This document shows positions 1 through 64,000 of a stretch of DNA of 64,000 nt, piece by piece (position 1 is the stretch's first letter; the number at the start of each line of letters is the position of its first letter). The stretch lies in contig SUXM01000002.1 of the NCBI GenBank assembly GCA_015060925.1, positions 62,001 to 126,000 of the forward strand, written 5' to 3'. The notes under the pieces were generated by a model that did not search any database, was not told where the DNA came from, and saw nothing but the letters and a program-made list of their open reading frames with translations. This stretch comes from Parabacteroides distasonis (GTDB taxonomy: Bacteria > Bacteroidota > Bacteroidia > Bacteroidales > Tannerellaceae). The position numbers and the translations under genes were made by a program.

Positions 1-148
1 TACCACCACCACGGGCATCAGGAGCAATATTCAATGAAGGCACAGCCATTTGAAGCAAAGAATACTCTTCTTGCCCCCAAACCATAGTTATCGTAGCAAA
101 AAAACTTAGGAACAATGTAAGCGTACAAATTCTGAGATTTCTTATCAT
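1..148 (-). CDS. porV: PorV (LptO) T9SS outer-membrane protein, N-terminal part only
   Basis: The gene runs off the left edge, so only about 49 codons are visible. They give a signal peptide (MIRNLRICTLTLFLSFF...) followed by a stretch reading LLQMAVPSLNIAPDARGG. This matches the conserved PorV start, in which the mature protein opens with a segment like 'LNI.PDAR.GG'. PorV is the outer-membrane beta-barrel shuttle that hands T9SS cargo to the sortase PorU. It lies 82 bases downstream of porU on the same strand, the order known from Porphyromonas gingivalis. Identity rests on this short N-terminus plus context. Confidence 0.82.
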   Translation of the reverse strand, partial: MIRNLRICTLTLFLSFFATITMVWGQEEYSLLQMAVPSLNIAPDARGGG

Positions 149-230
149 ATATACTTTATCTTATATCAACTTATATCTTATAAATGAATAAACTAAATAT
201 TATAATGTTTATTGTATAATAAGACTTCTT

Positions 231-3200
231 TTACTCCTTACCCAATACAATAAATTTATGAGCTTTAGTAGCCTCCTTAGAATGATCTGTTCGGATAGCA
301 GCCCTATAAATGTAAACACCCGGACGAACACGTGCACCGTTTCCTATCGTCAAATCCCATGAAACAGTATAGTTATTAAACAAATCAGACGTACCACTTT
401 CTTCATGTTTCCATAACCTCCGTCCTGATAAATCATAAACCATAACACCAACTTCCATACGACTTTCCGGACGATTATGGGAAATATGGAATGTAACCTT
501 TTCCTTTGCCGGACTTGGTGTTGCCACAACATCGAATATGTAAGGTTGCAACCCTTCTACAACCTCAAATGCAAATCGATAAACTGTTGAATTATTTTGA
601 ATATCCCAAACCCAAAATTCTGCCGTATGCATCCCCTGAGATAACTGAGGAATAGAGAATCGAACAATACCTGTACCCTCTTCACCAGACAGTAATTCAT
701 AATAACTATTTAAGTTATATCCTAAAAGAGGAGAGTCATCAATAATTAACATCATATCATGCCCGATACTACTTCCTGTGATATTAACACCACTTTTATC
801 CCACAATTTAGCGACAAAATAGGGAGTAGTATTTACTTGACCACCATCTATAAAAGTTGTATCATTTAAATAAATAGCACGTATTTCTGGACCAATTGTA
901 TCTTTTTCTGCAGAAACAAAAGTCCCTCCAACTATAAAATTTTCAAAATTTCCATGAGCTTCAACTTCTCTTTCAGCATCTACTGCATATAAGTTCATTT
1001 TCCCCTGCAAACCTGAATAAGAGATATCCTTAGGAACAGTAAATGTAAAACTAAACTTTCCATTTCGAACAGAATCATTTCCTATAAATAAAGTATTCGG
1101 ATAATCTGTATATGTAAAAGGTTCTACCCCCGTATTATTATTATCTAAACAGGTAACCATTACTTTACTATCTTTTATAACAGGATTAATCACTCCTGTA
1201 AAATCAGACGCTATAGTTCCTAATGTATTAACAATTTGCCCCTCTACAGTAATCCTCTCCAATGCTTTAAATACAATAGGATCTCCTTTTACAGATAGTC
1301 CATTCACAGAGGAAATTTCTACTTTATATTCTGGATATGCTAACTTCAAAGCAGGATCACCTATCAAACAAAATCCCAATTTAACCTGATTTGCAGAAGC
1401 GCTATAACTATCAACCATCGCACGTTTCATTGCCTTTATGGCATCTCCTAATGTTTGCCTCTTCCCCCCCTTCTTTGCGAACAAATTATGAAGCAAATAA
1501 CTGTCTATATAGGCATTATAAGGTCTCCATGCCACACGGACAGTAGTAAACAATGCTATACCACCACTCCTTGCATTCAAAAAGACCTCTTCACCAGCAG
1601 AAGTCGCAATATCATCAAACCGAGTAAAATCACATGTAGATGTAACCCAAACAGGCAAACGAGTATAAGAAGCTTGAGTTATATCAGTCATTGCAACAAT
1701 CTGTTCATCACTCAAAGAGGTAGTATTTCCATGTCCTGTATAATTCAATAACAACAACCCATCTTTGAACAGCTTCTGAAGATTTGTTCGTACATCGGGG
1801 AAATCTCCTTGGCCTCCACTTTGTTCCTTTTTGTAAGCATCAAAATAGAGTTTATGAAATAAAAACTCAGGATGATTTGCGGCTAAATGATCAGCTAAGG
1901 TATCAGCCTCTAACATGTGAGCCTGTGTATAACTATCTGAGTTACTTCCATCATCAGCTAAAAAACAGATATTGTTTTTCCATGCACCAACCTCACGATT
2001 TTCCATATAAGAAATAACTTTATCCACAGCATTGGTTGCTTGTAGGACAGTCCGTACAGGAAAACGTCCAATTCCTATATTAACTTTTTTCTGAGTAAGT
2101 CCCTTACTATTATCCGCATCATCCAAGAATCCAAAATAATCATCTACCACATAAGAATAAGCATCCAAAGAGTTTGTCGTCTGATAAGTCAATAACATAT
2201 TACTCATATCTATTGATTTCCAAGTCGATGTCAATTGACGATTATCATACGAACCATCTCCAAACAAAAGTAAATATTTAGGAGCATCAACTTCTGATGT
2301 TCGACGATCATAAAACATTTTCATAAAGCGACGATAAGCAGTTGCATCCGGTGTTCCACTTGAATACTCATTATAAATAGCTTCAGGAGTTACTACCCGA
2401 ACTTTCAGCCCATCCATCGTTCGATGTGCCTCTGCCAAACGCTCAGCCTCTTCAATCAAAAGAGGTTGGGCTATAATAATCATGTCCTGTTGCTCTAAAG
2501 CATGCAAATTCTGATTCTTTACCTCTCCAACTATTTCAGGAATCTTAGCTTGAGAAGGTTTCACTGCGACATATTCCCGTAAAGAGATGGAAGCAGGAAC
2601 TGAAAACGACAACTCTTTTCCATCTAAGATGGTTTCCATTTGTTTAACATCAAATCCATCAGTAATATCAAAAACCAATGTAGAAGCATCAGCATCTTGA
2701 ATCAGAAACCGGGAAGCATTACCTCTTGAAGAAAGGTTACGGAAGAAAGTACATCCATCATAAACTTTCAAATGCCGCTTCATCTGAAGAATAAAATAAT
2801 TCAAACGGACATTCTCATGTCCAGTTGTATTATATTGTATTTTAACCTTTACCTTTTCATTCTTTTCTCCATTCCAATTAGCAGTTCGATTCATCTCCCT
2901 TGCCTTCATATAGGTATCAGATACTGTTGATATTTGACTGGATATGAGCTGTTGTTCATCAATATTCATAGAGACTCTTCCCGGTGAACCCTTAGGGCGG
3001 GCAATAAAATCAAGGGTAACCTTCCCTTCTTCATTGGTTAAACCTGGTATAGAGATATTAAATTCTTTGGACAGAGTTGATTCAAATGATTCACCATACA
3101 ATTCACGTCCGGAAGCATTTACAGAGACCAATTCTTCTTCATGCAATATATAATCATCAAAAGTCGTCACCTGTAAGATAGCTCCTTCAACCGAAGCCAC

Positions 3201-3635
3201 ACGCTCCATTGTCCGTCCAACAACCTCTTTCTCTGTTACAAAATAATATCCTGCATTAGAATAGGGATTATTTACATGTTCAAATCTGCTGGAAGCAAAA
3301 GAATATTTCCATTTACGAGTTCCTTTTCCATAAAACAACAAATAGTCATCACCTCTCCATGCTGCAACTTCCGGTAAATCATCAATGTATGGAGAAGAAA
3401 AGTCTTCATCCAACACCCAGCCACCATATCCATAAACAGCCACTTTACTTAAATCCGAGAAGCCCATCTTTTTAAGTTCGGTAGCAGTCAACTTATATAT
3501 ACCATCTTCCTTCACCCGTATCTTCACCCATTTCCCTGTATTCAATACAGATTGAGTGGCATAACGAGTATCATCTGCCCAAGCTGAAGCAAACAAACAA
3601 AAAGTAAACAATAAAATATAAAAGGCTCTCTTCAT
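231..3635 (-). CDS. porU: PorU, type IX secretion C-terminal signal peptidase (gingipain-type C25 protease)
   Basis: PorU is the cell-surface cysteine protease that removes the C-terminal sorting domain of T9SS cargo and attaches the cargo to surface lipopolysaccharide. The 1134-residue protein begins with a signal peptide (MKRAFYILLFTFCLFASAWA). The C25 catalytic pair is visible as His635 in NYTGHGN and Cys668 in TSTCDF, 33 residues apart, as I recall for the P. gingivalis enzyme. The last ~90 residues (VYDLSGRRLW ... RPGVYIYRA ... HKFIVLGKE) form a CTD-like beta domain of its own. It follows the FAH-family gene by 16 bases and precedes porV, so cotranscription is likely. Confidence 0.93.
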   Translation of the reverse strand: MKRAFYILLFTFCLFASAWADDTRYATQSVLNTGKWVKIRVKEDGIYKLTATELKKMGFSDLSKVAVYGYGGWVLDEDFSSPYIDDLPEVAAWRGDDYLLFYGKGTRKWKYSFASSRFEHVNNPYSNAGYYFVTEKEVVGRTMERVASVEGAILQVTTFDDYILHEEELVSVNASGRELYGESFESTLSKEFNISIPGLTNEEGKVTLDFIARPKGSPGRVSMNIDEQQLISSQISTVSDTYMKAREMNRTANWNGEKNEKVKVKIQYNTTGHENVRLNYFILQMKRHLKVYDGCTFFRNLSSRGNASRFLIQDADASTLVFDITDGFDVKQMETILDGKELSFSVPASISLREYVAVKPSQAKIPEIVGEVKNQNLHALEQQDMIIIAQPLLIEEAERLAEAHRTMDGLKVRVVTPEAIYNEYSSGTPDATAYRRFMKMFYDRRTSEVDAPKYLLLFGDGSYDNRQLTSTWKSIDMSNMLLTYQTTNSLDAYSYVVDDYFGFLDDADNSKGLTQKKVNIGIGRFPVRTVLQATNAVDKVISYMENREVGAWKNNICFLADDGSNSDSYTQAHMLEADTLADHLAANHPEFLFHKLYFDAYKKEQSGGQGDFPDVRTNLQKLFKDGLLLLNYTGHGNTTSLSDEQIVAMTDITQASYTRLPVWVTSTCDFTRFDDIATSAGEEVFLNARSGGIALFTTVRVAWRPYNAYIDSYLLHNLFAKKGGKRQTLGDAIKAMKRAMVDSYSASANQVKLGFCLIGDPALKLAYPEYKVEISSVNGLSVKGDPIVFKALERITVEGQIVNTLGTIASDFTGVINPVIKDSKVMVTCLDNNNTGVEPFTYTDYPNTLFIGNDSVRNGKFSFTFTVPKDISYSGLQGKMNLYAVDAEREVEAHGNFENFIVGGTFVSAEKDTIGPEIRAIYLNDTTFIDGGQVNTTPYFVAKLWDKSGVNITGSSIGHDMMLIIDDSPLLGYNLNSYYELLSGEEGTGIVRFSIPQLSQGMHTAEFWVWDIQNNSTVYRFAFEVVEGLQPYIFDVVATPSPAKEKVTFHISHNRPESRMEVGVMVYDLSGRRLWKHEESGTSDLFNNYTVSWDLTIGNGARVRPGVYIYRAAIRTDHSKEATKAHKFIVLGKE

Positions 3636-3651
3636 AGAATTTATCCTGGAA

Positions 3652-4266
3652 TTATCTCACAAAGAAATCCAATAATTTTTGTTCTCCGATATATCCTTGC
3701 AAGTGATCGTCTATTTTCACCGGCCCAACACCAGCCGGAGTTCCGGTATATATCAAATCACCAATCTTTAATGTAAAGAAACGACTTACATAAGCAATAA
3801 TCTGATCTACAGATAAAAGCATATCTTCCGTATTCCCTTCTTGAACCCTTTTCCCATTAATATCCAAATGGAAAGGGATATGATTAATATCTCCAATTTC
3901 TGCCAATGGAACAAAAGATCCAAGAACAGCCGAGTTGTCAAAAGCCTTACTAAGCTCCCAAGGCAATCCTTTTGAACGCAACTTCTGTTGCATATCACGA
4001 GCTGTAAAATCAATCCCGACTGTCACTTCGCTATAATAACGATGAGCAAATCGTTGAGCAATATTCTTTCCCAATCGATCAATCTTTACAACAATTTCCG
4101 TCTCATAATGAATTTCCGATGCGAAATCAGGTATAAAAAACGGTTTCCCATCTTTTAACAACGAGGAATCGGACTTCATAAAAATTGTTGGCTCTGATAA
4201 TTCTAACGAATGATGCATCTCTTTATTGTGATTTGCATAATTCATCCCGACTGCTATTACTTTCAT
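3652..4266 (-). CDS. Fumarylacetoacetate hydrolase (FAH) family protein
   Basis: A 204-residue single-domain FAH-fold protein, the size of small acylpyruvase or oxaloacetate-decarboxylase-like members. It carries the expected metal-site motif around HYETEIVV, the GIDFTARDMQ segment, and a YTGTPAGVGPV motif near the C-terminus. These enzymes hydrolyse or decarboxylate 2,4-diketo or oxaloacetate-like acids using Mg2+ in the cytosol. The exact substrate cannot be read from sequence. The gene lies 11 bases after rex and 16 bases before porU, so it is probably in one transcript with them. Confidence 0.87.
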   Translation of the reverse strand: MKVIAVGMNYANHNKEMHHSLELSEPTIFMKSDSSLLKDGKPFFIPDFASEIHYETEIVVKIDRLGKNIAQRFAHRYYSEVTVGIDFTARDMQQKLRSKGLPWELSKAFDNSAVLGSFVPLAEIGDINHIPFHLDINGKRVQEGNTEDMLLSVDQIIAYVSRFFTLKIGDLIYTGTPAGVGPVKIDDHLQGYIGEQKLLDFFVR

Positions 4267-4277
4267 ATTCCAGTGAT

Positions 4278-4919
4278 TTACGAATTCAAGCGATTAAACA
4301 TGACAGCCAAATGAGCATACATAGAGGTATTCTGTACAACAATATTTTCAGGAACTCGAATACGGAACGGAGTGAAGTTCCACAAAGCTTTTATTCCACC
4401 GGCGATAATCTGCTCAGTAACCTCTTGTGCCTTATCCACCGGGACTGTAATGATCCCGATAGTTACTCCATATTCTTTCTGTTTAGCAGGAAAATCATCC
4501 ATATGAAATACAGGAATCCCATTTATTTGAGAGCCTATTAACTCTTGACGGACATCAAATCCTGCGACAATTTCCAGCCCATATTGTTTTAACCCGGAAT
4601 CTTGCAACAAGGCAGCCCCCAAACTACCTACGCCAAATAGGAAAGCCTTATGTTGTACTGTAAACCCCAAGAAATCTTCAAGCACATCAACCAAAGTTGC
4701 AATTTCATAACCTACACGCGTCTTTCCTGTAATATTCACATAAGAAAGATCTTTTGCCACCTGGCTTGGGTCTACATTTATTTCTTTGGCGATTTGAGTT
4801 GACGAGGCAAATGATTCTCCGCGACCCTTCATCAATTTCAGAAAAGCCAAATACCAAGGCAATCTCCTAAGTGTAGGCTCAGGTACCTTCCAGAGTTGTT
4901 TTATTTCATCATTGGTCAT
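4278..4919 (-). CDS. rex: Redox-sensing transcriptional repressor Rex
   Basis: Rex senses the NADH/NAD+ ratio through a Rossmann domain and represses fermentation and respiration genes. The 213-residue protein has an N-terminal winged helix (VPEPTLRRLPWYLAFL ... INVDPSQVAKDLSYV) and a nucleotide-binding GVGSLGAAL motif near residue 97. The length is typical for the family. It is the first gene of a tight rex, FAH, porU row. Its upstream gap contains a -7 box and two inverted repeats that could be an autoregulatory site (annotated separately). Confidence 0.94.
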   Translation of the reverse strand: MTNDEIKQLWKVPEPTLRRLPWYLAFLKLMKGRGESFASSTQIAKEINVDPSQVAKDLSYVNITGKTRVGYEIATLVDVLEDFLGFTVQHKAFLFGVGSLGAALLQDSGLKQYGLEIVAGFDVRQELIGSQINGIPVFHMDDFPAKQKEYGVTIGIITVPVDKAQEVTEQIIAGGIKALWNFTPFRIRVPENIVVQNTSMYAHLAVMFNRLNS

Positions 4920-4926
4920 CTCTCCA

Positions 4927-4978
4927 ATTGTATTAATATGGCTTACAAAAATACAATTTTCCTAATAGGATTTTGTAA
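4927..4978 (-). promoter_or_regulatory. rex promoter region with two nested inverted repeats
   Basis: On the minus strand, TATTTTTG (4953-4946) fits the Bacteroidetes -7 box TAnnTTTG. Two perfect 8-base inverted repeats overlap it: ATTGTATT/AATACAAT (4927-4934 with 4950-4957) and TTACAAAA/TTTTGTAA (4943-4950 with 4971-4978). TTGT...ACAA half-sites are a feature of Rex operators in other bacteria, but the spacing here is longer than the usual 18-base site, so the operator call is tentative. Confidence 0.4.
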
Positions 4979-5027
4979 ATTTCCTTATATAATATATCCT
5001 AAAAACCTATTTTATAATATAGAATTC

Positions 5028-6251
5028 TTAGAAATAGTACATTACCAACCCCAAGATACGGTGGTTCGTTACGCTATGCGTATTCACAATCTTTCCTGAT
5101 TCCATATCAGTATCCCCATACCAAGCTGTCGTCGGCATATACTCAATACCAATCTGCCAATGAGGCAAATTATAAGAAAAAGCAATATTGGTAGAGAATA
5201 ATTGGTCAATATCCAACCCCATACCATATTTATCAGTAGATACTAATGCTTTAGTAGAACCTAAATTCTTCGTATAACCTGCATAAAAATGGCCTTTCCA
5301 CTTTTTCCCGTAGGTTAAATTGACCCAAGAGGTAGAATGGCGGAAAGGGGTATATTCTTGTTCTCCATTTATCGGATCTATAGCACTAATCCCATAACCG
5401 CCAATCATGGCAGCATGATCCAAGCAAGAGGCCATCAAACTTTTAGCTGCAAAAGAGAAATAATCTCCTTTGTATTTCACATGTGCCTCCGCAGAGAAAG
5501 TCGTCATACGTTCATTTACTTTATAGACTTGGCCATTCCAAGTCGATGATGTTCTTGGTTTCAGAGAGATTAAATGAAGGCCGGCACCAGCCAACCAACC
5601 ATTATCCGAAGCATAATCGGCACCCACATAAAATTCAGGCACACAGCTATTCTTTATATACTCTTCACTCATTCCATTAGGGCCGCTTGACAAATATTGT
5701 AACTGCCAAAGTGCAGCAGCTGTCCATTTAACCTTTCCGACCTTATATTGGTAACGAATTTGAGGTTCACGGTTGAAAGGTTGAAAAGGCGCTCCTGTCG
5801 AAAGATTCAAGATATCCGGCATAACCGAACCAAACAAAGGATGCCAAGTTTGACCGACCAGCACTTGATGCTTCTCCCAATCCAAAGCGACATAAGCCTG
5901 TCGGATTCGCAACATGGTGTTACTGGAAGAAAACCCACCAAAGTCCACCTCAATCTTAGCACTTGAGCGGGCTGTTCCTATATTCGGTCCGGTCACATCC
6001 AATCCCAAACGAGAGGTAAACGTATAAAAGCTACCGTTAGGTCCTTTATTCAAGTCCTTTCCGTTAGCATCCCACTTCTCATCCAAAGGGAAAAGATAGA
6101 AGTTTCCATCTACAGGAGCCATATTTGCCCGTGTATTATAGAACAAATCACCACGCACAAAACCATAAAAGTTATATGAAAATTTTTTCTTCTGTCCGAA
6201 TGCAGAAAGGCATAAACTTATACCTATTACAAGCAAAATCAGTCTTTTCAT
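5028..6251 (-). CDS. Porin-like outer-membrane beta-barrel protein (DcaP-like)
   Basis: A 407-residue protein with a signal peptide (MKRLILLVIGISLCLSAFGQ) followed by alternating amphipathic strands and a terminal aromatic (VMYYF) typical of outer-membrane barrels. The opening NFYGFVRGDLFYNTR and LRIRQAYVALDW ... LVGQTWHPLFG segments resemble DcaP-type trimeric porins. It probably passes small anionic solutes, but the substrate is unknown. It stands alone, divergent from the trpB-like gene. A -7 box lies 39 bases upstream of its start. Confidence 0.78.
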   Translation of the reverse strand: MKRLILLVIGISLCLSAFGQKKKFSYNFYGFVRGDLFYNTRANMAPVDGNFYLFPLDEKWDANGKDLNKGPNGSFYTFTSRLGLDVTGPNIGTARSSAKIEVDFGGFSSSNTMLRIRQAYVALDWEKHQVLVGQTWHPLFGSVMPDILNLSTGAPFQPFNREPQIRYQYKVGKVKWTAAALWQLQYLSSGPNGMSEEYIKNSCVPEFYVGADYASDNGWLAGAGLHLISLKPRTSSTWNGQVYKVNERMTTFSAEAHVKYKGDYFSFAAKSLMASCLDHAAMIGGYGISAIDPINGEQEYTPFRHSTSWVNLTYGKKWKGHFYAGYTKNLGSTKALVSTDKYGMGLDIDQLFSTNIAFSYNLPHWQIGIEYMPTTAWYGDTDMESGKIVNTHSVTNHRILGLVMYYF

Positions 6252-6289
6252 CGTATACTATTTGTTATTCAATTTACAGAATGAGGGCG

Positions 6290-6297
6290 CAAATATA
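6290..6297 (-). promoter_or_regulatory. -7 promoter box of the porin gene
   Basis: The minus-strand sequence TATATTTG matches the Bacteroidetes -7 consensus TAnnTTTG and lies 39 bases upstream of the porin start. Confidence 0.55.
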
Positions 6298-6405
6298 TAT
6301 ATTTTCCATCATTTCATTTGAAGAACAGAATATTATTCGTTTCTTTGCTTCCTATTTGTAAGATATTAAGGCAAAAGAAGATTTATAATTAACGACATAA
6401 GAATC

Positions 6406-7767
6406 ATGGAAAGTAAAAAATTTTTACTGCAAGAGCAAGATATTCCGACTGCTTGGTACAATATCGTAGCAGACATGAAGAATAAGCCGCTTCCCCCATT
6501 AGATCCGAAAACAAAGAAACCTATTACGGCAGAAGACCTATATCCACTTTTTGCCAAAGGGTTAGTTGATCAAGAATTGAACGAGACCGATGCTTGGATT
6601 GAAATCCCTGAAGAGGTTCGCGATATGTATAAAATCTGGCGTCCGACGCCGTTGGTACGTGCATACGGATTAGAAAAGGCCTTGGATACTCCGGCACATA
6701 TCTATTTCAAGAACGAGAGTGTCAGCCCGGTAGGTTCACACAAATTAAACTCTGCTATCCCACAAGCCTACTTCTGTAAACAGGAAGGAGTTACCAACGT
6801 AACCACAGAAACGGGAGCCGGACAGTGGGGAACTTCCATGGCTTTGGCTGCCAAACATTTCGGTATGGAATTAGCGGTTTATATGGTTAAGGTAAGTTAT
6901 CACCAAAAACCTTATCGCCGTTCCATGATGCAGACCTTTGGAGCGGAAGTTATTGCTTCACCAAGTATGAGTACGCGTGCCGGCCGTGACATCATCACCA
7001 AATATCCGAACTATCAAGGGAGTTTGGGAACTGCTATTTCCGAAGCTGTCGAATTGGCCAGACAAACACCTAATTGTAAATATGTATTGGGAAGTACCAT
7101 GAACCACGTGATGCTTCATCAGACAGTCATTGGTTTGGAAGCAGAAAAGCAGATGGAAATGGCTGGTGAATATCCGGATGTAGTCATCGCTTGTTTCGGT
7201 GGTGGTTCAAACTTTTCCGGTATTGCATTCCCATTCTTGCGTCATAAACTGACAGAAGGTAAAGATATTCGTATTATCGCAGCCGAACCGGCATCTTGTC
7301 CGAAATTGACACGTGGTCAGTTCCAATACGACTTCGGTGATGAAGCCGGATATACTCCGTTATTCCCGATGTACACGTTAGGACATAATTTCTTGCCGGC
7401 CAATATCCATGCAGGTGGTTTACGTTACCATGGTGCAGGCTCTATCGTCAGTCAATTGAAGAAAGACGGATTGATGGATGCTGTAGATATTCAACAATTG
7501 GAAACATTCAATGCTGCAACTCTTTTTGCTCGAAGCGAAGGAATCATTCCTGCTCCTGAATCTTCACATGCCATCGCTGCAGCTATCCGTGAAGCGGAAC
7601 AAGCTAAGTTGGAAGGCAAACAACGTACCATCTTGTTTAACCTTTCCGGCCACGGGTTGATTGACATGGCAGCTTACGACCGTTATTTAGCCGGAGATTT
7701 GACCAATTACGAGGTAACAGATGAGGATGTAGCTAAGAATTTGGCTGAGATAGAACGGATCATCTAA
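6406..7767 (+). CDS. trpB: TrpB2-type tryptophan synthase beta-like PLP enzyme
   Basis: A 453-residue PLP enzyme of the TrpB2 class, longer than ordinary TrpB (~400) and with an N-terminal extension. The PLP lysine is Lys113 in VGSHKLNSA. The glycine-rich phosphate loop is CFGGGSNFSG, and the catalytic Glu region is TTETGAGQWG. It condenses indole with serine to tryptophan, probably scavenging indole. No trpA or other trp genes are adjacent, which fits the TrpB2 habit of working without a tight TrpA partner. An intrinsic terminator follows at 7801-7848. Confidence 0.9.
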   Translation: MESKKFLLQEQDIPTAWYNIVADMKNKPLPPLDPKTKKPITAEDLYPLFAKGLVDQELNETDAWIEIPEEVRDMYKIWRPTPLVRAYGLEKALDTPAHIYFKNESVSPVGSHKLNSAIPQAYFCKQEGVTNVTTETGAGQWGTSMALAAKHFGMELAVYMVKVSYHQKPYRRSMMQTFGAEVIASPSMSTRAGRDIITKYPNYQGSLGTAISEAVELARQTPNCKYVLGSTMNHVMLHQTVIGLEAEKQMEMAGEYPDVVIACFGGGSNFSGIAFPFLRHKLTEGKDIRIIAAEPASCPKLTRGQFQYDFGDEAGYTPLFPMYTLGHNFLPANIHAGGLRYHGAGSIVSQLKKDGLMDAVDIQQLETFNAATLFARSEGIIPAPESSHAIAAAIREAEQAKLEGKQRTILFNLSGHGLIDMAAYDRYLAGDLTNYEVTDEDVAKNLAEIERII

Positions 7768-7800
7768 GAGCATAGTGCTCATTTTCTAACAGCATATCTA

Positions 7801-7848
7801 AAAAAATACATGCCGAAGGATTTTTTATCCCATGGGCATGTATTTTTT
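7801..7848 (+). terminator. Intrinsic terminator after the trpB-like gene
   Basis: Perfect 14-base arms (7801-7814 and 7835-7848) end in a run of six T. The T-run also overlaps the -33 element of the next gene's promoter. Confidence 0.85.
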
Positions 7849-7879
7849 GTTTCATGGGCATAGAATTTCGCTATCTTTG
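7846..7879 (+). promoter_or_regulatory. Promoter of the sirtuin gene
   Basis: TTTG (7846-7849) and TATCTTTG (7872-7879), separated by 22 bases, match the Bacteroidetes -33/-7 pattern. Transcription would begin near 7886. This rules out the in-frame ATG at 7854 and supports the ATG at 7902. Confidence 0.65.
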
Positions 7880-7901
7880 TAAACAAACAAAGAATCGCCT
7901 T

Positions 7902-8597
7902 ATGAAAAAGAAATTAGTGGTATTGACAGGAGCCGGTATGAGTGCCGAAAGTGGTATCTCCACATTCCGTGATTCAGACGGTTTATGGGAAAAATATCGA
8001 GTGGAAGATGTAGCAACTCCGGAAGGTTTTGCCGCAAACCCTGAATTGGTTCTTAACTTCTACAATTTACGCCGACGTGAATTGCTTACCACTCAACCTA
8101 ACGCCGGACATATCGGTTTGGCAGATTTGGAAAAAGAGTTCGATGTCCGTATCATCACACAAAATGTGGACAACCTGCATGAACGTGCAGGAAGCACTCA
8201 AATCATCCATCTCCATGGCGAATTGATGAAAGCCTGTTCCGTTCGTGATTTGGATACAGCATACGACATTTCTCCCGAACATCCGGATCTTCATATTGGG
8301 GACAAAGACCCCTATGGTGTCCAACTCCGTCCTTTCATTGTCTGGTTCGGTGAAGCCGTTCCTATGATCGAACCGGCCATCAAGTGGGTAGAATCCTGTG
8401 ATATATTTGTGGTGATCGGGACTTCGCTCAATGTATATCCGGCTGCCGGATTGTTAAACTACGTACGGCGAGGACAACCCATCTACCTCATCGACCCTCA
8501 AGAGGTCAAAGCTTACCGAAACGACATCCATTTCATCCGCAAAGGAGCATCAGAAGGGGTTAAAGAGTTAAAGGCGTTATTACTGCAAAATCATTAA
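7902..8597 (+). CDS. cobB: NAD-dependent protein deacylase, Sir2/CobB family
   Basis: A 231-residue sirtuin that removes acyl groups from lysines using NAD+. Visible motifs are GAGMSAESGISTFRD (residues ~10-24), TQNVDNLHERAG and HLHGE with the catalytic His. Tyr54-x-x-Arg57 is the pair that binds succinyl or malonyl lysine in SIRT5/CobB-type class III enzymes, so desuccinylation is plausible. The usual four zinc cysteines are missing: only one Cys follows HLHGE. The 7902 start was chosen over an upstream in-frame ATG at 7854 that lies inside the promoter. Confidence 0.9.
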   Translation: MKKKLVVLTGAGMSAESGISTFRDSDGLWEKYRVEDVATPEGFAANPELVLNFYNLRRRELLTTQPNAGHIGLADLEKEFDVRIITQNVDNLHERAGSTQIIHLHGELMKACSVRDLDTAYDISPEHPDLHIGDKDPYGVQLRPFIVWFGEAVPMIEPAIKWVESCDIFVVIGTSLNVYPAAGLLNYVRRGQPIYLIDPQEVKAYRNDIHFIRKGASEGVKELKALLLQNH

Positions 8598-8646
8598 TAG
8601 GTTCTTAAAATCACTTATCACATAGAGGTATTTCACTGTATTCTAT

Positions 8647-8654
8647 TAACTTTG
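8647..8654 (+). promoter_or_regulatory. -7 promoter box of nhaC
   Basis: TAACTTTG matches TAnnTTTG and lies 32 bases upstream of the nhaC start. No clear -33 element is visible. Confidence 0.45.
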
Positions 8655-8686
8655 CGCAGGAAATAACAGAAGAAGTATTTTTAAGC

Positions 8687-10153
8687 ATGGAGCAAAATCA
8701 GACAAAGCGTCCTTCCCCTTTATTATCCTTAGTACCCATCCTGGCATTGGTGGCACTATTGTTTGTCACCATACGAACCTTCGGTAGTGATGCCCTCAGT
8801 GGCGGCAGCCAAATCGTATTACTTACAGCCACTGCCGTCTGTTGCTTGATAGCCATGGCATATAGTAAAATCAGTTGGAAGACTTTAGAGAATGGGATGA
8901 TCAACAACATTACTGGGGTTTCAACGGCATTGATTGTCCTGCTGATTATCGGGGCTTTATCCGGAAGTTGGATGATAAGTGGAGTTGTTCCAACCTTGAT
9001 TTATTATGGGATGCAAATCATCCATCCCAGCTTTTTCTTAACCTCCACCTGTATCATCTGTGCGATAGTCTCAGTCATGACCGGCAGTTCATGGACTACC
9101 ATCGCCACGATAGGAATCGCATTGTTAGGCATCGGGCAAGCACAAGGTTTTGGTGATGGGTGGATTGCAGGAGCGATCATCTCCGGAGCCTATTTCGGTG
9201 ACAAGATTTCTCCTCTATCCGATACGACCATCTTGGCATCCTCAGTTACAGAAACACCGCTATTCAAACATATTCGGTACATGATGGTAACGACTGTCCC
9301 TTCCCTGCTAATCACTCTGACAATCTTCACGGTTACCGGTTTCTCACATGAAGCAACAGCAACCGAACATATCGCCCAGTATTCAAAAGCATTAAACGAC
9401 ACGTTCCATATTACCCCTTGGCTACTGATCGTCCCTCTATTGACAGGCTTCTTGATTGCCAAGAAAGTACCTTCACTAATCACTTTATTCATTTCAGCCG
9501 CAATGGCCGGTCTGTTTGCCTTGATCTTTCAACCGCATCTGCTTCAAGAAATATCCGGACTATCTACCCAAGGCATAGAATCTAACTTCAAAGGTTTGTT
9601 CATGACTTTCTATGGAAGTACAAGCATCAACACCGGTAATCCGGAACTTAATGAGTTAGTGGCTACCCGAGGTATGTCCGGTATGTTGAATACCATCTGG
9701 CTGATTCTTTGCGCTATGTGTTTCGGCGGCGCAATGGCCGGTAGTGGTATGTTAGAGAGTATCACTTCTGTATTTATCCGTTTTATCAAACGGACAGCCG
9801 GATTAGTTTCTTCAACTGTCGCTTCCGGACTGTTCTTAAACGTATGTACAGCTGACCAGTATATTTCCATCATCTTGACCGGAAACATGTTTAAAGAGAT
9901 CTATACAAAACGAGGATATGAAAGTCGTCTGTTAAGCCGAACAGTAGAAGATTCCGTAACGGTCACTTCTGTTCTGATTCCTTGGAATACATGCGGGATG
10001 ACACAAGCGACTATCTTAGGTGTTTCAACATTTACCTATCTTCCTTATTGTTTCTTTAATATCATCAGCCCATTGATGAGTATCTTTATCGCATCCATTG
10101 GGTATAAAATCAGAAATCTAAATGAAAAAGCTGAAAGTATCATTACTGACTAA
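8687..10153 (+). CDS. nhaC: Na+/H+ antiporter, NhaC family
   Basis: A 488-residue inner-membrane protein with about a dozen hydrophobic helices. It shows the NhaC-family signatures MTGSSWTTIATIGIALLGIG and SGAYFGDKISPLSDTTILASS. NhaC-type carriers exchange Na+ for protons; some relatives exchange malate/lactate or other organic ions, so the ion specificity is provisional. The next gene, a solute:Na+/H+ symporter, overlaps its 3' end by 32 bases. The two are surely cotranscribed and probably translationally coupled. Confidence 0.9.
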   Translation: MEQNQTKRPSPLLSLVPILALVALLFVTIRTFGSDALSGGSQIVLLTATAVCCLIAMAYSKISWKTLENGMINNITGVSTALIVLLIIGALSGSWMISGVVPTLIYYGMQIIHPSFFLTSTCIICAIVSVMTGSSWTTIATIGIALLGIGQAQGFGDGWIAGAIISGAYFGDKISPLSDTTILASSVTETPLFKHIRYMMVTTVPSLLITLTIFTVTGFSHEATATEHIAQYSKALNDTFHITPWLLIVPLLTGFLIAKKVPSLITLFISAAMAGLFALIFQPHLLQEISGLSTQGIESNFKGLFMTFYGSTSINTGNPELNELVATRGMSGMLNTIWLILCAMCFGGAMAGSGMLESITSVFIRFIKRTAGLVSSTVASGLFLNVCTADQYISIILTGNMFKEIYTKRGYESRLLSRTVEDSVTVTSVLIPWNTCGMTQATILGVSTFTYLPYCFFNIISPLMSIFIASIGYKIRNLNEKAESIITD

Positions 10154-11303
10154 AGTAGTTATTGCCATCGTGGCAGGTATCCTATTCGGGCAATTCTTAC
10201 CGGACAACTTTGCCCGTATTTTTGTAACATTCAACTCGCTGTTTGGGAACTTCCTTTCGTTCGCCATTCCTCTTATTATCCTGGGATTGGTGACACCTGC
10301 CATTGGAGAACTGGGTAGGGGGGCAGGAAAGTTATTGGCTATAACAGCTTTGATTGCTTACGGCTCCACCATCCTTTCGGGGTTCCTTACCTATTTCAGT
10401 AGTGCGGCTGTATTCCCTCAACTACTTCCAGTCAATACCGAACTGACCGCGATGGAAAATCCGGGAGACTTTATGCTTCAGCCCTTTTTCACTGTCGCTA
10501 TGCCGCCTCTTATGGATGTGATGACCGCTCTATTGCTTTCCTTCACCATCGGATTAGGACTTTCCTATATCGAAGGACATACATTGCGAAACTCTTTTTC
10601 AGATTTCCAACAAATCATAACCAAACTGATTGAAGCAGTCATCATACCTTTACTGCCTCTCCATATCTTTGGTATCTTTTTGAATATGACTGTTAGCGGA
10701 CAGGTCATGAGTGTGGTGAGCATGTTTATGAAAGTAATTGTGGTCATCTTTATCCTGCATGTCCTTTTGTTAGTGGTTCAATTCCTTATTGCCGGAGGAG
10801 TAAGCGGAAAGAATCCGTTCCGTCTGTTGAAGAATATGCTTCCGGCCTATGCGACAGCTTTGGGAACTCAATCTTCCGCTGCGACAATCCCTGTGACATT
10901 AGCCCAAACCATCAAGAACGGTGTACGGCAGACTATTGCAGTATTTGTTATTCCTCTTTGTGCCACTATCCACTTATCCGGTAGCACAATGAAAATCACC
11001 GCATGTGCAATGGCGATCATGTATATGTCCGGCGAACCGGTCACCTTCGCTGCACTTGCCGGATTCATCATGATGTTAGGAATAACAATGGTTGCCGCTC
11101 CGGGTGTACCGGGTGGAGCGATCATGGCTGCATTAGGTGTATTGCAAAGCATGTTAGGGTTCAATGAAACTTTGCAAGCATTAATGATTGCACTCTATAT
11201 TGCAATGGATAGTTTCGGTACTGCTTGTAATGTCACAGGAGATGGAGCCATAGCCGTCATCGTAGATAAGATTGCAGGCAAGGAACAAGAAAAGAAAAAG
11301 TAA
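10122..11303 (+). CDS. Dicarboxylate/amino acid:cation symporter (DAACS/SLC1 family)
   Basis: A 393-residue membrane carrier of the GltPh/SLC1 fold. It has the serine-rich re-entrant motif TQSSAATIP and the transmembrane-8 motif MDSFGTACNVTGD. In GltPh-type aspartate/glutamate carriers this second motif reads D-x-x-R-T-x-x-N-V. Here the substrate-binding Arg is Gly while the Asp and Asn are kept, suggesting a neutral amino acid (serine/threonine-like) rather than an acidic one. The gene starts inside the end of nhaC, which could supply the Na+ gradient. Confidence 0.88.
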   Translation: MKKLKVSLLTKVVIAIVAGILFGQFLPDNFARIFVTFNSLFGNFLSFAIPLIILGLVTPAIGELGRGAGKLLAITALIAYGSTILSGFLTYFSSAAVFPQLLPVNTELTAMENPGDFMLQPFFTVAMPPLMDVMTALLLSFTIGLGLSYIEGHTLRNSFSDFQQIITKLIEAVIIPLLPLHIFGIFLNMTVSGQVMSVVSMFMKVIVVIFILHVLLLVVQFLIAGGVSGKNPFRLLKNMLPAYATALGTQSSAATIPVTLAQTIKNGVRQTIAVFVIPLCATIHLSGSTMKITACAMAIMYMSGEPVTFAALAGFIMMLGITMVAAPGVPGGAIMAALGVLQSMLGFNETLQALMIALYIAMDSFGTACNVTGDGAIAVIVDKIAGKEQEKKK

Positions 11304-11330
11304 TCAGGTTATTATTTTAATAACCTGATT
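11302..11330. terminator. Hairpin terminator after the transporter pair
   Basis: Perfect 13-base arms (11302-11314 and 11318-11330) with a 3-base loop start on the symporter stop codon. The following T-run is weak. Confidence 0.6.
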
Positions 11331-11361
11331 ACCCTATTATCACTCTTTTATTCCTCCGTTC

Positions 11362-11568
11362 TTAATTATCTTCCAAATTCACTTTTGACAGATCAAAAGA
11401 ATACAGATAATAATCATCTTCCCAACCTAAAGCAATCAATTTCTTATTATCTTCAGAAATACAAATATTAAATAAAGGTTTATCCGAAACTAAACGACAA
11501 ACGCAGTTCCCATCCCAATCAAACCGAATAGTCCAATCACTCGCTTTTCTCTTATTCTTTACTTCTAC
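11362..11568 (-). pseudogene. C-terminal remnant of a BF3164-like six-bladed beta-propeller lipoprotein
   Basis: The minus strand reads about 68 open codons ending in ...YSFDLSKVNLEDN and a TAA at 11364-11362. Segments such as ASDWTIRFDWDGN and ISEDNKKLIALGW resemble the last blade of BF3164/6-bladed propeller lipoproteins of Bacteroidales. There is no start codon, signal peptide or upstream body. The piece begins directly after the stop of the Rpn gene and is in the same frame, so it looks like a 5'-truncated gene left behind the Rpn gene. Confidence 0.6.
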
Positions 11569-12522
11569 TTACAACTTCTCTACCTCTTCTAAAGTCAGGC
11601 CTGTACAGCTCACGATTGTTTGTAAATCTATACCACTCTCTTTCAGATTGGTAGCAATTTGATATTGCTCCTCCTGCTTCCCTTTCATAAGTCCCTCTTC
11701 CAAACCAACCTGTTTACCTTGTTCTAATCCTTGTTCTATACCTTCTTGCTTTCCTTTTTCCACACCTTCTTCATAGCGATATTCCATGCAAGCATACCAA
11801 TCTCGTTCAACCGATAAACTCAATTCGTAGGCCAAACGCTCATCCAAACTCATCCGTTCTACCTCGACCGCACTCTTTAACTTCTTCAAGAAGTTATCAT
11901 TCTCCCAAATATGTTTTGGTATCTCTCCCATAATCTCAACATGATTTAATATGTACAAAAATCGTTTATAAGGTGTATCGCAAGCCGAAAAGTCCAACTT
12001 GAACTTCGGCAGCTCCAAATAGATTTCATTCAGTGTTTCACTGAACGGTTCCTTCAACTCTCGATCCATACGAACTATGTCCCAACGGTATTTCTCAGGG
12101 TAACGGGCATCCATGATGAAATCCAAGAAACAGACGACATATACTTTGCTAAACCGGTATTCCCAACGCTTCTTCTCTTTTCCAAATACTGTTTGGATAC
12201 GTCTCCGTTCCATCTGTGCCTGTCGCTGGATGACAAAAGAGGCATAATACAAGACCCTATCTGAAAAATACTGCTGTTTTTTCTTCTGGATCTCTACGAT
12301 GAAGCACTCTCCATCCTCCGTTTCGCAAAACAGGTCAAAAATTACTTTCGTATTTCCCGAATGTTCTCCCAACATCTCGACATTCTGAAACGTAATGTCC
12401 TTAATCTGTTTGTCCAAGAGACTGTTTAGGAAACCGATTGTCAACTCTTTGTTTGCAACTGTGCCAAACAGCACCTTAAAGCCATAATCCGATTTCGGAT
12501 CGATAAACTTCACTTCTTTCAT
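11569..12522 (-). CDS. Rpn family recombination-promoting nuclease / putative transposase (PD-(D/E)XK)
   Basis: A 317-residue PDDEXK_2-type protein, a family found in multiple copies in Bacteroidales. The N-terminus MKEVKFIDPKSDYGFKVLFG is characteristic. The nuclease core reads VIFDLFCETEDGECFIVEIQKKKQ in outline, with Asp, Glu and the EIQK end. The C-terminal ~70 residues carry short repeats (EEGVEKGKQEGIEQGLEQGK...) and end EEVEKL. The ATG at 12522 was chosen because the likely transcript start lies near 12588, excluding the in-frame upstream start at 12597. E. coli RpnA relatives are DNA endonucleases that raise recombination. Confidence 0.88.
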   Translation of the reverse strand: MKEVKFIDPKSDYGFKVLFGTVANKELTIGFLNSLLDKQIKDITFQNVEMLGEHSGNTKVIFDLFCETEDGECFIVEIQKKKQQYFSDRVLYYASFVIQRQAQMERRRIQTVFGKEKKRWEYRFSKVYVVCFLDFIMDARYPEKYRWDIVRMDRELKEPFSETLNEIYLELPKFKLDFSACDTPYKRFLYILNHVEIMGEIPKHIWENDNFLKKLKSAVEVERMSLDERLAYELSLSVERDWYACMEYRYEEGVEKGKQEGIEQGLEQGKQVGLEEGLMKGKQEEQYQIATNLKESGIDLQTIVSCTGLTLEEVEKL

Positions 12523-12564
12523 AGTGATTGTTCTGGTATTAAAATGAATAATTAAGTTACTTCT

Positions 12565-12602
12565 ATCCTCTCCTTTTAGGGAGAGGATATGCAACAAATA
12601 TA
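12565..12602 (-). promoter_or_regulatory. Rpn promoter and leader hairpin
   Basis: Minus-strand TATATTTG (12602-12595) with ATTG 19 bases further upstream forms a good promoter. Just downstream, the leader holds a 10-base inverted repeat TATCCTCTCC ... GGAGAGGATA with a short T/A loop. No T-run follows, so it is not an ordinary terminator. Confidence 0.5.
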
Positions 12603-12649
12603 GCGATTTAATTTATATGCACAATCATTTCAAACTTATAAAAGAGACA

Positions 12650-14062
12650 TTACTCCTTCACATGAATTTTGTGGGAAGCTACTTTGCCGTTGCAGTCGAT
12701 GGAAAGGATGCAGAGTCCTTTAGTTTTTAGTGGGATTTCATTATCGCCTGACACTATCGGAGCCGTTTGAAGCAATGCTCCCGATAAATCATACACCCGA
12801 CAAATACCCTTTTCCGGGGATTTCAAACGAAGTAGAGACCCCACCACTTGAAGCGGAGTTTCCAATGATTGAGCTACTGACTCTATATCGGTGGAAGATT
12901 GCCCAACCGGAATGCAACCAGTAACCATACATATATAATAATCTTCATCAATATATTCACCCCATCCTTCATCTTTTGTAGGTTTTTTCACCTTTCTCAT
13001 TTCATCCAACGTATAATAACCATTTGATACTCCTCCCCAACCATAATTTAAATGAAAAGCATTTATTCCATCAAAACCATCGACATTTACTGCATGTGAT
13101 AAAAAACCTAAACCATAAATAATTGGACGCCCTTGTTTTAATTCAGCTAAAATTATATTATACCATTCCTCTTCTAGAAAACTATAAGTATTATCTTTAT
13201 TTGAAAAAAGTTGTTCAGAATGAATTCTGTATACATAAAATCTTAGCGAATTATATTTGTATGAAAAATTATGAATAAGAGCTGCTTTAACATCATCCAG
13301 AGATGCACTTGAAGATTCCGTCCCATACTTCATCCGAACGGCTACTCCACAATGATAAAGCAATCGTGCCACCTCGTCTTTATTATCTGCTCCAGACATG
13401 ATTTTTTCCCAATCATAAGGCTTCTCATTCTTTAATGTGATATAAATAGCATTCTCTGCATTAGATTTCATCCAATAAACAGCATTTCCTTTAGGACCTT
13501 TAGGATATTGATAAACACTCATCATTTGTGCCATTGCTACTGCTACACAACCAACCACTGTTTTTTTCCCTTTATTATCTATCGGACAATATTTGGCATA
13601 AACCCCAGTTTGATTCCAATTCACTTTAATCAAAGGTGCTATTGCTTCACTTTTAGTATCTGAACGTAAAGACTTAACTTCCCAATTTAAATCTCGTTTT
13701 AAACCTTTTAATGATTTTATCACTTGAATCTCTTTGGTTCTCTTTTCTAACCAAAAAAGAGCAGCTTCCGGAGCTTCTTCCTTTTGAAACAGACCTTTAT
13801 CCGAATAACCGATTAGTGGTTGTACCCGATCGTCTGCCGAAATCAATGCCCAACCTTCAGGTTCAAACTGTACAATATAGTAACAGGTGTCCTTTTCTTG
13901 CAGTATTGGAGTGATAGTGTATGCTTTATCAGAAAAGTCTTCTGTCGATATTCGCATACAAGCCATTACCGCTTGACGATGAACCTCCTCTCGAGTTACC
14001 GGTTCAGCAAATAGACAGCAACATCCTAAACTAAATAATAAGGATAGAACTAATCGTCTCAT
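12650..14062 (-). CDS. C10 family (streptopain-like) cysteine protease, copy C
   Basis: A 470-residue secreted protease. It has a signal peptide (MRRLVLSLLFSLGCCCLFAE), an N-terminal Spi_C10-type prodomain (residues ~22-125, with YYIVQFEPEGWALISADDRV) and a C10 catalytic domain with Cys172 in VGCVAVAMAQ and His323 in LSHAVNVDGFDG, followed by HLNYGWGG. The last ~80 residues (CRVYDLSGALLQ ... LKTKGLCILSID ... HKIHVKE) look like a T9SS type A sorting domain. It is the third of three tandem copies and is nearly identical to copy B in the prodomain and tail. It diverges mostly at residues ~195-325. Confidence 0.9.
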   Translation of the reverse strand: MRRLVLSLLFSLGCCCLFAEPVTREEVHRQAVMACMRISTEDFSDKAYTITPILQEKDTCYYIVQFEPEGWALISADDRVQPLIGYSDKGLFQKEEAPEAALFWLEKRTKEIQVIKSLKGLKRDLNWEVKSLRSDTKSEAIAPLIKVNWNQTGVYAKYCPIDNKGKKTVVGCVAVAMAQMMSVYQYPKGPKGNAVYWMKSNAENAIYITLKNEKPYDWEKIMSGADNKDEVARLLYHCGVAVRMKYGTESSSASLDDVKAALIHNFSYKYNSLRFYVYRIHSEQLFSNKDNTYSFLEEEWYNIILAELKQGRPIIYGLGFLSHAVNVDGFDGINAFHLNYGWGGVSNGYYTLDEMRKVKKPTKDEGWGEYIDEDYYICMVTGCIPVGQSSTDIESVAQSLETPLQVVGSLLRLKSPEKGICRVYDLSGALLQTAPIVSGDNEIPLKTKGLCILSIDCNGKVASHKIHVKE

Positions 14063-14097
14063 ATCTAAAAGTTTTTAGGGTTCTACAAAAAAACTAT
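14063..14097 (-). repeat. Duplicated 35-base spacer between C10 protease copies
   Basis: This spacer and 15505-15539 share the same length and differ only in the few bases next to the downstream gene's start codon. The repeated unit therefore includes gene plus spacer, which supports tandem duplication. Confidence 0.85.
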
Positions 14098-15504
14098 TTA
14101 CTCCTTCACATGGATTTTGTGAGAGGCGACTTTACCATTGCAATCGACAGAGAGGATACAAAGTCCTTTGGTCTTTAAAGGGATTTCATTATCTCCTGCC
14201 ATTACCGGAGCAGTTTGAAGCAATGCTCCAGATAAGTCATACACCCGACAAATACCCTTTTCCGGGGATTTCAAACGAAGTAGAGAACCCACCACTTGAA
14301 GCGGAGTTTCCAATGATTGAGCTACTGACTCTATATCGGTGGAAGATTGTTCAACCGGAATAAAACCAGCAACCATTTTTATATAATATTCTTCGTCTCT
14401 GTATTTTTGCAGACTAGGTTCCCAATATCTTTCTCCCTTTCTCATTTTATCTAAAGTATAATAACCATTTGAGGCTCCTCCCCAACCATAATTCAGATGA
14501 AAAGCATTTACCCCATCAAAACCATCTACATTTACTGCATGAAAAAGAAGTGTTCCTAAATTATGAATAATCGGACGCCCTTGCTTTAGTTCATTCAAAA
14601 TTATACAACTCCATTCCTCATCTGGAATAGTATAAGTAATAACTGAATTAGGGCTAAGCTGTTCTGATTTTCGCATTTCATAATACTTAATAGAATCATG
14701 CCTATAAGAGAAATTATGAATAAGTCCCTCTCTTATATCACTCATATTTGCATTAGAAACATCTGCTCCATACTTCATCCGAACGGCTACTCCACAATGA
14801 TAAAGTAATCGTGCTACCTCATCTTTATTATCTGCTCCAGACATAATCTTCTCCCAATCATAAGGCTTTTCATTCTTTAATGTAATCCAAGTTGTCAATG
14901 TTTCACCCGGTTTCCAATAAACAGCATTGCCCTTAGGAGCTTTAGGATATTGATAAACACTCATCATTTGTGCCATCGCTACTGCTGCACAACCAACCAA
15001 AGTTCTTTTTCCTTTTTTATCTATCGGACAATATTTGGCATAAGCCCCATTTTGATTCCAATTTACTTTGATCAATGGTTTTATTATATTCTCTTTATTA
15101 TCCGAGCGTAAAGAATGAGCTTCCCAATTTAAATCCCGTTTTAAACCCTTTAATGATTTTATCACTTGAATCTCTTTGGCTCTCTTTTCTAACCAAAAAA
15201 GAGCAGCATCCGGAGCTTCTTCCTTTTGAAACAGACCTTTATCCGAATACCCAATCAGCGGTTGTACCCGATCATCTGCCGATATCAATGCCCAACCCTC
15301 CGGTTCAAACTGTACTACATAGTAACAGGTGTCCTTTTCTTGTAGTATTGGAGTGATAGTGTATGCTTTATCAGAAAAGTCTTCTGTCGATATTCGCATA
15401 CAAGCCATTACAGCTTGACGATGAACCTCCTCTCTACTTACCGATTCAGCAAATAGACAGCAACATCCTAAACTAAATAATAAGGATAAAGCTAATCGTC
15501 TCAT
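14098..15504 (-). CDS. C10 family (streptopain-like) cysteine protease, copy B
   Basis: A 468-residue paralogue with the same architecture as copy C: signal peptide, Spi_C10 prodomain, catalytic domain with Cys172 (GCAAVAMAQ) and His322 (LFHAVNVDGFDG), NYGWGG loop and a sorting-domain-like tail. The first ~190 and last ~80 residues are almost the same as copy C. The 250-320 segment, likely near the substrate cleft, differs strongly. It is 35 bases from each neighbour, so the three form one operon. The family is secreted as a zymogen and degrades host or food proteins. Confidence 0.9.
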   Translation of the reverse strand: MRRLALSLLFSLGCCCLFAESVSREEVHRQAVMACMRISTEDFSDKAYTITPILQEKDTCYYVVQFEPEGWALISADDRVQPLIGYSDKGLFQKEEAPDAALFWLEKRAKEIQVIKSLKGLKRDLNWEAHSLRSDNKENIIKPLIKVNWNQNGAYAKYCPIDKKGKRTLVGCAAVAMAQMMSVYQYPKAPKGNAVYWKPGETLTTWITLKNEKPYDWEKIMSGADNKDEVARLLYHCGVAVRMKYGADVSNANMSDIREGLIHNFSYRHDSIKYYEMRKSEQLSPNSVITYTIPDEEWSCIILNELKQGRPIIHNLGTLLFHAVNVDGFDGVNAFHLNYGWGGASNGYYTLDKMRKGERYWEPSLQKYRDEEYYIKMVAGFIPVEQSSTDIESVAQSLETPLQVVGSLLRLKSPEKGICRVYDLSGALLQTAPVMAGDNEIPLKTKGLCILSVDCNGKVASHKIHVKE

Positions 15505-15539
15505 AACAAAAAGTTTTTAGGGTTCTACAAAAAAACTAT
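15505..15539 (-). repeat. Second copy of the duplicated 35-base C10 spacer
   Basis: Same length as 14063-14097 and identical over about 31 bases, including the run AGTTTTTTTGTAGAACCC read on the minus strand. Confidence 0.85.
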
Positions 15540-16886
15540 TTACTCCTTCACATGAATTTTGTGGGAGGCGACTTTGCCGTTGCAATCGACAGAGAGGATA
15601 CAAAGTCCTTTGGTTTTTAAAGGAATTTCATTATCCCCTGCCATCACCGAAGCAGTTTGAAGCAATGTTCCCGATAAATCATACACCCGACAAATACCCT
15701 TTTCCGGGGATTTCAAACGAAGTAGAGAACCCACCACTTGAAGCGGAGTTTCCAAAGATTGGGCTACCGACTCAATATCAGTAGAAGAACGAGTATCGGG
15801 TACCAAACCGGTTGTCATAGAATCAAAACTTCGTACATTAGATTTTCCTAATGCATAATCCAATGTATAATAGACATTGGAAACACCTCCCCATCCCCAA
15901 TTGAAATGAAAAGCATTTACGCCATCATAACCATCTATATTTATTAAGTGACCTTTAGATGGCCCATTACCTATACCGTAAAAAATAGGACGTCCCCGTT
16001 TCAATTCTGGTAAAATTTTATTACTTAACCATTCATTAGTTTGAATGAAGTTATTTGCAAAATAAAATTTAAGACTATCCGGTATATATGAGAATGTACG
16101 AGCTAATGCTTCAATCATATCTTTTTCATTGGAACTTGAACTACTTTCTCTATATTTCATTCTAACAGAAACTCCACAATGATAAAGTAAACGAGCTGCC
16201 TCATCATTATTATCTGATCCTGAGATTATCTTATCCCAATCATAAGCAGGATCTTTATCAAAATCTACAATTATGCTTCCAACATAATCTACACTATACC
16301 CCATATACCCTTTTGGACGAGCCGGATGTCTAAAGACTGTCATCGCCTGCCCCATAGCTACAGCTACACAGCCCACTAATGTTTTCTTTCCGTTTCTGGT
16401 TACCGGACAATATTTGTTATAAGGACTCCTTTGATCCCAACCCACTTTAATCAACCAAGGGATTTTTTCCGTTTGATTATCGGAACGTAAAAGATTTGTT
16501 TGCCATCCAACATGACGTTTGGCATGATGAAGCATACTTTTAACCTCTTTAATTTCAACTGCACGATTCTTCAACCACAAAGACATCGGTTCCGGAGCCT
16601 CTTCCAATTGAAATCGTTCAGTAGTCGAATAACTAATTAACGGTTGCACCCGATCGTCTGCTGAGATTAACGCATACCCTGCCGGCTCAAACTGTACCAC
16701 ATAGTAACAGGTGTCTCCTTCCTCTATCATCGGAGTAATGGTATAAGCCTTGGTAGAAAAATCCTCTTCCGCTATACGCATACAGGCGGCTACCGCTTGA
16801 CGATGAACCTCCTCTCTACTTACCGGTTCTGCAAATAGACAGAAACATCCTAAACCGAATAATAAGGATAAAGCTAATCGTCTCAT
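15540..16886 (-). CDS. C10 family (streptopain-like) cysteine protease, copy A
   Basis: A 448-residue first copy in the array. Signal peptide, Spi_C10 prodomain, catalytic Cys173 (VGCVAVAMGQ) and His313 (KGHLINIDGYDG) with NWGWGG are all intact, so it should be active after maturation. The catalytic domain is clearly more diverged from copies B and C than they are from each other. The C-terminal ~80 residues from SSTDIESVAQSLETPLQVVG onward are almost identical in all three, suggesting gene conversion or strong constraint on the tail. It starts 5 bases after the stop of the upstream lipoprotein gene. Confidence 0.9.
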   Translation of the reverse strand: MRRLALSLLFGLGCFCLFAEPVSREEVHRQAVAACMRIAEEDFSTKAYTITPMIEEGDTCYYVVQFEPAGYALISADDRVQPLISYSTTERFQLEEAPEPMSLWLKNRAVEIKEVKSMLHHAKRHVGWQTNLLRSDNQTEKIPWLIKVGWDQRSPYNKYCPVTRNGKKTLVGCVAVAMGQAMTVFRHPARPKGYMGYSVDYVGSIIVDFDKDPAYDWDKIISGSDNNDEAARLLYHCGVSVRMKYRESSSSSNEKDMIEALARTFSYIPDSLKFYFANNFIQTNEWLSNKILPELKRGRPIFYGIGNGPSKGHLINIDGYDGVNAFHFNWGWGGVSNVYYTLDYALGKSNVRSFDSMTTGLVPDTRSSTDIESVAQSLETPLQVVGSLLRLKSPEKGICRVYDLSGTLLQTASVMAGDNEIPLKTKGLCILSVDCNGKVASHKIHVKE

Positions 16887-16891
16887 AACTT

Positions 16892-17341
16892 TTAATTTTT
16901 GGATTGAATAATCATTAAATTATCAATAGGATATCCCATTGTTGCTATATCTATTTCTATGGTTCTTTCTACTTCTGTATGATTAGCTTCTATAGAAACA
17001 TGTAATTTAGATCCTTCCTGTTTCAACAAAAAGAAATCACCTTTTAACTCTTTTTTATACATATGAATCTCTAAGCCATCCATAAAAGTATTATGGATAA
17101 TGGTTTCTTGACCGTTTACGGAAACCGTTACTTTTTTAATTCCCCAAAAAATATCTTTAACAATTCCTGACTTATCTACTAAAGTAATGGTTTGAGTATA
17201 TTCGCCAGAAGGTATTACTTGTACAGGTTCTCCACAATCGTAATAAACCATTTCATGTATTCCTGTCATTTCATTGTCTTTATCACATGAAAGGAAAAGT
17301 ATAAAGACAATGAATAAAAATAATAACTGTTTTGTTTTCAT
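16892..17341 (-). CDS. Small lipoprotein, candidate C10 protease inhibitor
   Basis: A 149-residue protein with a lipoprotein signal (MKTKQLLFLFIVFILFLSC). The acidic residues right after the lipid Cys (CDKDNE) resemble the surface-export signals of Bacteroidetes lipoproteins. The rest is predicted beta-rich with no family I recognise. It lies 5 bases before the C10 protease array in the same transcript. C10 proteases of Streptococcus and Bacteroides fragilis are co-encoded with small beta-barrel inhibitors, so an inhibitor role is inferred from position and size only. Confidence 0.5.
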   Translation of the reverse strand: MKTKQLLFLFIVFILFLSCDKDNEMTGIHEMVYYDCGEPVQVIPSGEYTQTITLVDKSGIVKDIFWGIKKVTVSVNGQETIIHNTFMDGLEIHMYKKELKGDFFLLKQEGSKLHVSIEANHTEVERTIEIDIATMGYPIDNLMIIQSKN

Positions 17342-17516
17342 GATTTATTTGTATTTGAGATTTTGGGATAAAGATAAGGGTGGTCATAGGTAAAAAAAAC
17401 GTAATGCTTTAAATTTTTATTTAGTCATACAACATATTTATATACAAAAGATTACGAAAATAAAATTTACATAAAATATATTTACAATGCAAATAAGGTG
17501 CTAAAAACCGTAATAG

Positions 17517-19514
17517 CTAATACCATTTCTCAAGAATCGGGTCTAAGTAGTTCCCTTTTTCCATCGGAAAACAACGTTTACGAATATCTGCTTTAATTTT
17601 AGTAACCATATCAGAACCTAATCCCAATAGATAAGACACTTTGGTTGTTTTTACTCCTAATCGTGTCAAACAACAAACACGTATTTCACGTTCGCTCAAT
17701 GGAGCTAACAGAGAAAGTTGTTCCACAAAACCGGGATATAAAAGCTTAAAACTATTCATAAACTCCATCCATTCCTGTTCACTCCATGGCTCCGAAGTAA
17801 CGATAGTCAAAGCTTTTCGTAAATAGAGGTTATTCTGAAGCAACATTTCTCGCCAATGTTCATATTTTCGGCATTTTCCTCGATATTGCTCCAATCGCTT
17901 TAATAACTCTTGATGAAGTGTCTCTCTTTCATTTTTCAACTCTTCAAATGAAACAATCCAAAATTCTTTTTCTTTTGTCAATTGCTTCAAATAGGTTTCT
18001 AATTGTTCCATCTGTTTCAATCGTTGGTTAGAGGTTATCAGAGCCTCCAACTGATTTTTTTGTTGATGAAGCAACTTCTCATTTTGTTCTAACATCCCCT
18101 TTTTCTCCAACAACAGCCGCTCTTTCTCTTCATACAGCCGGTTACGTTCTTGATCAATTTCGGCAAATTGTTCAATAGACTGTAATTGTTCCTCCTCCAA
18201 TAAGGCTATCCGTTTTTGAACATCTGTTAGTTTCTGACGGATTAGAACTAAACTTTTCTCTTTTTCTTTTATTACGTTTCGATTCTCTGATAGAGATTCT
18301 TGTAATTTATCCAACTGATATTGAATCTCACGATTTTGTTGTTTTTGTCGTTCCAACCGTTTGTGTAATACTATGTAAATCAACAAAGCTGTCACTATCG
18401 CTCCCAATCCGCCTATCGCCCAACTATAAGAACGTATTCGGGCAACATGTAACTGTCGGTTATGTCGGTTTTCTTGTCGTTCCTGTTTATATAATGCTTC
18501 CACCTTGGCCAATTGTTGCGGATTATAAACACGTTCGATGGAGTCACGCAGTAACAAATAACGTTCATTAGATAAATAAGCCTCCTGAAGGCTACCTTTT
18601 TGCGTATGAATCTTATATAACAATCTGTTCACACTGCATTGAATAGAAAGGTCTTCCCCTTTCAATGCCTTTTGGGCATAATATTGAGCGGAATCCAGCC
18701 GATGCAGTTTTTCATACAAATCTCCTATGGCATAATAACGAGAGGATAAAAAAGTTTCTCCTTCCATGTAAGACAATGCTTTTTTGTTCATATCCAAGGC
18801 CTTCTCATACTCTCCTTGTTCTTCATATAATACACCCAAAGAAGACAGCACATAAGGTTTCTGCGAATATACATTTCCCTGTTCTGCCAATTTCCATGCT
18901 TGATTCAAATAGAAAGAGGCACTGTCTAAACGGGTTAAAGCCAACATTCCATCTCCAATATTTCGTAATACACTTACTAATCCTATCGTATCTTGACACT
19001 GTAGATAGGCTTGATAAGCCTCTTTATAGTTTTTCAAGCTGTTTAATTTATCAAAATTTTCCCAATACAACGTTCCTAAATGGTTGCAAATTCGGGCTTG
19101 TAAAGGGTAGTCGGTTGTCTCTTGTACAAATTCTTTAGCCTTTAAATAGGCATCCAATGCCTCTTCTGAGAAATCCAAATCAGAAAGAACACGTCCTTTG
19201 CAATAATAGGCATGAGCTTTCCGATGAGGGTCTTCCTGTCCGGCAAAGTAACGGACAGCGATGTCGATGATTGAATCGGAGGTATGTTCCACATAGTTCT
19301 TATCCCGTGCCTGTGTCACCAACAAACACCATGTGGCATACTCCTCTATAGGTAGTTCCTCCGGGCTTTCTATTGATTCCAACAGCAGTTGTGAACTATC
19401 CGGTGAGTTGTTCATCAAGGATTCTGCCTTTTCCAACAACGGCATCACGGTTCGTTGCCGGCAACCCACTGCCAACAACAAAAAGAAAAGAAATATGTAG
19501 TATCTGCTTTTCAT
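17517..19514 (-). CDS. Membrane-anchored TPR regulator with C-terminal LuxR-like HTH
   Basis: A 665-residue protein of a type common in Bacteroidales. It has a lipoprotein-like signal (MKSRYYIFLFFLLLAVGC), tetratricopeptide repeats over about the first 330 residues, one transmembrane helix (WAIGGLGAIVTALLIYIVL) near residue 360, and a long coiled coil. The C-terminal helix-turn-helix region contains LSEREIRVCCLTRLGVKTTK. It probably senses an outside or periplasmic cue and acts on DNA. The ATG at 19514 gives a proper signal peptide, unlike the in-frame start at 19562. It lies upstream of the C10 protease operon on the same strand. Confidence 0.78.
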   Translation of the reverse strand: MKSRYYIFLFFLLLAVGCRQRTVMPLLEKAESLMNNSPDSSQLLLESIESPEELPIEEYATWCLLVTQARDKNYVEHTSDSIIDIAVRYFAGQEDPHRKAHAYYCKGRVLSDLDFSEEALDAYLKAKEFVQETTDYPLQARICNHLGTLYWENFDKLNSLKNYKEAYQAYLQCQDTIGLVSVLRNIGDGMLALTRLDSASFYLNQAWKLAEQGNVYSQKPYVLSSLGVLYEEQGEYEKALDMNKKALSYMEGETFLSSRYYAIGDLYEKLHRLDSAQYYAQKALKGEDLSIQCSVNRLLYKIHTQKGSLQEAYLSNERYLLLRDSIERVYNPQQLAKVEALYKQERQENRHNRQLHVARIRSYSWAIGGLGAIVTALLIYIVLHKRLERQKQQNREIQYQLDKLQESLSENRNVIKEKEKSLVLIRQKLTDVQKRIALLEEEQLQSIEQFAEIDQERNRLYEEKERLLLEKKGMLEQNEKLLHQQKNQLEALITSNQRLKQMEQLETYLKQLTKEKEFWIVSFEELKNERETLHQELLKRLEQYRGKCRKYEHWREMLLQNNLYLRKALTIVTSEPWSEQEWMEFMNSFKLLYPGFVEQLSLLAPLSEREIRVCCLTRLGVKTTKVSYLLGLGSDMVTKIKADIRKRCFPMEKGNYLDPILEKWY

Positions 19515-19590
19515 CCAAACAAATATAAGAATAATTATATTCAAATCAGATACCCCTGTCAAATTGTTTTAAGGCTATTAGGAGGGGTTG

Positions 19591-19656
19591 AAAATTACCT
19601 CGGACTTAAGTTGGGATTACCTCCGATGTATTTTCAATTACATCCGAGGTAATTTT
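19591..19656. repeat. Overlapping inverted repeats with alternative pairings
   Basis: A perfect 14-base inverted repeat (19591-19604 with 19643-19656, core ATTACCTCGGA) encloses a second one (19616-19630 with 19639-19653, one mismatch, core ATTACCTCCGATGTA). The right-hand arm is shared, so only one hairpin can form at a time. Its end also overlaps the next terminator hairpin by five bases. Confidence 0.7.
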
Positions 19657-19703
19657 ATCTCCCTGCCCAGAGAAAAAAATTTTCATAGGCAGGAAGATAA
19701 AAT
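19652..19703 (-). terminator. Long hairpin after the GH92 gene
   Basis: Sixteen-base arms (19652-19667 and 19688-19703, one mismatch) with an inner GAAAA/TTTTC pairing. It sits four bases from the GH92 stop and is closely related to the hairpin at 58223-58266. Confidence 0.7.
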
Positions 19704-19706
19704 TTC

Positions 19707-22022
19707 TTATTTACCCCACTCCTCATTAGGCTTGTCTGATACAACCAATTCCAATACTCCACCTTTCATAATCTCTTGATAATCGATATAACATTTAGTA
19801 TACGGTTGCCCATTCCATTTAGCAGATTGGATATAGGTGTTTGTCTCGGATTGCCCCGGAGCTGTTATCACAAACTGTTTGCCGTTACCGACCTCCACTA
19901 CTACCCGATCGAACGATGGAGTAAACAGTTCCATGCGTGTATCCCCCGGACACACCGGATGCATACCGATAGAGGCCAACACATACCATGCAGACATCTG
20001 TCCGACATCTTCATTTCCGACCAACCCTTTGACCCCATTCTTATAGGCATGTTGACAAATGAATCGTGCCCAATATTGTGTCTTCCAAGGTTGTCCCAAC
20101 CGATTATAAAGGAACGGCACATGGTGTACAGGCTCATTGGCATGGTTGTAATACGGATTCCAAAGAAAATGGGAAGGCGTATGAGCAAACATCTCATCCA
20201 ATTCTGCCAAGGCCTGCTCTTTTCCTCCCATCAACTGAACCAACCCCTCAATATCATGTGGGACAAACCACCCTTGTTGAAACGGATTCGACTCCGCACA
20301 TCCATACGATTCTTTCAACCGGCCCTCTTCCGGCCAAGGCAGAAAGTAACCTTTCTCGTCTTTCGGACGAAAACTCCGCTTTTCCAAGTCATAGATATTT
20401 CGATAAGACAAAGCTAATTCACGATATTTCTTCTCCTCTTCAGTTTTACCCAACGCTTTGGCCAACTCTGCCATACACCATTCCGTATAAGCATATTCCA
20501 ATGTTTCGGATATGGAATTGGGGACAAACCCTAAAGGGGCATTCCCAAACAGATCAGAAGTTCGATCTGCCACTTTCCAAGCCTTCTCTATGTCGTATGA
20601 GCGGATCCCCTTCTTGTAAGCATCCACCAACACCGAAATGGCCGGGTTTCCCACCATACAACCACTATAGGCATTCAGGAATTCCCAACGCTCGAGGTAA
20701 TTGTTTCCACTCTCTTCCGCCAAAAGCAATAGTGAATTAAGTATGTCGTGAATCACATCCGGACGGATAATTGTCAATAAAGGCATCTCACTCCTAAAGA
20801 CATCCCAACCACTGAATATGGTTCGCTTTTGGAACGCTACGGTCTCATGTACCTGTTTGTCTCCACCAATATATTTTCCATCCACATCCGCATAAAGACG
20901 AGGGTCAATCATCGTGCGGTATAATGCCGTATAGAAAATCACCTTCTTCTCTTCGTCTGTCGTTTCCACATGGATCTTAGAGAGAGCCTCGTCCCATCTC
21001 TTCCGGTTTTCATCCAATGTCCGGTCAAAATCCCAGTGGGAAATCTCTGCCTCTAAGTTCTTCTTGGCTCCCTCCTCACTAACAAAGGAGATTCCCGCCT
21101 TCATCTGTACGCTTTCATCCTGTTCCGTTTCAAACTCTGTAAAGAAACCAATATGTTCGCCTGCAAATTCTCGAACATTCTCATGTATCTGTGCTTGGGC
21201 GACCAGCTCTTGAAAGGCTTTGCTTTGAACAAACTGACGCTTCCGTTCCTGGCCATCAGGTATGTCCACCGACCAAACGCCATATCTTTTCAACGGTTTA
21301 GAGAATTGGGCATAGAAATAGACCACATAATCCGCTTTACCGGCACCATTTCCCCAACCGCCCCCTTCGGGCGTACAGACCATTTTCCCGGTAATCGTAT
21401 GGTCATCTACCACCTTTACCTCCTGCCAAGTCGATGAGCCGCCAACACGTCTTGCCAAATCAATCTGAATACGAGATTGCTCATGTTTTGGATAGGTAAA
21501 CCGCAGGAAACCGCTGTGAGGAGCAACTGTCGCTTCGGCTTTGATTCCATAGTCGGTCAACTGTACTGCATAATATCCGGCTTTTGCCTGTTCGCTCTCC
21601 TTGTCATACCGAGAGCGGTAACCACCATCCGGTTCAGACAATTTACCAGAGTTGGTTTGAAGCTTTCCGACAGTCGGCATCACCAAAAAATTACCTAAGT
21701 CCCCATACCAGCCGATGCCACTCATTTGGGTAAAGGCAAATCCCTCTATGCTCCGGTGCTCATCACTATAGCCGGAACCATTGTCCCCTCCGGTTATCGT
21801 ATTCGGGCTTAACTGCACCAGTCCAAACGGAGAAGTTGCTCCCGGAATGGTTTTGCCTAACCCATGCGAAGCACCCGCATCCTTAGTATTGGTACTTGCA
21901 CCGATGAAAGGATTGACATACGTATGCTTCTTCTGTCCTTCTTTCTTATCTATGGTAGAGCAGGCTGTTAACAAAGGGAACACCAACAGCCAAACAGCAA
22001 AAGTGTAAAAAGTTTTTTTCAT
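19707..22022 (-). CDS. GH92 family alpha-mannosidase, lipoprotein
   Basis: A 771-residue GH92 exo-alpha-mannosidase, calcium dependent, acting on mannose-capped N-glycans or mannan. The lipoprotein signal MKKTFYTFAVWLLVFPLLTAC supports the 22022 start over an in-frame ATG at 22052. Family motifs are YVNPFIGAS, SPFGLVQLSP, FSGWDVFRSEMPL, HANEPVHHVPFLY, and GNEDVGQMSAWYVL with the catalytic-base acids. It has GNED-V where the other GH92 in this window (46765-49083) has GNDD-C, so linkage specificity may differ. A terminator separates it from the upstream Tricorn-like gene. Confidence 0.92.
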   Translation of the reverse strand: MKKTFYTFAVWLLVFPLLTACSTIDKKEGQKKHTYVNPFIGASTNTKDAGASHGLGKTIPGATSPFGLVQLSPNTITGGDNGSGYSDEHRSIEGFAFTQMSGIGWYGDLGNFLVMPTVGKLQTNSGKLSEPDGGYRSRYDKESEQAKAGYYAVQLTDYGIKAEATVAPHSGFLRFTYPKHEQSRIQIDLARRVGGSSTWQEVKVVDDHTITGKMVCTPEGGGWGNGAGKADYVVYFYAQFSKPLKRYGVWSVDIPDGQERKRQFVQSKAFQELVAQAQIHENVREFAGEHIGFFTEFETEQDESVQMKAGISFVSEEGAKKNLEAEISHWDFDRTLDENRKRWDEALSKIHVETTDEEKKVIFYTALYRTMIDPRLYADVDGKYIGGDKQVHETVAFQKRTIFSGWDVFRSEMPLLTIIRPDVIHDILNSLLLLAEESGNNYLERWEFLNAYSGCMVGNPAISVLVDAYKKGIRSYDIEKAWKVADRTSDLFGNAPLGFVPNSISETLEYAYTEWCMAELAKALGKTEEEKKYRELALSYRNIYDLEKRSFRPKDEKGYFLPWPEEGRLKESYGCAESNPFQQGWFVPHDIEGLVQLMGGKEQALAELDEMFAHTPSHFLWNPYYNHANEPVHHVPFLYNRLGQPWKTQYWARFICQHAYKNGVKGLVGNEDVGQMSAWYVLASIGMHPVCPGDTRMELFTPSFDRVVVEVGNGKQFVITAPGQSETNTYIQSAKWNGQPYTKCYIDYQEIMKGGVLELVVSDKPNEEWGK

Positions 22023-22040
22023 ATAAACAGATATTAAAAA

Positions 22041-22072
22041 CAGCCCATACATCCAAAAATATGTATGGGCTG
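22041..22072 (-). terminator. Intrinsic terminator of the minus-strand Tricorn-like gene
   Basis: Perfect 12-base arms (22041-22052 and 22061-22072), followed on the minus strand by a T-run. Confidence 0.85.
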
Positions 22073-22096
22073 TAAAGATAAGAATAATTCTAAAAT

Positions 22097-25000
22097 TTAT
22101 TTATTCCAAACTCTTGGGGCAGGAACTCCCGGAAGAGCCTTACGGTTCTTCAACTCTTTCATGACCTCTTCGATGGCACGGTTCAACTGTTGGTCTTCTC
22201 CGTTCCACTCTTTAATCGGGTCATTATCTATCAGAATATCAGGATCAACCCCATGATTTTCAATAATCCATTCACCTTTCTTCGGATCATAACTGGTAAA
22301 GAAGGGGACACGAATGTCTGTCCCATCCATATAAGGCAGAGATCCACTGATACCGACAATGCCACCCCATGTATGTGTACCGATCAACTTACCTAATCCC
22401 AATGCTCGGAATCCCCATGGGAACAGGTCGCCATCAGATGCTGAATATTTATTGATCAAACAAACCTTTGGTCCAACCTGTACAGCATCAGGAACCGTTC
22501 CGATACGAGAAGATCCCCGGCGCATGGTCAAACGGTAAGGTTCACGTGAGAGACGTTCCAAAATCATTGGCGAAACATTTCCTCCACCGTTTGCACGGTC
22601 ATCAATGATCAATCCCTCTTTATCCAACTGCGGATAGAAATAACGAGCAAATTCATTCAAACCATCCGGCCCCATGTCCGGGATATAGATATACCCGATT
22701 TTACCATTCGATGCCTGATCGACCTTTTTGATATTGTCCTGTATCCAATTATAATGATACAACGAATACTCCTCATCCAACGGGGTAATCACAATCTTCC
22801 GAGCACCAGCCAACTGCGGTTTACTATTCAATGAGATTTCAGTCAAGACATTGGCTTTTCCCACTAATAAAGCATACATATCCTTGACACTATTCGTAGG
22901 AACTCCATCTATTGCCACAATATATTCACCCACTTTTGCTTCTATACCCGGCTCAGTCAGAGGTGAACGTAACTTTTTACTCCAAGATGCACCCGGTAAA
23001 ATCTTCTCCAAACGGAAGAAACCACTTTTATCACGAGAGATCTCAGCTCCCAACAAACCGGTAGGGATACGCTCCGGAGTTTCCATTTCTCCCGGATTCA
23101 CATAGGCATGGCCACAATTCAATTCGCCAATCATTTCACCAATGATGTAATTCAAATCCAAACGGGTTTTCACATGAGGCAGTAAAGCTGCATATTTCGC
23201 TTTCATCTTCTTCCAATCGACCCCATGCATGTTTTCCAAATAGAAGCCATCACGAAAAGCACGCCAAGCCTCATCGAAAATCTGTGCCCACTCTTTCGAA
23301 TAGTCAACCGTAATCTGCATATTAGAAAGATCAACCGATTCATCCAAATGTACCTTTCCGGCAGGGATATCCTTTACATAAAGCGTTCTTCCTTTGGAGA
23401 ATATCGCTTTCTTACTACCCGGAGCAACCGTCATCATAGCGCCATTTGCAACCACATCCTCCTTCTGTTTATTTAAATCATACGCATAAGTGCCACCCCG
23501 TTTCCAATAATAGACCTTCTTGCCGTCAGAGTAGATATTTCTAAAGAAAGAGGGTTCAACAGGAAGTTTGACGATACGTTCTGTTATACCTTCCGGATCA
23601 AAGGATACAGAAACAGACGCTTTTACCTCTTTCTGTTCCGGTTTGCCCACTTTACCTTCTTCTTTCTTTGTTGTTACTTCTGCATCTTTACCCATAAAAG
23701 GAGAAGGGGTCTCTTTTGACAGCAAAGCCAAATAAAGCCCGTTCATATTGTTATATACATGATTCCATTCCAACGAACCATAAGTCGGATTAAAGTCGCG
23801 CGCAGAGGTAAAAATCAAATACTTGCCATCTGTACTAAAGACAGGAGAAGAGGAATCATACCATTTGTCCGTTACCGGATACTCTCTCTTTTCATCCAAG
23901 TTATACACATAAACGATATTATGATCATTCTCTGCAGCACGAGTATAGGTCAACCATTTACTATCCGGAGAAAAAGCGACTCCGCGTGGTTCACCTATCG
24001 GGTCTTGCCACAAAGTCATTACCTGCTTAGAATCTACATCTATCAGATTCAAGCGGTTCTTTCGATCTGTATAAATAATCTTCTTGGCATCCGGGCTCCA
24101 TACCAAGCTACGAATGTAGGTCGTATTACGTTTGGTCAATTGAACCGGCTCGCCTCCTGTTGCCTCTTGCAAATACAGCTCTGTCTCACCTGTCTGGTCA
24201 GAGATATAAGCGATATACTTGCCATCCGGCGACCATTTCGCACCCCGTTCATGTGCACCGGGAGTACGAGTGATATTTTTAGTCACTCCTTTTTCTACCG
24301 GCACATTGAAAACTTCTCCACGAGCCGTTACGGCCAACCGTTTACCGTCAGGCGAAAGACTGGAAGCTGTCACATAATTCGCTCCGTTCTTTATCTCCTT
24401 ACGGGCATAAATATTATCTGAAGCCAAAGTGATATTGATCTTTTCCGGTCTCTTGGCTGTTGCATCCATTTTATAAATGTATCCACCATTCTCAAAAACA
24501 ATCATATTTCCATTTGCACTTGGGAACTTGATATCATACTCCGTAAAGTTTGTCACCTTATTAATCTCTTTCGTCCGTGTATTATAGACAAATAGATTCA
24601 TCGTCCGGTCACGATCTGACAAGAAAAAGATCTCATCCCCAATCCACATCGGGATAATATCTTGTGCTTCATGATTCGTGATATTTTCCACCTGTTGCTT
24701 CTCCGGATTATAAATCCATATATCGTCAGCCATACCGCCTTTATAGTATTTCCATGTACGAAACTCACGCATCACCCGATTATAGGCCAACTGCTTTCCG
24801 TCCGGTGAATAACTACAGAACCCTCCTTCCGGAAGAGGAATAACCTCTGACAAACCTCCCTCTTTATCTACAGTATAAAGTTTACCGGTAAAACCGTCAC
24901 TGATACGATTACGATAAATAATCCGCTTCCCGTCTGGAGTCCAGTTCATCACCATATTATTCGGCCCCATCCGGTCACCCAAGTCATCTCGGGCATTTGT

Positions 25001-25324
25001 TGCTGTATAGGTCACTCGCAAAGGTTCACCACCAGTAGCCGGAACAGTATAAACTTCAGTATTCCCATCATACTGTCCGGTAAAAGCGATAACCTTCCCA
25101 TCCGGAGAAAAACGAGGAAACATCTCATAACCAACATGCGAAGTCAACCGCTGTGCTTCACCTCCCTTTATTGAAACCTTATAAAGATCTCCTGCATACG
25201 AGAATACAATGTCATCTCCATTTGTTGCCGGGAACCGCAACAAACGAGCTTCCGTATTCGCTGCATCTATCACAAAAGAAAACCCTGTCAAGAACAGGAA
25301 TGAAAGAACTAATGCTTTTTTCAT
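22097..25324 (-). CDS. Tricorn-like S41 protease with TolB-type propellers, copy 1
   Basis: A 1075-residue exported protein with a signal peptide (MKKALVLSFLFLTGFSFVIDA). WD40/TolB-like propeller repeats (SPDGK, WSPDGKYIAYIS) cover roughly residues 30-540. Then come a charged linker, the Tricorn core with its His in MIGELNCGHAYVNP, a PDZ-like part, and the S41 domain with DDRANGGGNV and YSASDGDLFPWG. The Ser-Asp-Gly-Asp of archaeal Tricorn is kept, so it should be an active peptidase trimming oligopeptides in the periplasm. A paralogue of identical length is encoded divergently next to it. Confidence 0.9.
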   Translation of the reverse strand: MKKALVLSFLFLTGFSFVIDAANTEARLLRFPATNGDDIVFSYAGDLYKVSIKGGEAQRLTSHVGYEMFPRFSPDGKVIAFTGQYDGNTEVYTVPATGGEPLRVTYTATNARDDLGDRMGPNNMVMNWTPDGKRIIYRNRISDGFTGKLYTVDKEGGLSEVIPLPEGGFCSYSPDGKQLAYNRVMREFRTWKYYKGGMADDIWIYNPEKQQVENITNHEAQDIIPMWIGDEIFFLSDRDRTMNLFVYNTRTKEINKVTNFTEYDIKFPSANGNMIVFENGGYIYKMDATAKRPEKINITLASDNIYARKEIKNGANYVTASSLSPDGKRLAVTARGEVFNVPVEKGVTKNITRTPGAHERGAKWSPDGKYIAYISDQTGETELYLQEATGGEPVQLTKRNTTYIRSLVWSPDAKKIIYTDRKNRLNLIDVDSKQVMTLWQDPIGEPRGVAFSPDSKWLTYTRAAENDHNIVYVYNLDEKREYPVTDKWYDSSSPVFSTDGKYLIFTSARDFNPTYGSLEWNHVYNNMNGLYLALLSKETPSPFMGKDAEVTTKKEEGKVGKPEQKEVKASVSVSFDPEGITERIVKLPVEPSFFRNIYSDGKKVYYWKRGGTYAYDLNKQKEDVVANGAMMTVAPGSKKAIFSKGRTLYVKDIPAGKVHLDESVDLSNMQITVDYSKEWAQIFDEAWRAFRDGFYLENMHGVDWKKMKAKYAALLPHVKTRLDLNYIIGEMIGELNCGHAYVNPGEMETPERIPTGLLGAEISRDKSGFFRLEKILPGASWSKKLRSPLTEPGIEAKVGEYIVAIDGVPTNSVKDMYALLVGKANVLTEISLNSKPQLAGARKIVITPLDEEYSLYHYNWIQDNIKKVDQASNGKIGYIYIPDMGPDGLNEFARYFYPQLDKEGLIIDDRANGGGNVSPMILERLSREPYRLTMRRGSSRIGTVPDAVQVGPKVCLINKYSASDGDLFPWGFRALGLGKLIGTHTWGGIVGISGSLPYMDGTDIRVPFFTSYDPKKGEWIIENHGVDPDILIDNDPIKEWNGEDQQLNRAIEEVMKELKNRKALPGVPAPRVWNK

Positions 25325-25480
25325 ATTCTATTTCTATATTTATTTAATATCGGCAAAGACCGGAAAACAGATTAATGGACAGAAACCATAAAAAAACAGG
25401 GAGATTATATTTCTATATGAAGAGGTAACCTCGATAACCTGCAGCATATATATACATATAACCTCCCACAATCTGGAAGA

Positions 25481-25488
25481 CAAAAATA
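25481..25488 (-). promoter_or_regulatory. -7 promoter box of Tricorn-like copy 1
   Basis: Minus-strand TATTTTTG lies in the 254-base divergent gap and gives a leader of about 150 bases. No gene is seen in this gap. A TATCTTTA box just before 25579 may serve the plus-strand copy. Confidence 0.45.
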
Positions 25489-25578
25489 GAAAGAATAATA
25501 TAAGAGCCAAAGGATTAATATTATTTTTCCATAATAAACAGAAAACGTATCTTTATCCCCCAAAAAGAAAAAACACCT

Positions 25579-28500
25579 ATGAAAATTCTACTCATTTTAA
25601 TTACAGCATGGTTCTCTGCAATCCATTTATTTGCGGAAACCCCTTTATGGATGCGCTATCCGGCCATCTCACCTAACGGAGAATGGATCGCTTTTACCTA
25701 CAAAGGAGATATTTATACTGTCTCTTCGGCAGGAGGAAAGGCCAACCAATTAACGACTCATCCTTCACACGACACCCGCCCGGTTTGGTCTCCTGACGGA
25801 AACAAACTTGTCTTTGCATCCGACAGAAACGGGAACTTCGACCTTTTTGTAATCCAGAAAGAGGGAGGTTTACCTAAACAATTAACAACCCATTCGGCAA
25901 ATGAATATCCAGAGACATTCAGTGACAACAAACATATACTCTATTCGGCATCTATCCAACAAGATGCTAAAGACAGCCAATTCCCCTCTTCCCAATTCCC
26001 ACAAATTTACCAGGTCAGTGTGGAAGGAGGCCGTCCTCTCCTTTACTCTTCTTTAGCCATGCAAAGTCTGGCATTCAATAAAGGAAGAGACAAGTTGCTT
26101 TACCAAGACATGAAAGGATATGAGGATTATTGGCGTAAACACCACCAGTCTGCAATCACGCGCGATATTTGGTTATGTACGACTACTCCCCCACGCACTT
26201 ATCAAAAGATTACCTCCTTTCATGGAGAAGACCGTAACCCGATTTGGGCAATAGATGGTTCCGGATTCTATTATCTAAGCGAAGAGAAAGGGAGTTTCAA
26301 TATCTTTAAGAAATCATTTACAGAAGAGAACAGTCGGCAAATCACGAACCATACCACCCATCCTGTCCGTTTCTTGACATCGGACAATAACGGGACTTTA
26401 TGTTATAGCTATAACGGAGAGATTTATACCCTCAAAGAGAAGGGGAACTCCCAGAAAGTTCGTGTCCAAATTATTTCAGATCAGATAGAGAACGAGCTGA
26501 TACACCAACTAAAGACCAATGGGGCTACCGACATTGCTGTCTCTCCAAATGAGAAAGAGGTCGCATTTATTGTCCGAGGAGATGTCTATGTTACCTCTGT
26601 CGAATATGAAACAACCAAACAAATCACCAACACCCCTCAACAAGAACGTGACATCGACTTTAGCCCGGACGGCCGTTCGCTTGTTTACTCCTCCGAGAGA
26701 GAAACGACATGGGGCATTTACCAAAGCAGCCTTGTCCGCAAAAAGGATACCTATTTCACCTACGCCCAAGAGATCAAAGAAGAGGTTTTAGTGGCAAGCG
26801 GCCAAACCTCTTTTTACCCCACATACTCTCCGGATGGGAAAGAGGTTGCCTTCCTCGAAAACCGTACAACCCTACGTGTCATCAATCTAAAGAACAAGAA
26901 GGTTCGGACTGTTTTGGATGGGAAATATAACTATTCCTATTCGGATGGAGACCAACAATATCAATGGTCACCGGATAGCAAATGGTTCCTTGCCAAATAC
27001 ATTGCCGTTGGAGGCTGGAACAATACGGATATCGTGTTGGTTAAAGCCGATGGAAGTGGCGAAATGACCAACTTAACCGAAAGCGGTTATTCCGATGGAA
27101 ATGCCAAATGGGTATTAGATGGTAAAGCGATGATCTGGGCTTCTGATCGTGCCGGCTATCGTAGCCACGGAAGTTGGGGTGCGGAAGATGATATTTACAT
27201 CATGTTCTTTGACGCGGAGGCGTATGATAAGTTCCGCTTCTCTAAAGAAGAACAAGCGTTGTTTGACGAAGAAGAGAAGGAGAAGAATAAAGAGAAGAAA
27301 AAAGAGGGAAAAGAGGATAAGAAAGAAAAAGAAGAAGACAAACCGGTTACTCCTCTTCAATTTGATTTGGAGAACCGTAAAGACCGTGTGATACGTCTGA
27401 CAGTCAACTCCTCTTTCTTAGGGGATGCCGTACTTACTTCCAAAGGAGACAAACTGTATTATTGTGCCTCATTTGAAGGAGGTTATGATTTATGGGAACA
27501 TAACTTAAAGGAGAAAACAACCAAACTGTTAATCAAAGGTGTGGGAGGCGGTTCTATGCACCCGGATAAGAAGGGAGAAAATATCTACTTGGTTTCAAGG
27601 GGACAACTGAAGAAGATTGAGATAAAAGACAGCAAAACCAAATCCATTGCTTTCAAAGCCGACTTCAACTACCAACCGGCCAAAGAGCGTGCATACATCT
27701 TCAACCATGCTTGGCGTCAGGTAGCAGATAAGTTTTACGACCCGAAAATCCATGGTATTGACTGGGATGGATACAAGAAAGCGTATGAGAAGTTCCTCCC
27801 TCATATCAACAACAATTACGATTTCTCTGAAATGCTGGGCGAAATGTTAGGCGAATTAAACGGTTCCCATACCGGAGCACGTTATCGTCCTGCCTCTACT
27901 ACCCCGGCAACAGCCTGTTTAGGGGCTTTCTTTGACAACAGTTACAACGGCGATGGCCTGAAGATCGAAGAAATCATCGCCAAAGGACCGCTTACCCAAG
28001 CCAAATCAAAAATAACGGCAGGCTGTATCATTGAGGAAATCAACGGTTCAAAAATCAAAGCTAATGAAGATTATTACCCGCTGCTAAAAGGGAAAGCGGA
28101 TAAGAAAGTCTTGCTTTCCGTCTATAACCCGATGACAAAAGAGCGTTTTGAAGAACAGGTCAAACCAATCACGTATAGTACTTTATCCTCTCTCTTATAC
28201 AAACGTTGGATAGAGCAAAAGCGTCAAATGGTGGATAAACTTTCTAACGGAAAGATAGGTTACGTGCATGTCAAAGCGATGGATAGCCCCAGTTTCCGGG
28301 AGGTTTATTCGGAATTGTTAGGTCGTTGCCGTAACAAAGAGGCGGTGATAGTGGATACCCGGCATAATGGCGGTGGTTGGTTACATGATGATTTGGCAAC
28401 TCTTCTGAGCGGCAAACAATATGCCAAATTTACCCCACGCGGACAGTTCATCGGAAACGAGCCGTACAACAAATGGATAAAACCATCATGCGTGTTAGTC

Positions 28501-28806
28501 TGCGAAGATAACTATTCCAACGCCCATGGTTTCCCGTGGTTATATAAGACACTGGGAATAGGGAAACTGATCGGTACACCGGTTCCCGGTACCATGACCG
28601 CCGTTTGGTGGGAAACACAAATTGATCCGACCATCGTCTTCGGTATTCCGCAAGTGGGTATGGAAGATATGCAAGGTCGTTATTTGGAAAATATGGAACT
28701 TCAACCGGATATTGAAATCTACAACTCTCCCGAATCACAACTTAAAGGAGAAGACCAACAACTTGAACAAGCCGTAAAAGAGATGTTGAAAACGATTCAA
28801 AAATAA
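25579..28806 (+). CDS. Tricorn-like S41 protease paralogue, copy 2
   Basis: A 1075-residue protein with a signal peptide (MKILLILITAWFSAIHLFA), N-terminal TolB-like propeller blades (SPNGEWIAFTYKGDIYTV, WSPDGNKLVFAS), and a Lys/Glu-rich linker near residues 560-590. Next is a core with His in MLGELNGSHTGAR and an S41 domain with DTRHNGGGWL. At the nucleophile loop it reads DNYSNAHGFPW where copy 1 has YSASDGDLFPW, losing the Ser-Asp-Gly-Asp signature. Activity or specificity may therefore differ. It is divergent from copy 1 and ends in its own terminator. Confidence 0.87.
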   Translation: MKILLILITAWFSAIHLFAETPLWMRYPAISPNGEWIAFTYKGDIYTVSSAGGKANQLTTHPSHDTRPVWSPDGNKLVFASDRNGNFDLFVIQKEGGLPKQLTTHSANEYPETFSDNKHILYSASIQQDAKDSQFPSSQFPQIYQVSVEGGRPLLYSSLAMQSLAFNKGRDKLLYQDMKGYEDYWRKHHQSAITRDIWLCTTTPPRTYQKITSFHGEDRNPIWAIDGSGFYYLSEEKGSFNIFKKSFTEENSRQITNHTTHPVRFLTSDNNGTLCYSYNGEIYTLKEKGNSQKVRVQIISDQIENELIHQLKTNGATDIAVSPNEKEVAFIVRGDVYVTSVEYETTKQITNTPQQERDIDFSPDGRSLVYSSERETTWGIYQSSLVRKKDTYFTYAQEIKEEVLVASGQTSFYPTYSPDGKEVAFLENRTTLRVINLKNKKVRTVLDGKYNYSYSDGDQQYQWSPDSKWFLAKYIAVGGWNNTDIVLVKADGSGEMTNLTESGYSDGNAKWVLDGKAMIWASDRAGYRSHGSWGAEDDIYIMFFDAEAYDKFRFSKEEQALFDEEEKEKNKEKKKEGKEDKKEKEEDKPVTPLQFDLENRKDRVIRLTVNSSFLGDAVLTSKGDKLYYCASFEGGYDLWEHNLKEKTTKLLIKGVGGGSMHPDKKGENIYLVSRGQLKKIEIKDSKTKSIAFKADFNYQPAKERAYIFNHAWRQVADKFYDPKIHGIDWDGYKKAYEKFLPHINNNYDFSEMLGEMLGELNGSHTGARYRPASTTPATACLGAFFDNSYNGDGLKIEEIIAKGPLTQAKSKITAGCIIEEINGSKIKANEDYYPLLKGKADKKVLLSVYNPMTKERFEEQVKPITYSTLSSLLYKRWIEQKRQMVDKLSNGKIGYVHVKAMDSPSFREVYSELLGRCRNKEAVIVDTRHNGGGWLHDDLATLLSGKQYAKFTPRGQFIGNEPYNKWIKPSCVLVCEDNYSNAHGFPWLYKTLGIGKLIGTPVPGTMTAVWWETQIDPTIVFGIPQVGMEDMQGRYLENMELQPDIEIYNSPESQLKGEDQQLEQAVKEMLKTIQK

Positions 28807-28817
28807 CATCACCTAAC

Positions 28818-28864
28818 AAAAAATCCCTGCTCATGGAGTAAAAATTCCATAGGCAGGGATTTTT
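28818..28864 (+). terminator. Intrinsic terminator of Tricorn-like copy 2
   Basis: Outer arms AAAAATCCCTGC / GCAGGGATTTTT enclose an inner ATGGA/TCCAT stem and end in a T-run. Confidence 0.85.
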
Positions 28865-28916
28865 CTTTCGTTGCTCATCAGATTTTCCTCCTATCAGCAG
28901 TCGTTACACAAACAAA

Positions 28917-28946
28917 AAAGTCGTCCATTTAACAATGAACGACTTT
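28917..28946 (-). terminator. Terminator downstream of the tRNA gene
   Basis: AAAGTCGT (28917-28924) pairs with ACGACTTT (28939-28946). On the minus strand the hairpin ends in six T. Confidence 0.75.
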
Positions 28947-28950
28947 CCTG

Positions 28951-29024
28951 TGGTCCCACTTGGGCTTGAACCAAGGACTCCCTGATTATGAGTCAGGTGC
29001 TCTAACCAACTGAGCTATAGGACC
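28951..29024 (-). tRNA. tRNA with CAU anticodon, probably elongator tRNA-Met
   Basis: The minus strand folds as a complete 74-base cloverleaf. The acceptor arm is GGTCCTA with TGGGACC, the D-loop AGCTCAGTTGGTTAGAGC, and the anticodon arm CTGA-CTCATAA-TCAG. The T arm contains GGTTCAAGCC and the discriminator is A. The 3' CCA is not encoded. A CAU anticodon can also belong to tRNA-Ile2 after lysidine modification. The first acceptor pair is G-C, so it is not initiator tRNA. It is followed by an intrinsic terminator. Confidence 0.93.
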
Positions 29025-29101
29025 TGTTCAGAGTACTGCTCTGAAATCGGGTGCAATATTACGACTTATTATCGAAATACGCAAATATAATAGGAGAAAT
29101 C

Positions 29102-30227
29102 TTACTTTTCTCCCGTTTCTTGTCCTCCAAACTCCATCAAATAAGCTTTGATAAAATCATCAATCTTACCATCCATCACCCCATTTACGTCTGAAGTCTG
29201 ATAGTTCGTACGATGATCCTTCACACGGCGATCATCAAAGACATAACTGCGAATTTGTGAACCCCACTCGATCTTTTTCTTTCCGGCCTCAACCTTTGCT
29301 TGCTCTTCCATGCGGTGTTGCAACTCTTTATCATACAAGATAGAACGCAACTGACGCATCGCATTCTCACGGTTCTTCGGCTGGTCACGAGTCTCCGTAT
29401 TCTCAATCAAGATTTCCTCTTCCTCTCCGGTATAAGGATCCTTAAATTGATAACGCAAACGGACACCGGACTCTACCTTGTTTACGTTCTGTCCACCGGC
29501 ACCCCCTGAACGGAATGTATCCCAAGATATCGCAGCCGGATCAATCTTTACCTCAATCGTATCATCAACCAAAGGGGTTACGAATACTGAAGCAAAAGAG
29601 GTCATACGCTTACCTTGCGCATTGTAAGGAGAGACACGTACCAAACGGTGTACGCCATTTTCCCCTTTCAAATAGCCATACGCATAATCCCCTTCTATAT
29701 TAAGCGTAGCAGTTTTTATACCAGCCTCATCACCTTCTTGATAGTTGGCCATCGAAATTTTATATCCGCTTGCTTCCGCCCAACGAGTGTACATACGAAG
29801 CAACATGGAAGACCAGTCCTGGCTTTCTGTTCCACCTGCCCCTGAATTTATCTTCAACACGCAACTCATCTGATCCGCCTCTTGGCGCAACATATTACGG
29901 AACTCCAGACTTTCAACTAACTGTATGGCTTTTTTATATGCCTCATCAACCTCCTCTTCACTGACAATCTCCTCCTTTACATAGTCATAAGCCAACTGTA
30001 ATTCCTCCGCAGCTGCATGTACCTCATTGTAAAGCTCAATCCATTTCTTCAGTTCCTTCACCTTCTTCATCTGGACTTCTGCACGCTTGGCATCTTCCCA
30101 GAAGCCCGGATCTTGCGTACGTAACTCTTCCTCTTCCAACTGGATGGTCTTACCATCTATGTCAAAGATACCCCCTCAGCGCTTGCTCGCGCTCCAATAC
30201 ATTATGTAATTGGTCTGATGTGATCAT
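29102..30227 (-). CDS. prfB: Peptide chain release factor 2, with programmed +1 frameshift
   Basis: RF2 ends translation at UGA and UAA codons. The reading frame starts at the ATG at 30227 and runs 21 codons to CTT (30167-30165). It then meets TGA, and must shift +1 by skipping base 30164 to continue from 30163 for 353 more codons, 374 residues in all. The shift site reads AGGGGG TAT CTT TGA C, the classic RF2 autoregulation signal. The GGQ motif (GGAGGQNVNKVESG) is present. The codon-recognition loop reads VSPYN where many RF2s have SPF. The in-frame TGA is therefore not a mutation. Confidence 0.95.
30161..30176 (-). promoter_or_regulatory. prfB frameshift site (internal Shine-Dalgarno, slippery CTT, TGA)
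   Basis: On the minus strand the order is AGGGGG, TAT, CTT, TGA, C. The purine-rich block acts as an internal Shine-Dalgarno that pushes the ribosome forward one base when RF2 is scarce. Confidence 0.93.
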
Positions 30228-30256
30228 AAATAGTTCTACTTTTTAAATTCGTCTGA

Positions 30257-30264
30257 CAAAGATA
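30257..30264 (-). promoter_or_regulatory. -7 promoter box of prfB
   Basis: Minus-strand TATCTTTG lies 30 bases upstream of the prfB ATG, between it and the acyl-CoA ligase stop. Confidence 0.6.
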
Positions 30265-30273
30265 CAGAATTTT

Positions 30274-32076
30274 TTACTCTTCATACATCTTCTCTATCGC
30301 CTCTGCATATTTCTGAAGGATAATCGGACGTCGCAATTTAAGCGTATCCGTCAATTCACATCCAAGCGTAAACGGTTCGGACAACAACGTAAAACGTTTA
30401 ATCTTCTCGTATGAAGCCAAATTTTTCTGGTTTTCCTCAATATGAGTTTCCAATAATCGTATGATTTCTTTATTGGAAACCAATTCTTTCCGACCATTGA
30501 AAGTCAACCCTTTCTCCGCTGCATATTGTTCCAACATAGCATAAGATGGCACAATCAATGCACTAACGAACTTACGCTGATCACCAATTACGGCAATTTG
30601 CTCGATGTATTTATCTCCACTCATCACCATTTCAATAGCCTGCGGGGCGATATATTTACCATTAGAAGTCTTATACAAATCTTTAATACGTTCCAAAAAG
30701 TATAAAGTATCCCCTTCCAAACGTCCCGCATCTCCGGTACGGAAGAAACCATCTTCAGTAAAGGCTTTTGCATTTTCTTCCGGTTTATTATAATAACCAG
30801 ACATAACAGTCTTTCCCTTTACTAAGATCTCATTGTTTTCCGGATCTATTTTTACTTGTACATCCGGCATCACTTTTCCGATAGAACCAAATTGGAAACC
30901 AACTCCCGGAGAACAACTAACCGTAGCTGTAGTTTCACTCAATCCATAACCATATATAATAGGAATATTCACAGATTGTAAAAATTCATTCACGGTATCC
31001 GACAAAGGAGCACCTGCGACAGGGAAAATACGTCCTCGTTCAAGCCCTAAAACCCGCTTCAATAAGGTATAAACCGTTTTATCATACATTTGGAATTTCA
31101 ATTTCAACTTCAATGGAGCCGGAATTCCTTTGTTTTTATATTCTAAATTATATTTACGCCCGGTTTCTATCGCATCCAAAAAGATTTTTTTCATTGCAGG
31201 AGAAGATGAATTGATCTTTTCTTGCACTCCGGCATACACTTTCTCCCAAAAACGAGGTACACTACACATGGCTGTCGGATGAACTTCAGTCAATGTTTTC
31301 TGAATCATTTTGGGATCTTGATTAATCGCCACCGTCATACCTTTATGTAGGCAATAAGATGTCCATGCTTTTTCAAATATATGGGTTAATGGTAAGAAAC
31401 ACATAGAAAGATCCTTATCCGTCATTGACAAACGAATATCATGGATACGCATAGCTTCCAAATAAGAGGAATGTTGAAGCATCACCCCTTTTGATTCCCC
31501 TGTCGTACCGGATGTATATATAATAGTAGCCAAATCTTCCGGAACCGCTTCATTCATTCGCACTTTGACCATTGTCTCCGCATGCGCATTATCCCCCAAA
31601 CGTAAAAAGTCATCAAAATAAATAGAAGATTTATCCTCCGGATTCAATTTAACTTGCGAATCAAATATAACCAGGCGTTTTAAATATTTTGAATCTTTCA
31701 AGACTTTGAAAGCGTTATTATACTGCAACTGTTCACCAACAAATAATGTATGTATATGCGCATCATTAATAATATATTCTATTTGTCCCGGAGAACTTGT
31801 CGCATACATGGGAATAGAAACTACGCGGTTCGCATAAGCTCCAAAATCTGTATATAAACACTGTGGCATATTCTGAGAATAGACCCCAATATTTTCTTGT
31901 ACACCAATCCCAAACTCGGCCAAGGCTTTAGCCGTAAGCATAACTTTTTCTGAAAAATCTCTCCAAGAAATTTTCAACCATTTCTCTGTCGCATTATCTC
32001 GATATTTCAATGCTGTACGAGAACCATATTTTTCTGCCTGACGATGAACCAATTCGGCAAAGTGATAGTATATCAT
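30274..32076 (-). CDS. fadD: Long-chain fatty acid-CoA ligase (AMP-forming)
   Basis: A 600-residue ANL-superfamily enzyme that activates long-chain fatty acids with ATP and CoA, probably at the inner membrane. Motifs are the P-loop IIYTSGTTGESKGVML, the YGYGLSETTATVSC segment and GDAGRLEGDTLYFLERIKDLYK. The sequence resembles the FadD15-type class of Actinobacteria and Bacteroidetes. The ATG at 32076 was chosen because a -7 box at 32103-32110 lies just upstream and inside the longer open frame that starts at 32196. Confidence 0.88.
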   Translation of the reverse strand: MIYYHFAELVHRQAEKYGSRTALKYRDNATEKWLKISWRDFSEKVMLTAKALAEFGIGVQENIGVYSQNMPQCLYTDFGAYANRVVSIPMYATSSPGQIEYIINDAHIHTLFVGEQLQYNNAFKVLKDSKYLKRLVIFDSQVKLNPEDKSSIYFDDFLRLGDNAHAETMVKVRMNEAVPEDLATIIYTSGTTGESKGVMLQHSSYLEAMRIHDIRLSMTDKDLSMCFLPLTHIFEKAWTSYCLHKGMTVAINQDPKMIQKTLTEVHPTAMCSVPRFWEKVYAGVQEKINSSSPAMKKIFLDAIETGRKYNLEYKNKGIPAPLKLKLKFQMYDKTVYTLLKRVLGLERGRIFPVAGAPLSDTVNEFLQSVNIPIIYGYGLSETTATVSCSPGVGFQFGSIGKVMPDVQVKIDPENNEILVKGKTVMSGYYNKPEENAKAFTEDGFFRTGDAGRLEGDTLYFLERIKDLYKTSNGKYIAPQAIEMVMSGDKYIEQIAVIGDQRKFVSALIVPSYAMLEQYAAEKGLTFNGRKELVSNKEIIRLLETHIEENQKNLASYEKIKRFTLLSEPFTLGCELTDTLKLRRPIILQKYAEAIEKMYEE

Positions 32077-32102
32077 AATCCTATTATTTTGAATTGACGT
32101 TG

Positions 32103-32110
32103 CAAAAGTA
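32103..32110 (-). promoter_or_regulatory. -7 promoter box of the acyl-CoA ligase gene
   Basis: Minus-strand TACTTTTG fits TAnnTTTG and lies 26 bases upstream of the ATG at 32076. Confidence 0.55.
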
Positions 32111-32208
32111 CGCTTTTCAATTATATTTAACATTATAATCTCTTTTTTTTTTACACAAAAAGCGCGTTTTTGTGCAATAATAATGTTAAATTTCAATTTT
32201 TATAGTAT

Positions 32209-32245
32209 TATGTATTGCATAGTACATACGTAATACATATATTTG
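32209..32245 (+). promoter_or_regulatory. padR promoter with overlapping palindromic operator
   Basis: TATGTATT (32209-32216) and AATACATA (32232-32239) are perfect inverted arms, with further partial pairing inside. The right arm overlaps the -7 box TATATTTG (32238-32245). PadR-type repressors bind ATGT...ACAT palindromes, so this is a good candidate for autoregulation. Confidence 0.6.
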
Positions 32246-32265
32246 TAGCATAAATTTCAAAATAT

Positions 32266-32592
32266 ATGAATGCAGAGAACGTAAAATCACAAATGAGAAA
32301 AGGAATATTAGAATATTGTATTCTATTACTCTTAAAAAAAGAGCCTGCTTATACTTCCGATATTATCCAAAAGTTACAAGCGGCTAAATTAATCGTTGTG
32401 GAAGGTACGCTATATCCCCTGCTAACAAGATTAAAGAACAGTGGATTTTTAAGTTATCAGTGGATAGAATCTACGCAAGGACCACCACGCAAGTATTACC
32501 AGTTAACAGAAACAGGAGAAGAATTCCTTAAAGAACTGGAAACTTCTTGGATGGAACTAAATGAAACTATCAATCATATCAGAAACAATTAA
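32266..32592 (+). CDS. PadR family transcriptional regulator
   Basis: A 108-residue winged-helix repressor of the short PadR-s1 subfamily. The family pattern is visible: RKGILEYCILLLLKKEPAYTSDI, then VVEGTLYPLLTRLKNSGFL, then GPPRKYYQLTETGEEFL. These proteins usually repress their own operon and respond to a ligand or envelope stress. It is the first of three tightly spaced genes with a PspC-domain protein and a GIN-domain lipoprotein, and a palindrome overlaps its promoter. Confidence 0.9.
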   Translation: MNAENVKSQMRKGILEYCILLLLKKEPAYTSDIIQKLQAAKLIVVEGTLYPLLTRLKNSGFLSYQWIESTQGPPRKYYQLTETGEEFLKELETSWMELNETINHIRNN

Positions 32593-32602
32593 AACAATTA
32601 CA

Positions 32603-33679
32603 ATGAAAAAAACACTCACTGTCAATTTAGGAGGAACAGTTTTCCATATCGACGAAGACGCTTATCAATTACTTGACAAGTATTTAACGAATCTTCGTAT
32701 ACATTTCCGCAAAGAAGAGGGCTCCGATGAAATCATGGATGACTTCGAAATGCGCATTTCGGAATTATTCAATGAACGAATACGATTAGGATATGAAGTG
32801 ATTACAATCGAACATGTAGAAGAGGTAATCAGACGAATGGGAAAACCTGAAGAGTTGTTTGAGAATGAAGAATATCAAGAAGAAAGTAAATCTCAAGAAT
32901 CTTCGAATAAAGAAAATGAAAGTAAAAAACGATTAATGCGTGACCCTGATAACAAATTATTGGGAGGTGTTGCTGGTGGCATTGCGGCCTATATGGGCTG
33001 GGATACAACTGCTGTACGTTTAGCTATGATATTATTACTATTTGTCCCTTATGCCCCAATTGTTATTCTATACATCATTCTATGGCTAATCATACCATTA
33101 GCTCGAACTGCAGCAGACAAACTTATCATGCGTGGAGAAAGTGTAACACTCGAAAACATCGGTAAAACAGTAACAGATGGCTTTGAAAAAGTTTCTCATA
33201 ATGTCAATGACTATATCAGCTCTGGTAAACCAAGAACTTTCTTACAGAAGTTAGCCGATTTGTTTGTTAATATAGTAGGATTTATTCTTAAATTCTTAGT
33301 TATATTAATAAGCATACTTTTACTTCCGCCTTTATTACTGGTAGCTTTTATACTAATCGTTGTTTCATTTGCACTTCTTATAGGAGGAACAAGTGCTCTT
33401 TATCATTTGTCTCCATTTGGAGCAGATCTATTGGTTGGAACACCATCATATTTAGTTATTATGGGATGTTTAGGTATCTTTTTATTAATTAGTATTCCTA
33501 TATTCTCCATTGTATATGCCATTTGTATTCAATTATTTAAGGTAAAGCCCTTGCCTTCTAGTGCCAAATGGACACTCTTAATACTATGGATACTATCTAT
33601 AGCTTTAAGTATCGTTTACTTTTATACCACAGGAATTAATGGTTGGAACACAATCCCTTGGTCTAATTTTAATATTTAA
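32603..33679 (+). CDS. PspC domain membrane protein
   Basis: A 358-residue protein. An N-terminal soluble domain of about 110 residues (VNLGGTVFHIDEDAYQLL ... IEHVEEVIRRMGKPEE) is followed by a PspC domain (MRDPDNKLLGGVAGGIAAYMG) with its hydrophobic helix, then several more transmembrane helices. PspC relatives take part in envelope-stress signalling. The ATG at 32603, 11 bases after padR, is preferred because the in-frame start at 32561 lies inside padR. Co-occurrence with PadR and a GIN-domain lipoprotein suggests an envelope-stress operon. Confidence 0.85.
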   Translation: MKKTLTVNLGGTVFHIDEDAYQLLDKYLTNLRIHFRKEEGSDEIMDDFEMRISELFNERIRLGYEVITIEHVEEVIRRMGKPEELFENEEYQEESKSQESSNKENESKKRLMRDPDNKLLGGVAGGIAAYMGWDTTAVRLAMILLLFVPYAPIVILYIILWLIIPLARTAADKLIMRGESVTLENIGKTVTDGFEKVSHNVNDYISSGKPRTFLQKLADLFVNIVGFILKFLVILISILLLPPLLLVAFILIVVSFALLIGGTSALYHLSPFGADLLVGTPSYLVIMGCLGIFLLISIPIFSIVYAICIQLFKVKPLPSSAKWTLLILWILSIALSIVYFYTTGINGWNTIPWSNFNI

Positions 33680-33684
33680 TTATC

Positions 33685-34416
33685 ATGAAACAGATTAGCT
33701 TATTATTATCAATAGTTATTTTGTCAGCAGTCTTATGTTCCTGTTATTTTCGTCCTAACACAATCAATGGAGATGGAAATATCATTACAAAAGAGATTCA
33801 AATTAAAGATTATGAACAATTAGAGATTGAATTAAATAATGTTGAATTGATCTATCAACAATCAGAAGATACTCCAATTTTAAAGATTGAGACAGATCAA
33901 AATATCATGGACATAATAGACTTTGAACAAGAGGGGAAAAAACTTTCATTAAAGCACCAAAGAGAGTTCACACAAACCACTCCCACACATCTCATCATAA
34001 CGACTAATTCAACTAAACTAAAGGAATTAGCACTTGCAGGAAGCGGTATTTATAACTTAGGAGAAGGTATTTTTGGAGAAGAACTTGAAATTAAACTTGC
34101 AGGGAATTGTAGAGTACAGGCTGATTCAATCACCGTCAACAATTTGGATTGTGCAATTGTTGGCAAAGGAGAATTATATCTGAATGGGAATGTTAAAGAA
34201 ACAAATATTTCGGGTGCAGGAAATAGTCATATTGAAGCATTTGGACTACATACTGATATTTTAGAATGTGAAATAGCAGGATACAGTCATATTGAAATGA
34301 CTGTAAACCATCAAATTACAACTCAAATTGCGGGAAAAGCAGATATTCTTTATAAAGGAGATCCTAAAATTACTCAGCAATCAATAGGAAAAGGATCCAT
34401 CAAACAGGTCAAATAA
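33685..34416 (+). CDS. GIN domain (DUF2807) putative adhesin-like lipoprotein
   Basis: A 243-residue lipoprotein (MKQISLLLSIVILSAVLCSC). The mature part begins NTINGDGNIITKEIQIKDYEQLEI and continues as short beta-helix repeats (LKELALAGSGIYNL, ISGAGNSHIEAFG, CEIAGYSHIEM) typical of head-GIN/DUF2807 proteins. The function is not established; such proteins are often called adhesin-like. It is the last gene of the padR-pspC operon, five bases after pspC, and is followed by a terminator. Confidence 0.87.
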   Translation: MKQISLLLSIVILSAVLCSCYFRPNTINGDGNIITKEIQIKDYEQLEIELNNVELIYQQSEDTPILKIETDQNIMDIIDFEQEGKKLSLKHQREFTQTTPTHLIITTNSTKLKELALAGSGIYNLGEGIFGEELEIKLAGNCRVQADSITVNNLDCAIVGKGELYLNGNVKETNISGAGNSHIEAFGLHTDILECEIAGYSHIEMTVNHQITTQIAGKADILYKGDPKITQQSIGKGSIKQVK

Positions 34417-34425
34417 TCTTATAAT

Positions 34426-34470
34426 AAAACGAGAGAGCGGTTTATCAAAATTTTACCGTTCCCTCGTTTT
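34426..34470. terminator. Terminator of the padR operon
   Basis: AAAACGAG...GCGGT pairs with ACCGTT...CTCGTTTT (two mismatches in 16 bases), ending in T-runs on both strands between converging genes. Confidence 0.75.
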
Positions 34471-34490
34471 ATTTAAGCTAATGATAATAG

Positions 34491-34886
34491 CTATTTAAAT
34501 GCTTCTCTTATTTTTAAAGCAATTTCTGCTAACTGCTCTTGAGATATTTCCATCTTTTTTCCTCCAAAATACATATCAGATTCCTTCTGAATAGGAATCA
34601 AATGGATATGTGCATGAGGAACTTCTAATCCCATCACTGCCAATCCTACACGTTTACACGGAATAACGGTTTCTTGGGCACGAGCTACCCGTTTTGCAAA
34701 AATCATCATCCGACTTAAAAGAGAATCCTCTATATCAAATATATAGTCTATTTCTTTCTTGGGAACAACCAATGTGTGTCCGATTGCAACTGGATTAATA
34801 TCAAGAAAAGCAAAAAAATCATCATCTTCTGCTACCTTATGAGATGGAATTTCTCCTGCCACAATTCTACTAAATATAGATGCCAT
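34491..34886 (-). CDS. HIT family protein (histidine triad nucleotide hydrolase)
   Basis: A 131-residue protein with the histidine triad HAHIHLIP near residue 93 and the N-terminal IFSRIVAGEIPSHKVAEDD typical of HINT-type enzymes. These hydrolyse nucleoside phosphoramidates and related compounds in the cytosol. It starts 15 bases after greA and is most likely cotranscribed with it. Confidence 0.93.
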   Translation of the reverse strand: MASIFSRIVAGEIPSHKVAEDDDFFAFLDINPVAIGHTLVVPKKEIDYIFDIEDSLLSRMMIFAKRVARAQETVIPCKRVGLAVMGLEVPHAHIHLIPIQKESDMYFGGKKMEISQEQLAEIALKIREAFK

Positions 34887-34901
34887 AATTATTCTGCCTT
34901 T

Positions 34902-35372
34902 TTAAATAGATATGTCCATGATTTCGAAACTCATAACACCTGATGGAACTTTAATTTCCACAACATCACCCACTTTCTTACCCATTAAACCTTGAGCAAT
35001 AGGAGTACTCACAGCAATCTTACCTTCTTTTAAATTGGCTTCCGAGTCTGAGACCAAAGTATAAGTCATCACTGCATTATTCTTTGTATTTTTTATTTTG
35101 ACTTTATTCAAAATTTGAACTTCGTCAGTCTGTACACGGGATTCATCAATCAAACGAGCATTAGCAATTAATCCTTTTAATTGAGCAAGCTTTGCTTCCA
35201 TAATACCCTGTGCCTCTTTTGCGGCATCATATTCTGCATTTTCAGACAAATCACCTTTATCTCGCGCTTCTGCAATTTGGGCTGATATTTCAGGACGTTT
35301 TACTGTCTCCAAATAATTAATTTCAGCTAAAATTTTATCATAACCCTCTTTTGTCATATAGCTTACTGCCAT
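34902..35372 (-). CDS. greA: Transcription elongation factor GreA
   Basis: A 156-residue GreA with the N-terminal coiled coil (YDKILAEINYLETVKRPEISAQIAEARDKGDLSENAEYDAAKEAQG, given here only as its span, residues ~10-55) carrying the acidic D-LSENAEY tip, and a C-terminal FKBP-like domain (MGKKVGDVVEIKVP). It rescues backtracked RNA polymerase by stimulating transcript cleavage. It has a strong Shine-Dalgarno, unusual for this phylum, and an intrinsic terminator in its leader. Both suggest controlled expression. Confidence 0.95.
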   Translation of the reverse strand: MAVSYMTKEGYDKILAEINYLETVKRPEISAQIAEARDKGDLSENAEYDAAKEAQGIMEAKLAQLKGLIANARLIDESRVQTDEVQILNKVKIKNTKNNAVMTYTLVSDSEANLKEGKIAVSTPIAQGLMGKKVGDVVEIKVPSGVMSFEIMDISI

Positions 35373-35379
35373 ATTAAAT

Positions 35380-35385
35380 CCTCCT
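35380..35385 (-). promoter_or_regulatory. Strong Shine-Dalgarno AGGAGG of greA
   Basis: Minus-strand AGGAGG ends seven bases before the greA ATG, which is ideal spacing. The starts I inspected elsewhere in this window show no such site. Confidence 0.85.
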
Positions 35386-35421
35386 AAATTTATTATATTA
35401 TTGTTATTTTAATCAGATAAT

Positions 35422-35459
35422 AAAAAAAGAATCCCGACCAATAACTTGACCGGAACTCT
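35422..35459 (-). terminator. Intrinsic terminator in the greA leader (possible attenuator)
   Basis: On the minus strand AGAGTTCCGGTC pairs through all 12 positions, including G-U pairs, with GGTCGGGATTCT, and is followed by seven T. It terminates the upstream TlpA-like gene. It also lies downstream of a -7 box at 35483-35490, so greA transcripts starting there must cross it. Confidence 0.75.
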
Positions 35460-35482
35460 CTATTTCTTATTTTCAGACTTTG

Positions 35483-35490
35483 CAAAGATA
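35483..35490 (-). promoter_or_regulatory. -7 promoter box of greA, upstream of the leader terminator
   Basis: Minus-strand TATCTTTG, with GTTG 20 bases further upstream (35514-35511), gives a transcript start near 35476. Confidence 0.6.
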
Positions 35491-35559
35491 GATATTCTTC
35501 ACAAAAAGGGCAACCCACAATAAATGCTTTACAACATACAGAAAATTAATCTATAATAA

Positions 35560-36720
35560 TTAAAGAGCTGATTTAACATCTGTTTCTAACGTCTTCAAAT
35601 CATCCAAACGTTTAACCAAATTTCCTTTACGGTCTATGATAAACAAAGCAGGTAATTGTCTAACATTATACATACCCGCAATTTGAGAATAAACAGACTG
35701 AGGATCACGTACACAAGTCCAAGGCAAATTAGAAGCGGCATTTCTCCAAAAATGAGTATCTGCATCCAATGAAACTTGATATATTTCCAAACCTCGTTTA
35801 TTATATTTAGTATACAACTCTCCTAATTCCATATTTAGAGCTGGTGACCATTCTGCTTGATAAGCCGTAAAATTAACAAGAACAGCTTTTCCTGGAGCAA
35901 TTGAAGAAAGTTTAATAATCTCCCCTTTTACATTTGGCAATTCTATATCCCAATAAGAAATTTCTTCAGTTTTTATATCTAACAAATCAACGGGACGTTG
36001 CGCACGAAGCACTTTCATCGATTGTAATGTCAAATTATGCAAATGCTTAGCTCTTGGACTTTCTGGATAATAACGATCATAACTTGTAGCGACAGCACCA
36101 TAAACCTTTATATCATCCTTGTCATACAAATCAAAAAACAAAAGTCCATCAATTTGCTGGAATAATGCATAATAGGCTGCAGTTGACATTGGAGCTTCAA
36201 AAATACGTTTTCTTGCAATCTCTTTATACAGATTTGCTGCAGCTAAAATCTTTGAACGATAAGTTGTATCAGAAATTATCTTATCCTCATAATCTTTTCT
36301 CAAACGGTTAATCAATTGATTTGCATCCAATTGAGCCAACGTTATTTCTTTTATAATTTCTGAATTTTTTGATCCTTCCACAGTATAAGAGGTAGCAAAT
36401 GTACCAGCATCAGCAACAACAGAGACTGTCTCTACAGAATCTATAGAGAAATTTATCAACTGATTATTTAAACGCAAACGATAAAAATCCGGAAATTCAG
36501 GTCCTTTCTTTGTAAATTTAAATTTACCGTCAGAAGTCAATTTAACTGAATCAAGCGTAATAACATTAGAAATACCCACATTTTCTAAATACATTAATTG
36601 ACCTTCAGCCCCAGTCACAACTCCTTTTACCGTAAAATCTTCAGATTTATTACATGAAGACAATAGGAACAAACATATTCCCAAAAACATCAACAATCGC
36701 ATAGATATCTGTTTCATCAT
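35560..36720 (-). CDS. TlpA/AhpC-like thioredoxin-fold lipoprotein lacking the CXXC site
   Basis: A 386-residue lipoprotein (signal ending LFLLSSC). The N-terminus is DUF4369-like (FTVKGVVTGAEGQLMYLENV), followed by a helical middle and a C-terminal thioredoxin-like domain (residues ~255-386). Relatives read FWATWCGPC at the active site. Here the position reads VNFTAYQAEWSPAL with no cysteine, and the only later Cys is in PWTCVRD. Disulfide exchange is therefore unlikely and a binding or structural role is more probable. The gene has its own promoter and terminator. Confidence 0.83.
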   Translation of the reverse strand: MMKQISMRLLMFLGICLFLLSSCNKSEDFTVKGVVTGAEGQLMYLENVGISNVITLDSVKLTSDGKFKFTKKGPEFPDFYRLRLNNQLINFSIDSVETVSVVADAGTFATSYTVEGSKNSEIIKEITLAQLDANQLINRLRKDYEDKIISDTTYRSKILAAANLYKEIARKRIFEAPMSTAAYYALFQQIDGLLFFDLYDKDDIKVYGAVATSYDRYYPESPRAKHLHNLTLQSMKVLRAQRPVDLLDIKTEEISYWDIELPNVKGEIIKLSSIAPGKAVLVNFTAYQAEWSPALNMELGELYTKYNKRGLEIYQVSLDADTHFWRNAASNLPWTCVRDPQSVYSQIAGMYNVRQLPALFIIDRKGNLVKRLDDLKTLETDVKSAL

Positions 36721-36743
36721 CTTTTTACTTCTTTAATTCGGTG

Positions 36744-36751
36744 CAAATATA
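36744..36751 (-). promoter_or_regulatory. -7 promoter box of the TlpA-like gene
   Basis: Minus-strand TATATTTG, 23 bases upstream of the start. Confidence 0.5.
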
Positions 36752-36866
36752 CATTAATTTACAATTTTGACACTATTATTCACAAAATCTTCCTAGTATT
36801 TTCATAAAAAAGCGTACTTTATTTGTTTTTATTTTCATTTTCATATATTTAGAGCTAAACTTTCAC

Positions 36867-36874
36867 TACCTTTG
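36867..36874 (+). promoter_or_regulatory. -7 promoter box of pnp
   Basis: TACCTTTG fits TAnnTTTG and lies 36 bases before the pnp ATG. Confidence 0.6.
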
Positions 36875-36910
36875 CACCAATTTTACAGATAGAAAAATAA
36901 GAAAAAGATT

Positions 36911-39118
36911 ATGCTTAATCCTATTACAAAGACGATTGAATTGGCTGATGGAAGAACCATCACCATCGAAACCGGGAAATTAGCCAAACAGGCAGACGGT
37001 GCTGTTACCGTCCGCATGGGTAATACCGTATTACTTGCCACTGTTTGTGCAGCTAAAGATGCAAACCCGGGTGTTGATTTCATGCCGTTACAAGTTGAGT
37101 ACAAAGAAAAATTTTCCGCATTTGGCCGTTTTCCAGGTGGTTTTACAAAAAGAGAAGGTAAGGCTTCTGATTACGAAATTTTAACTGCACGTTTAGTCGA
37201 CCGTGCCCTTCGCCCTCTTTTCCCAGATAATTATCATGCAGAAGTATATGTTAACGTCATTCTATTTTCCGCAGACGGGATTGATATGCCTGATGCATTA
37301 GCAGGTCTAGCCGCTTCTGCTGCATTAGCTGTATCAGATATTCCTTTTAACGGACCAATTTCTGAATGCCGTGTAGCTCGTATAGACGGAAAGTATGTAG
37401 TCAACCCTACATTCTCTGAATTGGAGAAAGCTGATATTGATATCATGGTTGGTGCAACCATCGATAACATCATGATGGTTGAAGGAGAGATGAATGAAGT
37501 TCAAGAGTCAGAAATGCTTGAAGCAATTAAAGTTGCACATGAAGCAATTAAAGTTCAATGTCAAGCGCAACTTGAATTATCCGAAGCTTGCGGTAAATTA
37601 GTTAAACGGGAATACTGCCATGAAGTTAACGACGACGAACTTCGCAGCGATATACACGAAAAATGTTATGCAAAAGCATACGAAGTTGCAACTTCTGGAA
37701 CAGACAAACACCAACGAGCTGCAGCATTTGAAGCAATTGTTGAAGAATACAAAGCTCAATTTTCTGAAGAAGAATTGACAGATGAAAAAATCGAAATGAT
37801 TAGTCGTTACTACCATGATGTTGAAAAAGAAGCTATGCGCCGTGCTATCTTAGACGAAGGCAAACGTTTAGATGGTCGTAAAACAACAGAAATTCGTCCT
37901 ATTTGGATTGAAACTGATTGTTTGCCGGGTCCTCACGGTTCTTCTATTTTCACACGTGGTGAAACTCAATCTCTTTCAACAGTGACTTTAGGAACAAAAG
38001 CCGATGAAAAAATCATTGACGATGTATTAGTTCATGATAAAGAACGTTTCCTACTTCATTACAACTTCCCTCCTTTCTCTACAGGTGAAGCAAAAGCTTC
38101 TCGTGGAGTAGGTCGCCGTGAAATTGGTCACGGTCATTTAGCTTGGCGTGCATTGAAACGCATGATACCAGAAAACTACCCTTATGTAGTTCGTGTAATG
38201 TCTGATATCTTAGAATCTAACGGTTCTTCTTCTATGGCTACAGTTTGTGCCGGAACATTAGCATTAAGAGATGCAGGTGTTCCTATGAAAAAACCTGTTT
38301 CAGGTATAGCAATGGGATTGATATCAGAAAATAAAGGTCAAAACTATGCAATTTTATCTGACATTTTAGGAGATGAAGACCACTTGGGCGATATGGACTT
38401 CAAGGTTACAGGAACAGAAGACGGAATCACTGCTACTCAGATGGATATAAAAGTAGATGGTTTGTCTTATGAAATCCTTGAAAACGCATTGGCTCAAGCA
38501 AAAGAAGGTCGTATGCATATTTTAGGCAAAATCATAGAGGCACAACCTGACACTCGTTCAGATTTGAAACCTCATGCTCCAAGAATCGAATCCATGACTA
38601 TCGGTAAAGAATTTATTGGTGCTGTCATTGGACCGGGTGGTAAGATTATCCAAGGTATCCAAGAAAAAACAGGTGCAGTTATTACAATTGAAGAAGAAGA
38701 TGGTGTTGGAAAAATTGAAATTTCAGGCACAAATAAAGCTATAATTGATGCAGCAGTACGTGCTATAAAAAGTATTGTTGCTGTTCCTGAAATTGGAGAA
38801 GTTTATGAAGGTAAAATCTCTTCCATCATGCCTTATGGTGCATTTGTTGAATTCATGCCAGGAAAAGATGGATTGTTACATATCTCTGAAATTGACTGGA
38901 GACGTTTAGAGACTGTAGAACAAGCTGGTTTAAAAGAAGGTGACACTGTCACTATTAAATTAATGGATATAGATCCCAAAACAGGTAAATTCAAATTATC
39001 TCGTAAGGTACTACTTCCTAAACCAGAAGGTTACGAAGAACGCCCTCAAAGAACAGAACGTGGACCAAGAATTGATCGTGGACCTCGTCAGGATCGTGGA
39101 CCTCGTCGTGAACACTAA
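36911..39118 (+). CDS. pnp: Polyribonucleotide nucleotidyltransferase (PNPase)
   Basis: A 735-residue 3'-5' phosphorolytic exoribonuclease of RNA decay. It has two RNase PH domains (N-terminal [14 protein letters not shown]; second domain with [13 protein letters not shown] and [15 protein letters not shown]), a KH domain ([20 protein letters not shown]) and an S1 domain ([21 protein letters not shown]). The C-terminus ends in short Arg-Gly-Pro repeats ([19 protein letters not shown]), a likely RNA-binding tail. Length and order are normal for the family. Confidence 0.97.
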
Positions 39119-39131
39119 TTAGAGTCAATAT

Positions 39132-39173
39132 AAAAAAAGGAGAAAGAACTCAATGAGAACTTTCTCCTTTTTT
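39132..39173. terminator. Bidirectional terminator between pnp and fumarase
   Basis: AAAAAAGGAGAAAG (39133-39146) pairs with CTTTCTCCTTTTTT (39160-39173), with A/T runs on both sides. Confidence 0.85.
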
Positions 39174-39188
39174 ATTTCTTAATAATGA

Positions 39189-40832
39189 TTACTTAGCACA
39201 ACCAGCACAACGCGGTTTAATTTGTTTAAAGAAATCATTGCCTTTGTTATCAACGAGGATAAATGCAGGGAAATCTTCCACTTGAATCTTCCAAATTGCC
39301 TCCATACCTAATTCCGGATATTCTACACACTCAATACTCTTTATATTATTTTGAGCCAAAATAGCCGCTGGACCACCAATACTACCCAAATAGAAACCTC
39401 CATGTTTCTTACAAGCATCTGTAACTTGTTGACTACGATTACCTTTAGCCAACATAATCATACTACCGCCATGGCTTTGGAACAGATCTACATAAGGATC
39501 CATACGACCAGCCGTAGTCGGTCCCATAGAACCACAAGCCATACCTACAGGAGTCTTAGCCGGTCCTGCATAATAAATCGGATGATCTTTGATATATTGA
39601 GGCAATTCCTCACCTTTATCCAAACGTTCTTTTAATTTTGCATGAGCAATGTCACGACCTACAATAATCGTTCCATTTAATGAAAGACGTGTTGCGACCG
39701 GATATTTATCCAAAATCTTCAGTATTTCTTCCATCGGTTGATTCAAATCAATTTTAACAGCATCGCCTTCACCTGCCTGACGTAATTCTTCTGGAATCAA
39801 TTCTCCAGGATGACTATCTAACTTCTCAATCCAAATACCCTCTTTATTAATCTTACACTTAATATTACGATCTGCAGAACAACTAACACCCAAACCTACT
39901 GGACATGAAGCACCATGACGAGGTAAACGGACTATACGAATATCATGCGCCAAATATTTACCACCAAACTGTGCGCCTAAACCTATATTATGTACCTCTT
40001 CCAATACCTGTTTTTCCAATTCAACATCACGGAAGGCACGACCATATTCATTTCCAGTTGTTGGCAGGTTATCATAAAAACGAGTAGAAGCCAACTTTAC
40101 AGTCAATAAGTTCTTTTCAGCTGAAGTTCCTCCAATTACTACAGCGATATGATATGGAGGACAAGCCGCTGTTCCTAAAGTCTTAATCTTTTCGATTATA
40201 AACGGGACCAATGTACCCGGATTCAAAATAGCCTTTGTTTCTTGATATAAGTATGTTTTATTTGCAGAACCTCCCCCTTTTGTCACACAAAGGAAATGAT
40301 ACTCCATTCCTTCTGTTGCTTCAATATCAATCTGTGCTGGCAAGTTACATTTTGTATTAACTTCGTCATACATATTCAACGGAGCATTCTGAGAATATCG
40401 CAAGTTCTCCTCTGTATAAGTCTTGAAAACGCCTAAAGACAAGGCCTCTTCATCACAATAACCTGTCCATACTTGCTGTCCTTTTTCTCCATGGATAATT
40501 GCAGTACCAGTATCTTGACAGAAAGGAAGCACTCCTTTAGCTGCTACTTCTGCATTTCGCAAGAAAGTCAACGCCACATATTTATCGTTATCACTTGCTT
40601 CCGGATCGTTCAGTATTTTAGCGACCTGTTCATTATGTGAACGGCGAAGCATAAAAGAGACATCCCGAAAGGCTGCATTCGCCATTGCTGTAAGCCCCTC
40701 TTTTTCTACTTTCAAAATTGGGTTTCCTTCAAATTCAGAAACCGAGACATAATCTTTGGTAAGCAGATAATACTCTGTTGTATCCGGTCCCAGTGGGAAC
40801 ATCGGTTGATAATGAAACGGAGTTGTTGCCAT
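39189..40832 (-). CDS. Fumarate hydratase class I (iron-sulfur)
   Basis: A 547-residue class I fumarase that interconverts fumarate and malate using an oxygen-sensitive [4Fe-4S] cluster. It carries both fused parts: the alpha-type region ([25 protein letters not shown]) and the beta-type region ([25 protein letters not shown], given by its span near residues 430-455). It fits an anaerobe running the reductive branch from malate to succinate. It stands alone, with a -7 box upstream at 40888-40895. Confidence 0.95.
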
Positions 40833-40887
40833 AGTGTATATTACATTTATTAATTATAACTGTTTACATTCTTTTCAAACGGTTTGG

Positions 40888-40895
40888 CAAACTTA
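40888..40895 (-). promoter_or_regulatory. -7 promoter box of the fumarase gene
   Basis: Minus-strand TAAGTTTG fits TAnnTTTG, 55 bases upstream of the ATG. Confidence 0.5.
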
Positions 40896-40898
40896 ACG

Positions 40899-40937
40899 AA
40901 AAATACCCGAATGATTTATACATCCAGGTATTTTTTT
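40899..40937 (-). terminator. Terminator of the PepSY-like gene pair
   Basis: AAAAATACC (40899-40907) pairs with GGTATTTTT. On the minus strand the hairpin ends in a T-run. It partly neighbours the fumarase promoter. Confidence 0.65.
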
Positions 40938-40994
40938 AACTATAATAATTAGAGATATATCCAAAAACTACAACATCCAAACTTCCTCCTAATC

Positions 40995-41480
40995 TTAAAC
41001 CGGAAGCAGATCCATATAACCTTTATCCCTATTACCAGTCTTCACATCTATCAAAATTCCATTCAACGAATAATACAGATCCAACTCTTTATTTCCTTGC
41101 TCCACCTCCAATACATAAACAGTATCCAAAGTATTCCGTTCTATCATATCCACATCATCCACCCGCCACGTTGCATATTGACTTTGACTAAAAGAGCCTT
41201 GTATTACATCTGGAATCAATATGAATGGTACATCTATCTCTGTCATATACCAAACCCCGTTATTATCAAACCAAGCCTCCATATCCACCTGGTTCTGTTC
41301 AAAGTCTACAACAACATAATTATCAAGTATTTTCCACTCTACATCCTTTGCTAATGGATATTTATCCTCAAAAACCGTCAATGTAGCCGTACTTACAAAA
41401 TCCGGAACTCTGTTATCATCATTGCAACTTGGTAAAATAAACAAGCATAAAAGAAGAAATACTAACAAATTTGTTTTCAT
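40995..41480 (-). CDS. PepSY-like (DUF2874-type) lipoprotein
   Basis: A 161-residue lipoprotein (MKTNLLVFLLLCLFILPSC) with acidic residues after the lipid Cys (CNDDN), suggesting surface display. It holds repeated PepSY-like units: a helix-type segment (TLTVFEDKYPLAKDVEWKIL) followed by strands (VVVDFEQNQVDMEAWFDNNGVWYMTEID). Such proteins occur in pairs in Bacteroidales and may bind or inhibit extracellular enzymes; the function is not proven. The 41480 start gives the better signal peptide. It follows a related gene by 36 bases. Confidence 0.75.
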   Translation of the reverse strand: MKTNLLVFLLLCLFILPSCNDDNRVPDFVSTATLTVFEDKYPLAKDVEWKILDNYVVVDFEQNQVDMEAWFDNNGVWYMTEIDVPFILIPDVIQGSFSQSQYATWRVDDVDMIERNTLDTVYVLEVEQGNKELDLYYSLNGILIDVKTGNRDKGYMDLLPV

Positions 41481-41516
41481 AATATTTATCCTCATCTTAA
41501 TTACAAGAATGAATGT

Positions 41517-41954
41517 TTAATCATCTATATCTATCAAACGGATATTCTTGTCAAATTCCAATGACAAACCTTTTGACAACTCAACTTCATATCCCCGATT
41601 CTCCTTCTCTATTTGTACCACTTTCTGATCAGGATAATGCGTTTGCACATGATGTTTAATGGCTTTCGGTATAATTTCGGAAGGGACAACAGAGTTTCTA
41701 CAATCTACATTCGTCCAAATACCATTCTTATCAAACTCAATCCGACTACGGTTTGTAAAGATTACCTCATATTTCTTGTCAAAGAAATCATTTTCCCTTT
41801 TTACCAAAGTAACCTTTTCCTGAGGGAAAAAGATCTTCACAAAAATTTGCGCCTTTTCAGGCAACTGGTCAAAACGAATAGGACGGCCGTCATCTGCATA
41901 TAGCCCTACACCTACCATGAACAAACAAACAAATAATACCCAAAACTTTCTCAT
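41517..41954 (-). CDS. PepSY-like secreted protein
   Basis: A 145-residue protein with a signal peptide (MRKFWVLFVCLFMVGVGLYA). Two PepSY-like repeats follow: LPEKAQIFVKIFFPQEKVTLVKRE with YEVIFTNRSRIEFDKNGIWTNVD, then IPKAIKHHVQTHYPDQKVVQIEKE with YEVELSKGLSLEFDKNIRLIDID. Unlike its neighbour it has no lipid Cys, so it is probably periplasmic. The two genes likely form one transcript ending at 40899-40937. Confidence 0.8.
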   Translation of the reverse strand: MRKFWVLFVCLFMVGVGLYADDGRPIRFDQLPEKAQIFVKIFFPQEKVTLVKRENDFFDKKYEVIFTNRSRIEFDKNGIWTNVDCRNSVVPSEIIPKAIKHHVQTHYPDQKVVQIEKENRGYEVELSKGLSLEFDKNIRLIDIDD

Positions 41955-42073
41955 TATAACCTTCTTTTAATTTGACAATATCTTTTTTATTTACGTAATC
42001 TATGATAACGCAACATAGATATGAATTTAAAAAAGTAAGTCCAATAATTGTTTATTATTCCACCCTTCTTTTT

Positions 42074-42104
42074 ATTGATTATTTCAGCATTTTACATAAA
42101 TTTG
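42074..42104 (+). promoter_or_regulatory. Promoter of the phosphoesterase-protease operon
   Basis: ATTG (42074-42077) and TAAATTTG (42097-42104), 19 bases apart, form a -33/-7 pair. This rules out the in-frame ATG at 42048 as the start. Confidence 0.6.
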
Positions 42105-42134
42105 TATTACCGAATTAACATATCATACAAAATT

Positions 42135-43079
42135 ATGAACAGACGATTATTTTTAGGAGGATTGGTAGCTTTAAGTTGCCAAGGGAGATTATGGAAAACA
42201 CATGCTTCCTCTCTTTCTCGCCAGTCGGAGAAATATAATAAAAAAATAGGATTTGATGAGAACCTGATTATATTCATATCTGATACACATATCCAGCCAG
42301 AAGGTTACACGATCGAATGGTTCGATAAAATAGCTAAAGAGATTTTAGCAATGCGTCCTCTACCACGTAACATTATAAATTTAGGAGACCTGGCTCATCT
42401 TTATGGCAAAGAGGAAGATTACCGGGTCGCTAAAGAATTGTTCGCTCCTTTAGAAGAGGCTGGAATCAGAGTCACACATGCAATGGGGAATCATGACCGA
42501 AGAGATTATTTTACTAAAGTTTTTCCAGAAAAAGCAGCTTTAACCTCTTGTCCAGACAGGATTGTTTCTATTGTAGAAACACCCCATGCCGACGTAATCG
42601 TATTGGACTCATTGCAACAAAGTGAAGATGAGAATAAATGGATTACCCCTGGAAATATTGATGAAGCACAACGCGAATGGCTGAAACAGACCCTACAGCA
42701 ATACAGTAAACCTGTTTTCATCGTAGCCCACCATCCACTAAATGAGGTAAAACTGGGTAACATTATTTTTAAAAGTCCAACTTGTTGCGGATATATCCAT
42801 GGGCATGATCATCGTTGGCGTCCCGGTTGGGATCAAAAAGACTGGAAAACACACGAGGTATTGCGTACCCTTTGTTTGCCTTCAACAGGTTATTGGGGGG
42901 ATATTGGTTATGCATGTATGAAACTGGAAGAAAGACAAGCAACTGTCATGCTCGAACAACGGGACTACTTCTTCCCTAAACCCTTACAGGATGGAGAAGA
43001 AAAGCCTTTGCAATGGAAACTAATAGAAGAAGACAACAAAGGATTACAATGTCGTTTTTCTTATATAAGATCAAAATAA
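42135..43079 (+). CDS. Metallophosphoesterase (calcineurin-like)
   Basis: A 314-residue phosphoesterase with all family metal motifs: SDTHIQPEG (D-x-H), NLGDLAHLYG, GNHDRRD, VAHHPLN and HGHDHRW. The N-terminus MNRRLFLGGLVAL has a twin-arginine look and suggests export. Substrate unknown; it could be a nucleotidase or other phosphoesterase. It is three bases before a Lys-C-like protease gene, with which it must be cotranscribed. Confidence 0.85.
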   Translation: MNRRLFLGGLVALSCQGRLWKTHASSLSRQSEKYNKKIGFDENLIIFISDTHIQPEGYTIEWFDKIAKEILAMRPLPRNIINLGDLAHLYGKEEDYRVAKELFAPLEEAGIRVTHAMGNHDRRDYFTKVFPEKAALTSCPDRIVSIVETPHADVIVLDSLQQSEDENKWITPGNIDEAQREWLKQTLQQYSKPVFIVAHHPLNEVKLGNIIFKSPTCCGYIHGHDHRWRPGWDQKDWKTHEVLRTLCLPSTGYWGDIGYACMKLEERQATVMLEQRDYFFPKPLQDGEEKPLQWKLIEEDNKGLQCRFSYIRSK

Positions 43080-43082
43080 ACT

Positions 43083-44729
43083 ATGCTTAAACTTATCCTT
43101 ATAGGTATAGGTTGTCTGTTTACCTGTTTGATAGGCCATGCGCAGATCAGTATCGGTGGACAACCACTACCTTATATTATGACAAAAAGCCTATCAAAAG
43201 AGTTATTTATCCAAATGCCTCCGTTCAACTTAGAAGAACAATTACAGATAGATGCTTTGGAATCAACTGATTTGCGTAACGGTTATCGTTTTGCCTACAA
43301 ATTCATGGGGAATTACACACCGGATAATTCCGGAATCCGATTTACACTACCAGATGGGACAAAAGTTTGGAGATTAGGGATTCACTCCCCTAAAGCCTAT
43401 TCTCTAAATGTCTTATTTAGTGAATACCATCTACCAGAAGGAGCACGTCTGTTTCTCTACAATGAAGAACAAACGGAAATACTGGGCGCATTCAGCCATT
43501 TAAATAACTCCAAATTAGGATTATTACCTATCGCCCCTCTTTTAGGAGACAAGATAATCATCGAATACCAAGAACCAGCTAAAGTTTCATTTCCAGGGAA
43601 ATTAACCCTGGGAGAGATCAATCATGGATACCGCCAAATCCGGGTGTCAGAACCACAACCCGATCAATCAAGTTTCTGGTGCATGCCTCCTGTCGCTTGT
43701 TTTCAAGACACCACCACCCGTTACAACGAAATCGAAAGAAGTATTGTCTTGTTAATCATTAATGGGACAACAAGTTGTTCAGGGACATTACTCAATAATA
43801 CAGCTAACGACAAGACACCTTATATTTTAACAGCATCTCACTGCCTTAACGGACAATTTCAAATACAAAATCCAGACTATGAAAAGATTGCAGGCAGTAT
43901 AATTTGTTACTTTAATTATAACAGTCCACAGTGCAACCCTGTTGAACCCGGACATACAGACCAAACATTAGCTTCTGCCCACTTTAGGGCAGCCAACGAA
44001 GCAACAGACATGGCTCTTTTGGAATTATTAAATAAACCTCCAACCGAATATAACGCTTATTATGCTGGATGGAACGCACAAAATAATGGGGATGCCCCTT
44101 ATATATGTATCCACCATCCTAATGGATCACCCAAAAGGATAATAATCACAGAGGGAGAGGTGGAACTCACCTCCTATGTCATTCAAGAAATGGATTTTAC
44201 CCCCAATAGCCATTGGAAAGTAGACCGTTGGTCTATTGGCTGTACAGCCGGAGGCTCGTCTGGGTCTCCGCTTATTGATGCCAACAATCACGTTATAGGA
44301 GGATTAACCGGTGGTGCCTCCTACTGTAATTCTCCTATTAACGATTATTTTTTTTCCATACAAAAAAGTTGGTCAAACCCAACAGATAGTAGCAAACAAC
44401 TCAAGTATTGGCTGGATCCCATCGGGAACGACTTCCCTCCTATTTGTAAAGGATTAGATTCCAATCAAACAACAGCATCATTAAAGAACATGATACTGAC
44501 TGGCACAAACATCTCGGTAGATAATAGCCGACAGGTTCTGCATATCAAGTTGAAAGAATTTATAAATCACGCAACATTTATTTTAGTCTCGTTAGACGGA
44601 AAAATAATCAAACAAAGTACACTTACCAATCAAGAGACCACTGTAATAGTTGGTCCAGTACCATCGGGAGTTTATATTGCACAAATTATTTATAATGACG
44701 AATTTGAGACTAAAAAGGTAATATTTTGA
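43083..44729 (+). CDS. Lys-C-like trypsin-fold serine protease with T9SS sorting tail
   Basis: A 548-residue secreted protease. It has a signal peptide (MLKLILIGIGCLFTCLIGHAQ), an N-terminal beta-rich prodomain of about 200 residues, and a lysyl-endopeptidase-like S1 domain. The triad is seen as His in LTASHCL, Asp in TDMALLEL and Ser in GGSSGSPL. The final ~75 residues (ATFILVSLDGKIIKQSTL ... VPSGVYIAQIIYNDEFETKKVIF, outline only) fit a T9SS type A sorting domain, so export through PorU/PorV is expected. It pairs with the upstream phosphoesterase gene. Confidence 0.87.
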   Translation: MLKLILIGIGCLFTCLIGHAQISIGGQPLPYIMTKSLSKELFIQMPPFNLEEQLQIDALESTDLRNGYRFAYKFMGNYTPDNSGIRFTLPDGTKVWRLGIHSPKAYSLNVLFSEYHLPEGARLFLYNEEQTEILGAFSHLNNSKLGLLPIAPLLGDKIIIEYQEPAKVSFPGKLTLGEINHGYRQIRVSEPQPDQSSFWCMPPVACFQDTTTRYNEIERSIVLLIINGTTSCSGTLLNNTANDKTPYILTASHCLNGQFQIQNPDYEKIAGSIICYFNYNSPQCNPVEPGHTDQTLASAHFRAANEATDMALLELLNKPPTEYNAYYAGWNAQNNGDAPYICIHHPNGSPKRIIITEGEVELTSYVIQEMDFTPNSHWKVDRWSIGCTAGGSSGSPLIDANNHVIGGLTGGASYCNSPINDYFFSIQKSWSNPTDSSKQLKYWLDPIGNDFPPICKGLDSNQTTASLKNMILTGTNISVDNSRQVLHIKLKEFINHATFILVSLDGKIIKQSTLTNQETTVIVGPVPSGVYIAQIIYNDEFETKKVIF

Positions 44730-44792
44730 CTAAAATAAGTACAAAGCAAAAGATTTTGTCATTGTAAATCATTATAAAATAAAAAAAAAGCA

Positions 44793-44800
44793 TAATTTTG
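44793..44800 (+). promoter_or_regulatory. -7 promoter box of the TPR lipoprotein gene
   Basis: TAATTTTG fits TAnnTTTG and lies 72 bases before the ATG. Confidence 0.55.
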
Positions 44801-44872
44801 CACCTTAATTAGAAAAGGTACATTCATAAGATTCAATAAACATATAATTATTAATAAACTCACATCAAAATT

Positions 44873-46564
44873 ATGAACAAAAAGTTTTTATTGCCATTCT
44901 TCGTATTGGCAGCACTTCTAACTTTTTCTTCTTGCTCTAACAAGTTGAAACCGTTAGCAGAAGAGTACATCAAAGCAGAACCACAGCCATTAGAAGCAAT
45001 CGGAGGTAAAGTGCCTGTAACAATCAATGCCACTTTCCCTGCAAAATGGTTCAACAAAAAAGCAGTTGTAACTGTTACTCCTGTTCTTCGTTACGCAGGA
45101 GGTGAAGCATGGGGTACTTCTTACACTTATCAAGGTGAAAAAGTTAAAGGTAACAACCAAGTGATTCCGCAAAAAGAAGGTGCAAACGTAACCATGAAAT
45201 CTGCTTTCACTTACAAACCAGAAATGAAAAAATCTGAATTGTATTTGACTTTTGACGCTAAAATCAAAAACAAAACCGTAAAATTGCCAGATGTAAAAAT
45301 CGGTGAAGGTGTCATCGCTACTTCCGAATTGGCAGATGCTGCAACTGCAAACGCAGCTATCGCAGCGGACAAATTCCAGCGAATCATTAAAGAAGCTCAC
45401 GATGCAAACATCATGTTCTTAATCCACCAAGCAGAACTTCGCTCTAAAGAATTGAAAAAAGACGAAATCGCAGATTGGAAAGATTTAGTTAAAAACGCAG
45501 ATGAAGCTCCTAACCAGAATGTAGCAATTGAAATCTCAGCTTACGCTTCTCCAGATGGTGGTGTTAAATACAACACAGGTTTGGCTGAAAGACGTGAAGG
45601 CAACACTAACAAATATTTAGCTAAAGAGTTGAAAAAGATGAAGGTTGACGTTCCTGTTGATGCTCGTTATACAGCTCAGGACTGGGAAGGTTTCCAAGAA
45701 TTAGTTTCTAAATCAAATATCCAAGATAAAGATTTGGTATTACGTGTTCTTTCTATGTACAAAGACCCAGAACAACGTGAACAGGAAATCAAAAATATCT
45801 CTTCTGTATTTAGCACTTTAGCTGAAGAAATCTTACCTCAACTTCGTCGTTCTCGCTTAACTGCTAACATCGAAATCATCGGTAAATCTGATGACGAAAT
45901 CAGTGCATTGGCTAAGAGCAATCCAAAAGAATTAAACATTGAAGAAATTCTTTATGCTGCTACTTTGACAAACAATGACAACGAAAAAATGGCTATTTAC
46001 ACAAAAGCATCTGAATTATATCCTAACTGCTACCGTACTTGGAACAACATCGGTATGATGGCTTTCCGTGCAGGAGATTTGAACAAAGCAGAACAGATGT
46101 TCAACAAAGCAAACTCTATCAAGAACAATCCAGAGTCAAACATGAACTTAGGTTTGATTGCATTGACTAAGGGAGATCAAGCTAAAGCTCAACAATTATT
46201 TGGTAGTGCATCTGGCGTAACTGAATTAGGAGAAGCTCTTGGCGTTCTTTACTTAGAACAGGGAGAATGGGCTAAAGCTGCTAATTCTTTCGGTTCAGTT
46301 AAATCTAACAATGCAGCATTGGCTCAAATCTTGACAAAAGATTATAGCAAAGCATCTCAGACTTTAAATGCAATTGCTAAACCAGACGCAACAACATCTT
46401 ATTTGAAAGCTATTGTTGCAGCTCGTACAAACGACGCTAACGGTGTTATCAATAACTTGAAAGCAGCTATCGCAGCTGACAAGTCTTTAGCTAAAGAAGC
46501 TGCAACAGATTTGGAATTTGCGAAATATGCTACAAACAACGAATTTGCTTCATTAGTGAAGTAA
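44873..46564 (+). CDS. TPR-containing outer-membrane lipoprotein
   Basis: A 563-residue lipoprotein (MNKKFLLPFFVLAALLTFSSC). The N-terminal half is beta-rich and includes an OmpA-like stretch around IEISAYASPDGGVKYNTGLAERREGN, described here as residues ~217-245. The C-terminal ~200 residues are TPR repeats (CYRTWNNIGMMAFRAGDLNKA and following). It is Lys/Ala-rich and uses a uniform codon set, suggesting high expression. It may anchor or organise envelope complexes; no specific role can be read. A terminator follows directly. Confidence 0.72.
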   Translation: MNKKFLLPFFVLAALLTFSSCSNKLKPLAEEYIKAEPQPLEAIGGKVPVTINATFPAKWFNKKAVVTVTPVLRYAGGEAWGTSYTYQGEKVKGNNQVIPQKEGANVTMKSAFTYKPEMKKSELYLTFDAKIKNKTVKLPDVKIGEGVIATSELADAATANAAIAADKFQRIIKEAHDANIMFLIHQAELRSKELKKDEIADWKDLVKNADEAPNQNVAIEISAYASPDGGVKYNTGLAERREGNTNKYLAKELKKMKVDVPVDARYTAQDWEGFQELVSKSNIQDKDLVLRVLSMYKDPEQREQEIKNISSVFSTLAEEILPQLRRSRLTANIEIIGKSDDEISALAKSNPKELNIEEILYAATLTNNDNEKMAIYTKASELYPNCYRTWNNIGMMAFRAGDLNKAEQMFNKANSIKNNPESNMNLGLIALTKGDQAKAQQLFGSASGVTELGEALGVLYLEQGEWAKAANSFGSVKSNNAALAQILTKDYSKASQTLNAIAKPDATTSYLKAIVAARTNDANGVINNLKAAIAADKSLAKEAATDLEFAKYATNNEFASLVK

Positions 46565-46582
46565 TTTCCTTTCTCATAACAT

Positions 46583-46616
46583 AAAAAAGAGATGTGTTCA
46601 CACGCATCTCTTTTTT
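46583..46616 (+). terminator. Intrinsic terminator of the TPR lipoprotein gene
   Basis: AAAAAAGAGATG pairs with CATCTCTTTTTT around a 10-base loop, ending in a T-run. Confidence 0.88.
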
Positions 46617-46699
46617 ATTCTCTTATATGCTCATTGTAACCTCTTCTTATTTATGCTTTAGTCAAAAAGCTATATAATTCTGACAAAAAGCAAGGCAAC

Positions 46700-46738
46700 A
46701 TCTCTGTAACATTATTTATTTTTGGAAATTACAGAGAT
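46700..46738 (+). promoter_or_regulatory. Promoter of the GH92 operon inside a perfect inverted repeat
   Basis: ATCTCTGTAA (46700-46709) and TTACAGAGAT (46729-46738) are perfect 10-base arms. The -7 box TATTTTTG (46717-46724) lies in the 19-base spacer, so a bound dimer would cover the promoter. Confidence 0.6.
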
Positions 46739-46764
46739 TATTAAGAAAAAATACACAAATACAA

Positions 46765-49083
46765 ATGCAAAAACAAATGAAATCAGTGATTATCGCCTTA
46801 GCGGCGTGTATGGCCATACCTGCTATGGCTCAAAAAACAGATCTGGTAAATCCGATCATCGGTACTAATGGCATGGGACACACATTCCCTGGAGCTTGTG
46901 CCCCTTTCGGTATCGTACAGGTAAGTCCGGACACAGATACAATCCCTCATAACATTGATGGCGTTTATCAACCTCGCGTATATGAGTATTGTGCTGGTTA
47001 CCAACACAAAGATAGCTCTATTGTTGGTTTCAGTCACACTCACTTCAATGGTACAGGTCACTCAGACTTAGGAGATATCCTTTTAATGCCGTACACTGGT
47101 GAAACACAGTTGAACCCGGGTACAGCAGAAAATCCAGATAGTGGCTATCGTTCTCGTTTCAGTCACGACACAGAAGTAGCTCGCCCGGGTTACTATGAAG
47201 TTCTTTTGGCTGACGACCAAATTAAAGTACAATTAACTGCTACTCAACGTACAGGTATTCACAAATATACCTATCCTACAAATCAAACAAAGAAAGTTAT
47301 TTTAGACTTGAATCATGGTATTTATAACTATGATGGTAAAGTTCTTTGGGCAAATCTACGTGTTGAAAATGACACGTTAATCACAGGTTACCGTATCACT
47401 AACGGATGGAGTCGCGTAAATTATACCTATTTCGCCATTTCTTTCTCTCAACCGATTAAGAACTATGGTTATAAAGATTTTGGTCCAATTTTATATGGTG
47501 GTGGTTTACGTCGCTTCCCTCATGAACAAAATTTCCCTGAAATCGGTGGCCGTAAAGTTATCTCTTATTTCGAATTTGAAGAAGGAGCTAAGCCATTGGA
47601 AGTAAAAGTTGCTCTTTCTGCTGTAGGAACAGACGGTGCTATAAAGAATTTACAGGCTGAGGCTTCTGGTAAGTCATTCGATGCTATCTGTAAACAGGCT
47701 AACGACCAATGGGAAAAAGCAATGGCTGTTATCGATGCAGAAGGCAATGAAGATCAGATGACTATGCTTTACACTTCATTGTATCACACAATGATAAATC
47801 CTTCTGTTTATATGGACGTAGATGGTAGATACCGCGGTCTTGACCACAACATCCACCAGTCTAACGACTTTACAAACTACACTGTATTTTCAGTATGGGA
47901 TACTTACCGTGCATTGCACCCATTATTCAACATCATCAAACGTAAAGAAAGTGTTGACATCATTAAGTCAATGATTACTCATTACAAACAGAGCGTACAC
48001 AATATGCTTCCTATTTGGTCACACATGGGTAACGAAAACTGGTGTATGAGATCTTACCACTCTGTTTCTGTATTGGCAGACGCGATTACTAAAGGTCTTC
48101 CTATCGACAAGAAAGAGGCTTTAGAAGCAATGATTAGCACATCTAATGTTCCTTATTTCGATTATACAGCTGAATACAAGAAATATGGTTACATTCCTTT
48201 CGAATGCTCAAAGAGTTCTTCCGCTTCTACTACATTAGAAAATGCATTTGAAGATTGGGCAGTCTATACAACTGCATCTAAAATGGGAGAAAAAGAGGTT
48301 GCTGAAACTTATAAGAAACGTGCACTTTCTTATCAGAACTTATTCAAACCGGGATTAGGATTTGCTTGTCCTCGTTTTAAAGATGGTAGCTGGAAAGAAG
48401 ACTTAGATATATTGGAAACTCATCATCAAGGATTCTTAGAAGGAAACTCATGGAACTATTCATTCTATGTACCTCAAGCTCCAGCAAACTTGATTAAGTT
48501 AATGGGTGGTGATCGTAGCTTCGTTAACAAATTGGATTCATTGTTTACAATGCACTTACCTGATAAGTTCTTCGAACACACAGAAGACGTAAGTCGCGAG
48601 GGATTATTAGGTACATACGGACATGGAAATGAACCAAGCCAGCACATCCCATACTTATATGCATGGTCTTCACAACCTTGGAAAACTCAATATTGGGTAC
48701 GTGAAATCATGAACAAGATGTATCGTAATAACATTGATGGTTTATGTGGTAATGACGACTGTGGTCAAATGTCAGCATGGTATATCTTTACAGCGATGGG
48801 CTTCTATCCTGTATGTCCGGGTAGCGATCAATATATCATTGGTGCTCCTTATTTACCTTACATGAAACTTAACTTAGAAAATGGTAAGACTTTCGAAATC
48901 AAGGCTCCGAAAGTAAGCGACAAAAACCGCTACATCAAAGCTGTTAAATTAAACGGCAAAGCTTACAATAAAGCTTATATCACTCATGATGACATCATGA
49001 ACGGTGGTGAACTTGTATTCGAAATGGCATCTAAACCAAACAAGGGTAGAAAATTGGAAAAACCTTATTCTTTAGTTGACTAA
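46765..49083 (+). CDS. GH92 family alpha-1,2-mannosidase
   Basis: A 772-residue secreted GH92 enzyme (signal ending IPAMAQ). Motifs are DLVNPIIGTNGMGHTFPGA, PFGIVQVSPD, FSVWDTYRALHPL, YGHGNEPSQHIPYLY and GNDDCGQMSAWYIF with the catalytic-base aspartates. The motif set is closest to the alpha-1,2-mannosidase class, though linkage cannot be fixed from sequence. It lacks a lipid Cys, so it is probably periplasmic, unlike the lipoprotein GH92 at 19707-22022. It is nine bases before a TIM-barrel lipoprotein gene. Confidence 0.92.
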   Translation: MQKQMKSVIIALAACMAIPAMAQKTDLVNPIIGTNGMGHTFPGACAPFGIVQVSPDTDTIPHNIDGVYQPRVYEYCAGYQHKDSSIVGFSHTHFNGTGHSDLGDILLMPYTGETQLNPGTAENPDSGYRSRFSHDTEVARPGYYEVLLADDQIKVQLTATQRTGIHKYTYPTNQTKKVILDLNHGIYNYDGKVLWANLRVENDTLITGYRITNGWSRVNYTYFAISFSQPIKNYGYKDFGPILYGGGLRRFPHEQNFPEIGGRKVISYFEFEEGAKPLEVKVALSAVGTDGAIKNLQAEASGKSFDAICKQANDQWEKAMAVIDAEGNEDQMTMLYTSLYHTMINPSVYMDVDGRYRGLDHNIHQSNDFTNYTVFSVWDTYRALHPLFNIIKRKESVDIIKSMITHYKQSVHNMLPIWSHMGNENWCMRSYHSVSVLADAITKGLPIDKKEALEAMISTSNVPYFDYTAEYKKYGYIPFECSKSSSASTTLENAFEDWAVYTTASKMGEKEVAETYKKRALSYQNLFKPGLGFACPRFKDGSWKEDLDILETHHQGFLEGNSWNYSFYVPQAPANLIKLMGGDRSFVNKLDSLFTMHLPDKFFEHTEDVSREGLLGTYGHGNEPSQHIPYLYAWSSQPWKTQYWVREIMNKMYRNNIDGLCGNDDCGQMSAWYIFTAMGFYPVCPGSDQYIIGAPYLPYMKLNLENGKTFEIKAPKVSDKNRYIKAVKLNGKAYNKAYITHDDIMNGGELVFEMASKPNKGRKLEKPYSLVD

Positions 49084-49092
49084 TAAAAATTC

Positions 49093-50751
49093 ATGAAATT
49101 TATAGGGATAAAAATTCTCTCTATATTAATAATAATCGGAACACAGGTATTTTTTGCCTGTGTTCCTTCTGTAAAGAAAGAGAACGTAAAGTATCGGCTC
49201 ATTCATAATAACGATGGTACTGATTTGTTATCTAATACATGGTTCAATAAGCGTCCACTTTCACCTGCAGACGTAGATTCATGTGTTGATATGGTTGCTA
49301 ATTCACAAGTAACAACCTACATGATTTGTACAGGTAGTAACCTTTTTTATATGCGTTCAAAATATGGACGGATATTAGGAGAAAATTTTGAAGGGATGAA
49401 GTTACGTGATTCAGATACAACACAATACAACACTATTCACAATTTATATTATCAAAACCATTTAAGATTAGAAAAAGCAGGGACAGATCTAATCAAGCAA
49501 TCATTAAAAAGAGCAAAAGCAAAAGGACTGGAGACCTTTATCACATATCGATTAAATGACTTACATTTCAGTGATACCATCAATAATTGCCCTGCCACCT
49601 ATTCCCAATTTTGGATTGATCATCCCGAATATTGGTTAAAAGATTCCACACAAGGATGGAATAGCGCAGGAGCTTTCAACTTCGCCATTAAAGAGGTTCG
49701 CGACTATAAATTAGCCATTATCTATGAGCAATTAGAAAATTATGCAGACTTGATTGATGGTTATGATTTGGATTTCATGCGTTTTATAGTCTACTTTAAA
49801 TCTGGTACAGGTGAAGAATACTCATCTCTTATGACTCAGTTCGTAAAAGATGTTCGTAAAAAAGTAGATGAAATTTCATTAAAACAAGGACGCAAGATCC
49901 TACTTTCGGCACGTGTACCACCGACTGTAGATCAATGCCTAATGAAAGGGTTTGACGTTCGTGAATGGTTACAGTTAGGATTATTAGATTTCATTACTAC
50001 AGGCATTCATTGGACAGGAGATCCTGCAATGGCTGTCTCTCAATTCAAAGAAACATTAGGAAAAGATCTGAACATACCATTCTATAGTTCAGTTGATGAT
50101 GGAGGATACCGTAAACCTCGGGTACCATGGTCACATGGCATGTTTAGAGGCATGTGCTCCCATATCCTTTCCCAAGGCGCAGATGGGATCTATCTATTTA
50201 ACTACTATTTTGGAGAATTAGCTAAGAACAACAACCAAATTCTATTAGAAGAAGGAGGACAGGTATGTAGAACAATTTCTCCTACACTACTACAAGAATT
50301 AGGTTCATTAGAAACACTGAAAGGAAGAAATAAGGTTTACGCTTTATCCGATGGAACAGTGGAATACGAAATTAAACACAACACCCCACTTCCTTTAAAA
50401 GTAAATAAAGCTAAACAAGCAGTCGCTAATATTTATGTAGGAGATAAAGTTGAAGAAAACTATCCGAAAGAATCTTTTTTATTTATCCGAACAGATCAGT
50501 CTGCATCATTTGAATTATCTGTTAATGGTCACAAGGTAGATAAAGAGAAACCTGAATATGTCAAACTTTATGATCAAGATCGAGAACTAAAAGAAGAGGA
50601 ATACGTTTATGCATTCATTTTACCGGAACAGGTACTTCTACATAAAGACAATAAATTCGAATTCACAACACAAGAAGAGAAAGGGTTTACAGTCAAACGA
50701 TTAGAACTTGCATTAAAATATGGTGATGTAAAAACACATGGATATTTCTAA
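49093..50751 (+). CDS. Unclassified TIM-barrel glycosidase-like lipoprotein
   Basis: A 552-residue lipoprotein (signal with VFFAC). The middle ~300 residues look like a (beta/alpha)8 barrel of the GHL10/GH-like type: FITYRLNDLHF, then YADLIDGYDLDFMRF with acids at a strand end, KILLSARVPPTVDQ, and a GADGIYLFNYYFGEL segment. The last ~130 residues are beta-sandwich-like. I do not recognise a defined GH family. It is in an operon with GH92, so a role in releasing or trimming mannose-containing glycans is inferred. Convergent terminator at 50776-50826. Confidence 0.65.
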   Translation: MKFIGIKILSILIIIGTQVFFACVPSVKKENVKYRLIHNNDGTDLLSNTWFNKRPLSPADVDSCVDMVANSQVTTYMICTGSNLFYMRSKYGRILGENFEGMKLRDSDTTQYNTIHNLYYQNHLRLEKAGTDLIKQSLKRAKAKGLETFITYRLNDLHFSDTINNCPATYSQFWIDHPEYWLKDSTQGWNSAGAFNFAIKEVRDYKLAIIYEQLENYADLIDGYDLDFMRFIVYFKSGTGEEYSSLMTQFVKDVRKKVDEISLKQGRKILLSARVPPTVDQCLMKGFDVREWLQLGLLDFITTGIHWTGDPAMAVSQFKETLGKDLNIPFYSSVDDGGYRKPRVPWSHGMFRGMCSHILSQGADGIYLFNYYFGELAKNNNQILLEEGGQVCRTISPTLLQELGSLETLKGRNKVYALSDGTVEYEIKHNTPLPLKVNKAKQAVANIYVGDKVEENYPKESFLFIRTDQSASFELSVNGHKVDKEKPEYVKLYDQDRELKEEEYVYAFILPEQVLLHKDNKFEFTTQEEKGFTVKRLELALKYGDVKTHGYF

Positions 50752-50775
50752 AAAGTTTAAACCATAATTTAAATC

Positions 50776-50826
50776 AAAGGAAACGGTGTTTTATAAATGT
50801 ATGATAGAAGAAACACCGTTTCCTTT
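50776..50826. terminator. Bidirectional terminator between the GH operon and typA
   Basis: Perfect 16-base arms AAAGGAAACGGTGTTT / AAACACCGTTTCCTTT (50776-50791 and 50811-50826). Confidence 0.85.
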
Positions 50827-50841
50827 ATAATATTAAATCAG

Positions 50842-52641
50842 TTATTGTCTATTCTGTCTCTTACGTTCCAACTCGTCCAAAATGATTTTACGCATACGCA
50901 TGCTATTCGGAGTAATTTCGACATATTCGTCACCTTTGATATATTCCAAAGCATCTTCCAAACTAAAAATAACAGGAGGAGCCAATGATACCTTCTCGTC
51001 AGATCCAGAAGCACGCATATTGGTCAACTTCTTAGATTTAGTTACATTCACTACCAAATCATTATCTTTTGTATGTTCACCGACAACCTGACCTGCATAT
51101 ACCTCATCCCCTGGCGCAATAAAGAAACGTCCACGAGACTGTAAGTTATTTAAAGCATACGCATAAGCAGTACCTGTTTCCATAGCAATGATAGAACCAT
51201 TCGTACGACGTTCAATATCCCCCTTCCAAGGTTGATATTCCAAAAAACGATGAGCCATGATAGCTTCACCGGCAGAAGCTGTTAAAACAGCATTGTTCAA
51301 ACCAATAATACCACGAGACGGTATTGTAAATTCAAGATGCATCCGATCATTCTTGCTTTCCATCATCGTCATCTCCCCTTTACGCTTCGTTACCATATCG
51401 ATGATACGACTGGCACACTCTTCTGGCAAGTTTACTGTTAATTGTTCAACCGGTTCACATTTCTCACCATCTATTTCTTTAATAATTACCTGTGGCTGAC
51501 CCACTTGTAACTCATATCCTTCACGACGCATTGTCTCAATCAACACTGATAAGTGAAGGACACCACGTCCATAAACAAGCCAGGAATCTGCAGAATCAGT
51601 TGGGACAACACGCAATGCCAAGTTCTTATCCAACTCTCTTGTCAAACGATCAAATATATGGCGGGATGTAACAAATTTACCATCTTTACCAAAGAAAGGA
51701 GAGTTATTGATTGTAAAAAGCATAGACATAGTCGGCTCATCAATAGCAATAGTAGGCAAAGCTTCCGGTGTATTTATATCAGCAATCGTTTCACCTATTT
51801 CAAAACCATCTACACCAATAATAGCACAAATATCACCAGATTGGACTGCGTCCACTTTAGTGCGTCCTAACCCTTCAAAGACATCAATCTCTTTAATTTT
51901 AGATTTCACCATCGTTCCATCTCGTTTACACAACATGATGTCTTGACCTTCACGTAATTCTCCTCGATGAACACGTCCTACAGCAATACGACCAACATAT
52001 TTCGAATAATCTAACGAAGTAATCAACATCTGAGACGCTCCATCTAAGACTTCCGGTTCTGGAATATATTGAATAATAGCATCCAATAAAGCCGTAATAT
52101 CATCTTTAGGAGCTTTCCAATCTTCAGACATCCATCCCTGCTTAGCAGAACCATAGATTGTCGGGAAATCCAACTGCTCTTCTGTCGCATCCAGATTAAA
52201 CATTAAATCAAATACCATTTCCTGCACCTCATCTGGGCGGCAATTCGGCTTATCCACCTTATTAATTACAACAATTGGTTTTAGTCCTAACTGAATAGCC
52301 TTCTGTAAAACAAAGCGTGTCTGTGGCATCGGTCCTTCAAAAGCATCAACCAATAACAGACAACCATCGGCCATATTCAATACACGTTCCACTTCACCAC
52401 CAAAGTCTGCGTGCCCCGGAGTATCAATAATATTGATTTTATAACCTTTATAATTAATAGAGACATTTTTAGCAAGAATCGTAATACCTCGTTCACGCTC
52501 CAAATCATTATTGTCCAGAAACTGATCTGGCTCCGCTTGCCCTTCTCGGAAAAGTTTACCAGCTAATAACATCTTATCCACGAGTGTAGTTTTGCCGTGG
52601 TCTACGTGTGCGATGATCGCAATGTTTCTAATCTTTTGCAT
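50842..52641 (-). CDS. typA: Ribosome-associated GTPase TypA/BipA
   Basis: A 599-residue translational GTPase that binds the ribosome under stress and aids subunit assembly. It shows G1 [12 protein letters not shown], the switch region [12 protein letters not shown]3 [17 protein letters not shown]4 NKVDKPNC, and the BipA-specific C-terminal region ([19 protein letters not shown]). The ATG at 52641 was chosen because the frame extension to 52665 begins with TTG and overlaps the promoter. Confidence 0.96.
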
Positions 52642-52662
52642 TGTAAACGAATTTATTGGTTG

Positions 52663-52670
52663 CAAAATTA
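52663..52670 (-). promoter_or_regulatory. -7 promoter box of typA
   Basis: Minus-strand TAATTTTG, 21 bases upstream of the typA ATG. Confidence 0.55.
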
Positions 52671-52755
52671 CAATAAATTTACGATATGTATATGAGAATA
52701 AGGTTTCAAATTAAAAAAGACCGATAAAAAGATTTGCCAATCAAAAAGGATTCAT

Positions 52756-52763
52756 TACCTTTG
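52756..52763 (+). promoter_or_regulatory. -7 promoter box of rpsO
   Basis: TACCTTTG fits TAnnTTTG, 47 bases before the rpsO ATG. Confidence 0.6.
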
Positions 52764-52810
52764 TCGCCGCTTAGATAACATAGTATTAATTTATTAAAGT
52801 AACAAGAATC

Positions 52811-53080
52811 ATGTTTTTAGATTCAACAAAGAAAAAAGAACTTTTTGAAAAGTATGGTAAATCTGCTACAGACACAGGTTCTGCAGAAAGCCAGATTGCG
52901 TTGTTCACAGTGCGTATTTCACACTTAACAGAACACCTAAAAGTTAATCACAAAGATCATAGCTCTGAAAGAGCATTGAAAATGTTAGTAGGTAAACGTC
53001 GTCGTTTATTAGATTACCTTATCAAAACTGATATCGAAAGATATCGTTCTATCATCAAAGAACTTGGTATCAGAAAGTAA
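52811..53080 (+). CDS. rpsO: Small ribosomal subunit protein uS15
   Basis: An 89-residue protein with the S15 pattern: TGSAESQIALFTVRISHLTEHL, then KDHSSERALKMLVGKRRRLLDYL, ending YRSIIKELGIRK. It binds 16S rRNA and starts assembly of the small-subunit platform. Length is standard. It is monocistronic, with a terminator at 53111-53145. Confidence 0.97.
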   Translation: MFLDSTKKKELFEKYGKSATDTGSAESQIALFTVRISHLTEHLKVNHKDHSSERALKMLVGKRRRLLDYLIKTDIERYRSIIKELGIRK

Positions 53081-53110
53081 AAAAACAACTTCTTTATCGG
53101 AAGTCATAAG

Positions 53111-53145
53111 AAAAAGGATGGTCTCATTGAGATTATCCTTTTTTT
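53111..53145 (+). terminator. Intrinsic terminator of rpsO
   Basis: AAAAAGGAT...TCTCA pairs with GAGA...ATCCTTTTT, followed by more T. Confidence 0.85.
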
Positions 53146-53181
53146 CTTTCATAAAAACGAGTATTAAATAAAAAATTAATG

Positions 53182-53189
53182 TAATTTTG
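53182..53189 (+). promoter_or_regulatory. -7 promoter box of the XRE-cupin operon
   Basis: TAATTTTG fits TAnnTTTG, 55 bases before the ATG. Confidence 0.55.
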
Positions 53190-53244
53190 CGCCGTTCTAT
53201 TACAAACTAACAGAAATCAAATAAACAAACTATACATTTTACAC

Positions 53245-53829
53245 ATGGGATCCAATAAAATTATCGGAGCCAAAATCAAAAGTCTCCGTGAATCTAAACA
53301 ACTTTCTATCGAAGAGATAGCAGAAAGATCTGGTTTAAGTGTTGAACAAATCGAACGTATTGAAGGTAACATAGATTTTCCATCTTTGGCTCCACTTATT
53401 AAGATCGCTCGTGTATTAGGCGTACGCTTAGGAACATTCTTAGATGATCAATCAGAATTAGGACCAGTCGTAAGCCGTAAAAAAGACAGCAACGAGACAA
53501 AAGGGATTGGTTTTAGTAACAATGACAGCCAAGCTCGCAAACACATGGAATATTACTCTTTGTCACAAGATAAATCTGGTCGCCACATGGAACCATTTTT
53601 AATCAATGTAGCACCGACAGAAGAGGGAGTTAAATTCGATTTATCTTCTCATGAAGGAGAAGAATTCATTTACGTCATGGAAGGGATTGTCGAAATTAAC
53701 TACGGTAAGAGCACTTATGTTCTTGAAGAAGGTGATAGTATTTACTATGATTCCATTGTGGCTCATCACGTACATGCTGCAACCAATACCACAGCAAAGA
53801 TTCTTGGTGTCATCTACACTCCTTATTAA
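53245..53829 (+). CDS. XRE family regulator with C-terminal cupin domain
   Basis: A 194-residue protein with an N-terminal HTH_3 domain (IKSLRESKQLSIEEIAERSGLSVEQIERIE, given as residues ~10-42) and a C-terminal cupin (EGEEFIYVMEGIVEINYG ... LEEGDSIYYDSIVAHHVHA) that should bind a small ligand or metal. It lies six bases before an AMP-forming acyl-CoA synthetase and probably regulates that operon in response to a fatty acid or its CoA ester; that link is inferred from position. Confidence 0.9.
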   Translation: MGSNKIIGAKIKSLRESKQLSIEEIAERSGLSVEQIERIEGNIDFPSLAPLIKIARVLGVRLGTFLDDQSELGPVVSRKKDSNETKGIGFSNNDSQARKHMEYYSLSQDKSGRHMEPFLINVAPTEEGVKFDLSSHEGEEFIYVMEGIVEINYGKSTYVLEEGDSIYYDSIVAHHVHAATNTTAKILGVIYTPY

Positions 53830-53835
53830 TTCAAG

Positions 53836-55488
53836 ATGGAACAGTTACATAACAAAACACTCGGTCAATGGATGGAACATTGGGCTGAGACCACACCGGA
53901 CAAAGAATATCTGGTTTATTCTGACCGTGACCTACGTTTTACATGGAAAGCTTTTAACGAACGTGTAGATCACATGGCTAAAGGTATGCTTGCCATCGGT
54001 ATTAAACATGGTACCCATGTTGGTATTTGGGCGACCAATGTGCCAGATTGGTTGACATTCCTATATGCAGCGGCCAAAATCGGTGCTGTAGCAGTTACGG
54101 TTAATACCAACTACAAACAAAACGAATTAGAGTTCTTAGTAAAAGACGCTGATATCCATACATTATGTATCACAGATGGAGTCTTTGACGGAAGTTATAT
54201 TGATATGGTATACACCATGTTGCCTGAATTAAAGAATTCCCAACGTGGTTATTTGAAAAGCGAACGTTTCCCTGTCTTGAAAAATGTTGTTTATATTGGA
54301 CAGGAAAAGTATAGAGGTATGTACAATACTCCCGAGTTACTCCTTCTTGGCGAAAATATAGAAGACGACACATTAACCGAGGCTAAAAAGTTAGTAACAC
54401 CTCATGATGTTGTCAATATGCAATATACCTCTGGAACAACAGGATTCCCCAAAGGGGTAATGCTTACCCATTACAACATAACAAACAACGGTTTCCTTAC
54501 CGGTGAACACATGAAGTTCACTTCTGAAGATAAACTTTGTTGTTGTGTACCTTTATTCCATTGTTTTGGTGTTGTATTAGCTACCATGAACATATTGACA
54601 CATGGATGTACACAGGTTATGGTTGAGAAGTTTGATCCGTTAGTGGTATTAGCATCAGTCCATAAAGAACGATGTACAGCCTTATACGGAGTCCCAACCA
54701 TGTTCATTGCCGAGTTAAACCATCCAATGTTCAATATGTTTGATCTAAGTTCTTTACGTACAGGAATCATGGCTGGCGCTTTATGTCCGATCGAACTGAT
54801 GAAACAGGTGGAAGAAAAGATGTTTATGCGTATCACCAGTGTCTATGGATTGACAGAAGCATCTCCCGGTATGACACAAACCCGTATTGATGACCCAGAT
54901 GAAATCCGTTACACAACAGTAGGTCGTGATTATGAATTTACCGAAGTACGTGTAATAGACCCAGAAACAGGAGAAGAATGTCCTGTTGGCGTACAAGGTG
55001 AAATGTGTAACCGTGGTTATAACACTATGAAAGGTTACTACAATAATCCATCTGCCACAGATGAAGTCATAGATAAAGATGGTTTCTTGCATAGTGGAGA
55101 CTTAGGTGTAAAAGATGAAAATGGTAACTACCGTATCACCGGACGTATCAAAGACATGATTATCCGAGGAGGGGAAAATATTTATCCTCGTGAACTGGAA
55201 GAATTCTTATATCACTTAGAAGGAATAAAAGATGTGCAAGTGGCTGCCGTCCCTTCTAAAAAATATGGAGAAGAAGTTGGAGCTTTCATCATTTTACATG
55301 ATGGAGTAACTATGACAGAGGATGTCGTAAAGGACTTCTGCCGAGGGAAAATTGCCCGCCATAAAATCCCTAAATACATATTTTTTGTAGACACATTCCC
55401 TATGACCGGCAGCGGTAAAATTCAAAAATTCAAATTAAAGGATCTATCGTTAAAACTTTTAGCTGAGCAAGGAATTACTCCGGTATAA
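53836..55488 (+). CDS. AMP-dependent acyl-CoA synthetase
   Basis: A 550-residue ANL enzyme resembling medium-chain/short-chain fatty acid ligases. Motifs are the P-loop [20 protein letters not shown], then [34 protein letters not shown] and the C-terminal [11 protein letters not shown] with the catalytic Lys. It makes acyl-CoA from a carboxylic acid, ATP and CoA in the cytosol. It is cotranscribed with the XRE-cupin regulator. The substrate is unknown. A terminator at 55504-55541 ends the operon. Confidence 0.9.
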
Positions 55489-55503
55489 AACATACTCAAT
55501 CAT

Positions 55504-55541
55504 AAAAAGGGTTATCTGAATAAAAACAGATAACCCTTTTT
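55504..55541 (+). terminator. Terminator of the XRE-cupin/acyl-CoA synthetase operon
   Basis: AAAAAGGGTTATCTG pairs perfectly with CAGATAACCCTTTTT around an 8-base loop. Confidence 0.9.
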
Positions 55542-55575
55542 CATTATAAATAAGTAAATCCCGCCTAAATATTAC

Positions 55576-55583
55576 TACCTTTG
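55576..55583 (+). promoter_or_regulatory. -7 promoter box of ahcY
   Basis: TACCTTTG fits TAnnTTTG, 26 bases before the ATG. Confidence 0.6.
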
Positions 55584-55609
55584 TAACCAAATTATTTTAG
55601 AATCAAAAT

Positions 55610-57028
55610 ATGTCACAATTACTTCCTACAAATCTGCCTTACAAAGTTGCAGATATGAATTTAGCAGAATTCGGTCGCAAAGAAATAGAAATAGCCGAAC
55701 ACGAAATGCCTGGATTGATGGCGCTTCGTAAAAAATATGCAGATCAAAAACCATTAAAAGGCGCACGTATCACCGGTTCTTTACACATGACTATTCAAAC
55801 AGCTGTATTAATCGAAACGTTAGTCGCATTGGGAGCAGATGTCCGTTGGGCAAGTTGTAACATATTCTCAACACAAGACCATGCAGCCGCAGCAATTGCA
55901 GCAACAGGTGTTCCTGTTTTTGCTTGGAAAGGAGAAACTTTAGAAGAATACTGGTGGTGTACAGACATGGCACTTCGTTTTCCAGAAGGTAAAGGTCCCC
56001 ACATGATTGTAGATGACGGAGGAGACGCTTCCCTTTTAATTCACATGGGGTATCGTGCAGAAAATGATGCTGAAACAATCAACCGTAAAGGCGGGAACCA
56101 CGAAGAGCAGGTCATTCTTGATACATTAAACTGCATCTTATCAGAAGACAATACACGTTGGCATCGTACAGTTTCAGAAATGAAAGGGGTTTCAGAAGAG
56201 ACAACTACCGGAGTACATCGTTTATATCAGATGATGGAAAAAGGAGAATTGTTAGTACCGGCAATCAACGTCAACGACTCCGTTACCAAATCCAAATTTG
56301 ATAACCTGTACGGCTGTCGTGAATCATTGGCAGATGGTATCAAACGTGCGACTGATGTGATGATTGCTGGAAAAGTTGTGGTTGTTGCCGGTTATGGAGA
56401 TGTAGGAAAAGGATGTTCTCACTCTATGCGTTCATACGGTGCACGTGTATTAGTTACAGAAATCGACCCAATTTGTGCCTTACAGGCTGCCATGGAAGGA
56501 TTTGAAGTTACAACCATGGAAGAGGCTGTTAAAGAGGGTAATATTTTCGTTACAACTACCGGAAACTGTGACATTATCACAATAGAGCACATGGCACAGA
56601 TGAAAGATCAGGCGATTGTTTGTAACATCGGACACTTTGACAACGAAATCCAAGTGGATAAGTTGATCAACTATCCGAATATCAAACACACAAACATCAA
56701 ACCTCAGGTTGACAAATATACATTCCCGACAGGTAATTCCATCTTCCTATTGGCAGAAGGTCGTTTGGTCAACTTAGGATGCGCAACCGGTCACCCCTCT
56801 TTCGTCATGAGTAATTCATTTACCAATCAAGTTTTAGCACAAATGGATTTATGGACAATGCCATACGAAGTAGGTGTTTATCGTTTACCAAAGCGTTTGG
56901 ATGAAGAGGTGGCACGCCTACACTTGGAACGTATCGGTGTCAAATTATCCAAATTAACTCAAAAACAGGCCGACTATATCGGTGTCCCGGTAGAAGGCCC
57001 CTACAAAGCAGAACATTACAGATATTAA
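55610..57028 (+). CDS. ahcY: Adenosylhomocysteinase
   Basis: A 472-residue NAD-dependent enzyme that splits S-adenosylhomocysteine to adenosine and homocysteine in the methyl cycle. Visible signatures are [17 protein letters not shown], the Rossmann motif [32 protein letters not shown], and the C-terminal KAEHYRY. The length and the insert around residues 145-190 fit the longer bacterial class. It is monocistronic with a terminator at 57036-57066. Confidence 0.97.
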
Positions 57029-57035
57029 CATAAAG

Positions 57036-57066
57036 AAAGGGGTAGATGATGAATTTACCCCTTTTT
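57036..57066 (+). terminator. Terminator of ahcY
   Basis: AAAGGGGTA pairs with TACCCCTTT, ending in a T-run. The next gene starts 15 bases further. Confidence 0.8.
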
Positions 57067-57080
57067 AATGATTCATTTTC

Positions 57081-58205
57081 ATGAAAATAGCCATCCTCTC
57101 TCCTTTTTATCCCTACCGTGGAGGTATTGCCCAGTTCAGCGCAATGCTTCATACCGAATTAGAAAAAGAAGGGCATACCGTACAAGCTTTTAACTTTAAA
57201 CGTTTATACCCGGATCTTCTTTTTCCAGGGAAAACACAATATGTAGAAGAAGGAGATAAAGCAATCACCATAAAAAGCCAACGTGTATTAGATAGTATTA
57301 ATCCATTTACATACTTTCAAACGGTTAATGCAATAAAGAAATTCAATCCGAATGTTTTGATTATAAGCTATTGGATGTCATTCTTTGTTCCCGGATATGC
57401 ACATATTGCCAATAGGATGAAGAGAGATTGTAAGGTTATCACTTTAATTCACAATGCCATCCCTCACGAACCTAAATTCTTCGATAAGCCAATGGCCAAG
57501 CTCCTATTCAGACAAAGCCATGGATTTATCGTATTAAGTGATACAGTCAGAGATGATTTATTAAAACTTAATCCTCAAGCCCAATACATACAAAACCCTC
57601 ATCCATTATACAATCACTTCGGAAGTCCAATAAAAAAAGAGATAGCTTGTCAGAAGTTACAAATTTCAAGTAATAAGAAGAATCTTCTATTCTTTGGGCT
57701 AATTCGGGATTACAAAGGCTTAGATTTATTGATTGATGCCGTTAGCCATTTAGATGATTCTTACCAACTAATCATTGCAGGAGAATGTTACGGTAGTTTT
57801 GAGAAGTATCAAAAACAGATCGACAAATCCCCTGCCAAAGAACGTATTTTTGTTCATAATCATTATATCAACGACGACGATATCCCACTATTTTTCTCTT
57901 CTGCAGATGCTTTAGTTTTACCCTATCGGTCTGCAACTCAAAGCGGAGTAGTCTCAATCGCATATCACTACAATTTACCAATGGTTAGCACTCCTGTTGG
58001 AGACTTCTTACAAAGCATAGCAGAACCCCAAACCGGTATTGTTGTTCATGAAATCTCAGCAAAAGCATTAAAAGAAGGAATTCAATCACTATTTGCGGAA
58101 GATAAACTGACATTCATCACACAACAAATAGAAAAAGAAAAAGTCGCTCTTTCGTGGGAGACCCTCACAAAAAAACTTCTTTCTTTTATCTACCACCTTG
58201 TTTAA
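57081..58205 (+). CDS. Glycosyltransferase family 4 protein
   Basis: A 374-residue GT-B fold enzyme. The N-terminal domain opens with ILSPFYPYRGGIAQFS, and the C-terminal nucleotide-sugar domain has LLFFGLIRDYKGLDLLIDA, then DDIPLFFSSADALVLPYRSATQSGVVSIAY with the E/G-rich donor loop. It transfers a sugar from an activated donor to a membrane or surface acceptor. The donor and acceptor cannot be told. It converges with the YfhO gene at a long hairpin. Confidence 0.87.
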   Translation: MKIAILSPFYPYRGGIAQFSAMLHTELEKEGHTVQAFNFKRLYPDLLFPGKTQYVEEGDKAITIKSQRVLDSINPFTYFQTVNAIKKFNPNVLIISYWMSFFVPGYAHIANRMKRDCKVITLIHNAIPHEPKFFDKPMAKLLFRQSHGFIVLSDTVRDDLLKLNPQAQYIQNPHPLYNHFGSPIKKEIACQKLQISSNKKNLLFFGLIRDYKGLDLLIDAVSHLDDSYQLIIAGECYGSFEKYQKQIDKSPAKERIFVHNHYINDDDIPLFFSSADALVLPYRSATQSGVVSIAYHYNLPMVSTPVGDFLQSIAEPQTGIVVHEISAKALKEGIQSLFAEDKLTFITQQIEKEKVALSWETLTKKLLSFIYHLV

Positions 58206-58272
58206 ACCTCCGATGTAAAATATATTTCCCTGGGCAGGGGAAAAAATTTTTCTGCCCAGGGAAATAAAATTG
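58206..58272. repeat. Intergenic palindromic element, second copy of the 19616-19703 type
   Basis: It shares ACCTCCGATGTA with 19619-19630, followed by a long hairpin with perfect 15-base arms (58223-58237 and 58252-58266). As at 19652-19703 the loop contains GAAAAA/TTTTTC and CCCTG...CAGG pairs. It also serves as a terminator for the converging genes. Confidence 0.65.
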
Positions 58273-58284
58273 ACATTCTATTAA

Positions 58285-60807
58285 TTACTCCTTTTTCGAC
58301 TCTGAGATGGTCTTCTTTACAGAATATCCAATTGCAACTAACAACAACAAAAGAATAAACAAGGAGCTATAAGAGGCAACATAAGAAGCCGTAATATACC
58401 CTTCCGGCTTAAATTCAAACACAATTTCATGCACTCCTGCCGGGACTAACAATCCACGCAAAGTCCAGTCCACACGAAAATGCGGAACCTCTTTACCATC
58501 TATTGTTGCAATCCATCCCGGTTGATAATAAATTTCAGAGAAAACAGCCAACTGTTCCTTCTCTGCTTCACTCTTATATACCAACCTATTAGGACGGTAT
58601 TCTGCTAATACGATTGTTGCTGTAGAATCTACCTGTGGGACAAAACCATCTAACTCTTGCTGAAAACGCTTATCAACAACCGCCTCTTTCAATGGATTAA
58701 GCGTATCCAAAGCCGTTATCTCTTCATCTGCATTATCTACAAATTGAACAGAGTCTACAAACCAAGCATTACCAAATGCAAACGGATTCTTCAAAGGAGG
58801 CTGCTCCGGATTATAAATAATATAACGTGTATTCAACATATTCAATGAAGGACTATTTTTAAATGCAACCATTATATCATTCGCACTTTTTGCATTTTGT
58901 AAAGCTTTGATTATTCCTATCAATTCTTCATTTAGACGATTATCTATCAATTCTTGATAACGACGTAATTTGGCAGCATGATATCCTCCTATAGAGTGAT
59001 GAAAATAGGATACGTTTGTATCCTGCCAAGGATTATTAAGGTTTAACACTCGATAAGTTGAATTTGTATCTTTCAAGATTTCCTTATCTGCAACGGTTTC
59101 TTTATATACTTCTGTCGGTTTTTCTTTTACAAAATCCTTATCATTCAAATAACGACGATCTACATTCCATAAGTCAACTAAAATAAGTATCGCAAAACAA
59201 GCACTTACTATTGTTGCCGATTTTTCTTTATTCTTTGATTTTCCGAAATAAAGAAGTAACCCTGCCCCTAACAATATAAAAATGAGAGAACGTAACGCAT
59301 CTGACGAAGCTAAAGAAGCACGATCTATCAATAAAGCATTATAATACCATTCCGGAACCTGATTTTGAAATTGTGCATCATAAGTAGAACGAAAATCCAA
59401 AAATAAAGATGGCATAATCCATAAAATCAAACAAATGCCTCCAGTCAATCCTAATGACCAAAAGAATCCTTTTCTTAATTTTTCTTCATCCACCTTTTGA
59501 TTCAAGATATCACGTAAACCCCATATCGCAATAATAGGGAAAACCAGTCCTGGTATTACCAAAGCCATTTCTACTGCACGGAATTTATTATATAAAGGCA
59601 GATGGTGAAACATGATATCATTAAAAGAATCGAAATTTCGTCCTAACGCAAGAAAAGTTAAAAAGACAGCACCAGCTAATAACCACCATTTCATAGAATT
59701 TCGGATAACAAACATACCCAAAACGAATAGGAAACAGATTAATGCACCAAAATAAACCGGACCGGAAGTAAATACTTTATCTCCCCAATAGGTATATGTT
59801 TGTACCTCTTTTCCTACTTGTGCTCCATTCTTTCTTAATTCTTTATACAATTCTGAAGAACTATCCAATGTCCCAGCTGAACTACCACCATATACTTCAG
59901 GAACAAGTATCGTTAATAATTCTTTCCAACCATAACTCCATTGAAAAGCATATTCCTTATCCAAACCGGAAGATGCTTTTTCTACATTTCCAGAAGTATC
60001 TGGATTCTGTGTTAATTCAGATTTTCCACGAATAGAGTGTTGTGCTAAATCCCAATTAGAATATAAATTTTTAGCATTTGGCATTACAGCTAACACCACA
60101 CAAGCCAACATAACCAATGAAGTCTTTAAACACTCACCATAAGCCTTCTTTCTAATTTTATTAACAAGAAAACCTAAATAAATAAATGCACACAACAATA
60201 CTAAATAATAAGTTATCTGAACATGTCCATTTGCTAACGAGAAAGCGACTCCTAACAAAAAGAGAATAACTCCCCATAAATAAGAACGTTTAAACAATAG
60301 AAACATTCCAGCCACAGTTAATGGCATATAGGCTATTACGTAAGCTTTAGTAATGTGTCCGGCTTCTATTATAATCAAATTATAAGAAGCAAATGCAAAA
60401 GCTATAGCACCAGCTATAGACAACCACCAACTTACTCCCATAATACACATCAAAAGATAGAAACAAACCAAACCCGTAAAAACCATAGCAGCATCACCAT
60501 AACCGACTCCTTTCAACCAACTATCTATAATCAAATAGGATGGCATTTTAGGAGTAGGTTCTCCATATCCAGAAACGTAAGGCATTCCACCAAACATGGC
60601 ATCAGACCAAACACTAAACTCTCCTGGGGCAGCAGTTTTCGCATATTGCTCCATCTGGCTTCCTCCCATACCTGTAGCTTTAATATTATCACCTTGAAAA
60701 ATAACTTTACCTTCAAATACTACTGGAGAAAAATAGACCAGTACCAATCCTAAAAATAAAAACAGGGCAATAATATGCTTACCCCACTGCTTAAGTAAAT
60801 CTGTCAT
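58285..60807 (-). CDS. YfhO family membrane protein
   Basis: An 840-residue polytopic protein with about a dozen transmembrane helices. A large loop (residues ~250-330) holds the WSYGWKELLTILVPEVYGG segment. A C-terminal extracytoplasmic beta domain (YYQPGWIATIDGKEVPHFRV, LLVPAGVHEIVFEFKPEGY) is followed by a last helix. YfhO proteins are GT-C-like and help glycosylate lipoteichoic acid in Firmicutes; in Bacteroidetes the substrate is unknown. ATG 60807 is used because the upstream in-frame start at 60828 is a TTG. It follows a GT2 gene by 21 bases. Confidence 0.88.
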   Translation of the reverse strand: MTDLLKQWGKHIIALFLFLGLVLVYFSPVVFEGKVIFQGDNIKATGMGGSQMEQYAKTAAPGEFSVWSDAMFGGMPYVSGYGEPTPKMPSYLIIDSWLKGVGYGDAAMVFTGLVCFYLLMCIMGVSWWLSIAGAIAFAFASYNLIIIEAGHITKAYVIAYMPLTVAGMFLLFKRSYLWGVILFLLGVAFSLANGHVQITYYLVLLCAFIYLGFLVNKIRKKAYGECLKTSLVMLACVVLAVMPNAKNLYSNWDLAQHSIRGKSELTQNPDTSGNVEKASSGLDKEYAFQWSYGWKELLTILVPEVYGGSSAGTLDSSSELYKELRKNGAQVGKEVQTYTYWGDKVFTSGPVYFGALICFLFVLGMFVIRNSMKWWLLAGAVFLTFLALGRNFDSFNDIMFHHLPLYNKFRAVEMALVIPGLVFPIIAIWGLRDILNQKVDEEKLRKGFFWSLGLTGGICLILWIMPSLFLDFRSTYDAQFQNQVPEWYYNALLIDRASLASSDALRSLIFILLGAGLLLYFGKSKNKEKSATIVSACFAILILVDLWNVDRRYLNDKDFVKEKPTEVYKETVADKEILKDTNSTYRVLNLNNPWQDTNVSYFHHSIGGYHAAKLRRYQELIDNRLNEELIGIIKALQNAKSANDIMVAFKNSPSLNMLNTRYIIYNPEQPPLKNPFAFGNAWFVDSVQFVDNADEEITALDTLNPLKEAVVDKRFQQELDGFVPQVDSTATIVLAEYRPNRLVYKSEAEKEQLAVFSEIYYQPGWIATIDGKEVPHFRVDWTLRGLLVPAGVHEIVFEFKPEGYITASYVASYSSLFILLLLLVAIGYSVKKTISESKKE

Positions 60808-60828
60808 ATATTTAAATCCAAAATTCAA

Positions 60829-61587
60829 TTACACTCTTCCAATAAGCAACTTTGCCCAATAAAAACGAACAGCAAACCAGCCATGAAGTAAAACTGTCAC
60901 AAATGTACCATAATATTTACACATAATGGTATATCTCTCTTTTAAAGAGGCTTTTCTTTGAGTCGAACTTGTCCCTCCATCTAAAAAATTAGACAAAACA
61001 AGATGAGTATTATACAATGATTCTGCCTGTTTCATACAACGAATACACCAATCATAATCAGCAGAATAACGATACTGCAAATCATATAACGGAGCAAGCT
61101 CTCGCTTTACAATGAAAGATTGATGGCAAACCAACATACCCATACGAAAACTCTTCCATGATAATTTTTGAGGAGCCTTTAATCGACGTAATCCTAATAA
61201 CTGTCCATTTTCATCAACAATATTCGTTTCACCATAAATAATATCCGGAAACCTCTTTTTATTCTGTATCAAAGAAACAATGTCTTGAATTGTTCCAAAC
61301 GAGGACAACGAGTCTCCTGCATTTACAAACCACACATAATTCCCCGTTGCAATCTTTAATCCCTTATTCATCGCATCATAAATTCCCTTATCCGGTTCAC
61401 TCACCCAATAAGTAATACCGGACTCATAACGTTTGATAATATCAACAGTTCCATCTGTTGACCCTCCATCAATGATGATATATTCTATATTAGGATACGA
61501 TTGTCCTAATACATTTAATATTGTCTGTTCTACCCATTGAACAGCATTATAAGTAATTGTTATAATAGAAAAAAAAGGGTGTTGCAT
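60829..61587 (-). CDS. Glycosyltransferase family 2 protein
   Basis: A 252-residue GT-A enzyme resembling WcaA-like colanic-acid and capsule transferases. The N-terminus FFSIITITYNAVQWVEQTILNVLGQ leads to IIDGGSTDGTVDIIKRYESG and the donor-binding EPDKGIYDAMNKGLKIATG with VWFVNAGDSL. A C-terminal amphipathic helix may hold it to the membrane. It sits two bases after the GT4 gene, so the two are in one transcript for surface-polysaccharide synthesis. Confidence 0.9.
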   Translation of the reverse strand: MQHPFFSIITITYNAVQWVEQTILNVLGQSYPNIEYIIIDGGSTDGTVDIIKRYESGITYWVSEPDKGIYDAMNKGLKIATGNYVWFVNAGDSLSSFGTIQDIVSLIQNKKRFPDIIYGETNIVDENGQLLGLRRLKAPQKLSWKSFRMGMLVCHQSFIVKRELAPLYDLQYRYSADYDWCIRCMKQAESLYNTHLVLSNFLDGGTSSTQRKASLKERYTIMCKYYGTFVTVLLHGWFAVRFYWAKLLIGRV

Positions 61588-61589
61588 CT

Positions 61590-62792
61590 TTATTTATCCC
61601 TTAGTAAACGTTTATACAAATCAATATACTGTTTAGCTACTATCTCTTCACAATAATTCTCCTTTACCTTCTTAATACAAGCTTCAGAAAGTGTTTGTGG
61701 TTCTTTATGTTCTAAAACCCACTGAATACCATTGGCTAAGTCTTTAGAATCTTTATAATTGGCGACATATCCATTCACTTGATGATCGATCATCTCCGGT
61801 ATCCCTCCCACTCGGAATCCGACACAAGGAGTTCCACAAGCCATTGATTCCATAATCATATTTGGAAGATTTTCTTCCAAAGAAGGGGTTACAAACATAT
61901 CAACCGCATTATACAAATCAACGATCTTGAGTTCATCAGATAAATATCCTATTGAATGAATCGGAAGTGAAAACATATTTCGAATATTCTCTTTAACTTG
62001 TCCCAATACAACTAACTCTACATCTTGCCTATCTAACAGTTCTAACGAAGTTATTAAATACTCAATACCTTTACGTCTATCTGTTACATTTAAAGCTCCA
62101 AATAACAATAATTTTTTATTCAATGGAAGCCCTAAGAGATTACGAACTTCTTTTTGACCCTTTTGTCTAAAAAGACTTACATCTATAGGATTAGGAATAG
62201 AACATACCAACTTATTTTCTAATAAACGACTTTGCTTTGCCCTATTAGTAAGCCATTGACTACAACCAACAAATGTTATATTAGCTAATTTATATAATGA
62301 TAGTTTCTGATTATATATTTTTGTGGATAAATCATTTCCCTTGGAATCAAGAAAAATACAAGAACCACACTTTTCTTGATATCTCTTACAATCTCTAGCG
62401 TGATGACAAATTCCAGTACATGGCCACATATCATGCATTGTCCATACTATAGGTTTATTCAATTCAACTAATTTCTTTATATTATTCAAAGACAGAAAAC
62501 CTTGATTAATCCAATGTAAATGAATAATATCAGCTTCTTTAACCAAAGGATTAGAAGAAATATCCTCTCCGGTATTAGCGATTGAAACCATAAATAATTT
62601 TTTACGGTTCAAACCATTACACAAGAAAATAATTAATCGTTCCCAATAAAAATGTAAACGATTCAATTTCGTATCTTTTCGAACAATTTTACTTACCGAA
62701 ACACCCACCCGAAGTAATGCCTTTTCCAAACGTCCGGCAGCTACAGCCGCTCCGCCTGTTCGTTCCGAAGTATTAAGAATTAATATTTTCAT
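61590..62792 (-). CDS. Glycosyltransferase family 4 protein (WcaL-like)
   Basis: A 400-residue GT-B enzyme. The N-terminus MKILILNTSERTGGAAVAAG and the MHDMWPCTGICHHARDCKRY cysteine-rich segment are typical of Bacteroidales capsule/O-antigen GT4s that also have several Cys (CGSC). The donor domain shows FGALNVTDRRKGIEYLI and TPSLEENLPNMIMESMACGTP. It begins 14 bases after the truncated DUF3990 fragment. Confidence 0.9.
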   Translation of the reverse strand: MKILILNTSERTGGAAVAAGRLEKALLRVGVSVSKIVRKDTKLNRLHFYWERLIIFLCNGLNRKKLFMVSIANTGEDISSNPLVKEADIIHLHWINQGFLSLNNIKKLVELNKPIVWTMHDMWPCTGICHHARDCKRYQEKCGSCIFLDSKGNDLSTKIYNQKLSLYKLANITFVGCSQWLTNRAKQSRLLENKLVCSIPNPIDVSLFRQKGQKEVRNLLGLPLNKKLLLFGALNVTDRRKGIEYLITSLELLDRQDVELVVLGQVKENIRNMFSLPIHSIGYLSDELKIVDLYNAVDMFVTPSLEENLPNMIMESMACGTPCVGFRVGGIPEMIDHQVNGYVANYKDSKDLANGIQWVLEHKEPQTLSEACIKKVKENYCEEIVAKQYIDLYKRLLRDK

Positions 62793-62806
62793 ATAGTGAA
62801 AACAAA

Positions 62807-62914
62807 CTATTGTCTATTCTGAAGTTCAGATAAAGTATCACCATCTCTTCCCACATTTGCAAGAGGATGTTCTATTGAAACTGTAGAACCGTGATATAAT
62901 ACTATTTTTCCCAT
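62807..62914 (-). pseudogene. N-terminal remnant of a DUF3990 protein
   Basis: A 35-codon frame reads MGKIVLYHGSTVSIEHPLAN then VGRDGDTLSELQNRQ and stops. DUF3990 proteins start exactly like this (YHGS..., then PLA..GR) but continue for ~120 more residues. Here the family match ends at VGRD and the last dozen residues are unrelated, so the rest is deleted. DUF3990 is placed in the ADP-ribosyltransferase-like superfamily and usually follows a DUF3791 gene, as here. Confidence 0.7.
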
Positions 62915-62928
62915 AATACATTATCTCT

Positions 62929-63183
62929 TTATTGTTTATCTTTCATGTTTTCCCAATTAGATAAAGCTTCAACTACACCCTCTGCAACATGTTTTAGACT
63001 CTGAGAATGTAAAGGCTCATAACAATCAAATAATAATCTCTCAATCAGATCTACCTGTTTCAACCGATTATACATTTCCTTAGAAGATATACCCATCTTT
63101 TTTACGGCAACCTCTATTGCCATCACAACAAAATGAACTTCACGATATTGAGATGTTTCTTGAAAAATTGTATTATTAGACAT
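62929..63183 (-). CDS. DUF3791 protein
   Basis: An 84-residue helical protein fitting DUF3791: VHFVVMAIEVAVKKMGISSKEM, then YNRLKQVDLIERLLFDCYEPLHSQS. These small proteins are found next to DUF3990 ART-like genes in a probable toxin/antitoxin or effector/immunity pair. Here the partner (62807-62914) is broken, leaving this gene apparently alone. It sits between glycosyltransferase genes on the same strand. Confidence 0.82.
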   Translation of the reverse strand: MSNNTIFQETSQYREVHFVVMAIEVAVKKMGISSKEMYNRLKQVDLIERLLFDCYEPLHSQSLKHVAEGVVEALSNWENMKDKQ

Positions 63184-63222
63184 AGATTTTTTTGTTTCTA
63201 TAAATCTTATTCAAAAACGATA

Positions 63223-64000
63223 TCACATTTTTCTTTTTATATATTTCCACAAATCATGTATCCATGTATATTTTAACCATTTCGCAATAAATCCTCCATT
63301 TATTTTATCTTGAAAAGAACGATAATTCCTCAATATTTCATTATTATAACCATTGAATGGAATAAACTTAGTAGAAAGCTTTCGATTATCTAACACAGGT
63401 TTGGCCCACCATGCATTCTTATTATTTCCGCAATGTTCTCCAGTACCATCAAACCCCCAATTCTGTGTTTTTGATACAACAGGAAAGACAGAACACATAT
63501 TATTTTGAAACATATGATAATAAACACGTAAATCATCTGCCACAAATTCTTTACGAGAATCAGCTTTTAAAATACCTTTTATATAAAATCCTATAGAACA
63601 AAATTGCTTAAATCTTTCTGAATCTTTTTTCAGTTCTGAATAACGATCAAAATAATCATGATTTACAGCTACCCATCGATCTTTCCATGTAGCTATTCCC
63701 CATGGAGAATTACAAGGATAAAAAAAGACATCATCTTTATAATTCTTAGGTAATTTAAATGGAGCTTTAAATCCACATATCGAATAAACTCGTTTATCTT
63801 CTTTATAAAATTCTAACGCTTCATTCATATATTCTAAAAAATTAGGAGCTACCACGATATCATCTTCTAACGAAATAAACGATTCATATGTTTGTAAAAC
63901 ATTCTGCAATGTAGTAGTTATAGACTTATGTCCACCCATATTTTCTTTATGAAAAATCGGATAAACTTTTTTAAATCCTGTTATTGACATAATATAAGAA
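63223..64000 (-). CDS. GT2-like glycosyltransferase, N-terminus beyond the window
   Basis: The frame stays open to the right edge, reading SYI before the ATG at 63990, so that ATG is probably internal. The visible part starts at the family's GFKKVYPIFHKENMGGHKSI segment and continues with YESFISLEDDIVVAPNFLEYMNEAL, which holds the DxD-type metal site (EDDIV), then CNSPWGIATWKDRW. These features fit bacterial GT2/GNT-I-like sugar transferases of polysaccharide clusters. The missing N-terminus would hold the first Rossmann strands. Confidence 0.8.
   Translation of the reverse strand, partial: SYIMSITGFKKVYPIFHKENMGGHKSITTTLQNVLQTYESFISLEDDIVVAPNFLEYMNEALEFYKEDKRVYSICGFKAPFKLPKNYKDDVFFYPCNSPWGIATWKDRWVAVNHDYFDRYSELKKDSERFKQFCSIGFYIKGILKADSRKEFVADDLRVYYHMFQNNMCSVFPVVSKTQNWGFDGTGEHCGNNKNAWWAKPVLDNRKLSTKFIPFNGYNNEILRNYRSFQDKINGGFIAKWLKYTWIHDLWKYIKRKM

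What the first reader, a model, noticed from the sequence alone, without database searches (positions are those of the whole stretch)
12650..44729. Four secreted proteases carry T9SS-like sorting tails in the same window as porU and porV
Seen: three C10 proteases end in CRVYDLSGALLQ...HKIHVKE, and the Lys-C-like protease ends in LVSLDGKIIKQ...GVYIAQI...KKVIF. Both fit the T9SS type A pattern (VYDLSG, G-[IV]-Y, final KK-[IV]-V). PorU with both catalytic residues and the start of PorV lie at 1-3635. Inference: this gut-type Bacteroidales has a working T9SS whose cargo includes a streptopain-like protease battery, a combination best known from oral pathogens using gingipains.
Basis: partly seen in the sequence, partly recalled or inferred. 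Interest (0 to 1): 0.72.

Follow-up and report, generated by a model that had tools for sequence, protein, structure and literature searches.

The report
Gut Parabacteroides proteases with T9SS tails
A bacterium that looks like a gut Parabacteroides carries SpeB-like proteases and one lysine-protease-like enzyme whose tail ends look like export signals for its type IX secretion system; the combination is already known, but the SpeB-like family shares one almost unchanging tail while the cutting parts differ.

Summary
The features are real. PorU (231-3635, catalytic His and Cys kept) and 49 codons of porV (1-148) are there; the genome also has porP-K-L-M-N, sov, porQ, porZ and porE. The Lys-C-like tail passes TIGR04183. 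The three C10 tails do not (12.6, unlisted, 12.1 bits; cut-off 23) and read GLC, not GxY. They are still best read as divergent type A sorting domains: HMMs from 14 other-family CTDs and from 14 same-genus CTDs score them 10.5-11.0 and 16.6-18.4 bits (37 window controls at most 2.5 and 3.3; 1 and 0 of 6000 shuffles as good), and a sister-species relative has GFY. 17 of 21 C10 relatives examined carry a CTD. Unusual: six C10 copies in this genome have tails 90-98% identical over catalytic domains 41-78% identical, opposite to the relatives compared; this suggests purifying selection plus homogenisation of the tail.

The parts
1..148 (-). porV, first 49 codons (gene continues outside the window, C5:60985-62148)
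   Evidence: NF033710 480 bits for the whole gene; start read
231..3635 (-). porU, T9SS sortase, 1134 aa, His in YTGHG (632-636) and Cys in TSTCDF (665-670)
   Evidence: NF033707 1128 bits; aligned to 6ZA2, E 2e-233; positions
12650..14062 (-). C10 protease A, 470 aa: signal peptide (by eye), partial Spi-type propeptide, C10 domain with C172/H323
   Evidence: PF01640 155.7 bits, PF13734 47.6 bits; aligned to interpain A and SpeB
12653..12892 (-). C-terminal tail of A (last 80 residues), divergent type A CTD; STDI at 12884-12895, VYDLSG 12779-12796, KGLC 12710-12721, HKIHVKE 12653-12673
14098..15504 (-). C10 protease B, 468 aa, same architecture; tail 14101-14340
   Evidence: PF01640 152.1 bits
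15540..16886 (-). C10 protease C, 448 aa, same architecture; tail 15543-15782
   Evidence: PF01640 166.9 bits
43083..44729 (+). Lys-C-like trypsin-fold protease, 548 aa, His/Asp/Ser kept, type A CTD at the end (about 44487-44726)
   Evidence: matches lysyl endopeptidase 4nsv E 6e-31 with the three catalytic motifs aligned; TIGR04183 29.6 bits, cut-off 23
11569..12597 (-). Rpn family recombination-promoting nuclease gene, 52 bases from the C10 array; possibly linked to spread of the C10 tail
   Evidence: TIGR01784 80.3 bits; an Rpn gene also lies beside C10 tails at C26 and in G048
16892..17341 (-). 149-aa lipoprotein-like gene 5 bases upstream of C10 gene C; possible dedicated inhibitor, unproven
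   Evidence: sub-threshold BSAP-5i hit only (16.9 bits, cut-off 150); no convincing PDB relative (best E 0.74); gap

Best explanation
The four proteases are cargo of a type IX secretion system whose core genes are all present. Each is made with a Sec signal peptide, enters the periplasm as a zymogen (the C10s with a shortened Spi-type propeptide), and is carried by its C-terminal domain through the Sov translocon, driven by PorL/M on the PorK/N ring. PorV takes the tail to PorU, which cuts it (for the C10s probably at SST|DIES, by likeness to the PT/GI site of P. intermedia) and joins the protease to a surface glycan with PorZ and PorQ. The C10s use a divergent type A tail (GLC in place of GxY) that is shared, almost unchanged, by six copies in this genome (four full, two cut by contig ends) with different catalytic domains. 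Shown here: genes, domains, catalytic residues, homology of the tails, constraint on the tail. Inferred: transport, cleavage site, glycan anchoring, substrates.
For: PorU, PorV, PorP, PorK, PorL, PorM, PorN, Sov, PorQ, PorZ, PorE all above curated cut-offs (sov and porM also 11, 12). Lys-C tail over the TIGR04183 cut-off. C10 tails: on an HMM of 14 CTDs mostly of other families 10.5-11.0 bits, against at most 2.5 for 37 other window C-termini and 1 of 6000 shuffles as good; on an HMM of 14 same-genus CTDs 16.6-18.4 bits for A-C, controls at most 3.3, 0 of 6000 shuffles; hhalign 94.5%, E 8e-8, against at most 2.1% in 40 column-shuffled controls; a relative in G047 with GFY and 28.2 bits. 17 of 21 C10 relatives with a readable end carry a CTD of 10 bits or more. 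Tail dN/dS 0.03-0.12, below the catalytic value in 15 of 15 (non-independent) pairs.
Against: The C10 tails miss the curated TIGR04183 cut-off (12.6, unlisted, 12.1 against 23), are not listed for PF18962, and lack the Tyr of motif D. The training CTDs of both HMMs were themselves found with TIGR04183. The hhalign query has low depth (Neff 1.8) and includes the G047 and G048b tails, the first of which matches well on its own. TIGR04183 also rings in 2 of 14 control genomes, once over the cut-off. Three of 21 C10 relatives have no CTD and one is marginal at 5.2 bits. porT, porW, porX, porY, sigP, porF and porG were not searched for.
Confidence: 0.85

Rival explanations
1. The C10 tails are decayed or repurposed CTDs that no longer work as export signals; the proteases stay in the periplasm or leave by another route, and only the Lys-C-like protease is real cargo.
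For: Tails under the TIGR04183 cut-off; GLC instead of GxY; one further copy decayed and one orphan tail elsewhere in the genome.
Against: Constraint on the tail (dN/dS 0.03-0.12), which decay would not give; a sub-group of short P. intermedia CTDs with GxN instead of GxY is predicted cargo (PMC11969387 section 3.5); 16 RgpB point mutants in earlier work showed no single side chain needed for export (PMC11285876 section 2.1).
Confidence: 0.1
2. The identity of the tails is only the mark of recent duplication, with no special constraint or gene conversion.
For: Three copies are in tandem with 35-base spacers identical at 33 of 35 bases; the tail data do not reject the groupings of the catalytic tree (AU p 0.127 and 0.312).
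Against: Catalytic domains of the same pairs are far apart (A-C 51%, dS 1.36) while tails are 92% with dS 0.44; lower tail dS held in 946 to 1000 of 1000 bootstraps in each of 9 cross-clade pairs. Tail differences are mostly synonymous.
Confidence: 0.1
3. The shared tail is kept alike mainly because it is the homology anchor by which catalytic heads are exchanged between loci, helped by the neighbouring Rpn nuclease; sorting is secondary.
For: Reduced dS in tails; Rpn gene beside C10 tails at window 11569-12597, at C26 with an orphan tail, and in sister genome G048; four contigs end inside C10 copies; the catalytic part weakly rejects the C+F pairing that the tail tree shows (AU p 0.044; tail support only 42/83).
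Against: A pure DNA anchor would not give dN/dS far below 1; the genome has 21 Rpn matches, fragments included, so adjacency may be chance or one duplicated segment; conflict between the trees is not established.
Confidence: 0.15

Closest known systems
T9SS-tailed streptopain of gut S24-7 ('Ca. Homeothermaceae'), PMC4936053
   Same: Gut Bacteroidales, T9SS, streptopain homologue among proteins with the TIGR04183 domain (passage).
   Different: The passage reports presence only; here a multi-copy family with one shared tail that falls under the TIGR04183 cut-off.
P. gingivalis periodontain (PG1427) and PrtT (PG1548)
   Same: C10 proteases listed as T9SS effectors (PMC5445135 passage); PrtT is an 841-aa CTD protein with two catalytic-domain alleles (PMC5266723 passage).
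   Different: Oral pathogen; the window C10s are shorter (448-470 aa). Their CTD sequences were not compared here.
Interpain A of Prevotella intermedia
   Same: Best-scoring solved C10 structure (3bb7, E 9e-25; SpeB close behind).
   Different: Only propeptide and catalytic domain are in that structure; its C-terminus was not compared.
Bacteroides fragilis Bfp1-4 C10 proteases
   Same: C10 family in a gut Bacteroidales, some with adjacent putative inhibitors.
   Different: Predicted lipoprotein signals (PMC2873492 passage) rather than a T9SS tail.
Lysyl endopeptidase (4nsv) and Achromobacter protease I (1arb)
   Same: Trypsin-fold domain with aligned catalytic motifs.
   Different: Window protein adds a long N-terminal region and a T9SS CTD; lysine specificity not tested.
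Paraprevotella clara 00502/00509
   Same: Gut commensal T9SS surface proteins; PorU disruption abolished trypsin degradation (PMC9477747 passages).
   Different: They bind trypsin and promote its autolysis; not C10 proteases.

Membership tests
T9SS type A CTD cargo (Lys-C-like protease) | TIGR04183 over curated cut-off at the very C-terminus | tested here: met
   29.6 bits, residues 494-547 of 548
T9SS type A CTD cargo (Lys-C-like protease) | Motif D GxY and basic motif E | tested here: met
   GVYI 529-532, KKVIF 544-548
T9SS type A CTD cargo (three C10s) | TIGR04183 over curated cut-off | tested here: not met
   12.6, not listed, 12.1 bits against 23
T9SS type A CTD cargo (three C10s) | Motif B with conserved Gly and Tyr | tested here: met
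   VYDLSG in all three; motif definition from PMC11969387
T9SS type A CTD cargo (three C10s) | Motif D GxY | tested here: not met
   GLC in all three; Gly kept, Tyr replaced. Sister-species relative L102 has GFY
T9SS type A CTD cargo (three C10s) | Motif E with a basic residue near the end | tested here: met
   HKIHVKE
T9SS type A CTD cargo (three C10s) | Detectable homology to other CTDs | tested here: met
   two HMMs and hhalign with controls
T9SS type A CTD cargo (all four) | Sec signal peptide | tested here: inconclusive
   N-termini look like signal peptides by eye; no predictor run
T9SS type A CTD cargo (all four) | Ig-like 3+4 beta-sandwich fold | not testable with these tools
T9SS type A CTD cargo (all four) | Tail needed for export and removed by PorU | not testable with these tools
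   needs mutants and proteomics
Type IX secretion system | Core porK, porL, porM, porN, porP, sov, porU, porV | tested here: met
Type IX secretion system | Attachment and accessory porQ, porZ, porE | tested here: met
Type IX secretion system | porT, porW, porX, porY, sigP, porF, porG | not tested
Peptidase C10 | C10 domain with catalytic Cys and His | tested here: met
   PF01640 152-167 bits; C172 and H323 of A invariant in 4 paralogues, aligned to SpeB
PorU sortase | Full-length match with catalytic His and Cys | tested here: met

The most novel reading that the evidence does not exclude
A gut commensal keeps a multi-locus protease family in which one T9SS sorting tail is held nearly constant by gene conversion and purifying selection while the catalytic heads diversify, so that new protease specificities are plugged onto a ready-made export-and-anchor module; the neighbouring Rpn nuclease gene may promote the exchange.
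Probability: 0.35. Interest if true: 0.55.

Novelty: new member of a known kind. Interest (0 to 1): 0.3.

Why it matters
It adds a genomic case for T9SS with surface proteases as a normal feature of Parabacteroides-like bacteria, not only of oral pathogens. The divergent tail shows that the standard HMM cut-off can miss cargo: none of the six C10 copies, nor the C10 on contig C22, is in the TIGR04183 list of this genome. The contrast of a constant tail with variable catalytic domains, opposite to the relatives compared here, gives a system in which to ask how T9SS cargo families diversify.

Tried and rejected
Tried without result: TIGR04131 (type B) finds one unrelated protein in the genome (under the cut-off when scanned alone). 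A scan of genome contigs with the C10 alignment gave one locus only, its peptide patterns being narrow. Structure prediction was never available. The small gene 16892-17341 gave no usable relative. The plasmid search gave only distant C10s (10 records, all under 60% identity). Promoter and terminator scans of the array were uninformative (27 found, shuffles 19.0 sd 4.7; 2 found, shuffles 3.4 sd 2.1). The dN/dS control group L047, L048, L049, L054 failed because my catalytic-motif pattern did not match and was dropped. Of the four control pairs obtained, L038-L044 had saturated dS in the catalytic part, and two of the other three have dS of 1.4 to 2.1, near saturation, so that control is weak.

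Considered and rejected: that the tails are chance resemblance; that T9SS is absent; that the tails are simply decaying. That tail and catalytic trees conflict was tested, with groups chosen after the distance table was seen, and not established.

Dropped or partial rows: the count of C10 relatives with tails uses 21 of the 28 relatives' loci that one search gave (it listed more matches than it gave loci): L037, L046, L055, L057, L058 were cut at the 3' end, L050 has an internal stop, L062 is not a C10. One search gave 29 CTD loci; the HMM used 14 (L065-L078, 13 from other families, one same-genus), that used 14 of the other 15 (L085 left out, being a C10 tail). The 37 control C-termini are mechanical ORFs of 150 aa or more, overlapping ones included. 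Of loci L098-L137 only some were read.
Full report
What is there. The window (contig C5:62001-126000 of a 2.54 Mb, 88% complete genome in 41 contigs) holds porU at 231-3635 and the first 49 codons of porV at 1-148, both on the minus strand. PorU matches NF033707 over its length (1128 bits) and the solved PorU 6ZA2 (E 2e-233), with the GHG histidine and TCDF cysteine in register. Three C10 protease genes lie in tandem at 12650-16886 (minus strand), each with a partial Spi-type propeptide (PF13734) and a C10 domain (PF01640, 152-167 bits). Gene A aligns to interpain A and SpeB, catalytic positions included (the Cys is an Ala in that interpain construct). A Lys-C-like protease with His, Asp and Ser motifs aligned to lysyl endopeptidase lies at 43083-44729.

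Organism. The one named relative found is a Parabacteroides MAG from water-buffalo caecum, 89% identical over the first 122 residues of the C10 protein; I infer a gut Parabacteroides-like bacterium.

Machinery. porP-K-L-M-N form one run of genes on contig C14; sov (2485 aa) is on C34; porV runs into the flank. porZ (754 bits), porQ (414 bits) and porE (988 bits) are also present. porT, porW, porX, porY, sigP, porF and porG were not searched. PorU is present above cut-off in 23 of 24 same-genus genomes besides this one and in 37 of 41 genomes overall, misses being G002, G032, G035 and G039. TIGR04183 matches are in 39 of 41, among them G002 and G039, which lack a PorU match; the same model rings in 2 of 14 control genomes, over its cut-off in 1.

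Are the tails sorting domains? TIGR04183 gives 10 matches in this genome at E<=0.001, 9 of them over the cut-off, including the Lys-C-like protease; PorU's own tail is the one under it. The C10 tails are not among them. Scanned singly, C10 A and C score 12.6 and 12.1 bits and B is not listed, cut-off 23; PF18962 does not list them. I therefore built two HMMs. One is from 14 CTDs, 13 of them from other families of the order: C10 A-C score 10.5-11.0 bits; the best of 37 other C-termini of mechanical ORFs in the window scores 2.5; 1 of 6000 shuffled tails does as well. The second is from 14 CTDs of other proteins in the same genus: C10 A-C score 16.6-18.4 bits and the C13 copy 18.8; controls reach 3.3 and the best of 6000 shuffles 8.9. 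Profile against profile, the tail family (8 tails, sister species included, Neff 1.8) matches the first CTD set with 94.5% probability (E 8e-8); 40 column-shuffled versions reach at most 2.1%. A C10 relative in G047 has a 30%-identical tail with GFY and 28.2 bits, and a G048 relative has GIF (11.6 bits); they bridge GLC to GxY. Both training sets were themselves found with TIGR04183.

Motifs. By the definitions of PMC11969387 (abstract and sections 3.1 and 3.5 read; other passages), the C10 tails keep motif B (VYDLSG), the Gly of motif D and the basic motif E, but not the Tyr of GxY; a sub-group of short P. intermedia CTDs has GxN. SSTDIE is a plausible cleavage site by likeness to PT/GI, which would give a 79-residue CTD, within the 69-82 of the 'long' seed CTDs there. 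PMC11285876 (abstract, sections 2.1 and 2.2 read) cites earlier work in which 16 RgpB point mutations found no indispensable side chain, and itself shows that a mutation at the CTD-domain interface blocks export.

Relatives. Of 21 C10 relatives with readable C-terminal ends, 17 have a CTD of 10 bits or more, one is marginal (L056, 5.2 bits), and three have none (L059-L061). Two of those three (L059, L061) have a lipoprotein-like N-terminus by eye; L060 is unclear. B. fragilis C10s also have predicted lipoprotein signals (PMC2873492, passage). This fits a division between lipid-anchored C10s without a tail and T9SS C10s with one, on small numbers.

The unusual part. The C10 search finds 13 matches in this genome: the three window genes; a fourth full gene on C13 with the same tail; copies cut by contig ends on C11 and C4 (3' parts) and on C14 and C7 (5' parts); a decayed copy on C14 (three matches); an orphan tail on C26; and a different C10 on C22 with its own GIY tail. 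The tail itself is found in 3 of 38 genomes of the genus searched (this one, G048, G047). Among six copies with a readable tail (four full, two 5'-cut), tail identity is 90-98% and catalytic identity 41-78%. In the sister proteins G048b and G047 it is the reverse (catalytic 80%, tail 40%). In three other same-genus C10 pairs the CTD dN/dS (0.28-0.37) exceeds the catalytic (0.12-0.23), but two of them have dS near saturation, a fourth was saturated and one group failed. Tail dN/dS is 0.03-0.12 and lower than the catalytic value (0.27-0.54) in 15 of 15 pairs, which are not independent. Tail dS is also lower than catalytic dS in 9 of 9 cross-clade pairs, with 0 to 54 of 1000 bootstraps against. 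Purifying selection explains the first; the second suggests homogenisation such as gene conversion. In trees, the tail does not reject the catalytic groupings (AU p 0.127 and 0.312), while the catalytic part weakly rejects one pairing seen, with little support, in the tail tree (p 0.044). Gene conversion is thus suggested, not shown.

What is known. A TIGR04183-group streptopain in gut S24-7 genomes with T9SS was reported in 2016 (PMC4936053, passage). P. gingivalis periodontain and PrtT are listed C10 T9SS effectors (PMC5445135, passage), and PrtT has two catalytic alleles (PMC5266723, abstract and passages). Gut Paraprevotella T9SS was tested with a porU mutant (PMC9477747, passages). CTD motifs are noted for Parabacteroides distasonis (PMC4804311, one passage). 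Cockroach hindgut Bacteroidales transcribe streptopain and T9SS genes (PMC10266427, passages). My seven paper searches (only the listed rows seen) showed no description of a C10 family with a shared homogenised T9SS tail; this is a limited search.

Verdict. The shared constant tail is a modest extra.

Noticed in passing
window 11569-12597; L094:1177-2142 (C26); L101:930-1847 (G048): An Rpn recombination-promoting nuclease gene sits beside a C10 tail in three places, once beside an orphan tail. The genome has 21 TIGR01784 matches, fragments included, so chance or one duplicated segment is possible.
   Followed up: partly
G000:C14:11819-12293 and G000:C26:95772-95972: A decayed C10 copy that kept its start and broken tail pieces but lost its middle, and an orphan C10 tail.
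   Followed up: partly
G000 contig ends C4, C7, C11, C14: Four contigs end inside C10 copies, so the family probably broke the assembly and its copy number is uncertain.
   Followed up: no
L096:2-994 (C4): This C10 copy runs 31 residues past the usual tail end before a stop. Short His-tag extensions of PorU and PorZ CTDs are reported as harmless (PMC11285876); the effect of this one is unknown.
   Followed up: no
window 16892-17341: Lipoprotein-like 149-aa gene just upstream of C10 gene C; B. fragilis C10 genes have adjacent putative inhibitor genes, so it may be an inhibitor.
   Followed up: partly
L025:701-2383 and L022:2047-3969: Pfam DUF6383 overlaps the sorting tail of two proteins (E 1e-8 and 0.0096), which suggests DUF6383 is a T9SS CTD variant.
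   Followed up: no
window 22097-25324 (-) and 25579-28806 (+): Two tricorn-like S41 proteases of 1075 aa each, divergently placed.
   Followed up: no
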